From: Thermotogae bacterium
GTDB lineage: Bacteria > Hydrothermota > Hydrothermia > LBFQ01
Reading direction: 5' to 3'
Length of the DNA stretch: 34,698 bases
Assembly: GCA_013153965.1 (NCBI GenBank)
Contig: JAADDJ010000037.1
Coordinates: 1-34,698, forward strand
The translations under genes and the position numbers were made by a program. The notes below the pieces were generated by a model. That model was not told the DNA's origin, ran no database searches, and saw only the letters and a program-made list of their open reading frames with translations. Below, one piece after another: positions 1 to 34,698 of this stretch (position 1 is the stretch's first letter; every line of letters starts with the position of its first letter).

Positions 1-160
1 CCTGCGCCGCCTTCACCGCCTCATGCACATCCTCCTTCGTTGAGAGGGGATGGATGGAGATGACCTCGTCCGGATAGGAGGGGTTGCGATTCTCAAACGT
101 GCGCCCACTCTTGGAGGGAACCCACTTGCCGTTTATGAAGTTAAGGTACTCTCTTGCCAT
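1..160 (-). CDS. Aldehyde dehydrogenase family protein, N-terminal part (runs off the window)
   Basis: This gene is absent from the ORF track because its stop lies outside the window. Reading the minus strand from the ATG at 160 gives MAREYLNFINGKWVPSKSG, then RTFENRNPSYPDEVI and about 15 more residues to the edge. The FINGKW and FENRNP segments are typical of the N-terminus of NAD(P)-dependent aldehyde dehydrogenases, which oxidise aldehydes to carboxylic acids or acyl-phosphate equivalents. Only about 53 residues are visible, so neither the catalytic Cys/Glu nor the substrate class can be seen; glyceraldehyde-3-phosphate, semialdehyde and pyrroline-5-carboxylate types remain possible. A TAAAAT box 8 nt before the ATG supports this start. 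It is divergent from the aminotransferase gene at 274. Confidence 0.85.
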   Translation of the reverse strand, partial: MAREYLNFINGKWVPSKSGRTFENRNPSYPDEVISIHPLSTKEDVHEAVKAAQ

Positions 161-168
161 AGGAAGGA

Positions 169-174
169 ATTTTA
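169..174 (-). promoter_or_regulatory. -10 box TAAAAT, leaderless promoter of the aldehyde dehydrogenase gene
   Basis: On the minus strand TAAAAT is followed by 8 nt and then the ATG at 160. No Shine-Dalgarno site can lie on so short a leader. Confidence 0.7.
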
Positions 175-258
175 CCGTAGAGGATGCCCCGATTCATCCC
201 GCCTGCGGCAGAATCGTGGATTCCATCCGCGAATGCGAATCTCGGGCGAGGCCACCCT

Positions 259-264
259 TAGAAT
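259..264 (+). promoter_or_regulatory. -10 box TAGAAT, leaderless promoter of the ilvE-like gene
   Basis: TAGAAT is followed by ACTTGACAG (9 nt) and the ATG at 274. It selects this ATG over the upstream starts listed in the ORF track. No clear -35 hexamer is visible. Confidence 0.75.
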
Positions 265-273
265 ACTTGACAG

Positions 274-1422
274 ATGTCTGGATACATATACATGCACCGC
301 AAGGAGAAGGGCAGGATCGTTGAGGGATACGTTCCGTGGGACGAGGCCAAGATACACGTACTCTCACACGTCATACACTACAGCAGCGGTGTATTTGAGG
401 GGATACGCGGCTACATAACCGACAGGGGCGTGGCCATATTCAGGGGCAGGGACCACTATCGGAGGCTCGTCAGATCCGCCAAGATATACCGGATGTTCGC
501 ACAGGACTACATGCCCCCGGAGATAGCCGGAGACGGCATCCCTCCCGTTGAGCGGGTCGTGGATTACTTCATGAGGATAACCGGGGAGCTCATCCGTAAG
601 AACGACCTGTACAACAGGGCCAAGGAGGTCAAGGAGAAGGGGGACATGGCGAATCCCTTCGTGTATATAAGACCCGTCATCTACAGGGGATACGACGTGG
701 GCGACGACCCCATCCTCAAACCCCCTCTGGGAGTCAATCCCTTGGGCAACCCCGTTGAGTGGTTCATAGCCGTCTTCCTGTGGGATGACTATCTGGGGAC
801 CGAGGCTATAGAGAAAGGTGCGGACGTGATAACCTCCGCTTGGGCCAAGAATGCCCCCAGCACCACCCCGTTCATGGCCAAAGGTGCCTCCAACTACGCC
901 ACGGGGCAGCTGGCCAAGATGGAGAGCGTCCTGAGCGCCTTCTTCAAGGATTACGACAAGGTCAGAAGGTTGAAGATGGGAGATTCCCTGACGAGGGACG
1001 ACCTGTTCCTGCCGGTTGAAAGCATCCAGCTGACGGTATCCGGGCACGTGGCCGAGGGGACCGGCGAGAACATCTTCGTGGTCATTTACCGCGATGGGGA
1101 TCCCCAGAGGCCCATCATATACACGCCACCGATAGCAGCCTCAATACTCCCCGGCATAACGCGGGACTCCATAATCCGCATAGCCAAGGATGAGGGATAC
1201 GAGGTCGTGGAGACCATGATTCCTCGGGAGATGCTCTACATCGCCGATGAGGTCTTCTTCACGGGTACCGCGGCGGAGGTGACACCCATAAGGACCGTTG
1301 ATGGCATCCCGGTCGGAGCGGGCAAGCCCGGACCCATAACCCTCCACCTGCGCGAGATATACACCAAGCTCGTGAGGGGACAGATAGAGGACAGGTACGG
1401 TTGGGTGGAGTACGTTGAATGA
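274..1422 (+). CDS. ilvE: Branched-chain amino acid aminotransferase (class IV PLP enzyme)
   Basis: It transfers the amino group between glutamate and the branched-chain 2-oxo acids, the last step of Val/Leu/Ile synthesis, using pyridoxal phosphate in the cytoplasm. The family marks are [11 protein letters not shown] near the N-terminus, the probable PLP lysine K203 in [12 protein letters not shown], and [12 protein letters not shown] with [14 protein letters not shown] in the C-terminal half. At 382 residues it is about 75 longer than the usual 305-residue enzyme. The extra length comes from an insert around residues 105-125 ([17 protein letters not shown]) and another between the lysine and the GTGENIF motif. 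A D-alanine or ADC-lyase type class IV enzyme is less likely. It heads a run in which the next gene overlaps by ATGA. The start is fixed by a TAGAAT box 9 nt upstream. Confidence 0.88.
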
Positions 1423-1832
1423 AAACCTACACCAAGTACCTGTGGTTCAACACCCCCACCCGTAGGGCGGTGGTGCGCATTACGGATGACGTCAGGGAGG
1501 CCGTAAGGGAGTCCAAAGTGAAGGAGGGCCTATGTCTGGTCTCGGCCATGCACCTTACGGCCTCCGTCCTCATTCAGGACAACGAATCCGGCCTGCACGA
1601 GGACATATGGGAGTGGCTGGAGAGGCTCGCCCCCTACCGTCCCGACTACAGACATCACAGGACGGGGGAGGACAACGCCGACGCCCATTTGAAGAATCTC
1701 ATAACTCACCTTCAGGTAGTCCTCCCCATCACCAACGGGGATCTTGACCTCGGGCCTTGGCAGGAGATATTCTATTTTGAGTACGACGGCCAACGTCCCA
1801 AACGCGTCGTGATTAAAATCATCGGTGAATGA
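1419..1832 (+). CDS. yjbQ: YjbQ / UPF0047 family protein
   Basis: This 137-residue protein matches the YjbQ (UPF0047) family, annotated in other bacteria as secondary thiamine-phosphate synthase; its main physiological role is not settled. Visible family segments are [27 protein letters not shown] near the middle, [17 protein letters not shown], and a C-terminal [15 protein letters not shown]. The His and Glu residues in these segments are the conserved presumed metal-site positions. The ATG overlaps the ilvE stop (ATGA), so it is translationally coupled to ilvE, and it overlaps the next gene in the same way. Length is normal for the family. Confidence 0.85.
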
Positions 1833-2929
1833 AAAAGGTCGGGAATTTTGATTCGCTACTGACGGCGATAAGGGCGAGCGCGAACGTGGGTGGCAACTTC
1901 CTCTGGGAGTTCAAGGTGAAGGCCGGATCTCTGGAGGGAAGAATAATAACCCAAGGCGAGATGATCCTATACGCGGAGTACGGCGGCAAGAGGGGTTTGG
2001 ATGCCCTCATGGAACTTCAGAACTACGACGTACTGACGTACGAGGTCAATATCTACACGGGCGATATTCCGGAGCTCCACAACATCAAGCTTAGGGACTT
2101 GGAAACTTTGGACGTGAAGGCGGAGTACGAGGACGTTGAGCCCGTCGTCGTGGAGAGGATATTCTACGATTTCCTCGTTGAGATGGAGGATAAGGAGACC
2201 ACGGCCTTGGCCATATTCCCCTCCCGCGAGGGGCGCCCCGTCATGGCCGGCTTCATAGACGGCAGGTTGGTAGGTCTCAGAACTCCGGAGGAGACCTTCT
2301 CAACCGTTGAACTTTTGGACGAGTTGAGGACCTACAGGACACGCTTCCACATCCTTGAGGGTGAATTCGTACCTTACATGTCCGGATACTTCACCCTCAC
2401 CAAGTCGGCCATAGACACCCCCGCGGGGAGTTGGACTACGGAGAGGATAATCTCCCACGAGGGGACATTGGTATCCTTCGGAGTCGGGGATCGCATAATA
2501 GCCGTCTCCGACGGCCACAACCTCCTGATAGTCTTCAGACCTGTGGTCCCTCCGCAGATAACGAGCAAACTCCTGAAGGAATTCCAGAAGAAGGGGAGAC
2601 TGGTGGATGCGTATCCGGTGATTGAGATTGAGCCCATATTCCGATACAGCTTCAAGGACATAAAGGAGATACGTCGCACGTTTGACGCTCTGATAAAGGA
2701 GTCGCGAAAGCTGGTGGGTGAGATAATCTTCAACATGGCCAGCGATAGGGTCCTCAACTTCGCCCATCCCACCAACCCCTACCCGGACGAGTACGCCGAA
2801 TTCACGAAGAACGTATATAAGCAGTACGAGGACGAGATAGCCGCCTTCACGGGGAAACGCTGGAAGGAGATAAAGGCGAGCGTCCTCAAGGACGCCCCAG
2901 AACACGTAATTGAACTCTTCGGCTCTTAG
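1829..2929 (+). CDS. Unrecognised 366-residue protein, possibly with an N-terminal PATAN/DUF4388-like domain
   Basis: I do not recognise this protein with confidence. It has no signal peptide and no membrane segment, and looks soluble and mixed alpha/beta. Residues 28-70 ([20 protein letters not shown], then [20 protein letters not shown]) loosely resemble the DUF4388/DUF2226 or PATAN-type sensor fold, in which a small beta sheet carries a G-x-I...[11 protein letters not shown] pattern; this is an inference from pattern only. The middle (about 115-260) reads as a second alpha/beta region and the last 100 residues are helical. The start is coupled to YjbQ by ATGA overlap, and its end overlaps the following acyltransferase by about 20 nt, so it is co-transcribed with ilvE and yjbQ. 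Confidence 0.6.
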
Positions 2930-3497
2930 GGGGGCGTTCCTCCTGTACGACGCCCTCATGCGCACCTTGAGGGTGAGGGTTGTAGGTCAGGTCTTCTCAA
3001 AGGAGCGCCCCAGCATCTTCTTCTTCTGGCATCGCAACCTTCTGCCCTTGCCCCACGTATTCCGCAACACCCCCATACGGGTGATGGTCTCGCCCAGCAG
3101 GGATGGAAGGCTGATAGGGAGCCTCGTTGAGCTGAAGGGATTGGGCGTTATATGGTCCTCCCAGCACAAATCCCCCCTAAGGGGGGTGATCTCGGTCGTC
3201 CGGGCGTTGAGGGAGGGATGGAACGTGGCCATAACGCCTGACGGCCCCAAGGGCCCGGCGCGCTGCTTCAAAGTGGGGACCTTGGAGTTAGCCAGAAGGA
3301 GTGGGGCGAGGATCGTATTCGTGGGGGTGGGATTCTCCGCCGCCTACCGCCTGAACACTTGGGATTCGCTCCGGGTACCCATGCCGCTCTCATCGGTCGC
3401 CGTCGTGGTTGAGGAGGCCTACCCCGAGAGTCCCGAGGAGGCGGCCCGTCTTTTGGACGATTTGGACGCCCGGGCCTTCAACTATCTGGAGATTTGA
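2910..3497 (+). CDS. Lysophospholipid acyltransferase-like protein, DUF374 family
   Basis: The sequence FFFWHRNLLPLPHVF, SPSRDGRLIGSLVE and ITPDGPKGPARCFKVGTLELA, in that order, is the signature of DUF374 acyltransferases related to PlsC/LpxL enzymes. They are thought to add an acyl chain to a lipid or lipid A precursor at the inner membrane. The WH and DG motifs replace the classic HX4D. Length (195 aa) is normal. The ORF-track start is TTG at 2910, overlapping the previous gene by 20 nt without a visible Shine-Dalgarno site; the ATG at 2955 is an alternative but leaves little sequence before the FWH motif. The substrate cannot be told from sequence. Confidence 0.8.
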   Translation: MNSSALRGAFLLYDALMRTLRVRVVGQVFSKERPSIFFFWHRNLLPLPHVFRNTPIRVMVSPSRDGRLIGSLVELKGLGVIWSSQHKSPLRGVISVVRALREGWNVAITPDGPKGPARCFKVGTLELARRSGARIVFVGVGFSAAYRLNTWDSLRVPMPLSSVAVVVEEAYPESPEEAARLLDDLDARAFNYLEI

Positions 3498-3504
3498 GCC
3501 GCGG

Positions 3505-3510
3505 TAGAAT
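3505..3510 (+). promoter_or_regulatory. -10 box TAGAAT, leaderless promoter of the epimerase gene
   Basis: TAGAAT sits in the 20-nt gap after the DUF374 gene and is followed by AGACGCT (7 nt) and the ATG at 3518. It argues that the TTG start at 3494 in the ORF track is not used. Confidence 0.75.
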
Positions 3511-3517
3511 AGACGCT

Positions 3518-3919
3518 ATGGTCAAGCTCTCGCACATAGCGCTCGCCGTACCGGCCGAGGAGTACGAGGAGGTCAAGCGGAATCTGCGGGCCATACTCAA
3601 CGTATCCCCGCAGGAGAAGGAGCTCCCCCACGCCAAACTCAAGGTGGCCCTCTTCAAATTGGCCAACGCCACCGTGGAGCTGTTGGCCCCGACCGGGGAG
3701 GGGTCCGACATAGACAAATTCTTGGAAAAGCGCGGCAAGGGCATACACCACATAGCCCTCCAGGTGGATAGCATCGCGGATGAGGTTGAGAGGCTTGAGA
3801 GGGAGGGATTCGTTTTTTCCGTCAAGGATTACGAGGGGGCGAAGGGTGGGAAGGTTGCCTTCCTCCATCCCAAATCCACCGGAGGTTTCCTCTTTGAGCT
3901 GGTGGAGGAGGAGTACTAA
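3518..3919 (+). CDS. mce: Methylmalonyl-CoA epimerase (VOC family)
   Basis: It interconverts (R)- and (S)-methylmalonyl-CoA in the propionate/succinate route. The protein is a single glyoxalase/VOC unit pair: LSHIALAV at the N-terminus, GKGIHHIALQVDSI in the middle and GFLFELVE at the end. The probable metal ligands H6, H78 and E127 lie at the expected places. At 133 residues the length fits the family. I moved the start from TTG 3494 to ATG 3518 because a TAGAAT box ends 7 nt before it and because VKLSHIA is the usual N-terminus. No methylmalonyl-CoA mutase lies nearby, so another VOC dioxygenase-like role is possible. The stop overlaps the convergent glycosyltransferase gene by 4 nt. Confidence 0.82.
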   Translation: MVKLSHIALAVPAEEYEEVKRNLRAILNVSPQEKELPHAKLKVALFKLANATVELLAPTGEGSDIDKFLEKRGKGIHHIALQVDSIADEVERLEREGFVFSVKDYEGAKGGKVAFLHPKSTGGFLFELVEEEY

Positions 3920-4965
3920 CCCACCTCCGACAGCACCCTATTGACCTGCCCGGCCGTCCTCTCCCATGAGAAGCTCTTAACCCTCTCCAGCCCCCTCCTC
4001 ACGAACTCATCCCGCCGGGTCTCAAGCTGGCGCACGGCCTCAACCCAAGAGTCGGGATCGTCGGGGGAGGCGTACAGTATGGCGTCGCCTCCGGCCTCCA
4101 CGACCGTATCCGTCCCTATCACGGGACATCCCGACGCCATGGCCTCAAGGACGGGGAGGCCGAATCCCTCGTATCTGGAGGGAAACACCAGAGCGAAAGC
4201 CCCCGCGTACAGGAGGGGAAGCTCCTCCCGGGGGACGTAGCCGCGCAGATGCACCCTCTCGGATACTCCCAAAGAGGTCGCCAACTCCCGCAGGAACTCC
4301 GCGTACTCGTCCGACGCACCCACGACTATGAAGTCGTAGGGCAACTTGGGCAGCGCCCTCACCACCACGTGCGCGTTCTTGTAGCGGTACCGGGCCCCCA
4401 CCATGAGGAGGTAGGGCCTGCCGAAACCGAGCCTCCTCCTCGCCTCCGAGCCATCCATGGGCCTGAAGAGCTCCTCATCGTAGGATGGATAGGCCACCAG
4501 AACCCTCTCAGGCTTCACCCGGAAAAACTCCACTATATCCGCCTTGGAGCGCTCCGAGACGGTGATTATCCTATCAACCTTCCAGATGAAGGGGCGGAGG
4601 AAGAAGCGGTAGAGATAAGCCTGCTCCCGATACTTATCCGGCAGGATTATGGGTTGAATGTCATGCACCGTTATCACCTGCGGCCCTCTCCAGAGGAGCG
4701 ATATGGAGTGGTAGGTCCTGTAGAGGATACCTCTACCCGTGAGCCTCTGGATATACAGGAGCCTCCTGACGGCCGCCCCCTTACCGTACTTGGGGGCCGT
4801 ATCCTTCGGCGCCAACCGAATCCGCGCACCCGGAAAGAGCTCGGGAGAGTGCGTGAGGACCGTCATATCCTCCCGGAGGCGGAGAAGTTGCCTGACGACG
4901 TTTATCGTGTATATGCCGATGCCCATGGGACGGTCATCTGCTATTAGGGTATCCGCCAGAATCAC
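3916..4965 (-). CDS. Glycosyltransferase family 4 (GT-B fold)
   Basis: This 349-residue protein transfers a sugar from a nucleotide donor, most likely in surface glycan or lipopolysaccharide synthesis in the cytoplasm. The N-terminal acceptor domain contains MGIGIYTINVVRQLLR, and VDRIITVSERSKADIVEFF marks the inter-domain region. The C-terminal donor domain has VGARYRYKNAHVVVRAL, LPLLYAGAFALVFPS and EGFGLPVLEAMASGCPV with the E-x7-E pair. The GTG start overlaps the stop of the CopD-like gene upstream (GTGA), so the two are coupled. The 3' end overlaps the epimerase gene on the other strand. The exact donor and acceptor are unknown. Confidence 0.85.
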   Translation of the reverse strand: MILADTLIADDRPMGIGIYTINVVRQLLRLREDMTVLTHSPELFPGARIRLAPKDTAPKYGKGAAVRRLLYIQRLTGRGILYRTYHSISLLWRGPQVITVHDIQPIILPDKYREQAYLYRFFLRPFIWKVDRIITVSERSKADIVEFFRVKPERVLVAYPSYDEELFRPMDGSEARRRLGFGRPYLLMVGARYRYKNAHVVVRALPKLPYDFIVVGASDEYAEFLRELATSLGVSERVHLRGYVPREELPLLYAGAFALVFPSRYEGFGLPVLEAMASGCPVIGTDTVVEAGGDAILYASPDDPDSWVEAVRQLETRRDEFVRRGLERVKSFSWERTAGQVNRVLSEVG

Positions 4966-5474
4966 ACCCTGAACCCTCCCCTTACTATCATCACTCCGAA
5001 GAGGGCCATGAATAGGCTCAGGAAGAAGACGGTCATGCCGACGGCTCGGGCGTAGGCCTTGTACTTGCGGTACTCCTTTGAATCCGGGGCCTCCTCACCG
5101 AGGCGGGTAGCCTTGGGACCTATCAGAAAGTCGTGGAAAGCCTGAAGGATGAGTATGGCCGTGTAGAAGGTGAGCTTGAGGGCGACGAGTCTCCCCGTGG
5201 GACCCCGGTACGTCTCCAACTTGAAGAGGTCGTACCACTCAATCCCCCTCACGTGCAGTTGGTACAGGCCCGTTATGAAGAAGAGGCTCAAGGCCCACCA
5301 TCCCAAGCGGCTGAAATTGACCCCCGTCTCATGCACCAGCCGGTGGTAGAGGTGGAGATACTGGGGCTTCCTTATGGCCGGGAGAAGAACGAAGGAGAGG
5401 AAGAGCATCCCCCCGATCCAGAAGGTAGCCATAAGGATGTGGGTATATACCGACAGGATGTAGAGCCACCTCAC
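4962..5474 (-). CDS. CopD/DUF4149-like four-helix membrane protein
   Basis: A small integral membrane protein of about 170 residues with four hydrophobic stretches: YILSVYTHILMATFWIGGM, WWALSLFFITGLYQL, LVALKLTFYTAILILQAFHD and VGMTVFFLSLFMALFGVMIV. The helix-borne histidines (H12, one in LYHRLVHETG, one in LQAFHD) recall CopD/HemJ-like proteins that bind copper or heme; the function is inferred only from this resemblance. I chose the GTG at 5474 rather than the ATG at 5615 because a TATAAT box lies 9 nt before it and because the upstream extension is a reading of the preceding gene in another frame. The following glycosyltransferase is coupled through GTGA. Confidence 0.72.
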   Translation of the reverse strand: MRWLYILSVYTHILMATFWIGGMLFLSFVLLPAIRKPQYLHLYHRLVHETGVNFSRLGWWALSLFFITGLYQLHVRGIEWYDLFKLETYRGPTGRLVALKLTFYTAILILQAFHDFLIGPKATRLGEEAPDSKEYRKYKAYARAVGMTVFFLSLFMALFGVMIVRGGFRV

Positions 5475-5483
5475 GTGGCGGCT

Positions 5484-5489
5484 ATTATA
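5484..5489 (-). promoter_or_regulatory. -10 box TATAAT, leaderless promoter of the CopD-like gene
   Basis: Minus-strand TATAAT then AGCCGCCAC (9 nt) and GTG at 5474. It lies in the 29-nt gap after the phosphatidyltransferase gene and decides the start. Confidence 0.75.
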
Positions 5490-5503
5490 CCGGCGGTTCG
5501 CGG

Positions 5504-6082
5504 CTACCTGAGGCGCACGTAGGCCAGATACATCCTCTGGACGACGGTAATGACGAGGAGGATATCGTATATACCCAACCCCCAGAGGAGGGCATCCCTC
5601 CCGAAGGCCCACCATATGAGAAGTAATGCCAATAGGCCCAAGAATCTCGGGTAGCGGCTCATCAGTCCCTCCCGCAGGCTCCCGCCTAAACCCTCAACCC
5701 TCGCCCTGATGTAGCTGATCAAATAGGCCGAGATGAGCGCCACCAGCGACAGAATCAAGATCTCGGCCTCCCCGCGGAAGTGGTACGCCATGGCCGAGAA
5801 GAGTAGGCCGTCGGTTAGCCTGTCCAAGGTGGAGTCCAGAAAGGCCCCGAAACGGCTCGTCCTACCCGTGAGCCTCGCCACGCCACCGTCAAGGGCATCC
5901 AGAGGAGCGAAGGTGGCCAGCCATATGGCCGCCCACAGGGGGCGTCCCGTCGCTATGAGGATGGAGCCTCCCGCCGTCAGCAGGGCGGACAGCACCGTCA
6001 GGACGTTCGGGGATACCCCCGTCTTGGCCAGAAGTTCCACCAGAGGCCTTATGAGGGAGCGGGAGAACTGCTCGTAATTCAT
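5504..6082 (-). CDS. CDP-alcohol phosphatidyltransferase (PgsA-like)
   Basis: An integral membrane enzyme that moves a phosphatidyl group from CDP-diacylglycerol to an alcohol such as glycerol-3-phosphate or inositol-phosphate. The full family motif D-x2-D-G-x2-A-R-x8-G-x3-D-x3-D is visible as D62, D65, G66, A69, R70, G79, D83 and D87. Several hydrophobic helices surround it and the length (192 aa) is normal. The acceptor alcohol cannot be read from the motif, so pgsA is only a likely assignment. The ATG overlaps the stop of the M23 lipoprotein gene (ATGA), so the two are translationally coupled. Confidence 0.85.
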   Translation of the reverse strand: MNYEQFSRSLIRPLVELLAKTGVSPNVLTVLSALLTAGGSILIATGRPLWAAIWLATFAPLDALDGGVARLTGRTSRFGAFLDSTLDRLTDGLLFSAMAYHFRGEAEILILSLVALISAYLISYIRARVEGLGGSLREGLMSRYPRFLGLLALLLIWWAFGRDALLWGLGIYDILLVITVVQRMYLAYVRLR

Positions 6083-7209
6083 ATTATCGGATTCCTCCTC
6101 GCCTCCATCAGGCGGCGGTACTCCCGCAGGACCGCCTGAAACTCATCCCTGAGGTCCTCCGGTAGGGGCTTCTCAGGCTCGGACTTTATCAGGAGAGGAT
6201 TTATCCGCTTACCGTAATGCCGAACCTCATAGTGGAGGTGGGGACCGGTGGATAGGCCGGTTGAGCCCACCGCCCCTATGCTCTGCCCCTGCTCAACGTA
6301 CTGCCCCCGCTTGACGTATATGCGCGATAGATGGCCGTAGAGGGTCGTATAGCCGTTGTTGTGGCGCACCACGACCGTCTTTCCGTAGCCCCTCCTCCAG
6401 CCGGCGAATATCACGGTGCCGTTGGCCACGGAGCGCACGGGAGTTCCGTAGGGTGCGGCGTAATCCACGCCGTGGTGAGGCCTCCATCGGCGGAGTATAG
6501 GATGGAATCTGACACCGAATCCGGATGTGATTCGGTAGGACCTCAGCGGGGAGCGGAGGAAGGCCCTCCGTACGCTGTTGCCCTCTTCATCGTAGTAGGA
6601 GCCCATGAATCGGGCCGCCACGTGCCTCCCAACGCTCTTTCCGATGTACTCGGCGTAATAGACCGTGCCGTCGGGGGCGTAGAGGACCTTAAGGGAATCC
6701 CCCTTTTGGGTCTCCGTGGCGAAATCCACCTCCCAAGCGAAGATATTGACGAGATTTACCAGGAGGATGGGGGGCAGACCCCTCTCCATGAAGGCATCCC
6801 ACAGGGTACTCTTCACCTCAACCTCAGCGTAGTTGGGGGTGAGGGCGCGGAATTTCCGATGACCCCGGAACATGCCCTTGGACGGCACGTACTCCCATAC
6901 CATACTCCTTCTCCTCAACTCCAATCTCATCAGGGAATCGTTCCTATAGACCGCGCGGACGGTGTCCCCCACCCGCAGGATGCGAACGCTGTCGGCCAGA
7001 AGACGTACGAACCTCCCCTTCACGGAATCTGGAACGCCCGTGAGTCTGCCTACCACGCTCGCGAAAACGTCCCCCCTCTCGGCTACGACCTCCCGCTTGG
7101 ACACTTTAGGAGCCGGATTATCCGGAAGGACCACCTCCTCGTCGCTCCTGCATCCTGCCAAGATGAGAATGATTGGAAGGTAATAGGGAACGCTCTTCGC
7201 CCACTTCAA
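6079..7209 (-). CDS. M23 (LytM) family metallopeptidase, lipoprotein
   Basis: A predicted lipid-anchored cell-wall endopeptidase or LytM-type activator. The N-terminus KWAKSVPYYLPIILILAGC is a standard lipoprotein signal with lipobox LAGC and lipidated C20. A middle region (about 60-200) resembles the two OapA/LysM-less N-terminal domains of MepM-type enzymes. The catalytic M23 domain follows with RPHHGVDYAAPYGTPV and GPHLHYEVRHYG, giving the H-x3-D and H-x-H zinc ligands, so it should be an active zinc peptidase. The start is TTG, 6 nt after a TAAAAT box. It is divergent from the oxidoreductase gene. The next gene overlaps by ATGA. Confidence 0.88.
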   Translation of the reverse strand: MKWAKSVPYYLPIILILAGCRSDEEVVLPDNPAPKVSKREVVAERGDVFASVVGRLTGVPDSVKGRFVRLLADSVRILRVGDTVRAVYRNDSLMRLELRRRSMVWEYVPSKGMFRGHRKFRALTPNYAEVEVKSTLWDAFMERGLPPILLVNLVNIFAWEVDFATETQKGDSLKVLYAPDGTVYYAEYIGKSVGRHVAARFMGSYYDEEGNSVRRAFLRSPLRSYRITSGFGVRFHPILRRWRPHHGVDYAAPYGTPVRSVANGTVIFAGWRRGYGKTVVVRHNNGYTTLYGHLSRIYVKRGQYVEQGQSIGAVGSTGLSTGPHLHYEVRHYGKRINPLLIKSEPEKPLPEDLRDEFQAVLREYRRLMEARRNPII

Positions 7210-7215
7210 GACGGT

Positions 7216-7221
7216 ATTTTA
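7216..7221 (-). promoter_or_regulatory. Leaderless promoter (TAAAAT) of the M23 lipoprotein gene
   Basis: Minus-strand TAAAAT, then 6 nt, then the TTG at 7209. A TTGGAA at 7240-7245 lies 18 nt further upstream and is one of the better -35 candidates in the window. Confidence 0.75.
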
Positions 7222-7286
7222 CCTCGGAACTCCGCAGGGTTCCAATCACTGCCAGATAATCCCACTTAAGTTCTCGGAGGCGACCT

Positions 7287-7292
7287 TAGAAT
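7287..7292 (+). promoter_or_regulatory. -10 box TAGAAT, leaderless promoter of the korA-like gene
   Basis: TAGAAT followed by ACTCGGCTT (9 nt) and ATG at 7302. It forms a divergent pair with the promoter at 7216-7221. Confidence 0.75.
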
Positions 7293-7301
7293 ACTCGGCT
7301 T

Positions 7302-9068
7302 ATGCGCAAGAACGACATAGCGATAAAAATCGCGGGCCTTGCCGGAGATGGGAGCCTGACCACCGGTGAGATGCTCTCAAAGGTTCTTAAGAAGATGGGC
7401 CTTTACGTTACGACCATAAAGGATTTCCCCTCCAACATCCGGGGATTGCCCACCAACATGACCGTTAGGGCCAAGTACGAACCCGTGTATGGACCCAAGG
7501 ATACCGTGGATTACCTGATAGCCTTCCACGTGGCCAACCTGTATAACCACGCCCACGAGGTGGCCCCGGGTGGTGTGATAATTTACGACACATCCGTAAA
7601 GCCCTTCCCCGACGAGCTGCGCAGGGACGACGTCTTCATCTACGAGTTGCCTCTGGCCAAGAAGGCCCGGGAGGAGTTGGGGTTGGAGATAATAAAGAAC
7701 GTGGTGGCCGTGGGCATCGTGGGTGAGGTCCTCGGCTTCAAGCACGACCTCGTCCATAAGGTCATAGCAGCGTGGTTCAAGGAGAAGGGCGAGAAGATCA
7801 TAAAGAAGAACATAGACGCGTACGAGCTGGGGAGGAAACTCGCATCCCAGTACGAGAAGCGGGACGAGTACGTCATTGAGGACCTCGGGGATCCCGGCCG
7901 GGTGATGATGGTCGGGAACGAGGCCATAACCCTCGGAGCTCTGGCCGCCGGGGTCCGGTTTGAGGCGGCCTACCCGATAACCCCCGCCTCCGAGATACTT
8001 GAGATGCTCGCCCTATACCTGCCCCACTTCAACGGGGCCGTGGTGCAGGCGGAGGATGAGATAGCCGCCATAAACTTCGCCTTGGGCGCCGCGTACGCCG
8101 GCGTGCGCTCCATGACCTCAACCTCCGGACCGGGTATGTCTCTGAAGACGGAGACCTTCGGTCTGGCCTACAACAACGAGACGCCCGTGGTGATAGTAGA
8201 TTCCCAGAGGGCTGGACCCTCCACGGGTCTTCCCACAAAGACCGAGCAATCCGACGTTCATCATGCTCTATTCGGGGGACACGGGGACGTCCTTCGGGTG
8301 GTTATAGCCCCCGCCACGTTGGAGGAGGGCTTCTATCTGACGGCGGAGGCCTTCAACTTGGCTGAGAAGTACCAGACTCCCGTCATCATCCTTACGGAGC
8401 AGGCCTTCGCCCAGAATAAATTCACGGCCGAGCCCGATGCCCTTGATCCCTACAAGGTCAAGATAGACCGGGGCAAGCTGATAGACAGGGAGGAGGCCGA
8501 GAGGTACGCCAAGGAGGGCAAGCAGTTCCTCCGCTACGAGATAACCGAGGACGGCGTGTCCCCCCGCTCCATTCCGGGCTACCCCGGAACCTTCTTCAAC
8601 GCGAACTCCAACGAGCACGACGAGACCGGCTACACCACCGAGGACATAGACATGCGCAAGCGGATGGTGGATAAGAGGCTCCGCAAGTACATGACCGCCC
8701 TCAAGAATGGGGACCTCCCCGCGCCGGTCTATTCGGGCGACGAGAACGCCGAGGTCGGCATAATAGGCTTCGGAGCCACCATGGGTCCCATCCTTGAGGC
8801 CATGGAGCAGCTCAAGGATAAGGGGATACCCACCCGCTTCATGCGTCTGCGCACCCTCATGCCCCTCCACGAGGACGAGGTCAGGGACTTCATATCCAAG
8901 CACAGGTACGTCTTCGTCGTTGAGCTCAACGCTCTCGGCCAGCTCTACAACTACCTGAAGCGCTACACCACCGAGCACGACAAACTTCACTCCATAACCA
9001 AGTACGTGGGCCAGATGTTCCGTCCTCGCGAGATAGCGGAGGCCATAGAGAAGGTGGTTAAGGGCTGA
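7302..9068 (+). CDS. korA: 2-oxoacid:acceptor oxidoreductase, fused gamma-alpha subunit
   Basis: This is the large subunit of a ferredoxin-dependent 2-oxoacid oxidoreductase (oxoglutarate or a related acid), which makes acyl-CoA and reduced ferredoxin. Residues 1-185 form the gamma domain (IAGLAGDGSLTTGEMLSKVL, PSNIRGLPTNMTVR). From about residue 200 the alpha domain follows, with AAYPITPASEILEML, QAEDEIAAINFALGAAYAG and TSTSGPGMSLKTE, then the C-terminal domain with FMRLRTLMPLHEDEV. Length (588 aa) fits the KorA/OorA fused form. The thiamine-binding beta subunit and a ferredoxin subunit normally follow, but here the next gene is a peptidase, so the partner must be encoded elsewhere. Substrate is not certain. 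Confidence 0.87.
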   Translation: MRKNDIAIKIAGLAGDGSLTTGEMLSKVLKKMGLYVTTIKDFPSNIRGLPTNMTVRAKYEPVYGPKDTVDYLIAFHVANLYNHAHEVAPGGVIIYDTSVKPFPDELRRDDVFIYELPLAKKAREELGLEIIKNVVAVGIVGEVLGFKHDLVHKVIAAWFKEKGEKIIKKNIDAYELGRKLASQYEKRDEYVIEDLGDPGRVMMVGNEAITLGALAAGVRFEAAYPITPASEILEMLALYLPHFNGAVVQAEDEIAAINFALGAAYAGVRSMTSTSGPGMSLKTETFGLAYNNETPVVIVDSQRAGPSTGLPTKTEQSDVHHALFGGHGDVLRVVIAPATLEEGFYLTAEAFNLAEKYQTPVIILTEQAFAQNKFTAEPDALDPYKVKIDRGKLIDREEAERYAKEGKQFLRYEITEDGVSPRSIPGYPGTFFNANSNEHDETGYTTEDIDMRKRMVDKRLRKYMTALKNGDLPAPVYSGDENAEVGIIGFGATMGPILEAMEQLKDKGIPTRFMRLRTLMPLHEDEVRDFISKHRYVFVVELNALGQLYNYLKRYTTEHDKLHSITKYVGQMFRPREIAEAIEKVVKG

Positions 9069-9106
9069 GGGACAGGATAGAGATAATAATCACTCGGGCC
9101 GGGAGG

Positions 9107-9784
9107 GTGAAACACTACACCCTCACCGGCCTCTCTTTAAAACTGCTGCGACTTGGAATATTCCTCCTCTCCCTCTTCGCCCTCGTGGGTTTCCTCACCG
9201 TGCTGGCCTTCACGCTGGCCTTGATATTCAGGGGTGAGGTCCTGAGGAGGTACTATGATCTCCTGCGGGCCGAGAGAGACCTGGCGGATCTTAGGAGCCG
9301 GTATGCCCGCCTTGAGGAGAGGATGCGGAGGATAGACTCCGCCCTCACGAGCGGCCTTCCCGGAGACACCTTGCCGACTTCAAAGGATTGGGGCTCCCCC
9401 ATACCCATATACATCACCGATTGCGATACCCCGTGCGCTCTTCCCGTATCCGCCCCCATAGTCCGGGGTATGCACGAGGACTATCACACCGGTGTGGACC
9501 TACCCGTGAAGGAGGGAACGCCCGTCTTCGCCACGGCTCGGGGGGTCGTGGTAGAGGTGGGTGAGAATCGTAGGTACGGAAAGTACGTGCGCATAAGACA
9601 CGCGAGGGGGTACGAGAGCCTGTACGCCCACCTGCAGGACGTACTCGTGAAGCGGGGGGATAGCGTCCAGATCGGCCGAATGATAGGCTTGGCGGGAAGT
9701 ACGGGTATGAGCACGGGCCCGCACGTCCATTACGAGGTCTATAAAGACGGCAAGCCGATTGATCCGGTCCTCTTGGCCGAGTGA
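9107..9784 (+). CDS. M23 (LytM) family peptidase, membrane anchored
   Basis: A single-pass inner membrane protein with a periplasmic LytM domain. A hydrophobic helix (LRLGIFLLSLFALVGFLTVL) is followed by a short coiled coil (DLLRAERDLADLRSRYARLE) and the M23 domain with HTGVDLPVKEGTPVFATARG and GPHVHYEVYKDG, which keeps all zinc ligands. The ORF-track start is the GTG at 9107, but in-frame sequence upstream (DRIEIIITRAGRV) looks like the usual cytoplasmic N-terminus of this family. A CTG at 9065 that overlaps the korA stop (CTGA) may be the true start, adding 14 residues. It is followed by lptB, matching a role in envelope growth. Confidence 0.85.
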   Translation: MKHYTLTGLSLKLLRLGIFLLSLFALVGFLTVLAFTLALIFRGEVLRRYYDLLRAERDLADLRSRYARLEERMRRIDSALTSGLPGDTLPTSKDWGSPIPIYITDCDTPCALPVSAPIVRGMHEDYHTGVDLPVKEGTPVFATARGVVVEVGENRRYGKYVRIRHARGYESLYAHLQDVLVKRGDSVQIGRMIGLAGSTGMSTGPHVHYEVYKDGKPIDPVLLAE

Positions 9785-9794
9785 TTTCCCCCCG

Positions 9795-9800
9795 TAAAAT
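9795..9800 (+). promoter_or_regulatory. -10 box TAAAAT, leaderless promoter of lptB
   Basis: TAAAAT followed by CCGTCC (6 nt) and a TTG start at 9807. A TTGGCC at 9773-9778, inside the end of the peptidase gene, is a possible -35 at 16-nt spacing. Confidence 0.72.
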
Positions 9801-9806
9801 CCGTCC

Positions 9807-10532
9807 TTGAGCTCGGTCCTGCGAACGGAGAAACTGGTAAAGATATACCGCAAGCGGCGGGTGGTCAATGAGGTGAGCATAGAGGTGAAGCAGGGGGAGA
9901 TAGTTGGCCTTCTGGGTCCCAACGGTGCCGGCAAGACGACCACCTTCTATATGATCGTGGGAGCCATAAGGCCCAACGCGGGCAAGGTCTTTCTGGACGA
10001 CAGGGATATAACCAACCTACCCATGTTTAAGAGGGCGAGAATGGGCATAGGATACCTGCCGCAGGAGCCCTCCGTCTTCCGCTATCTGTCGGTATGGGAC
10101 AACATATACGGCGTTCTGGAGATGAGGGGGTACCCCCGCAAGGAGGCCCGGCGCAGGACGGAGGAGGTCATAGACATGCTCAACCTCGGGAAGGTGGTAA
10201 AGAGCCTCGGGGTCCAGCTGTCGGGTGGGGAGAGGAGGCGGGTGGAGGTGGCCCGGGCCATAGTTTTGGAGCCCAAATTCCTCCTTTTGGACGAGCCCTT
10301 CGCCGCCGTGGACCCCAAAACGCGGGAGGAGATTCAGGAGATGGTCCTCAAGCTCAAACAGATGAACATAGGCGTCGTCATCACCGACCACAACGTGCGA
10401 GAGACCTTGGAGATAACCGATAGAGCCTACATCATCTACGAGGGCCGGATACTCTTGGAGGGGACGACCGAGTACCTCATAAACAACCCCGAGGCGCGCA
10501 AACTCTATCTGGGGGAGAAGTTCCGGATGTGA
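9807..10532 (+). CDS. lptB: LPS export ABC transporter ATP-binding protein
   Basis: The ATPase that powers LPS extraction from the inner membrane (LptB2FGC) and its delivery across the periplasm. Walker A is GPNGAGKTT (residues 37-45). YLPQEPSVFRYLSVWDNI around the Q-loop is typical of LptB, followed by signature LSGGERRRVEVARA, Walker B FLLLDEPFAAVDP and the switch histidine in VVITDHNVRETL. Length of 241 aa is standard. The TTG start is supported by the TAAAAT box 6 nt upstream. lptF, lptG, lptA and lptC are not in the window. The following glycosyltransferase is coupled through GTGA. Confidence 0.93.
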   Translation: MSSVLRTEKLVKIYRKRRVVNEVSIEVKQGEIVGLLGPNGAGKTTTFYMIVGAIRPNAGKVFLDDRDITNLPMFKRARMGIGYLPQEPSVFRYLSVWDNIYGVLEMRGYPRKEARRRTEEVIDMLNLGKVVKSLGVQLSGGERRRVEVARAIVLEPKFLLLDEPFAAVDPKTREEIQEMVLKLKQMNIGVVITDHNVRETLEITDRAYIIYEGRILLEGTTEYLINNPEARKLYLGEKFRM

Positions 10533-11416
10533 GACTGCTCCACGTCGTCGCCAAAAGGGGAGGGGGCGTCGGAAGGTACCTGAGCATCATAGAGAGGGCC
10601 GGGGAGCGCATCTGGGAGGTGGGTACGGGCCCTCCCCCCGGCGGATACGATGCCCTGATACTGCACGGCGTCGTACCGCACCGTCTCCTACCCGAAGGAC
10701 CAAAACTCCTCTACCTACACGGTTTGAGGGCCGTCAGCAGGAGGATAGTCCTTGGCGAGCGGGAGTTCAACCCTCTCCATATCCTCAAGCTCCTCAGATT
10801 CAGGCGCTACCTATCCGGATTCTCCGGCTTCCTCTTCCCGAGTGGGGCCATCCGTCGGAGGGCTTCCCGCATCTACGGGGTGGGCGGTGAGGTCGTGTAT
10901 CTTCCCTTTGATATCCCCCTGCCGGAGGGCCTCCGAACCGTGCCGCGAGGCGGGGAGATCCTCTGGGTGGGGAGGAGAAGCTGGATAAAGGGTTTGGACA
11001 CCCTCCTACAGGTGGCCGGGAGGTTGCCCGACTGGAATTTCCGCGTGGTGGGGGTGGAGGGTGAGTCCCGAGGCAACGTCCTATTCCTCGGGCGAGTCTC
11101 CCATTCAGACCTCCTGAGACTCTACGCCCGGGCGACCTTCACCCTGATAACCTCCTACTACGAGTCCTTCTCGTACGTTGTCCTTGAATCGGCGTCCCAA
11201 GGTACTCCAATTCTCGTCCTGAGAAGAGCGGAGGGGGCAGCTGAGATCCTGAGGATTCTGGGATTCGGTAGGGTCATGGATAATGCGAACGATTTGATTG
11301 ACTATCTGGCCAACTACACGCCGGAGGAGTTCTCCCTCCGCCCCGTCGGCGAAATCTTCCGCGTGGATGGGCACCTGGAGAGGTTGAGGGAGGCCTCGGA
11401 GAAACTTCTACAGTAA
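10529..11416 (+). CDS. Glycosyltransferase family 4-like
   Basis: A 295-residue protein resembling a short GT-B glycosyltransferase. The N-terminal part has RLLHVVAKRGGGVGRYLSII, a glycine-rich donor/acceptor loop. The C-terminal part has EILWVGRRSWIKGLDTLLQV, HSDLLRLYARATFTLITS and YESFSYVVLESASQGTPIL, the last holding the E-x7-E pair. The acceptor domain is shorter than usual. The GTG start overlaps the lptB stop, so it is translated together with the LPS exporter ATPase, which suggests work on LPS core or O-glycan. The exact reaction is unknown. Confidence 0.8.
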   Translation: MRLLHVVAKRGGGVGRYLSIIERAGERIWEVGTGPPPGGYDALILHGVVPHRLLPEGPKLLYLHGLRAVSRRIVLGEREFNPLHILKLLRFRRYLSGFSGFLFPSGAIRRRASRIYGVGGEVVYLPFDIPLPEGLRTVPRGGEILWVGRRSWIKGLDTLLQVAGRLPDWNFRVVGVEGESRGNVLFLGRVSHSDLLRLYARATFTLITSYYESFSYVVLESASQGTPILVLRRAEGAAEILRILGFGRVMDNANDLIDYLANYTPEEFSLRPVGEIFRVDGHLERLREASEKLLQ

Positions 11417-11419
11417 AAT
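11414..11419 (+). promoter_or_regulatory. -10 box TAAAAT overlapping the stop codon of the glycosyltransferase gene
   Basis: The TAA stop at 11414-11416 forms the first half of TAAAAT. A 9-nt spacer leads to the ATG at 11429. Confidence 0.7.
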
Positions 11420-11428
11420 ACCCGTTCT

Positions 11429-12058
11429 ATGCAGAGGGTAAGCCCTACGCGGATGAACCTCCTCATCCGTAAGCGACAGATGAAGATAGCCCAACAGGGT
11501 GCGGACCTCCTACGCAAGAAGAGGGACGCCCTCATGAAGGAGTTCCAAAAGATGCTCAAACCCATAGTCCAAGCCCACAGGGAGTTGGACCGCACGGCCA
11601 GGGAGGCCATCACCTTCCTCTCCTTGGCCCTCGGTAAGGACGGGCCGGAGGCCGTGAGATCCGCCGCCCTGTCCTCCATGGGCAGGCTCAAGGTCAAGAG
11701 GGAGGAGGAGAAGGTGTGGGGCGTGCGCATACCTAAGTTGAAGGCCGAGCACGTCGTTCGCAAGAGCGCGGAGAGGGGCTACACCCTGCTAAGCGTGAGC
11801 GCCCGCATAGAGCTTACGGCGATGGCGTACGAGAGGCTCATGGCCAAGATATTTGAGCTGGTACCCCTTGAGGCCAAGATGAAGAAGATAGGTCAGGAGA
11901 TACGTAAGACCTCCCGGAGGGTGAATACCCTTGAGCAGAGGGTCATACCGCAGCTTCAGGCCGAGATGAGATTCATCCGTCAGGTTCTTGAGGACAGGGA
12001 GAGGGAGGACAAGTTCCGCCTCAAGAGGCTCAAGGCCAAGAAAGAGAAGAAATTCTGA
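11429..12058 (+). CDS. atpD: V-type/A-type ATP synthase subunit D
   Basis: Subunit D is the coiled-coil central rotor shaft of V/A-type ATPases. The N-terminus PTRMNLLIRKRQMKIAQQGA and DLLRKKRDALMKEF are family marks. The two long helices (about 5-80 and 130-200) flank a short middle region, and the C-terminal segment has RRVNTLEQRVIPQLQAEMRF. Length (209 aa) is normal. It is an orphan: none of the other ATPase subunits (A, B, C, E, F, I, K) is in the window, and the stop overlaps the ATG of a large outer-membrane protein (TGATG). The rest of the ATPase operon is presumably elsewhere. Confidence 0.9.
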   Translation: MQRVSPTRMNLLIRKRQMKIAQQGADLLRKKRDALMKEFQKMLKPIVQAHRELDRTAREAITFLSLALGKDGPEAVRSAALSSMGRLKVKREEEKVWGVRIPKLKAEHVVRKSAERGYTLLSVSARIELTAMAYERLMAKIFELVPLEAKMKKIGQEIRKTSRRVNTLEQRVIPQLQAEMRFIRQVLEDREREDKFRLKRLKAKKEKKF

Positions 12059-14847
12059 TGATAGCGCTTCTACTATCCCAGTGGTCTTACGGATACAACA
12101 AGGTTGATTACAAGAATCTGAAGTGGGGCTATCTGGACGGGAAACACTTCAACGTCTATTTCTATCAGGGGGGAGAGCGGTTGGCGGAGTTCGCTCTGGC
12201 GGTTCTGGAGGAGGCCTACGAGGAGTATAAAGACTACTTTCCCGGGGCGGTGGGTAAGAAGGAGAAGATACCGGTCCTCATATACGTGTCCCCCAAGGAC
12301 TTCCAGATGACCAACGTATCCCCATACCTGATACCCGAGGGCGTCGGCGGATTCACGGAGGGTTTCAAGAGGAGGATAGTGGTGCCCTTCGCCGGCTCCT
12401 ACGCCGAGTTCCGGCACGTCCTGCGCCACGAGCTGGTCCATGCCTTCCAGTACTCCTACTCTCGGGGGCTCTCGTCCATGTTCTCGTCGCCTCCACCTCT
12501 CTGGTTCGTGGAGGGCATGGCCGAGTTCCTCTCGGAGGGTTGGAGTGTGCGCACCGAAGCGTACATGAGAGATATGGTCATAAACCTCACCCTACCTCCC
12601 CTGAGCGAGATGGATTACTACTCCGGCTACGTGGTCTATCGCTACGGCGAGGCCTTCTTCAACTACATTAAGGACATCTACGGGCGGGAGGCGGTTCGGG
12701 ACTTCATCAGGTACGGCATGGGAGGGAACATCCGCAGCGCCCTCAAACGTATAACCCACAAGGACCTGCCCGAGATAGACGAGGAATTCTCCATGTACAT
12801 CAAGGAGAGGGTCCTTAAGGCCATGGGGAGGTTCAACTTCCCCGACGATATAAAAAAGCTCACGAGCCGCAGGAGGGACCACTCATTCCTCAACCTCGGA
12901 ACTGCCATCTCCCCCGATGGCTCCAAGGTGGCCTTCATGTCCGACAGAGGAGGGCGCATAGGTATATACGTGATAGACCTCGCCACCCGCAAGGTGCATA
13001 AACTCCTGACGGCCGGACGCTCCCCCGACTTTGAGAACCTCCACATCCTCAAACCCTCCCTCAGCATATCCAAGGACAACCGCCTCGTGACTATATCGCA
13101 GGGGACCTACTCCGACATCCTCCACATATACGACCTCAACACCTTCAAGCGAGTGCGGAAGGTGCCTCTGGACTTTTTGGACGGCGCCCACGGGGCCCGC
13201 ATCTCCCCGAACGGCTCCAAGGTCGTCTTCGTCGGATACGTAAATGGCCGTACGGACCTCTACATATACGACGTGGAGGGAGATTCGTTCCGTAAGATAA
13301 CCGACGACGAGTGGAGCGAGGACGACCCCTACTGGTGGGACGACTCCACCGTCATATACGTCAGCGACAGGAACGACCTCGGGCAGATAGGCTCCTACTC
13401 CATATACCGGATGACTTTGGGAGGGGAGCCGGAGTACGTTTGGGGACGTCGTAAGATACTGCGCTCACCCATCCGGTGGAAGGATGGGGTTGCCTTCCTG
13501 ACCGACTACGATGGGGCGGTCAATCTCTTCCTCCTCCGGGGCGACAGCATCCTGATGCTCACCGATTACTTCACCGAGATAGCCCATCCCGACGTATCCG
13601 AGAATGGTCGCTTGGCCTTCTCAATGATGTGGGAGGGGGGATGGGACGTATTCTTGGCCCCCTACTCCGTTGACCCCAAATATGCGGTGAATCTGATGGA
13701 GGAGGAGGGCTACCCGAAGCCGGATTCAACCGTCTTGGCGGGCGTCGTGAAGCGCCCCTTGGGTTTCACCTTGGGGTTGGATATGGCCTTCGCCAATCTG
13801 GGATACTCCTCCTTCTACGGGACGGTGGGGACGTTCTACATGCTCTTCTCGGACATACCGGGAGATAACTGGATATTTTTGGAGATACTCGGCCAGTCGC
13901 AGAACATAGACAACTCCGAATTCGTATTCGTGTGGTACAACTTCAAGGGGCGGTTGGATAAGGTGGTCGGATTCTCCCAGCTCTGGAACTTCAAGTACCT
14001 GACACCCTACTTCGTCTTTGAGAAACGGCTCTCGGGAGAGTTGGGATTCCAATATCCCTTCACCCGGTACTTCAGAAGTGAGGGATACCTATCCGCCCAC
14101 TACAACACGTGGATAAGGTTCCACGAGGATTCCCTGCCCTACTACTGCGTATTCCAAGCCGTACCCACGCCCGGATGTAAGGTGCCGGAGGTGGTTTATC
14201 CCAAGGGCTACGACGTGGCCCTATCGTTGGTCTATGACGACGTCCTGCTGACCAACTACGGCTCAACGGACGGCGTAAGGTGGAGACTCGTCGGTGCCAC
14301 GAGCCTTCCCAACTCGCAGGTGGATTTCCGGACCCTCTTCTTTGAGGGGATGCTCTTCAGGAGGATAACCTACAGGAGCATATGGGCGAACCGTCTCGTT
14401 CTCGCCCGGAGCGTGGGCAGGCACCGGGACGCCTTCACGGCCGGCGGCCCTTACGGCTTGAGGGCGTACGACCTCTTCTACTTCTTCTACGACGAGAGCG
14501 GCAAGCCCGTGCGCTACCTCATAGGCAACAATCTGGCACTCCTCAACTCCGAGATAAGGTTTCCCTTCTTGGACCGGTTGAAGTTCGGATTCCTGCCCTT
14601 TGAGATAAGGGGCATAAGGGCCTTGGCCTTCTTTGACATCGGGAACGCTTGGTTTGACGAGGATATACCGTTGGATAAGTTTCAGCCCATAAGGGACGGG
14701 GCCCTGTGGGACCTCTTCGCCGACGTTGGGGTGGGCTTGAGGTTGAATCTCGGATACTTCCCCCTGAGACTGGACTACGCCTATCCCACGGATTTCCGCC
14801 GTCTCTATCCGGCCCGGTGGGTCATATCCTTCGGCTGGGACTTCTAA
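12058..14847 (+). CDS. Peptidase MA-like / TolB-propeller / BamA-like outer membrane protein
   Basis: A 929-residue composite envelope protein. Residues 20-270 form a gluzincin-like metallopeptidase domain with HELVH at 124-128 and WFVEGMAEFLSEG supplying the probable third ligand. Residues about 270-560 carry TolB/PD40 propeller repeats (SPDGSKVAFMSDRGGR, SPNGSKVVFVGYVNGRTDLY). The last 370 residues look like an Omp85/BamA-type surface antigen barrel, with FGFLPFEIRGIRALAFFDIGNAWF-type strands and a terminal Phe (SFGWDF). The start is firm, because no ATG/GTG/TTG lies upstream in frame, so the export signal is the very short MIALLLSQ. Protease activity is inferred from HExxH only. Its last 26 nt overlap the convergent GT2 gene. 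Confidence 0.83.
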   Translation: MIALLLSQWSYGYNKVDYKNLKWGYLDGKHFNVYFYQGGERLAEFALAVLEEAYEEYKDYFPGAVGKKEKIPVLIYVSPKDFQMTNVSPYLIPEGVGGFTEGFKRRIVVPFAGSYAEFRHVLRHELVHAFQYSYSRGLSSMFSSPPPLWFVEGMAEFLSEGWSVRTEAYMRDMVINLTLPPLSEMDYYSGYVVYRYGEAFFNYIKDIYGREAVRDFIRYGMGGNIRSALKRITHKDLPEIDEEFSMYIKERVLKAMGRFNFPDDIKKLTSRRRDHSFLNLGTAISPDGSKVAFMSDRGGRIGIYVIDLATRKVHKLLTAGRSPDFENLHILKPSLSISKDNRLVTISQGTYSDILHIYDLNTFKRVRKVPLDFLDGAHGARISPNGSKVVFVGYVNGRTDLYIYDVEGDSFRKITDDEWSEDDPYWWDDSTVIYVSDRNDLGQIGSYSIYRMTLGGEPEYVWGRRKILRSPIRWKDGVAFLTDYDGAVNLFLLRGDSILMLTDYFTEIAHPDVSENGRLAFSMMWEGGWDVFLAPYSVDPKYAVNLMEEEGYPKPDSTVLAGVVKRPLGFTLGLDMAFANLGYSSFYGTVGTFYMLFSDIPGDNWIFLEILGQSQNIDNSEFVFVWYNFKGRLDKVVGFSQLWNFKYLTPYFVFEKRLSGELGFQYPFTRYFRSEGYLSAHYNTWIRFHEDSLPYYCVFQAVPTPGCKVPEVVYPKGYDVALSLVYDDVLLTNYGSTDGVRWRLVGATSLPNSQVDFRTLFFEGMLFRRITYRSIWANRLVLARSVGRHRDAFTAGGPYGLRAYDLFYFFYDESGKPVRYLIGNNLALLNSEIRFPFLDRLKFGFLPFEIRGIRALAFFDIGNAWFDEDIPLDKFQPIRDGALWDLFADVGVGLRLNLGYFPLRLDYAYPTDFRRLYPARWVISFGWDF

Positions 14848-15691
14848 ACGGCAGCTGCAGGAGGCTCTTGAGAGCGATAGGCTCGGGTCCGTGGCGAAGA
14901 CTCTTGAGGGCGTACTTGAGGGCCCCCTTCCTGTCTCCCGAGCGCAACAGCCTACGGGATAGGGCCCCGTAGAAGTGGCGTTTCACCTTCCTATGGAGGC
15001 TCGGCGGAAGATACTCTCCCACTACCTCAAGGAGTCTCTCGTAGTGGAGGGGAGCGTCGGGAGATTGGCGGAGCCGCAAACCGTCGGGGCGGTTCTGGTA
15101 ATGCACCACCCCGGCAAAATTGTAAAATCCAACTTTATAATTTAGGAAGAGACGGAGCGAAAATTCCCAGTCCTCCAGAAGGGTCAGCCTCTCGTTGAAT
15201 CCTCCGAGCTTCAGGAAGGTATCACGTCGCACCATCAGGGCACCCACCTGCGGAATGAACCCATACCCCCCGAAGGGGAAGAGCAGGCGCCTTAGGAGGG
15301 GGCGAGGGCTATCGGCGTAGGCCAGCCCTATAGGCTCCCCGCTGCGGTGGTCTATCACGAGGACGTTGCACACGGACGCGTCGTAGTTTCCGTCCATGAG
15401 ATGGTGGGCCTGCAGGGCTAATCTGCCATCAACGTACTCGTCGTCGTCGTCCAAGAAAGCTACGAGAGGTGCGTCGGCCATCTCCACCAGGCGGTTCCGC
15501 ACGTAGGAGGGGTTGCCCGTGTGGGGGAAGCGCACCACCCGCACGCGCGGATGGTCGTATCTGACCGGTGGGGTACTCCCGTCATCCCCTATCCAAACCT
15601 CGTGCGGGTACCTCTGGCGCAGGACGCTCTCCACGGCCCGCCTTAGGGCCTCGTGGCGGTTGTAGGTGGGGATTATTACGGCTACCTTCAC
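14822..15691 (-). CDS. Glycosyltransferase family 2
   Basis: A GT-A fold glycosyltransferase of 289 residues. It opens with KVAVIIPTYNRHEALRRAVE, then IGDDGS, then the metal-binding DxD region VAFLDDDDEYVDG, and later LLEDWEFSLRLFL, the ED catalytic-base region. It transfers a sugar from a nucleotide donor, probably to a surface glycan. The GTG start overlaps the stop of the propeller gene (GTGA), so the two are co-translated. Its stop lies inside the last codons of the BamA-like gene on the other strand. Donor and acceptor are unknown. Confidence 0.88.
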   Translation of the reverse strand: MKVAVIIPTYNRHEALRRAVESVLRQRYPHEVWIGDDGSTPPVRYDHPRVRVVRFPHTGNPSYVRNRLVEMADAPLVAFLDDDDEYVDGRLALQAHHLMDGNYDASVCNVLVIDHRSGEPIGLAYADSPRPLLRRLLFPFGGYGFIPQVGALMVRRDTFLKLGGFNERLTLLEDWEFSLRLFLNYKVGFYNFAGVVHYQNRPDGLRLRQSPDAPLHYERLLEVVGEYLPPSLHRKVKRHFYGALSRRLLRSGDRKGALKYALKSLRHGPEPIALKSLLQLPFRSPSRRI

Positions 15692-16638
15692 CGGAGGAAC
15701 TTATACACCACCATACCCTTTCTGGAGGCGGCGTAGATGTAGTCCCCCTGCACCACTATGTCAAAGACGTAATCCCCCTTGTATATGGGTGGTCTGTAGC
15801 GGGCCACCTCCACCTTCCTGAAGGGGTCTATCACGCTCACGCCTCCGTCCCCGAAGGCCACGAAGATCAGGTTGTTTATCGCCTTAACGTTTAGGGCGGA
15901 GCCGGGACCCTTGGCCCACCTTATCTCCTTAGGTTGGGACGGGTCGCTCACGTCAAACAGCTGGACCCCATCCCTCCCCAGAGCCACGTACGCCACGCCA
16001 CCCTCCACCTCAACGCTTATGGCAAATCCGCGCGTGGGTGCCTGCCCCACGATCCGGGGCCTGCGCGGGTTTGAGATGTCAAAGACCTTCAACCCTCCTC
16101 TCCCGGCCGCTATGTACGCGTATTTGCCCTTAACGGTGATGCCGCGGGTGAATCCGCCGGTCTTCGTCAGACTTACAAGGCGGGGGCGTGCAGGGTTGGA
16201 GAGACTCAATATGGCGAATCCGGAATCTCCCACGGTCACGTAAAGACGATTCCCCCGCAGGAGGACCTCCATGACCGTGTCGGGTAGCGGAACCGTGTAC
16301 ATCTCCCTGACCATGTTGGGATTGGAGACGTTGAACACGGATAGACCCTTGTAGCCGTGGCCCACGTACAGGTACTTGCCCTTGAGGGCGAGACCGAGGG
16401 GCATGTTGGTGGTGTTGAATGTGGCCTCCCTATAGAGACTCTCGGGCTTGGAGACATCTACGATGTATATACGGCGCAGGGAGGATAGGTACGCGTACCT
16501 GTTGCCAACGGCCAAACCGAAGCACGGGGTGGGCAGCCGGAGGCGCTTGACCAGCGTCATATTGAGGGAGTCGGGCTTGTACTTGTTCGCTCCGAGGGTA
16601 TCCTCCTGCCACATCTGACCGAAAATCAGCAGAATCAT
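15688..16638 (-). CDS. Secreted LVIVD-repeat beta-propeller protein
   Basis: The protein (316 aa) is built of about seven 40-residue LVIVD-type repeats, for example YLYVGHGYKGLSVFNVSNP, YAYIAAGRGGLKVFDISNP and VAYVALGRDGVQLFDVSDP, which would close a seven-bladed propeller. Such proteins are usually extracellular or periplasmic binding modules; no enzyme motif is seen. I moved the start from the ORF-track ATG at 16725 to the ATG at 16638. A TAAAAT box lies 7 nt before it, and the longer form would read through the divergent peroxiredoxin promoter. The N-terminus is then MILLIFGQMW, a very short leader. It is coupled to the GT2 gene. Confidence 0.82.
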   Translation of the reverse strand: MILLIFGQMWQEDTLGANKYKPDSLNMTLVKRLRLPTPCFGLAVGNRYAYLSSLRRIYIVDVSKPESLYREATFNTTNMPLGLALKGKYLYVGHGYKGLSVFNVSNPNMVREMYTVPLPDTVMEVLLRGNRLYVTVGDSGFAILSLSNPARPRLVSLTKTGGFTRGITVKGKYAYIAAGRGGLKVFDISNPRRPRIVGQAPTRGFAISVEVEGGVAYVALGRDGVQLFDVSDPSQPKEIRWAKGPGSALNVKAINNLIFVAFGDGGVSVIDPFRKVEVARYRPPIYKGDYVFDIVVQGDYIYAASRKGMVVYKFLR

Positions 16639-16645
16639 AGGATGT

Positions 16646-16651
16646 ATTTTA
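16646..16651 (-). promoter_or_regulatory. -10 box TAAAAT, leaderless promoter of the propeller gene
   Basis: Minus-strand TAAAAT then ACATCCT (7 nt) and ATG at 16638. It is only 20 bp from the divergent -10 box at 16672. Confidence 0.75.
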
Positions 16652-16671
16652 CCCCCGAGGTATTCTCCCGG

Positions 16672-16677
16672 TAGAAT
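16672..16677 (+). promoter_or_regulatory. -10 box TAGAAT, leaderless promoter of the peroxiredoxin gene
   Basis: TAGAAT then ACACGTT (7 nt) and ATG at 16685. Its expected -35 region overlaps the opposing -10 box. Confidence 0.75.
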
Positions 16678-16684
16678 ACACGTT

Positions 16685-17164
16685 ATGCCGAACGTAGGAG
16701 ATCTGGCACCGGACTTCACGCTCAAGGATGAGTCGGGACGGGACGTGTCCCTCTCGGCTCTTAAGGGTAGATGGGTCGTCCTCTACTTCTACCCCAAGGA
16801 CGATACGCCCGGATGCACCACCGAAGCCAAGGGATTTACGGCTCTCGCCGACGAGTTCGCCCGCCTCGGGGCTGCGGTCGTGGGTGTGAGCCCGGACCCA
16901 CCCCAGAGACACGCCAAGTTCAAGCGTAAGCACGGCCTGAAGGTCGTACTGTTGAGCGATCCCGAGGCGCGGGTCCTGCGGGCCTACGGGGCTTGGGGTA
17001 AGAGGCGGGTCAGAGGTAAGGAGCGGGAGGGGGTGATAAGGAGCACGTACCTTATAGACCCCGAGGGGAGGGTGGCGCACGTCTGGCCCAAGGTCCGGCC
17101 CAAGGGACACGCGGAGGAGGTCCTTGAGGTTCTGAAGGCGCTCGTGGAGGGCCGGAACCCTTGA
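16685..17164 (+). CDS. bcp: Peroxiredoxin, BCP/PrxQ type, probably 1-Cys
   Basis: A thiol peroxidase that reduces hydrogen peroxide and organic peroxides in the cytoplasm. The thioredoxin-like fold shows APDFTLKDESGRDVSLSALK, then YFYPKDDTPGCTTEAKGF with peroxidatic C44. The resolving cysteine found five residues later in E. coli-type BCP (CTTxxC) is Lys here, and no other cysteine is present, so this is a 1-Cys form that needs an external thiol. Arg in the YGAWGKRRVRG region and the C-terminal STYLIDPEGRVAHVW are typical of the family. Length is normal (159 aa). A map gene follows after a short gap with its own promoter. Confidence 0.92.
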   Translation: MPNVGDLAPDFTLKDESGRDVSLSALKGRWVVLYFYPKDDTPGCTTEAKGFTALADEFARLGAAVVGVSPDPPQRHAKFKRKHGLKVVLLSDPEARVLRAYGAWGKRRVRGKEREGVIRSTYLIDPEGRVAHVWPKVRPKGHAEEVLEVLKALVEGRNP

Positions 17165-17171
17165 ACCACCT

Positions 17172-17177
17172 TATAAT
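17172..17177 (+). promoter_or_regulatory. -10 box TATAAT upstream of map
   Basis: TATAAT in the 25-nt gap after bcp, 12 nt before the ATG at 17190. The mRNA would have a leader of at most about 5 nt. Confidence 0.65.
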
Positions 17178-17189
17178 AGCGGCCGCAAG

Positions 17190-17963
17190 ATGGTTATTCT
17201 CAAGAGCAGTACCGACCTGGTCGGACTACGCGAAGCAGCACGCATAGCCTCCGAGGCCCTGAGGATCGCCAAGAGGATGATAGCCGACGGAGTGTCGGCC
17301 GCCGACATAGACGAGGTCTTGAGGGATTACATATACTCGCAGGGAGCCCGCCCCTCCTTCCTCAACTACGAGGTGGAAGATAAGATATACAGGTACAGCA
17401 CCTGCATCTCCATAGACAACGAGATCGTACATGGACTGCCTCTCAAGAGCAAGGTGCTTAAGGCTCCCATGCTGGTAAAGGTTGATGTGGGAGTCTATAA
17501 GGATGGCTACCACGCCGATACCGCTTGGACCTTCGCCCTCGGGGACGTCTCGGATGAAGCCCGCCGCCTGATGCGGGCCACCAAGGAGGCCCTCTACAGG
17601 GCCATAGACGTCATACGTCCCGGGGCACGCATATCCGACATCACCTACGCCATAGATGAGGTCGCTCGCAGGTACGGCTTCAGGCCCGCGGAGACGGTGA
17701 CGGGCCACGGGGTCGGCCTTGAGCTTCACGAGGACCCCATAATCCCCAACAATCCCAAGGATCTGGATAAGGACGGCAGGTTGCGCCGAGGCATGACCTT
17801 GGCGATAGAGCCCATGATAAACGCCGGAACCGAGGAGGTGATAACCCTGCCGGACGGATGGACGATCGTCACGGCCGATGGATCCCTATCCGCCCACTAC
17901 GAGCACACCGTGTATGTAGGTAAGGAAGGTCCGGAGATTTTGACGGAGGACATAGATGGCTAA
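17190..17963 (+). CDS. map: Methionine aminopeptidase, type I
   Basis: It removes the initiator methionine from new proteins, using two metal ions. The pita-bread fold ligands are visible: the Asp pair in [20 protein letters not shown], the His in [13 protein letters not shown], the Glu in [10 protein letters not shown] and the last Glu in [10 protein letters not shown]. Length (257 aa) is standard and no N-terminal zinc-finger extension is present. The gene overlaps infA by 8 nt, an arrangement seen in many bacteria in which map and infA sit in the ribosomal protein region; no ribosomal protein genes are in this window. Confidence 0.95.
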
Positions 17964-18171
17964 GAAGGGCACCATCCGGATGGAAGGAACGGTGGTTGAA
18001 GTTCTGCCCAACACGATGTTCAAGGTGCGCCTTGACAACGGCATAGAGGTCAAGGCCCATCTCAGCGGTAAGATGAGGGTAAGATGGATAAGGATAGTCC
18101 CGGGAGACAGGGTGGTCGTAGAGCTGAGCGCGTACGACCTAACCAGAGGAAGGATAGTCGCCCGAAAGTAG
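17956..18171 (+). CDS. infA: Translation initiation factor IF-1
   Basis: A 71-residue S1-like OB-fold protein that binds the 30S A site during initiation. The family string is clear: [39 protein letters not shown] and [18 protein letters not shown]. The start overlaps the end of map by 8 nt (GATGGCTAA), so it is translationally coupled. The next ORF begins inside it in another frame. IF-1 is of interest here because initiation on leaderless messages depends on the balance of initiation factors. Confidence 0.97.
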
Positions 18172-18929
18172 CGGAAGTCTCCATCGTAGGTGGGGAATTT
18201 GAGCACTTCCTGCTGACGAATCCTTTGAGGTGTAGGGGAAAGTGCTCCTACGTCTTCATCCGGATAGAGGGGGAGGATAGGGAGCGGCTCGTCAAGATAC
18301 TTCGCATCCGCAATCACCGTCAGGGGGAAGAGTTGCGCAAGGCCCAATTCGTGAGGGAGGCCTCCCGTAAGGAGGTACTCCGCATGATGAAGAACATGGT
18401 CAAGGGGATCCTCTGGGAGAGGGGACTGAACGTCAAGTTGGGGGAGACCTTCATTGATCTGGAGAAGGGGATCCTGACCGTTGAGTACATATCCGACAGG
18501 CCCATAAACGACGTCAGGAGCCTCGCTGCAAACATAGCCAAATTCCTGCATCTGCGGGTTGAGTTCGTCTTCGTCCCCCGCCAGCGGTACGCCGCCCGTG
18601 TGGGATGGCTGGGAAGGTGCGGTCTGGAGCTGTGCTGCCACACGTGGCTGAAAAACGTCCCGAGCATAACGCAGGACATGGCCCGCCGCCAGTACCTGTT
18701 CGCCGCCCCCGACAAGCTCACCGGGGCCTGCGGACGGCTCCTCTGCTGTCTCGCCTTTGAGATGCCCTATTACAACGAAATGGCCCGGAGGGTGCCCCGC
18801 CTCAACGCTATAATAGACACCGAGAGGGGTAAAGCGAAGGTGGTTGAGGTGAATGTGGTGGCGGGATACTACGTTTTAAGGTACGAGGACGGCAAAAAGG
18901 AGAAGTTCAAGATTGAAGGAGCACCTTAG
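18084..18929 (+). CDS. ricT: PSP1 domain protein RicT/YaaT
   Basis: RicT-type proteins act with RicA/RicF partners in RNA maturation and degradosome control in Bacillus; the role outside Firmicutes is less clear. The PSP1 domain is complete: [19 protein letters not shown]-like helix, [35 protein letters not shown] and [14 protein letters not shown]. The cysteine pairs are the presumed iron-sulfur ligands. The ORF-track ATG at 18084 gives a basic 28-residue extension lying inside infA; homology begins only around [14 protein letters not shown] at 18168, just at the infA stop. GAGGG 4 nt before the ATG could be its Shine-Dalgarno site. The start therefore remains uncertain, though the domain is certain. 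Confidence 0.9.
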
Positions 18930-19719
18930 GGAACTCTGGGAGAAACACTCGTCCTTCCTCGCGAAGCTGGAATCCCTTTTGGAGAGTACGGCCGGATGGC
19001 TGAACATCCCCGTCTATCTCATAAAGGGCAAGAGACTGCGTGCTCTCTCCTCCCACATAAGCTGCGAGATATACGGTGTGGATACGGATACGGCCGTCCT
19101 ATCCGGCTACGCTCTGGAGATGATCCACGCCGCCTCACTCATACACGACGATATAGTTGATGAGGCGGACACCCGCAGGGGAGGCAGGACCCTCAACGAC
19201 ATATTCTCCATCAGGAGGGCCGTTCTGGTCGGGGACCTGGTCTTCACCCGCGCCCTGTCGGAGATAGCCAAGGCGAACGTTCCCCTCTACCTGTCCGCCA
19301 TGTCGGACACCGTGTATAAGATGTCCTACGGCCAGTACGTTGAGGATATAACGCCGCCGGAGAAGTTTGACGAGCATCTCTATCTGGACGTCATATACAA
19401 CAAGACAGCCTCCCTCTACGAGCTCGCCTTCGCATCGGGGGCTCTCATATACGGGGAGGAGAATCCCTACCTGCGGGAGGCGGGTAAGAGTTTCGGTATG
19501 GCCTTCCAGATACTGGACGATTACGACGACTATGAGGAGGACGTGGGCAAGCCCACCCTGCCCCACATATACGAGAGGGAGGGCCATCCGGACCCGAGAG
19601 GGGCAACCCTTGATCTCGCCAAATCCTACATCCGCCGCACGGAGTGGGAGCTGGAGAGGGCGGGTCTTAAAGAGTACTTCGGGGACCTTCTGAACTACAT
19701 GTGGAGCAGGATACCCTGA
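18913..19719 (+). CDS. Polyprenyl (isoprenyl) diphosphate synthase
   Basis: It condenses isopentenyl diphosphate with allylic diphosphates to make prenyl chains for quinones or lipids. The first aspartate-rich motif is DDIVD (79-83) in AASLIHDDIVDEADTRRG; the second is DDYDD (202-206) in AFQILDDYDDYEEDVGK. The usual GGKRLRP motif is KGKRLRAL here, with Ala replacing Pro. At 268 aa it is shorter than typical trans-prenyl synthases (about 300-330), mainly at the C-terminus. Chain length cannot be set from sequence. The TTG start overlaps ricT by 17 nt, so the gene belongs to the map-infA-ricT run. Confidence 0.87.
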   Translation: MKEHLRELWEKHSSFLAKLESLLESTAGWLNIPVYLIKGKRLRALSSHISCEIYGVDTDTAVLSGYALEMIHAASLIHDDIVDEADTRRGGRTLNDIFSIRRAVLVGDLVFTRALSEIAKANVPLYLSAMSDTVYKMSYGQYVEDITPPEKFDEHLYLDVIYNKTASLYELAFASGALIYGEENPYLREAGKSFGMAFQILDDYDDYEEDVGKPTLPHIYEREGHPDPRGATLDLAKSYIRRTEWELERAGLKEYFGDLLNYMWSRIP

Positions 19720-19748
19720 GCTCGGTGGAATATCGGGAATTTCGGGAA

Positions 19749-19754
19749 TAGAAT
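19749..19754 (+). promoter_or_regulatory. -10 box TAGAAT, leaderless promoter of the M24B peptidase gene
   Basis: TAGAAT then CCCCACC (7 nt) and ATG at 19762. It makes this gene a separate unit from the map run. Confidence 0.72.
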
Positions 19755-19761
19755 CCCCACC

Positions 19762-20865
19762 ATGGCTTGGAAGAAGCTGACGCAACTGCGAAGTTTCTGG
19801 CGCGACCGCCACGACGCGTACCTGCTATACAAACCCGAGGCTTGGATGGGGTCGGATCTCCGATACATCACCGGCTTCTCGGGGTCAACCGGAGTCTTCC
19901 TCCAAACCCGTCGCAGGAACTTCATCCTGGTGGATTTCCGATACAAGTCGCAGGTGAGAGAGGAGGTCAGGGAGGGGATCACGGTTCTGGACGTCCCTCC
20001 GGGCGAGTCCCTCATTCAGGTTCTCGGCGACAAGCTCCGGGAGCTGGGTGTCAAGTCGGTGGCCTTGGAGGGGAACGCTCCGGTGTATTTCCTCAAAGCT
20101 CTGCGTAAGACCCTCAGGGGAAGCGGTATCAGGCTGTACGCCGTTTCGGGTCTGATAGCACGTTTGAGGGTCCGCAAGGAGGCCCACGAGATTGAGAGGT
20201 TAAGGCGGGCCCAAGAGCTCACCGACCGACTCTTTGAGTGGGTTCTGAACAACGTGAGACCGGGGAAGATGACGGAGAGGGATCTTGCCCTTGAGATGGA
20301 GGTCTGGGCCAGACGCAACGGGGCCGACGGCATGTCCTTCCCGCCCATAGTGGCGGTGGGTGCGAACTCCGCCAAGCCCCACGCCCGGCCCACCGACACC
20401 CTGATACCCACCAGGGGAGTCCTGCTCTTGGACTTCGGCCTAAAGGTGGAGGGCTACGTGTCCGATATGACCCGCACCCTGTGGATAGGGCGCAGGGTTC
20501 CCTCCCTCTTCAAGAGGGCGTACGAGGTGGTTCTGGAGGCGCAGGAGAGGGCCATAAGAAAACTCTCCTTCTCCGGAGCCGTTCCGGCCAAGGAGGTAGA
20601 TGCCGCCGCCAGAGAGTACATAGACTCAACGGAGTTCAAGGGGACTTTCGGCCACGGTCTGGGCCACGGTATAGGTATGGACGTGCATGAGGCCCCCTCC
20701 CTGAATCCCAAGTCCGAGTACGTCCTCAAGGGGAAGGAGGTCGTGACTGTTGAGCCGGGTATCTATCTGGATGGGGAATTCGGCGTGCGAATAGAGGACG
20801 TGGTGATCGCGGGCTCGGGAGAGAATATCACCGGCTCCCCCAAGAGGGAGATAATCAAACTCTGA
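19762..20865 (+). CDS. pepP: Xaa-Pro aminopeptidase/dipeptidase (M24B)
   Basis: A two-metal peptidase that cleaves Xaa-Pro bonds in peptides. The N-terminal creatinase-like domain (1-130) precedes the pita-bread domain with all ligands: LLLDFGLKVEGYVSDMTRT (two Asp), FGHGLGHGIGMDVHEAPSL (His), VVTVEPGIYLDGEFGVRIED (Glu and final Glu). Length of 367 aa fits the Xaa-Pro dipeptidase group better than the 440-aa aminopeptidase P. The leaderless promoter fixes the ATG. The 3' end overlaps the convergent purF by 11 nt. Confidence 0.9.
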   Translation: MAWKKLTQLRSFWRDRHDAYLLYKPEAWMGSDLRYITGFSGSTGVFLQTRRRNFILVDFRYKSQVREEVREGITVLDVPPGESLIQVLGDKLRELGVKSVALEGNAPVYFLKALRKTLRGSGIRLYAVSGLIARLRVRKEAHEIERLRRAQELTDRLFEWVLNNVRPGKMTERDLALEMEVWARRNGADGMSFPPIVAVGANSAKPHARPTDTLIPTRGVLLLDFGLKVEGYVSDMTRTLWIGRRVPSLFKRAYEVVLEAQERAIRKLSFSGAVPAKEVDAAAREYIDSTEFKGTFGHGLGHGIGMDVHEAPSLNPKSEYVLKGKEVVTVEPGIYLDGEFGVRIEDVVIAGSGENITGSPKREIIKL

Positions 20866-22195
20866 CGTCGGAAGGTACCTTAACGGCGTACTCCCCCGTA
20901 AAGCAGGACACGCAGAAGTTGGGGAGGGCCTCCCTGAAGCGGGAGAGGGGCAGGTAGAGGATGCTGTCCGCCTCAATGAACTCGCCTATGCGTGCCGTAT
21001 CCATGCGGGAGGCTGCCAGCTCCTCCCTCGTGGGAGTATCTATACCGAAGTAGCAGGGGGATATAACCGGAGGGGAGCCTATCCTCACATGCACCTCCTT
21101 GGCCCCCGCGTCCCTCACCATCCGCACGATCTCCCTCATCGTCGTCCCTCGGACGAGGGAGTCATCTATCAGGACGACCCGCCTACCCTTCAGGACGAAG
21201 GGGACCGGAAAGAGCTTGGCCCTTACGGTCCTCCGACGCACGTCCTGCGACGGCTGGATGAAACTTCTCCCCACGTAATGGCTCCTTATCAGACCCATCT
21301 GGAAGGGTATCCCGGACCTGCGGGCGTACCCTATGGCGTATATGGTGCCGGAGTCGGGTACCGGAACCACCACGTCGGCCTCCAGGGAATCAACCTCGGC
21401 GAGCACCTCCCCCGCCCGGAGCCTCCACTCATAGACGGACCTACCGAATAGGTTGCTGTCGGGACGGGCGAAATACACCAACTCAAACGAGCAGGGTAGC
21501 GGAACCTTCACTCCGACGCCGAACTTGCGCACCCTCCCATCAACCACGTATCCCTCACCTATGCCCACCTCCTCAACCACGTCTATCTCCGCGGAGCGGA
21601 GGGCGGAATCCTCCGAGGCGAACCAGACCTCATCCCCCTCCCTGCCCATCCAGAGGGGCCGGAAACCGTAGGGGTCCCGAAAGGCCAACAGCCTGTCCCC
21701 GTCAATCATCAGCACCGTCCAAGCTCCCTCCACCTTTGACGTTAGGCGTCTTATCCTCTCCTCCGGCGCACCGCTCTCCCGGGCGTACAGGAGGAGTATC
21801 ACCTCGGAGTCGGAGGTTGAGCGCAAGATTACACCGTCTCGCTGGAGCTCCGCCTTCAGCTGGGGATAGTTGGTCAGATTCCCGTTATGCACCAGAGCCA
21901 GCAGGCGCTCACCTATGAATCCCACGAAGGGTTGCACGTTCTCCGGCCTGTAGCTCTCCCCTTGGGTGGAGTAGCGGGTGTGGGCCACGGCGACCTTCAG
22001 GAGGGGGTCCGCCCCGTACCGGCGGAATACCTCCGAGACCAAGCCCACGTCCTTGAAACCCACCTCCCGCCCGTCCGTAGTTATACCCACGAATCCACTC
22101 GCCTCCTGACCCCTGTGCTGTAGGCCTTGGAGGACCGAGACGACGCGACTTAGCCTCACTCCCCTTTCGCTCCTTACTCCAACTATACCGCACAT
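20855..22195 (-). CDS. purF: Amidophosphoribosyltransferase
   Basis: It makes 5-phosphoribosylamine from PRPP and glutamine, the first step of purine synthesis. The mature-type N-terminus MCGIVGV puts the nucleophile Cys at position 2 with no propeptide. The glutaminase domain has QHRGQEASGF and HNGNLTN; the PRPP loop is RVVLIDDSLVRGTT. The four cysteines of the Bacillus-type 4Fe-4S enzyme appear to be present: LPCSFELVYFARPDS, ISPCYFGID and FCVSCFTGEY. Length (446 aa) is slightly short. It follows lspA on the same strand with its own -10 box. The stop overlaps pepP. Confidence 0.95.
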   Translation of the reverse strand: MCGIVGVRSERGVRLSRVVSVLQGLQHRGQEASGFVGITTDGREVGFKDVGLVSEVFRRYGADPLLKVAVAHTRYSTQGESYRPENVQPFVGFIGERLLALVHNGNLTNYPQLKAELQRDGVILRSTSDSEVILLLYARESGAPEERIRRLTSKVEGAWTVLMIDGDRLLAFRDPYGFRPLWMGREGDEVWFASEDSALRSAEIDVVEEVGIGEGYVVDGRVRKFGVGVKVPLPCSFELVYFARPDSNLFGRSVYEWRLRAGEVLAEVDSLEADVVVPVPDSGTIYAIGYARRSGIPFQMGLIRSHYVGRSFIQPSQDVRRRTVRAKLFPVPFVLKGRRVVLIDDSLVRGTTMREIVRMVRDAGAKEVHVRIGSPPVISPCYFGIDTPTREELAASRMDTARIGEFIEADSILYLPLSRFREALPNFCVSCFTGEYAVKVPSDVRV

Positions 22196-22204
22196 GCTGA
22201 GAGG

Positions 22205-22735
22205 CTATTCTACAACCGAGTCCGCCCCCTTGGAGCGGGAGTTCTTCATCTCCTCCACCACGAACATGACGGCGAGGCCCGCCAATCCCAAAGTTACCCA
22301 GACGTCGGCCAAGTTGAAGGTGTACCAACGGAATTGACCCACACCGAGGTCCACGAAATCCACCACGCCGCCACGCAGGAGCCTATCCACGATGTTGCCG
22401 ATGGCCCCACCGAGTATGGTCGCATAGAGAAACTTGTATATCCTCCTTCTCTCAAAGAACATGACCCAGAAAAGGAGTACGGCGAGGGCCGTTGATGCGG
22501 CCACGTAGGGAAAGTCCTTACCCAGCGAGAGGCCGAAGGCCGTGTTGTAGTTTATCACCAGAGTGAATCGGAGGAACTCGCCCAATATGTTCTTCGGCTC
22601 GTGAAGATTCAGCGATGAGTAGGCCCATGCCTTCGTGAGCAGGTCCAACATCCCCAGAAAGGCGGAGTATAGGAGCAGCAGGAAGGATAGGACGATGTTC
22701 CTCTTGGAGAATGCCCATCTCAAGGTAGCACGCAT
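22205..22735 (-). CDS. lspA: Lipoprotein signal peptidase (signal peptidase II)
   Basis: An aspartyl membrane peptidase that removes signal peptides from lipidated prolipoproteins. It has four hydrophobic helices and the family motifs LDLLTKAWA, VINYNTAFGLSL, LGGAIGNIVDRLLRGGVVDF and FNLADVWVTLG, which contain the two catalytic Asp residues. I chose the ATG at 22735 (176 aa) rather than the GTG at 22774, because MRATLRWAFSKRN gives a normal positively charged N-terminus and a TAGAAT box lies 11 nt before it. Its presence fits the lipoprotein at 7209. purF follows 9 nt after its stop. Confidence 0.93.
   Translation of the reverse strand: MRATLRWAFSKRNIVLSFLLLLYSAFLGMLDLLTKAWAYSSLNLHEPKNILGEFLRFTLVINYNTAFGLSLGKDFPYVAASTALAVLLFWVMFFERRRIYKFLYATILGGAIGNIVDRLLRGGVVDFVDLGVGQFRWYTFNLADVWVTLGLAGLAVMFVVEEMKNSRSKGADSVVE
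22207..22212 (-). promoter_or_regulatory. -10 box TAGAAT overlapping the stop of lspA, promoter of purF
   Basis: The last codons of lspA (GTA GAA TAG) contain TAGAAT. An 11-nt spacer leads to the purF ATG at 22195, so any leader is about 4 nt. Confidence 0.65.
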
Positions 22736-22746
22736 CGGATGCGTGG

Positions 22747-22752
22747 ATTCTA
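22747..22752 (-). promoter_or_regulatory. -10 box TAGAAT upstream of lspA
   Basis: Minus-strand TAGAAT then 11 nt and ATG at 22735. A TTGGGA at 22769-22774 lies 16 nt further upstream as a possible -35. Confidence 0.68.
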
Positions 22753-22803
22753 CTGCCGAAAGGCCCCGTCCCAACGCCCGGATGTCTCGGCGAACTACCT
22801 CCG

Positions 22804-22809
22804 TAAAAT
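22804..22809 (+). promoter_or_regulatory. -10 box TAAAAT, leaderless promoter of lpxC-fabZ
   Basis: TAAAAT then GGCGTG (6 nt) and ATG at 22816, favouring this ATG over the GTG at 22813. Confidence 0.74.
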
Positions 22810-22815
22810 GGCGTG

Positions 22816-24045
22816 ATGTTCAGAAGGCTAAATCGCACTCTGAGATTCAAGGGCAAGGGCCTGCATACGGGGGAGATGTGCGAGATGCTCCTGCATCCCG
22901 AGGGGGAGTGGTACTCCTTCCTCAGGGACGGGGTTGAGATAGTTGCCACCTACGAGAACGTCTGCGACACGGAAAGGAACACATCCCTATGCGCGGATGG
23001 GGTGAAGGTGATGACGGTTGAGCATATTCTCTCCGCCCTCTACGGGCTGGGGGTGGTGGGGGCCAAGATTGAGGTGAGGGGGCCGGAGGTGCCGGATGTG
23101 GATGGCTCCGCCCACGAGTTCGCCCGAGCCATATACGAGAATTCGGAGGAGGCCGAGGGACAGGAGTGGCATCTCCACTCGCCCCTTCACCACTCGCACG
23201 GCCGCGCGGAGGTGATGGCCTTTCCCTCCGATACGCTTCGGATAGCCTACGCTCTGGAGTACGACTCCCCGCGCAGATTCAGCGCCTTCTACGAGATTCC
23301 CGTATCTCCCGAGACCTACCTGAAGGAGATAGCCCCGGCCCGAACCTTCGTATTTGAGGAGGAGGTGCAGGAGATCCTATCCTCCGGCTTAGGGAGAGGT
23401 GGGGATGCGGATAGGGTCCTGTTGCTCGGGAGCGACGAGAGACTACCCGACGAGGCCGTGAGGCACAAGATTTTGGACTTCATCGGGGATCTGGCCCTCT
23501 CGGGGAGATTCATAAGGGGTCGCTATATCGTCCTGAGGGGCGGACACGGCTCCCACGTCTCCTTCGCCAAGAGGCTCGCCGAGGAGGGCCTGTGGGGACT
23601 GCAGATGGACATAGATGAGATAAGGGGATTGCTTCCCCATCGGTATCCCTTTCTCCTCGTTGATCGCATACTCCATCTGGACGAGCGGAGGGTGGTCGGG
23701 ATGAAGAACATTACGGTCAACGAGGAATTCTTCAACGGCCACTTCCCGGACCGGCCCATAATGCCCGGTGTCCTTCAGATTGAAGCCTTGGCACAGGTCG
23801 CCGGCGTCGGACTGGCCTACCGGCTTCGCCAGATGGGTAAGGGAGACGTTCTTCCCCTCTTCGCGGGCATAGAGGATGTGCGATTCCGTAGGGTGGTCAG
23901 GCCGGGGGATACCCTCATTCTGGAGGCCGTTCTCCTGCGTTTCGGAGGGCGTCTCGCCAAGGCTAAGGGGAGGGCCTTCGTTGATGGGAACCTCGTCGCC
24001 GAGGCCACCATGATAGCGACGATGGTTCCAAGCGGCAGCGCCTGA
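22816..24045 (+). CDS. lpxC-fabZ: Bifunctional LpxC-FabZ: lipid A deacetylase fused to 3-hydroxyacyl-ACP dehydratase
   Basis: The LpxC half (1-255) removes the acetyl group from UDP-3-acyl-GlcNAc, the committed step of lipid A synthesis. The FabZ half (from about 268) dehydrates 3-hydroxyacyl-ACP for fatty acid elongation. LpxC motifs include FKGKGLHTGE, TVEHILSALYGLG with zinc ligand H70, RHKILDFIGDL (H217, D221) and GGHGSH (catalytic H244). FabZ shows LLPHRYPFLLVDR, FNGHFPDRPIMPGV with catalytic H309, and E323 in QIEALAQ. Fusions of this order are known in Bacteroidota. At 409 aa it is shorter than the usual ~460, the LpxC half being compact. It starts at the ATG fixed by a TAAAAT box. Confidence 0.95.
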   Translation: MFRRLNRTLRFKGKGLHTGEMCEMLLHPEGEWYSFLRDGVEIVATYENVCDTERNTSLCADGVKVMTVEHILSALYGLGVVGAKIEVRGPEVPDVDGSAHEFARAIYENSEEAEGQEWHLHSPLHHSHGRAEVMAFPSDTLRIAYALEYDSPRRFSAFYEIPVSPETYLKEIAPARTFVFEEEVQEILSSGLGRGGDADRVLLLGSDERLPDEAVRHKILDFIGDLALSGRFIRGRYIVLRGGHGSHVSFAKRLAEEGLWGLQMDIDEIRGLLPHRYPFLLVDRILHLDERRVVGMKNITVNEEFFNGHFPDRPIMPGVLQIEALAQVAGVGLAYRLRQMGKGDVLPLFAGIEDVRFRRVVRPGDTLILEAVLLRFGGRLAKAKGRAFVDGNLVAEATMIATMVPSGSA

Positions 24046-24064
24046 GGGACCGGAAATTCGCCTG

Positions 24065-24070
24065 TATAAT
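24065..24070 (+). promoter_or_regulatory. -10 box TATAAT, leaderless promoter of the secreted-protein gene
   Basis: TATAAT then CCGGAGTC (8 nt) and ATG at 24079, in the 33-nt gap after lpxC-fabZ. Confidence 0.75.
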
Positions 24071-24078
24071 CCGGAGTC

Positions 24079-26184
24079 ATGTTGTGGATATTTATAACTG
24101 GCCTTTCGGACGCACAGCTTAAAGGGATCCTCCGGTACAAGCCGGAGAACGCATCCCTTTTGAAGAGGCCTTCGGCGGATGTGATCAAGCCCAGCTCCGC
24201 CATTGACGGCTTCGGGTACATGCTAATTTCCAATCAGGATGGGGAAGCGGTTGATTTCAACTACGTGGATATCTCCTCCACTGGAACGAATGTCGGTGCC
24301 GGCGACGATTGGTGCTCCGGCTTCTCCGGTGGCATCTTCTACCAGCTGGGATTCTCCATGCCCTTCTACACCACCACCGTGGATTCCATATCCATATGCT
24401 CCAACGGTACGGTCGTCTTGGAGAATGTGGGCAGATACGTCGGTATCTCAAATGGTCCTCTGCCGGATACCACCTACGGACCCACCGGCTTCGTCGCCGT
24501 CATGTGGGATGACCTTGATCCCTCCGATGCCTCCGCCGGTGGAGTGTATTTCCAGAGCTTTTCCAGCTGTCCCGACGGTTATCCCGGCGCCTGCGCCATA
24601 GTGCAGTACAACCGCGTTCCCCGCTACGGAGGCTCCACCTACATGGACTTTGAGGTCATATTCTACGACAACGGCAACATAAAGCTGCTCTACAACTCCG
24701 CCGTGGATTACAGGGATGCCACCATCGGGGTGCAGGATTCCACCGCCGCCACGGGGGAGAATCCCGACTGGTACCTCCAGTACGTCTATAACGGGATTCC
24801 CTCCAACCACGTACCCGACAGCGGTACGGCCGTCCTCATAAGGCGCATTCCCATCCAGAGTGGGGATGCTCTGGTTATGGACGTTGACCCCGACGAGTAC
24901 ATTCCGGTGGCTCCCGTAAGTGTGAGCGCCAAGATCTTCAACGCCGATACCTTGATTCTATCCTCCTTCGCCCTGCATCTGGACATATACGACACCGTGT
25001 CCAACACCCTCGTCTTCAGCGACGACCAGACGGTAGATTTGGCTCCCCGCACCATCACCACCGTAACGTTCAACAGCTTCACCCCCGAGGAGCGCTCCTA
25101 CTACATGGCCGTCGTGTATGTGACGGACACGAGGGATCCCGACGCCACCTACGACACCGCCTCCACCGTCTTTAGGACCCACGTGAGGGTGGGCGACGTT
25201 CTGGATACCTTCAGCCTCCTCATACCGCCTCTTCTGGGCTATAACTTCTCCTTCATCACCTACAACGACCTGAGGGGCCGCTTCTTCATAAGCGACATGT
25301 ACGGGGCCGTATATTCGTTTGATCCCAAGAATCCCGCCTCCTCCTTCCGCAGCGAGGTGTGGGCGTACGCGCCCATATACGACCCCTACGTCAATTATCC
25401 CTTCTCCATAGCGAACGACGGCGACAGCACCTTCTTCCTGACCCACCTGGAGTACGACGGATGGTACGTGTATAACCAGCATCTCGCCTTCTACAGCGAG
25501 ATCTCTCCCGGTATCTTCGCTTGGACGGGAGACACCATGAATCTTTGGGCCTTCGTTCCCGGCGCCCTCATCTACGGGATAGATTGGGATGATAATACTA
25601 ACACCCTCTGGGCCATGAGCACGGACGGCACCAACCACACGCTGGTGAATCTGAACGTCCAGAGCCCGGGAATTGAGGGTACGATCCCCGTAAGCGGAAC
25701 GGTGGATGTTCCCACCGGCCTCACCCTGCTTGACTACACGGGTGAGTTCCTCATCACCGACGGTGCCCAGGTCTATAGGGTTGATACCTCCGGAAACATA
25801 GTAGATGCGTACTACACCCCCGGCCACGTCCCTCTCTTTGACCTGGCCTTCTATCCCGGCTGTGCGGCGGGTTCAACCGAGCCCGTGGTGGCCTACGCCG
25901 TCGGCGGGGACTCGGCGAATACGGTTCTGGTGATAGGTACCGGATACTACTGCGACCAGGTCATATCCGTCGCCGAGAAGCCCAAGAGCACGGAGGGAAC
26001 CGTCTCCATACTCGTAAATGGCCGGACCGTCAAGGTTGAGGGCGTAGATGGCTCCGCGCACGTCTATGACATAGCCGGCAGGAGGATCGCATCCTTCAGG
26101 ACCAGCGAGCCCTACACCTTCAGCCGTACGGGCGTCTTCTTCATAAAGACCGACAGGAAGGTCTTCAAGGTCGTCGTAAGGTAA
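24079..26184 (+). CDS. Secreted multidomain protein with T9SS-like C-terminal sorting domain
   Basis: A 701-residue extracellular protein of unknown role. After the short leader MLWIFITGLSDA, residues about 60-250 form a beta-sandwich with SMPFYTTTVDSISICSNGTV and FVAVMWDDLDPSDASAGGVYF, a nidogen-like pattern frequent in T9SS cargo. Residues about 260-370 resemble a CARDB/Ig-type module (VTFNSFTPEERSYYMAVVYV). A propeller-like stretch with repeated W/D/F segments runs to about 640. The last 60 residues (VSILVNGRTVKVEG, VYDIAGRRIASF, GVFFIKTDRKVFKVVVR) match the type A sorting domain. No enzyme motif is seen. A strong terminator follows directly. Confidence 0.78.
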   Translation: MLWIFITGLSDAQLKGILRYKPENASLLKRPSADVIKPSSAIDGFGYMLISNQDGEAVDFNYVDISSTGTNVGAGDDWCSGFSGGIFYQLGFSMPFYTTTVDSISICSNGTVVLENVGRYVGISNGPLPDTTYGPTGFVAVMWDDLDPSDASAGGVYFQSFSSCPDGYPGACAIVQYNRVPRYGGSTYMDFEVIFYDNGNIKLLYNSAVDYRDATIGVQDSTAATGENPDWYLQYVYNGIPSNHVPDSGTAVLIRRIPIQSGDALVMDVDPDEYIPVAPVSVSAKIFNADTLILSSFALHLDIYDTVSNTLVFSDDQTVDLAPRTITTVTFNSFTPEERSYYMAVVYVTDTRDPDATYDTASTVFRTHVRVGDVLDTFSLLIPPLLGYNFSFITYNDLRGRFFISDMYGAVYSFDPKNPASSFRSEVWAYAPIYDPYVNYPFSIANDGDSTFFLTHLEYDGWYVYNQHLAFYSEISPGIFAWTGDTMNLWAFVPGALIYGIDWDDNTNTLWAMSTDGTNHTLVNLNVQSPGIEGTIPVSGTVDVPTGLTLLDYTGEFLITDGAQVYRVDTSGNIVDAYYTPGHVPLFDLAFYPGCAAGSTEPVVAYAVGGDSANTVLVIGTGYYCDQVISVAEKPKSTEGTVSILVNGRTVKVEGVDGSAHVYDIAGRRIASFRTSEPYTFSRTGVFFIKTDRKVFKVVVR

Positions 26185-26203
26185 GTCCGACCGCGCGACT
26201 TTT

Positions 26204-26230
26204 GGGCGGGGCATTTGCCCCGCCCTTTTT
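26204..26230 (+). terminator. Intrinsic terminator after the secreted-protein gene
   Basis: GGGCGGGGC, loop ATTT, GCCCCGCCC, then TTTTT: a perfect 9-bp GC stem with a T run, 20 nt after the stop codon. It is the only textbook rho-independent terminator I see in the window. Confidence 0.93.
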
Positions 26231-26243
26231 GATGGTACGGGCT

Positions 26244-26249
26244 TAGAAT
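26244..26249 (+). promoter_or_regulatory. -10 box TAGAAT, leaderless promoter of the small helical protein gene
   Basis: TAGAAT then GGGGAG (6 nt) and ATG at 26256. The GGGGAG touches the ATG, too close to act as a normal Shine-Dalgarno site. Confidence 0.7.
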
Positions 26250-26255
26250 GGGGAG

Positions 26256-26681
26256 ATGAGTTCTCTCCTCAACGCCCTATACCTGTGCGTGGTTGGGCAG
26301 GGATGTAAGGCGGCGCTACTTCAGGCGGCCAGGGAGAGCTCGGAGGCCGCCTTTCTCTATAGGGTGTGGGATGCGATACCGGACAAGAAGAACTTCGCGT
26401 TCGGCTACCTGAGGCTTGAGAGGGGGGACTTCTCGCCCAAGGACTTTAAGCCCAAGAGCCCCTATGATCACTACATCCTCGCCCTCTTCTACGAGAGGAG
26501 CGGGAAGGCCGAGAAGGCGGCCAAGGAGTACTACGAGGTGTGCAGGAGGACGGATGGGCTCTTCGCCGCCGAATCGTGCTACAGGGCCTATAGGCTCGGG
26601 GTTGAGGAGGCCAAGAGGGTGATGAAGGAGCGATTCTCAAGCACCTACTACATGTACTTCCTCTCGGAGGACGACCGATAG
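26256..26681 (+). CDS. Small helical protein, possibly TPR-like, probably exported
   Basis: A 141-residue protein I cannot name. It begins MSSLLNALYLCVVGQGCKA, a hydrophobic stretch that could be a short export signal. The rest is helical, with YDHYILALFYERSGKAEKAA followed by KEYYEVCRRTDGLFAAESCY, which resembles one or two TPR helical hairpins. Four cysteines are present (two near the N-terminus, two in the last third). It lies between a terminator and the ppiD-like gene, and each neighbour has its own promoter. A role as a small periplasmic adaptor is only a guess. Confidence 0.6.
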   Translation: MSSLLNALYLCVVGQGCKAALLQAARESSEAAFLYRVWDAIPDKKNFAFGYLRLERGDFSPKDFKPKSPYDHYILALFYERSGKAEKAAKEYYEVCRRTDGLFAAESCYRAYRLGVEEAKRVMKERFSSTYYMYFLSEDDR

Positions 26682-26687
26682 CACCAG

Positions 26688-26693
26688 TATAAT
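26688..26693 (+). promoter_or_regulatory. -10 box TATAAT, leaderless promoter of the ppiD-like gene
   Basis: TATAAT then ACCCGCCT (8 nt) and ATG at 26702. Confidence 0.75.
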
Positions 26694-26701
26694 ACCCGCC
26701 T

Positions 26702-28537
26702 ATGGCTATAAGAAAGTTTCGGGAAAGTTTTAAATGGCTCATATGGTTGGTGGCCATAGCGTTCGTGGCGTGGTTGGGCTTGGAGCTGGGAGCCAACATT
26801 CTCAACTTCAATTGGACCAGAACTAAACCTTGGCAGGAGGGTATAGTCGCGGAGGTTGGCGATTATCAGCTGACCGTTCAGGAGTACGATGCCGCCGTTC
26901 AGAAGGCCATAGCCGAGACTCTGGCCGTGAGGGGCGTTGAGGCCCTCTCACCCGAGGAGGAGGAGGCCATAAGGGATGCGGTGTTCTACCAGCTGGTTGA
27001 TATGATCCGCTGGAAGAAGTTGGCCGACAAGTACGGCATAAGGCTATCCGATAAGGCTATCCTGACCATAATCGCCATGTTTCCCCCTCCGGAGATAATG
27101 CGTGATACGACCTTCAATAGGAACGGTCAGTTCAACTATCAGCTCTACCTGCAGGTCCTCAACGATAAGAGGTACGCCCCCATATTCGCCGCCTACGAGA
27201 GGGAGCTCCGCAGGATAATCCCCGTTGAGATAACGAGGGCGCTGTTCGTGAAGCTTCCGGCCACCTCCCGCTACGAGATGTGGAAGGAGTACGAGAGGGA
27301 TAACACCAAGTACGGTTTCTCCTTCGTGAATCTGGTCTATAGCCAGATACCCGATACTCCCACGGGGGTGAGCGAGGAGGACCTCAAGAGATTCTACAAG
27401 GAGCATAGGGAGAAGTTCAAGAAGCCTCCGAGGGCGGACCTGTACATCGTCCGGGTGGATAAGGTCCCCCTGAAGGCGGATTCGCTTCAAGCCCAAGAGC
27501 TCGTTGAGAGTGCTCTGGAGGAGGCTAAGCTTAACTGGGAGGGGGCCGTAAAGGCCTACTCCGAGGATCCTCGCACCAAGGACACTGGAGGGGATCTGGG
27601 ATGGTTCGCCGTTGATGATCCCAACCTTCCTCCCGAGATAAGGCAAGCCTTGAGCGACGCCGACAGCGGGGCCGTTCTCGGTCCCTTCCTCTTCCCCTTC
27701 GGCTGGGACATAGTCAAGGTCCTTGAGATTGATACGGCGACCGACAGCGTGAGGCTCGCCCACATCCTCATAACCGTCAAGACCTCCTACCAGAGCCGTC
27801 AGCAGATTCGTGATTCGCTCATAAAGTTCCTTGAGGAGGCCCGCAAGCTCAAGGATAACAAGGCCTTCCTTGAGTTGGCCAAGAGGTACGGTTTCAGGGT
27901 TGATAGTACGGGGCTCTTCAGCCTCGCGGAGGGGTTCGTTCCCTTCGTCGGTCCCGACCGGGCCCTGATCAGCTGGATAAAGCGCTCCAAGGTCGGCGCC
28001 GTCTCCGACATAATCTACCGGCCCCAATTCTACATGGTGGCCAAGCTCATAGATAAGAGGGAGGCGGGTGTTCCTCCTTACGAGGAGGTTAAGGAGGATG
28101 TGAAGAGGGAGTACGTTCTGAACTTCAAGCGCGGAAAGGGACTTGAGCTTATGCGGGAGATAAAGGGGAAGTTGGAGTCGGGAGTTCCCTTGGACAGCTT
28201 GGAGGCCATGTACTCCTCCTATAGGGTGAGCGTGGGAACGGCCGACTCCGCCAGCGTGAATACTTTTGTGCGCGGTCTGGTGGCGAAGGACCTCTTCTTC
28301 TCCCTCCTCGGTAGGGTCAAGCCCGGAGGATGGAGGGGCCCTTACGATTACGAGAATGGCGCCTATCTACTCTTCAAGCGGTACGAGGTGCCCGTAAGTA
28401 AGGAGGAGTTTGACGCCAAGTTCGCCACCCTCCTTCCCCAGAAGCAGCAGCAGGTGGCGATGAAGTTCATAGGTGGTTTCGCCAAGGAGTTGGAGGAGCT
28501 CTTCCCTCTGAAGGACTATCGGGGATACATATACTGA
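26702..28537 (+). CDS. ppiD: PpiD/SurA-like periplasmic peptidyl-prolyl isomerase chaperone
   Basis: A 611-residue membrane-anchored folding factor for envelope proteins. One N-terminal helix (WLIWLVAIAFVAWLGLELGA) follows a basic start (MAIRKFRESFK), giving an anchor with the bulk in the periplasm. Residues 45-235 match a SurA_N/PpiD N-terminal chaperone region (VAEVGDYQLTVQEYDAAVQK). Parvulin-like PPIC domains follow: one around 240-345 (YSEDPRTKDTGGDLGWFA, SGAVLGPFLFPFGWDIVKVL) and a second starting at VRLAHILITVKTSYQSR (about 350-460). It would help fold the barrel proteins in this window. deoC follows with a clear Shine-Dalgarno site, so the two are probably co-transcribed. Confidence 0.85.
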   Translation: MAIRKFRESFKWLIWLVAIAFVAWLGLELGANILNFNWTRTKPWQEGIVAEVGDYQLTVQEYDAAVQKAIAETLAVRGVEALSPEEEEAIRDAVFYQLVDMIRWKKLADKYGIRLSDKAILTIIAMFPPPEIMRDTTFNRNGQFNYQLYLQVLNDKRYAPIFAAYERELRRIIPVEITRALFVKLPATSRYEMWKEYERDNTKYGFSFVNLVYSQIPDTPTGVSEEDLKRFYKEHREKFKKPPRADLYIVRVDKVPLKADSLQAQELVESALEEAKLNWEGAVKAYSEDPRTKDTGGDLGWFAVDDPNLPPEIRQALSDADSGAVLGPFLFPFGWDIVKVLEIDTATDSVRLAHILITVKTSYQSRQQIRDSLIKFLEEARKLKDNKAFLELAKRYGFRVDSTGLFSLAEGFVPFVGPDRALISWIKRSKVGAVSDIIYRPQFYMVAKLIDKREAGVPPYEEVKEDVKREYVLNFKRGKGLELMREIKGKLESGVPLDSLEAMYSSYRVSVGTADSASVNTFVRGLVAKDLFFSLLGRVKPGGWRGPYDYENGAYLLFKRYEVPVSKEEFDAKFATLLPQKQQQVAMKFIGGFAKELEELFPLKDYRGYIY

Positions 28538-28545
28538 AGGAGGTC
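28538..28545 (+). promoter_or_regulatory. Shine-Dalgarno site of deoC
   Basis: AAGGAGGT lies about 5 nt before the ATG at 28549. It is the clearest Shine-Dalgarno site in the window and belongs to an operon-internal gene, in contrast to the leaderless first genes. Confidence 0.75.
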
Positions 28546-28548
28546 GCC

Positions 28549-29244
28549 ATGAACTATGAGGAGATTCGCAGGTTGGCGGAGGAGATAGAGCGGGAGCCGG
28601 TTGATGAGAGCTTGGACATCCGTCCCTACATAGAGAATACCCTCCTGAAGCCGGAGGCCACCCCCGAGCAGGTCCGGAGCTTCTGTGAGGAATCTCTACG
28701 CTACGGATTCCTCGGCGTCTGCGTCAATCCCGCCTACGTGAGACTGGCCAGGGAGGTGGTCGGAGATGAACTCAAGGTCGTCAGCGTGGTGGGTTTCCCC
28801 TTGGGAGCCAGCCGGAGCGACGTCAAGGCCTACGAGGCGGCCAAGGCCGTTGAGGATGGGGCGGATGAGGTGGATATGGTCATAAACGTTGGGCTTCTCA
28901 AGGCCGGGAGGTACGACGAGGTCAGGAGGGATATAGAGGCGGTGGTGAAGGCCGCCGGCGTCCCCGTGAAGGTGATAATAGAGACGGGGCTCCTGAGCGA
29001 CGACGAGAAGGTGATAGCCTGCCGTCTGGCGGAGGAGGCGGGGGCTGCCTTTGTCAAGACATCAACGGGATTCGTGAAGGGAGGGGCTACCATATACGAC
29101 GTTCTACTGATGAGTAGGGCCACGAAGTTGCCGGTGAAGGCCTCCGGTGGCATAAGGACGAAGGAGTTCGCCCTAAAACTTATCAAGGCTGGCGCCAAAC
29201 GCCTCGGTACCAGCAGGGGACCGCAGGTGGCGGGGTTGGCTTAG
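28549..29244 (+). CDS. deoC: Deoxyribose-phosphate aldolase
   Basis: It splits 2-deoxyribose-5-phosphate into glyceraldehyde-3-phosphate and acetaldehyde in deoxynucleoside breakdown. The class I TIM barrel shows IENTLLKPEATPEQV, VVSVVGFPLGAS, EVDMVINVGLLKAG, KVIIETGLL, the Schiff-base lysine K170 in FVKTSTGF, and KASGGIRTKEFAL. Length (231 aa) is typical. Translation is directed by AAGGAGGT. The acetaldehyde it produces could feed the aldehyde dehydrogenase at the left end, but the two genes are far apart. The stop overlaps the convergent secreted-protein gene by 4 nt. Confidence 0.95.
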   Translation: MNYEEIRRLAEEIEREPVDESLDIRPYIENTLLKPEATPEQVRSFCEESLRYGFLGVCVNPAYVRLAREVVGDELKVVSVVGFPLGASRSDVKAYEAAKAVEDGADEVDMVINVGLLKAGRYDEVRRDIEAVVKAAGVPVKVIIETGLLSDDEKVIACRLAEEAGAAFVKTSTGFVKGGATIYDVLLMSRATKLPVKASGGIRTKEFALKLIKAGAKRLGTSRGPQVAGLA

Positions 29245-30827
29245 CGCACCAGTACGGTGAAGCTTCTCCTGTTTATCAGTACCACGTAGGTGCCGGGTTT
29301 GAGGTTCAGGAAGGTCTCGCCGGCGAGGACTCCCCGCGTGAGGACGAGGCGTCCGTCAGGCCGGTAGATGCGCACGAGCGAATTCCTGTTGCTCTTTATG
29401 AGAATTCCCCCGTCCCTACCCTCAACCTCCGTGAAGACGTAGGAGATGGAAGCCTCCGATACGTCGGTCTCGTCGTTGCTGCCGATTATTCCGCACGTGT
29501 CGTTGTAGGGATAGGCTCCGCAGTCGGACACGGCGTCGTTATCAACGACGACGAGGATATTCCTACCGGCGGAGGGTAGAACGAGGATCTCGGAGCATCC
29601 ATCCCCATCCACGTCGGCGAAGGAGGAGCCTTCGCCCACCACTCCACCGGCCGTCCATTCTATCCCTCCGGTACCGTTGAACATGCGGAAGACCCCATCT
29701 CCGAAGCACATGTAGCTGCTCCAGTAGGGGACGACGGCTATCTCCAGCTGACCATCGCTGTCAAAGTCGGAGACCACCCTACCCCCTCCGTGGGTCATGT
29801 TGGGACCCGTGAAGGTGTTGCTCCACAGGGGTAATCCGGAGGCGCCGTTTATCACGGTGACCCCTCCCGGAGTTCCGCACGAGCACGTTCTAAGATGTCC
29901 GACTATCACGTCGTTTATGGAATCGCCGTTCAGGTCGGCGGTTGATATGGGACCGCAGGCCATCTGTCCGGATATCACGTAGTCCCAGAGAACGCTTCCA
30001 TCGGTGCCTCGCAGGGCGTATATGTGGCCGTTGTCGTTGGAGACTATCACCTCATCCACGCAGTCGCCCGTGAGGTCCACCAAAGTCGCGGGCGTGCGGG
30101 TGTAGTAGCGGGTGCCCACGCTCACGCTCCACAGGGCCGCGCCGGTGCGGAAATCGTAGGCATAGACCGTGCCGTTCCCGGCGACCACCACCTCCAGATT
30201 CCCATCGCCATCTATATCGTTTATGGCGGGGGATTTGGCTATACCTATCAGGGTATTCCCGCCGCTGGGGGCCGACCATCTCACCGAGCCGGTCAGGGGA
30301 TTGAGGGCGTAGAGGGTCCCGTCGTCATTTACGAGTATGAGGGTGTCAGGGCCATCGTGGGCCACGGCGGGAGCGCCGGCGTTGGAGCCGCAGCCCACCG
30401 ATGCGGTCCAGATGACGGAGCCGTCGGTCCCCCTGAGGAGTTGGGTATTCGTGGAGCTGCAGACCACCACCTCCAGACCGGGAATTGAGGGAATCAGGTC
30501 GGCCGCCGCCGGGGCTCCCCACGACCCTCCGGGGTAGCTCGTGCTCCAGAGGGTGCTACCGGTATTCCCTCTCAATGCTATCACGCTGGCCCCGAGACCT
30601 CCCAAACAGCCGAAGACGATCTCGGGAAGTCCGTCGGCGTTTATATCTCCGACAACGGGCTGGGACTCGCCCGTACATAGGGATACGGTGTATTTGACGC
30701 TCCATCCGCTTATGCGTCCTCTCAGAGCGCCGAAACCGTTGTGCCCTGTGCTGCCATGGAGCATTAACCAATCCCCCACGGCAACGTGCTTGGGGGGGAA
30801 CTGTGAAATCATTAAGGCGATAATCAT
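29241..30827 (-). CDS. Secreted FG-GAP/PQQ-like repeat protein with T9SS-like C-terminal domain
   Basis: A 528-residue extracellular propeller protein. Six or more repeats carry calcium-binding FG-GAP-like loops: DINADGLPEIVFGC, DIDGDGNLEVVVAG, DLTGDCVDEVIVSND, DLNGDSINDVIVGH, DFDSDGQLEIAVV and DVDGDGCSEILVL. They alternate with PQQ-like strands such as VIALRGNTGSTLWSTSYPGG and IYALRGTDGSVLWDYV. The last 60 residues (LVRIYRPDGRLVLTRG, LKPGTYVVLINRRSFTVLVR) resemble the T9SS type A sorting domain. The leader is only MIIALMISQ, and the start is fixed by a TATAAT box 9 nt upstream. It probably binds or displays at the cell surface; no enzyme motif is seen. Confidence 0.83.
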   Translation of the reverse strand: MIIALMISQFPPKHVAVGDWLMLHGSTGHNGFGALRGRISGWSVKYTVSLCTGESQPVVGDINADGLPEIVFGCLGGLGASVIALRGNTGSTLWSTSYPGGSWGAPAAADLIPSIPGLEVVVCSSTNTQLLRGTDGSVIWTASVGCGSNAGAPAVAHDGPDTLILVNDDGTLYALNPLTGSVRWSAPSGGNTLIGIAKSPAINDIDGDGNLEVVVAGNGTVYAYDFRTGAALWSVSVGTRYYTRTPATLVDLTGDCVDEVIVSNDNGHIYALRGTDGSVLWDYVISGQMACGPISTADLNGDSINDVIVGHLRTCSCGTPGGVTVINGASGLPLWSNTFTGPNMTHGGGRVVSDFDSDGQLEIAVVPYWSSYMCFGDGVFRMFNGTGGIEWTAGGVVGEGSSFADVDGDGCSEILVLPSAGRNILVVVDNDAVSDCGAYPYNDTCGIIGSNDETDVSEASISYVFTEVEGRDGGILIKSNRNSLVRIYRPDGRLVLTRGVLAGETFLNLKPGTYVVLINRRSFTVLVR

Positions 30828-30836
30828 AAGCTTCCC

Positions 30837-30842
30837 ATTATA
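30837..30842 (-). promoter_or_regulatory. -10 box TATAAT, leaderless promoter of the FG-GAP protein gene
   Basis: Minus-strand TATAAT then GGGAAGCTT (9 nt) and ATG at 30827. It fixes the N-terminus MIIALMISQ. Confidence 0.76.
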
Positions 30843-30873
30843 AAGGGGCGATGGAAGGCGGCATACGTGGATT

Positions 30874-32556
30874 TCAGCCGTACTTCCTCATTTGAAACTC
30901 CCACATCTTGGCGTACTCTCCACCTCTTTGAAGGAGCTCCTCATGCGTTCCCTCCTCTACCACCTTCCCGCCCTTGAAGACGAATATCCTATCAACGTTC
31001 CTGACGCTCCAGAGGCGATGGGTGACCAGAATCAGGGTCTTGTCCCTGTAGAGGTTCATCATGAAGTTGAAGATCTCGTACTCCGACTTCGGGTCCAGAT
31101 TCTCCGTAGGCTCGTCAAATATGACAATATCGGCATTCTCCCTGTACAGGGTCCTCGCCAACGCTATCCTCTGCCACTCCCCTCCGGAGGGCTCAATACC
31201 CCCGAACTCCCGCCCTATCTGGATATCGGGTGGGAGCTCTATACCTACCCACTTCAGAACCTCCATCAGCCTCCGGTGGTCTATGCCGTCGTCTCCCCCG
31301 TAGTCCGAGAGTATGACATTATCCCGCAAACTCAACTTGTACCTTCCGAAATTCTGGAAGGCCATGGTTATCCTGTCGGAGGAGAGTTTTATCCTTCCCT
31401 CCGTCGGAGCGTACAGGCCGAGAATTATCCTGCACAGGGTAGTCTTACCCGCTCCGTTGTGCCCCACGAAGGCGACCTTTTTTCCTTTGGGTATTGTGAT
31501 GTTAATGCCGTCAAGTACGTACCGTTTCCCGTCGTAGGTGAATCTTAGATTCTCGCACTTTATAGCCATCTCCCCATCCAAGTTTCCGATTTCCCTCCTA
31601 TCCACATCCCGCACGGGCATGTTTATGAAGCTCTCCAGCTCCTTGAAGGTCCCTAAGGTCCTGCTTGAGTACTCCGAGAACCATGCTATGAGACTGAGCA
31701 AGGCCTCCTGCAGATAGACGAAGGAAAGGACGATTGAGCCCAAGAACCGACCTTTGAATCCCAAATACACTGCTGCTATTGATAGCACAGCCCCGAAGGT
31801 TATGGCGGGGATGATCTTCAGGAGGTAGGACCTCCTTATCCTGCGCATCCTGCCGTGGAAGGAGCGGTAAGCCTCGTTGAAGCGGTTTCTAAAGAGCCTC
31901 ACGGCCCCGAAGGATAGGATTTCATATATGTGGGGGAAGGTGAAGACTGCCGATAGCGTGTAATTCATCCGGCGATTCTCCAAGCTGGTGTCGTATATGG
32001 CCCACCACGACTTGTAGGAGAATTTTCCCCACACGATGCTGTAGGGCAGGAGGGCCAGAATGATTATGAAGGGCAGTACGGGGTTCAGGCGGAATATGGC
32101 CGCGGAAATGCCAACTATCGTGAGGGACGACTTCAGTATGTGCGAGAAGGTCCAGAGGAAGTTCGCCGGGGCGAATCTGGCCATGCTCTTTATGACCTCC
32201 AACCGGTTATGCACGTCGGGGGACTCAAACTGCTCCACGCTCTTGAACTTCTCCAGCTTCGCGAAGATCCTATCCGCCACGTACTGGGAGAACTTCTCGG
32301 TCAAGTTGCCGCTGATGTGCGCGTTGAGGGGATACGTGATGCTGTCCATGAAGACGAGCAGGCCCACCGCCACTATAAGAAGCACGGGGTTGTGAAGCGC
32401 ATCCCCCTCGCCTATGAATCGGACGACGAAAGCCGGCGCAAGTCCCGCCGGGAGCATAAGCCCCATGAACATCAGGACCTCCCACGGCGCTATCCTAAAG
32501 AGCAGGGTGAAGTTGCGTAAAATCACCCGTAGGCTTTCCACGAGATAAACCTCCAT
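30874..32556 (-). CDS. ABC exporter, fused membrane and ATP-binding domains (MsbA-like half transporter)
   Basis: A 560-residue half transporter that would work as a dimer to export a lipid, peptide or drug. Six hydrophobic helices fill residues 15-310. The ATPase domain has Walker A GHNGAGKTT (about 363), Q-loop AFQNFGRY, Walker B DIVIFDEPTENLDP and H-loop LVTHRLWSV. The signature is PSGGEWQRIALARTL, with the first Leu replaced by Pro and Gln by Glu. The ORF-track start is ATG 32556, but a GGAGG site 8 nt before GTG 32541 makes that a good alternative. Unlike most first genes here, its likely promoter lies about 90 nt upstream, so the mRNA has a leader. Substrate is unknown. Confidence 0.87.
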   Translation of the reverse strand: MEVYLVESLRVILRNFTLLFRIAPWEVLMFMGLMLPAGLAPAFVVRFIGEGDALHNPVLLIVAVGLLVFMDSITYPLNAHISGNLTEKFSQYVADRIFAKLEKFKSVEQFESPDVHNRLEVIKSMARFAPANFLWTFSHILKSSLTIVGISAAIFRLNPVLPFIIILALLPYSIVWGKFSYKSWWAIYDTSLENRRMNYTLSAVFTFPHIYEILSFGAVRLFRNRFNEAYRSFHGRMRRIRRSYLLKIIPAITFGAVLSIAAVYLGFKGRFLGSIVLSFVYLQEALLSLIAWFSEYSSRTLGTFKELESFINMPVRDVDRREIGNLDGEMAIKCENLRFTYDGKRYVLDGINITIPKGKKVAFVGHNGAGKTTLCRIILGLYAPTEGRIKLSSDRITMAFQNFGRYKLSLRDNVILSDYGGDDGIDHRRLMEVLKWVGIELPPDIQIGREFGGIEPSGGEWQRIALARTLYRENADIVIFDEPTENLDPKSEYEIFNFMMNLYRDKTLILVTHRLWSVRNVDRIFVFKGGKVVEEGTHEELLQRGGEYAKMWEFQMRKYG

Positions 32557-32609
32557 ATAGCATCAGAAGATTCTGTCGCGCCTATCCCCTACATTCGGAG
32601 ATAGCAACG

Positions 32610-32627
32610 GGGTAGCATTTGCCACCC
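32610..32627 (-). promoter_or_regulatory. Hairpin in the leader of the ABC exporter mRNA
   Basis: On the minus strand GGGTGGC, loop AAAT, GCTACCC forms a 7-bp stem with one G-U pair, between the probable promoter and the start codon. There is no T run after it on either strand, so it is not a standard terminator. It could be a regulatory structure or a mRNA stabiliser. Confidence 0.45.
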
Positions 32628-32644
32628 TTAAATCCCAGAGGGAT

Positions 32645-32650
32645 ATTCTA
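32645..32650 (-). promoter_or_regulatory. Candidate -10 box TAGAAT of the ABC exporter gene
   Basis: Minus-strand TAGAAT in the intergenic space after the DUF5916 gene. Transcription would start near 32638, leaving a leader of 80-100 nt before the exporter start codon. Confidence 0.5.
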
Positions 32651-32685
32651 CGCTTGAGGGGAAATGGTCGCCTGTGGTGGCTTTC

Positions 32686-34698
32686 TCATAGCCTGAAGTA
32701 CCCCTTGAGCTTTACGCCGAATATGTAGTCGGCCCGATGGTAGGATAGGGGATTTACACTCAAGGAATCATCGGGGAGGAGCTTGGTGTTGAGGGATATG
32801 TACAGGCCGGTAAGTCCCCTCTCAAAGGAGAGGAAGACCCAAACCCTGTCGTATATCCCGGTGATAGCCTCCTCTCTCTGCAGCACCTTCTCCCATCCCA
32901 AGCGCGCGGTGGCTATGTTCCCCACCGAGAGGGTCAGGCGCAGGATGTTTCTCAACGTGGGTGCCATCCCCGGATAATTCCACAGGGAGATGTCGTTGGA
33001 AACCCGTAGATACTGGGAGAAGCGCCACGGAAGGCTCATATACACCTGCGAGTGTGTCCCCAGCTCCCCCGTCGCGTAGTTATACATCTCCCCGGCGTTG
33101 AGCGTGAGGACGATGTAGTTTGACCTGAAGTTGAAGAGCGACATGAGGGCGAAGTTCCTGCCGAAGAAGTGTATGAGAGTGTCCCTGTAGGGGTCGTACT
33201 CGTACTCGTCGCCCACTCCCAGCGCTGTGAAGACGGAGTGTCCCCTGCCGAACGACAGGGCGAAGTTGCCCTCTACTCCCTTGGAGTAAGGCTCCCCCGC
33301 CTCCTTCGCCATGTGCGCCTGAAAGCCGAAGGATAGAGAGTTGAGGCTCAAGGTGTTGTACAGGGTGCGCCTCATCTTAAAGAGCATATCTCTGGACGCG
33401 GCGTAAGGCATGAAGGTTATACGCTCGGCGTAGAAGAGGGAGTCTATCTCACTGTAGAGGATGCCAGTTTCCCACTCGGGGGACTTATACCCGAAGCCGA
33501 AGTTTCTAAGCCACCCGCTCTTCCATCCCGATAGCTCATCGTAATAGTCCGCATGCATGAGGGCGAATCCGCCCAGAAGGTATCCGTAGTTGAAGGCCAC
33601 GTCCATATCCGCCAAAATGTTGGTGTCGGGAACCTGCACGAATTGGCCCGGATTGAAAAGGTCCGGAATCGGATAATATCCGGAGTACCTTCCCCAGAAT
33701 GCTCCCACGGAGAGGTATTTGCCCTTGTAGTTGGTCCTTAGGAGCTTCCAATCTTGACCCGAATCTGTGCGCACGTTCATGAGGGCCAAATTTGTACCGA
33801 GTACGGATATTCCCCCCTTGATACCGTAGGTTATGGGTATATCGTTCCCATACATGTCCGACCCTATGTTGCGGGTATATACGAGCATCGTGTAGGGGAG
33901 GAAGTCGTTGAAGTTGGGCTGGAAGAGCTCCTTATCGTGGGTGAAGAAGGGGCGCCTCTCCTGAAGGAAGTACCGGTAGCGGCTCACGTTTATGTAGTAG
34001 GGATCGGATTCCACGTCCGCGAAGTCGGGCTTTACGGTCAGATGTAGGAAGTTGTCCTCCAAGGTGAAGCGGAGGTCCCCTCCACCGTAGATTCTGCTCT
34101 GCTCCTCGTAGTCGCCCGTCCATGGGTTGAGGAGGGAATCCTTTCTGTAGGTCAGATAGGGGATGAGACTCAAAGCCCAAGAGAGGGGGGCGTCTATCTC
34201 AACCGGATGCATGTCGGGATACACTCCGTGCCGGTTCAGAGGGGAGCGCAGCTGATAGCCATCGGATGTCCATCGGGAGAAGGCCACGCCCCAGACCGTT
34301 CCCCTGCGATAACGGAATGCCTTGAAGGGAATTTTCATCTCCACGATGTAGCCATCCTCCGTCAGAGTGCCGGCGGCGTCCCACTCCGTATCCCACTGGG
34401 AGTTGAATATGCCTCCATTCACTTCCACGTCCGCCCTGTTGCCGAAGACGTCGGCGGAGAAGATGTAATATCTCTTACCGTTCCCACCGTAGGGGTCCAA
34501 CGCGAAGGCCACGTTATCCGGCGACAGGCTCCCACGACTTCCCCTCTGAAGTACCGGTCGCTTGCCGGAGCATTTGAAGGCCACGTAGAGGGCCTCATCC
34601 GTGTAAAAGAATCTGGCTTCCGTCGGATAGGGTGGGTCGCCGCCCAGCGAGGGATGCTGCTGGCGAAAGTCCCGAATGATCAAGGCGGAATCCCACAC
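32686..34698 (-). CDS. DUF5916-type outer membrane protein with CBM9-like N-terminal domain (5' end missing)
   Basis: The gene runs off the right edge; the GTG at 34698 is most likely an internal codon. The first visible 170 residues resemble a CBM9-like sugar-binding domain (EARFFYTDEALYVAFKCSG, DNVAFALDPYGGNGKRYYIF, YIVEMKIPFKAFRYRRG). The next part has the DUF5916 hallmark LTVKPDFADVESDPYYINVS and FLQERRPFFTHDKELF. The remaining 400 residues alternate polar and aromatic residues like an outer-membrane beta barrel and end in GVKLKGYFRL. Family members are annotated as membrane-associated hydrolases or carbohydrate-binding proteins without proven activity. At least 670 residues are present. 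It is followed on the same strand by the ABC exporter. Confidence 0.82.
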   Translation of the reverse strand: MWDSALIIRDFRQQHPSLGGDPPYPTEARFFYTDEALYVAFKCSGKRPVLQRGSRGSLSPDNVAFALDPYGGNGKRYYIFSADVFGNRADVEVNGGIFNSQWDTEWDAAGTLTEDGYIVEMKIPFKAFRYRRGTVWGVAFSRWTSDGYQLRSPLNRHGVYPDMHPVEIDAPLSWALSLIPYLTYRKDSLLNPWTGDYEEQSRIYGGGDLRFTLEDNFLHLTVKPDFADVESDPYYINVSRYRYFLQERRPFFTHDKELFQPNFNDFLPYTMLVYTRNIGSDMYGNDIPITYGIKGGISVLGTNLALMNVRTDSGQDWKLLRTNYKGKYLSVGAFWGRYSGYYPIPDLFNPGQFVQVPDTNILADMDVAFNYGYLLGGFALMHADYYDELSGWKSGWLRNFGFGYKSPEWETGILYSEIDSLFYAERITFMPYAASRDMLFKMRRTLYNTLSLNSLSFGFQAHMAKEAGEPYSKGVEGNFALSFGRGHSVFTALGVGDEYEYDPYRDTLIHFFGRNFALMSLFNFRSNYIVLTLNAGEMYNYATGELGTHSQVYMSLPWRFSQYLRVSNDISLWNYPGMAPTLRNILRLTLSVGNIATARLGWEKVLQREEAITGIYDRVWVFLSFERGLTGLYISLNTKLLPDDSLSVNPLSYHRADYIFGVKLKGYFRL

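Follow-up and report, generated by a model that had tools for sequence, protein, structure and literature searches.

We consider it highly probable that the genome of this uncultured bacterium (G000) was cleared of the word TCGA through prolonged selection imposed by a resident restriction–modification (R-M) system, type IIP and of the TaqI kind. The original prediction had attributed the absence of the word to a long-resident TaqI-type enzyme, and this reading is now supported by: (i) a depletion that is independent of codon phase; (ii) TaqI-type operons in related genomes that avoid the site; and (iii) an overlap that leads from the end of one contig of the genome (C54) into such an operon.

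In the mechanism that we propose, an R.TaqI-like enzyme would cut TCGA and an M.TaqI-like enzyme would protect the host by methylating the adenine of the site. Because protection would occasionally fail, each TCGA would be a liability and sites would be lost, mainly by synonymous change of TCGA to TTGA where the codon permits. In the end state, TCGA would be retained only at sites held by RNA function (the T-loops of tRNA and tmRNA, and 16S) and in recently acquired DNA. Activity of both enzymes on TCGA is inferred, as is incomplete protection as the source of the selective cost.

Absence of TCGA and other palindromes

The window analysed here, 34,698 bp in length, is an entire contig (C58, positions 1–34698) of the G000 MAG, which consists of 63 contigs and is 90% complete. 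Its gene content is metabolic, envelope and housekeeping, and it is ordinary chromosome. A string search for TCGA returns 0, compared with 104.5 expected under a Markov model from 3-mers and 2-mers and 172 ± 12 in 100 dinucleotide shuffles; the claim that the word is absent from the window is thereby borne out. Nor is a near-expected frequency reached elsewhere, there being 55 copies in all 1.528 Mb of the MAG against approximately 5,017 expected (O/E 0.011), with none on one contig of 107 kb. The ratio is about 0.003 when RNA genes and a single foreign-looking contig are left out, and 0.002 in coding DNA. As the original prediction had stated, GATC, ACGT, CCGG and GGCC are present in the window (68, 166, 245 and 311 copies, respectively), and there is no R-M gene in it.

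Two features of the window had been overlooked: CTAG is likewise absent (0 against 65 expected) and GATC stands at 0.39 of expectation, both under the Markov model. TCGA is one among several avoided palindromes. A genome-wide count of 4-mers, which had been suggested as a check, upholds the TCGA depletion and finds other palindromes depleted too. The avoided words of G000 are TCGA, CTAG, GTNNAC, GTNAC, CCWGG and GATC, all of them palindromic, while the lowest O/E for any non-palindromic 4-mer is about 0.56–0.57. That strong avoidance is confined to palindromes matches the expectation for symmetric enzymes acting on double-stranded DNA, and it rules out avoidance at the mRNA level.

TaqI-type operons in relatives and a methylase start at a contig end

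Complete M.TaqI/R.TaqI-like operons are present in three members of the family of G000 (G001, G002 and G006) and in one genome of another family (G029). The predicted endonucleases, of 251–260 aa, are encoded in stop-free frames and contain the whole PF09573 domain, as does R.TaqI, at scores above 205 bits, which places them with RE_TaqI. In all four carriers the methylase has PF07669 and PF12950, as fits a gamma-class N6A methylase with an NPPY motif and a TaqI_C recognition domain; its gene overlaps the endonuclease gene start to stop by 4–8 bp, it shares the motifs PACxxxQF and NPPYG with M.TaqI, and it matches M.TaqI in the PDB with an E-value of 5.6e-79. The operon thus has the same two protein families as the TCGA-specific TaqI system of Thermus aquaticus (R.TaqI, PF09573; M.TaqI, PDB 2ibs/1aqi). 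It differs in that it sits in an uncultured bacterial lineage, lies outside the window and is incomplete in the G000 bin.

Avoidance accompanies the operon. TCGA O/E values for G001, G002, G006 and G029 are 0.04, 0.41, 0.09 and 0.13 (for relatives, taken from sequence samples of up to 20 kb), and a PF09573 endonuclease was found in none of the 21 genomes with a TCGA O/E above 0.6. For endonuclease presence versus avoidance, a one-sided Fisher test gives p = 0.015, a statistic based on four carrier genomes that ignores phylogeny. G002, with the operon in its bin, is the weakest avoider of the family (0.41; one contig, in a bin that is 7% contaminated). Judging from family membership and the matching avoidance, the relatives' operon would recognize and cut TCGA.

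The proposed search of G000 itself for TaqI genes was successful in part. No complete methylase or endonuclease was found in the bin by family search and tblastn, and family search gave neither PF09573 nor PF12950; tblastn did locate the start of a methylase. Positions 36133–36256 of C54 encode the first 41 codons of an M.TaqI-like methylase with a GTG start, and the reading frame is open and intact where the contig ends. The final 91 bp of C54 are exactly the first 91 bp of G002 contig C10, which bears the remainder of the TaqI operon. Some G000 contigs overlap one another by this identical length, and the same 91-bp overlap among G000 contigs and onto G002 contig C10 points to one assembly graph. 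Another G002 contig, C114, has 146 bp in common with the same end of C54 at 99%, in a fork-like pattern; a sampled 3.5 kb of C10 contains 0 TCGA, with 9–15 expected. The methylase start and the exact overlap onto a TaqI contig suggest, therefore, that G000 very probably holds the whole operon, which was lost in assembly or binning.

Some avoiders seem to do without these genes. G003, G004 and G005 (85–93% complete) have TCGA O/E values of 0.02–0.07 and G016 (100% complete) has a value of 0.13, and neither the TaqI methylase nor the endonuclease was detected in these four bins. It follows either that the genes are missing from the MAGs, or that other TCGA-specific enzymes exist. The second option can be taken further: a TCGA-specific R-M system not of the TaqI type, resident genus-wide, might be the cause, with the TaqI operon an accessory that comes and goes. 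G003, G004 and G005 are consistent with such a system, and G000 contig C62 offers a candidate, in which the gene of an N6A-type methylase overlaps a 205-aa ORF; the latter is endonuclease-like and falls in no known family (no match in PDB, PADLOC or NCBIfam), and the pair is intact in G001 and G003. However, the pair also occurs in G025, a non-avoider (TCGA O/E 0.76; 9 sites where 12 are expected), and the endonuclease is missing from the avoiders G004 and G005, which rules the pair out as the sole cause. The analysis yielded no further family-wide candidate; an N4C-type methylase on contig C8 has counterparts, as judged by size and score, in the non-avoiders G008 and G018. In addition, when relatives are compared, it is CTAG rather than TCGA that is avoided class-wide. 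On balance we regard a resident system of another type as improbable.

Codon choice and the residual sites

The genes of G000 contain 15 TCGA where synonymous resampling predicts 6,433, and the O/E values in the three codon phases, by the same method, are 0.007, 0.001 and 0.008; sequence that is non-coding or unassigned holds 26 where 430 are expected, and most of what is left in non-coding DNA sits in tRNA T-loops. The depletion is independent of both codon phase and coding status, which is the pattern of restriction-site avoidance, and the earlier argument from three-phase avoidance to selection on the DNA holds for the genome.

The codon shifts described from the window extend across G000 as well. 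Preceding GA, Phe is written TTT 1394 times and TTC once, compared with 2325 TTT and 16322 TTC in other contexts. Val, Leu and Ile codons before GA shift in the same way genome-wide, such that for Val the share of GTC drops from 0.299 to 0.001 and that of GTT climbs from 0.056 to 0.449, while Ser TCG preceding A gives up its share chiefly to TCA. For Arg, CGA is used twice among 4,521 codons following T and 1,942 times following other bases. In the window, CGA was said to be used but never after T, and indeed none of its 567 occurrences is preceded by T; string search locates two examples on the + strand, CTGCGAACG (9819–9827) and GTGCGAATA (20785–20793), in which CGA is retained because the preceding base is not T.

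Where the codon permits, the replacement of TCGA is almost exclusively the transition product (GTC to GTT for Val and the same for Leu and Ile, TCG to TCA for Ser). This is what mutational decay would produce if a C5-methylase made TmCGA and deamination converted it to TTGA or TCAA, with no nuclease involved, yet a transition bias is equally expected from selection working through the commonest mutation. M.TaqI-type enzymes produce N6-methyladenine, which counts against C5 decay, and a sequence-motif scan of G000 gave no C5-methylase. Moreover, phase-3 sites (T|CGA, Arg) are depleted as strongly as the others (2 of 246, O/E 0.008), their lost share being taken mainly by CGC and CGG, although C-to-T decay there would create stop codons and G-to-A would give Gln. 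Equal depletion in all phases, including one in which the readiest mutations of the site would create a stop or change the amino acid, therefore argues for selection on the DNA word, and leaves decay through 5mC deamination very improbable.

The 55 remaining TCGA are divided among tRNA, tmRNA and 16S genes (26), contig C32 (14), a CRISPR spacer (1) and other locations (14, several within lower-GC stretches of acquired appearance). C32, a foreign-looking or misbinned contig of 3.9 kb, has GTNNAC at 8.5/kb compared with 0.25/kb genome-wide. Exact matching of two CRISPR spacers against IMG/VR found no virus. Among the 46 tRNA genes called by ARAGORN, 24 already have A57, giving TTCAA. Most of the leftover sites can be put down to RNA function or to a foreign source. 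A relic scenario, with the purge being the work of an R-M system that has since disappeared, would account for a bin with no complete TaqI operon but is scarcely credible, given that just ~15 non-RNA TCGA lie outside C32 against ~5,000 expected and mutation would rebuild sites absent continuing selection, that the genomes of the genus have diverged considerably (for the C62 endonuclease, G000 shares 67% identity with G001/G003) yet nearly all still avoid the word, and that the methylase start is still intact at the end of C54.

Relation to known systems and implications

The cause proposed here is of a known kind; it is the depth and completeness of the TCGA purge that are unusual. In Helicobacter pylori, the whole-genome O/E of TCGA (HpyV) is 0.05, with 0.18 per kb versus 3.53 expected from GC content, and TCGA is among several avoided palindromes ascribed to resident R-M systems (PMC3849833). 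In G000, too, TCGA is at least several-fold below expectation alongside other avoided palindromes, at a ratio of 0.011 versus 0.05, the expectations being computed differently. For orthodox type II systems, avoidance (a ratio of 0.78 or below) has been reported in 47.9% of genome–site pairs, and no avoidance was seen for types I, III and IIC/G (PMC4687349). As in that study, the site of a type II system is avoided, here of one that occurs in several related genomes and is presumably long-lived; the near-elimination in G000 goes beyond the threshold.

A more tentative suggestion, and on present evidence a doubtful one, is that the host in this lineage leans on absence of the site more than on methylation, with self and non-self told apart by word content. 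The few dozen TCGA that remain across 1.5 Mb, most of them within tRNA genes, would leave the methylase little to protect, so that the endonuclease could run at high activity. If this were true, tRNA genes would be the last TCGA sites to be purged.

Finally, we note that in these genomes TCGA content can be used to trace DNA that is foreign or misbinned, and that avoidance combined with assembly-graph overlap can flag an R-M operon lost by binning. In the class as a whole, of about 40 genomes, different palindromes have been purged independently, some almost fully. The class permits tests of how R-M systems shape chromosomes, of the limits of purging, and of what brings purging to a halt, namely RNA function.

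Depletion of TCGA and CTAG in the window and the genome

A string search found no TCGA in the 34,698-bp window, as the original prediction had claimed, against expectations of 104.5 (Markov model from 3-mers and 2-mers) and 172 ± 12 (dinucleotide shuffles). It had also been stated correctly that CGA occurs without a preceding T (CGA is frequent in the window and T never stands before it), and that GATC, ACGT, CCGG and GGCC are present. In line with the statement that the window lacks a restriction-modification (R-M) gene, a scan of its 20 longer ORFs showed none. The absence of CTAG (0 versus 65 expected) had been overlooked. The genes of the window are ordinary bacterial ones, including an LpxC-FabZ fusion, methionyl aminopeptidase, RicT, a 2-oxoacid:ferredoxin oxidoreductase subunit, a PPIase and an ABC transporter.

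The window is all of contig C58 of its parent MAG (G000; 63 contigs, 1.528 Mb, 90% complete). The whole sequence of G000 was counted, and TCGA is far below its expected frequency there as well, with 55 sites versus ~5,017 expected (O/E 0.011). Contig C43 has none over 107,245 bp, and 35 contigs, together 614 kb, are without the site. CTAG is found 66 times versus ~2,800 expected (O/E 0.024); GTNNAC, GTNAC and CCWGG are also strongly avoided, and GATC stands at 0.43. The avoided words are all palindromes, and no non-palindromic 4-mer falls below 0.56. CTAG is widely underrepresented independently of R-M systems (PMC4687349). An apparently solitary N4C-type methylase with an SPPY motif (L008:1314-2198) may be the CTAG enzyme. 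G000 also has a Type IIG/ISP restriction-methylase gene that is incomplete because its contig stops within it (L059:2-2701, contig C60) and that contains one residual TCGA. At L061:247-1601 (contig C62), the gene of an N6A-type beta-class methylase overlaps a 205-aa ORF without a known family; this ORF has a DX(n)SXK-like stretch and is probably a restriction enzyme. Homologues of this pair are intact in G001 and G003 and carry in-frame stops in G025, G007 and G028.

Residual sites and tRNA genes

RNA genes hold 26 of the 55 residual sites: 24 in tRNA or tmRNA genes called by ARAGORN, mostly as T-loop TTCGA, one in a tRNA truncated where its contig stops, and one at the beginning of a 16S gene that was identified from its sequence and not by a model. 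Another 14 lie on C32 (3.9 kb), a contig that its TCGA content singles out immediately; it is almost certainly foreign or misbinned, because it has 33 GTNNAC sites (8.5/kb versus 0.25/kb across the genome). A CRISPR spacer on C16 accounts for one more. The CRISPR arrays (L016:21-576, L057:133-358 and L057:10222-10506) have one spacer with TCGA and one with CTAG, and an IMG/VR search with two spacers gave no match. Among the other 14 sites, three are in C3:1-11000 (GC 0.50, 7 CTAG), two near 12.4 kb of C23 (GC 0.47) and two near 33.5 kb of C54 (GC 0.49), stretches that look like acquired DNA.

The 46 tRNA genes carry TTCAA in 24 cases, one with an additional TTCGA elsewhere, and TTCGA in 22. 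Counts of GGTTCAANTCC are higher in genomes that avoid TCGA than in those that do not (Mann-Whitney p = 0.007, kinship ignored, and four genomes excluded whose extreme counts probably reflect repeats), which hints that the purge extends into tRNA genes. Counts of 92-176 per genome in G012, G017, G025 and G028 (family f3) far exceed what tRNA genes can explain and are probably repeat arrays.

Selection on DNA or mutation

In 1,291 ORFs (1.39 Mb), with synonymous resampling as the expectation, the three codon phases contain 7, 6 and 2 TCGA sites versus 1036, 5151 and 246 predicted (O/E 0.007, 0.001 and 0.008), so that avoidance does act in all three phases. The switch of phenylalanine codons that had been noted is confirmed: before GA, TTT occurs 1394 times and TTC once, versus 2325 and 16322 elsewhere. 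Where the codon allows, TCGA is replaced by its transition product (valine GTT goes from 0.056 to 0.449), which on its own would suit a mutational loss through deamination of 5mC. We consider that explanation very improbable. At T|CGA, transitions yield a stop or Gln, and purifying selection would keep such sites under mutational decay, yet depletion there is equally strong, and replacement is mainly by CGC and CGG. The depletion therefore points to selection on DNA, and to neither codon usage nor mutation.

A probable TaqI-type system in the lineage

Forty relatives were compared using samples of up to 20 kb each and a whole-genome pattern count; the samples of G014 and G037 were N and unusable, and low-GC samples had few expected sites. 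Avoidance of TCGA has a patchy distribution. G000, G001 and G003-G006 show it strongly (O/E 0.01-0.09) and G002 (0.41) and G007 (0.37) more weakly; it is present also in G009, G016, G028, G029 and G033, and absent from 21 genomes (O/E > 0.6). CTAG avoidance is nearly class-wide, and that of ACGT, GATC, GGCC, GTAC and GTNNAC varies between genera and even within a genus; within one genus, GTNNAC is avoided in G000, G002 and G003 and not in G001, G004 and G005.

The TaqI endonuclease family (PF09573) was found in G001, G002, G006 and G029, all of which avoid TCGA, and a family search found it in none of the 21 non-avoiding genomes (one-sided Fisher p = 0.015, kinship ignored). In all four, the gene overlaps an upstream methylase gene (PF07669 and TaqI_C, PF12950) whose product matches the solved M.TaqI structure (E 5.6e-79); no TaqI_C methylase of that size adjoins a TaqI endonuclease in the other genomes. 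G002 has the family's weakest avoidance, as measured on one contig. No TaqI gene was found in G003, G004 and G005 (85-93% complete) though they avoid TCGA, as does G016 (100% complete); either the bins have lost genes or the class has other TCGA systems.

In the proposed search for TaqI-like genes in G000, the family search found neither the endonuclease nor a full methylase in the bin. The end of C54 (36133-36256), however, encodes the first 41 codons of this TaqI-type methylase, with a GTG start. The last 91 bp of C54 recur unchanged as the opening 91 bp of G002:C10, the contig that carries the rest of the operon. Several G000 contigs overlap one another by exactly 91 bp, the signature of an assembler k-mer, and G002:C114 matches this end of C54 over 146 bp at 99%. 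These overlaps are most simply read as a single assembly graph, with two related populations leading into a common TaqI contig that binning assigned to G002. The evidence for the operon in G000 is thus indirect yet strong, and the operon is very probably present there. Loss of acquired and repeated sequence is a recognised problem of MAGs (PMC9723686).

That genomes avoid the sites of type II R-M systems is well established: with avoidance defined as a ratio <= 0.78, it affects 47.9% of the genome-site pairs in which the system is an orthodox type II one (PMC4687349). For TCGA in H. pylori, an expectation based on GC content gives an O/E of 0.05 (PMC3849833). The depletion in G000 is of the same kind and deeper, at ~0.003 without RNA genes and C32 and 0.002 in coding DNA, the expectations being computed differently. 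The purge is thus a known kind of avoidance of unusual depth. The original prediction of a long-resident TaqI-type enzyme selecting on DNA is supported by the phase-equal depletion, the operons of the relatives and the methylase start on C54, and we are fairly confident that the purge is best explained by a TaqI-type R-M system belonging to this lineage.

Follow-up and report, generated by a model that had tools for sequence, protein, structure and literature searches.

The open reading frame at positions 12058-14847 (+) of the window, which is the whole stretch of 34,698 nucleotides that was analysed, starts with ATG and encodes a single chain of 929 amino acids. In this chain, a short export signal is followed by a gluzincin-type zinc peptidase domain, then by a TolB/PD40 propeller and, at the C-terminus, by an Omp85 barrel. 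The limits of the frame are exactly those given in the original prediction, and the three-part architecture proposed there was borne out by Pfam, by a family profile and by invariant HExxH/EGxxE residues. Omp85 proteins normally receive their clients through POTRA domains; here the place of these domains is taken by an invariant metalloprotease and a propeller, an arrangement that is kept by nearly the whole phylum beside a normal BamA. The near-universal occurrence of the gene, together with its position beside export-system genes in several lineages, suggests that the protein helps to build or police the outer membrane. The preferred reading, to which a probability of roughly 0.45 is given, is that of a periplasmic metalloprotease anchored in the outer membrane that would check or mature outer-membrane proteins or type IX clients. 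If a protease is indeed built in at the assembly site, the protein would lend itself naturally as a model, in a single chain, of how outer-membrane insertion is coupled to proteolysis.

Domain layout of the chain

The putative export signal MIALLLS (12058-12078) is very short, and the alignment of N-termini places the probable mature N-terminus at Q8, immediately after it. More distant relatives carry export signals of ordinary length that end at the same place. Short signals of this kind, with about six hydrophobic residues, no basic start and often S or A and then Q, include MIALLLS followed by Q (window, 12058-12078), MILLLSYTYIVD and MMLLLMSQ, and MFVLFLA followed by Q is the short signal of BamA; besides the window, examples come from L114 (BamA, a TolB-like protein and other envelope proteins) and from L116 (2694 and 8254-9393). 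The pattern of M, four to nine hydrophobic residues and [SAGT]Q was found at 5 of 87 N-termini as against 0 of 567 internal methionines in a genus sample, four of the five belonging to the fusion-protein family. The short signal with its Q resembles the Bacteroidetes Q-rule.

The peptidase domain is of the gluzincin type and spans residues ~12-260 (12091-12837). With the window protein itself, Pfam gave weak matches at residues 116-215 to BSP (8e-5) and Peptidase_M9 (1e-4), both just under the cut-offs, and the NCBIfam matches to HExxH proteins were also weak. The relatives are more informative, as Peptidase_MA_2 (PF13485) matches 45 of 50 family members at E<=1e-3, with a best value of 3.8e-15. 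The profile searches suggested earlier recovered PD40 and Omp85 directly and the Peptidase MA domain by way of relatives. The zinc-binding motif HELVH lies at residues 124-128 (12427-12441) and is followed by EGMAE at residues 152-156 (12511-12525); H124, E125, H128, E152, G153 and E156 are without variation in an alignment of 89 sequences, so that HExxH and the downstream glutamate that characterize gluzincins are both invariant. The spacing HExxH-x(23)-EGxAE agrees with the pattern of gluzincins such as the M1 enzymes, and by the M1/Peptidase MA pattern the EGMAE motif, through E152, is presumed to supply the third zinc ligand. Within the alignment, conservation is highest in the peptidase part: mean entropy is 1.6-1.7 bits for residues 12-200 versus 2.3 bits for the propeller and barrel, and 24 of the 37 columns with at least 98% identity fall within it. 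This degree of conservation points to a zinc protease that is probably active, though the conserved metal site could be structural.

Structure models added little. The full-length single-sequence model had a pLDDT of 35 and was uninformative, and the model of the N-domain (residues 1-271, made with 6 close sequences) was of low confidence (pLDDT 55). The folds nearest to the latter were M1 gluzincin aminopeptidases, matched weakly (best E 1.4e-3, TM ~0.3-0.4), with the peptidase domain of collagenase H further down. No model of usable confidence covered the propeller or the barrel, and zinc geometry was seen in none.

The TolB-like PD40 propeller occupies residues ~271-555 (12868-13722). It is matched by PD40 (1.1e-11), by TolB of NCBIfam (3.8e-17) and, with the family profile, by TolB structures (1.5e-24). 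The Omp85 barrel follows at residues ~565-929 (13750-14844); Pfam matches Omp85 (PF01103) at residues 736-925 (1.4e-10), and the family profile matches Omp85 structures over the whole barrel (2.4e-19) and BamA chains at 1e-13 to 1e-8. Comparison by hhalign showed that the barrel aligns with that of the BamA of the same genome (93.7%, 1.9e-7). Among 50 family members, PD40 was found in 48 and Omp85 in 26, whereas a POTRA domain was found in none of them, nor at the fusion gene in the genome. The counterpart of the loop-6 (V/I)RGF/Y motif of Omp85 proteins is GGPYGLRAYD (14440-14469). The family consensus at this point is LRGY, with R802 kept in 96% and G803 in 91%, and the genus of the window has RAY where the family has RGY. 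The Omp85 signatures R802, D860 and G862 are retained in the 89-sequence alignment. The protein is neither TolB of the Tol-Pal system (TIGR02800, 62 bits against a cut-off of 343) nor BamA (TIGR03303, 20.5 bits against a cut-off of 297, and no POTRA).

Distribution and related architectures

The fusion gene was matched in 140 of the 147 genomes of the phylum, candidate division WOR-3, and in 92 of 93 genomes of good quality, usually as one copy; it is single in the genome of the window. The full-length chain is present in all 37 GTDB families (loci extracted from 76 genomes), and a chance or assembly fusion can therefore be ruled out. A few genomes depart from this, with an open reading frame for the N-terminal part only (G076) or with the two halves at distant places in the genome (G105). 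Those relatives that bear a name come from assemblies of candidate division WOR-3, of which one is labelled Thermotogota, and are 75-82% identical over the full length.

The same genome encodes its own BamA (on C43), which has POTRA domains and scores 464 bits against TIGR03303, together with another, shorter POTRA-Omp85 protein, a TolB-like propeller as a protein of its own and one more POTRA protein. The fusion protein is thus an addition to these proteins and not a substitute, and a replacement of BamA or TolB was ruled out since separate genes are present. The likely setting of the fusion protein is an extended BAM, as is present in Bacteroidota and in most of the FCB phyla (PMC12611786).

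The single-protein form of propeller and barrel had already been described as WD40-Omp85, one of ten Omp85/TpsB subfamilies set out by Heinz and Lithgow (2014, PMC4104836). As in the fusion protein, a TolB-like propeller there stands N-terminal to an Omp85 barrel without POTRA. By domain architecture, the chain described here shares three features with this subfamily: the C-terminal barrel, the N-terminal TolB-like WD40/PD40 propeller and the lack of POTRA. It differs in two respects. The main text of that paper gives no peptidase domain for WD40-Omp85 and does not contain the word 'peptidase', and it describes subfamilies other than BamA, TamA and Lipo as scattered and conserved at genus level only, whereas the fusion gene is near-universal in its phylum. 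The 'Metallo' subfamily of the same text is separate and uses PF00149, a domain other than the peptidase found here. What is new here is a protease with invariant residues, conservation across the phylum and linkage to type IX secretion.

Heinz and Lithgow considered WD40-Omp85 in their main text to be reminiscent of a BamA-BamB fusion and suggested a platform (PMC4104836). In line with this, the protein might be an auxiliary Omp85 insertase with a fused BamB/TolB-like platform, in which the peptidase fold mainly binds and catalysis is minor or lost. The retained Omp85 motifs agree with such a role. However, it is the catalytic residues and not the fold alone that are invariant (n=89), in what is the most conserved part of the chain, and the invariance of E125 is hard to explain without catalysis; this makes the auxiliary insertase quite improbable.

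A two-domain relative was found in Salinibacter ruber (WP_118831798.1, 'basic secretory protein-like'). It has the same peptidase (HELVH...EGMAEY) and propeller, at ~32% identity, but at 633 amino acids it stops after the propeller and has no barrel. Its gene lies on plasmid pSR116 (L053:4905-6806) and is followed by one for an S10-type peptidase. This was the only convincing relative on plasmids. No relative was found among 600 pattern matches in viral contigs or in phage records, and a contig scan with the single window protein as query matched only close WOR-3 relatives. The expectation that similar architectures would occur in FCB relatives was confirmed.

Proposed topology and function

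The nearest functional analogue is BepA of E. coli, a periplasmic zinc metallopeptidase that acts at the BAM complex, where it either helps LptD to mature or degrades this protein (PMC8423444). Both have the HExxH of zinc metallopeptidases and a known or predicted place at the outer membrane, with a proposed role in the quality control of outer-membrane proteins. BepA, on the other hand, is a separate soluble protein of another peptidase family (M48), with TPR repeats and no barrel. For topology, a precedent is PlpD, the patatin-like Omp85 protein of Pseudomonas aeruginosa, in which the enzyme domain has been demonstrated to remain periplasmic (PMC11116518). In PlpD, too, the enzyme domain precedes the Omp85 barrel, but it is a lipase and not a metallopeptidase, the superfamily is described as having POTRA, and there is no propeller.

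The proposal of an outer-membrane-anchored protease follows from the topology of PlpD and the analogy with BepA. The protein would be exported and its C-terminal barrel inserted in the outer membrane. The peptidase and propeller would then most likely face the periplasm, where BamA has its POTRA domains, because Omp85 proteins and PlpD set this precedent (PMC11116518). The probable task of the propeller is to dock clients or partners at the barrel, and that of the zinc peptidase is to trim or degrade outer-membrane proteins or type IX clients, either during assembly or when they are stalled. The protein would thus be comparable to BepA acting at BAM, except that a single chain would provide the protease, the platform and the membrane anchor. 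The earlier suggestion of a self-contained outer-membrane quality control device is plausible and is the leading reading.

The other suggestion, surface processing, appears less likely, since the enzyme domain of PlpD, the best-studied Omp85 protein with such a domain, remains periplasmic. Here the barrel would deliver the peptidase and propeller to the surface in the manner of an autotransporter, for the processing of surface proteins or nutrients. Fusions of enzyme and barrel have long been read in this way, and delivery of this kind was considered in the main text of Heinz and Lithgow (PMC4104836). Apart from PlpD, which is the model case (PMC11116518), two points speak against it: the genome already has a type IX system for surface enzymes, and near-universal conservation fits core envelope work better than nutrition. 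A surface protease is accordingly regarded as a poor candidate.

Gene neighbourhood and type IX secretion

Open reading frames around the fusion gene were clustered in 81 loci. A survey of co-occurring genes had been proposed as a check, and it pointed to a more specific role than could be seen in the letters of the window, as type IX secretion genes adjoin the fusion gene. In 9 of 37 families (15 sampled loci), the gene for the type IX sortase PorU lies no more than 10 kb from the fusion gene, on the same strand and nearly always downstream, and several of these neighbours score above the NF033707 equivalog cut-off. Less than one family would be expected by chance; at 1-4% per family, the probability of 9 in 37 is 1e-10 to 1e-5, on the assumption, which does not hold entirely, that the families are independent. 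In families outside the class to which the window belongs, the order is fusion gene, SecD-P1-like lipoprotein, often a glycosyltransferase, PorU and a PorV-like protein, the last being next in line in 7 loci from 4 families. The lipoprotein, a divergent protein whose likeness to the SecD P1 head is C-terminal, has its gene immediately after the fusion gene in 23 loci from 11 families (e.g. L104:11238-12482, L057:6501-7904); its SecD match was clear in only two members tested, and most members have no Pfam match. In the window's class, an M23 peptidase is the close neighbour seen most often (12 loci; 11 families overall), and in five families YajC comes directly after the fusion gene. PorU, the PorV-like protein, the SecD-P1-like lipoprotein, YajC and the M23 peptidase are all export or envelope proteins and support the preferred reading of an anchored periplasmic protease.

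Sequence matches make the type IX secretion system appear phylum-wide in WOR-3. Of the 147 genomes, 145 have a match to SprA, 130 of them above the cut-off, and all 147 have one to the PorU family, 59 of them above the cut-off; the genome of the window has SprA (C59), a PorU-like protein (C44) and 27 matches to type IX sorting tails. No paper turned up in a full-text literature search that combined WOR-3 with type IX secretion.

The linkage raises the question of whether the protein is a dedicated type IX accessory that assembles, matures or releases components or cargo of the system (e.g. PorV, SprA or CTD proteins, with PorU outside). The PorU and PorV-like neighbours agree with this, as do M6-like proteins nearby in 7 families, a tested representative of which has a type IX tail, and the SprA and PorU matches and sorting tails given above. 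The co-occurrence of the system and the fusion gene is in itself uninformative, however, because both are near-universal in the phylum. Linkage to PorU is missing in 28 of the 37 sampled families, including that of the window, and some neighbours are unrelated housekeeping genes. The NCBIfam matches of the fusion protein include no type IX family, and the association is one of gene neighbourhood only. No type IX component is known to have a peptidase-propeller-barrel architecture. Taken as a dedicated accessory, the protein is thus a rather doubtful case. A bolder proposal, and an unlikely one, is that the protein belongs to type IX secretion, or to an outer-membrane assembly line of the FCB type, as a phylum-wide component that had gone unrecognised; a propeller would then stand in for POTRA together with an active metalloprotease that clips or vets clients on their way to SprA, PorV and PorU. 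Because of the linkage to PorU and PorV, a type IX role is open to direct testing in cultured relatives from the FCB group.

Two further neighbours were observed in the window. The gene for V-type ATPase subunit D (11429-12058) shares one base with the start of the fusion gene; no other V-ATPase genes are among the annotated neighbours of the fusion gene, and a functional tie was rejected because this neighbour is seen only in the family of the window. A propeller-type protein with LVIVD repeats is encoded at 15691-16725 (-), one gene downstream and on the opposite strand.
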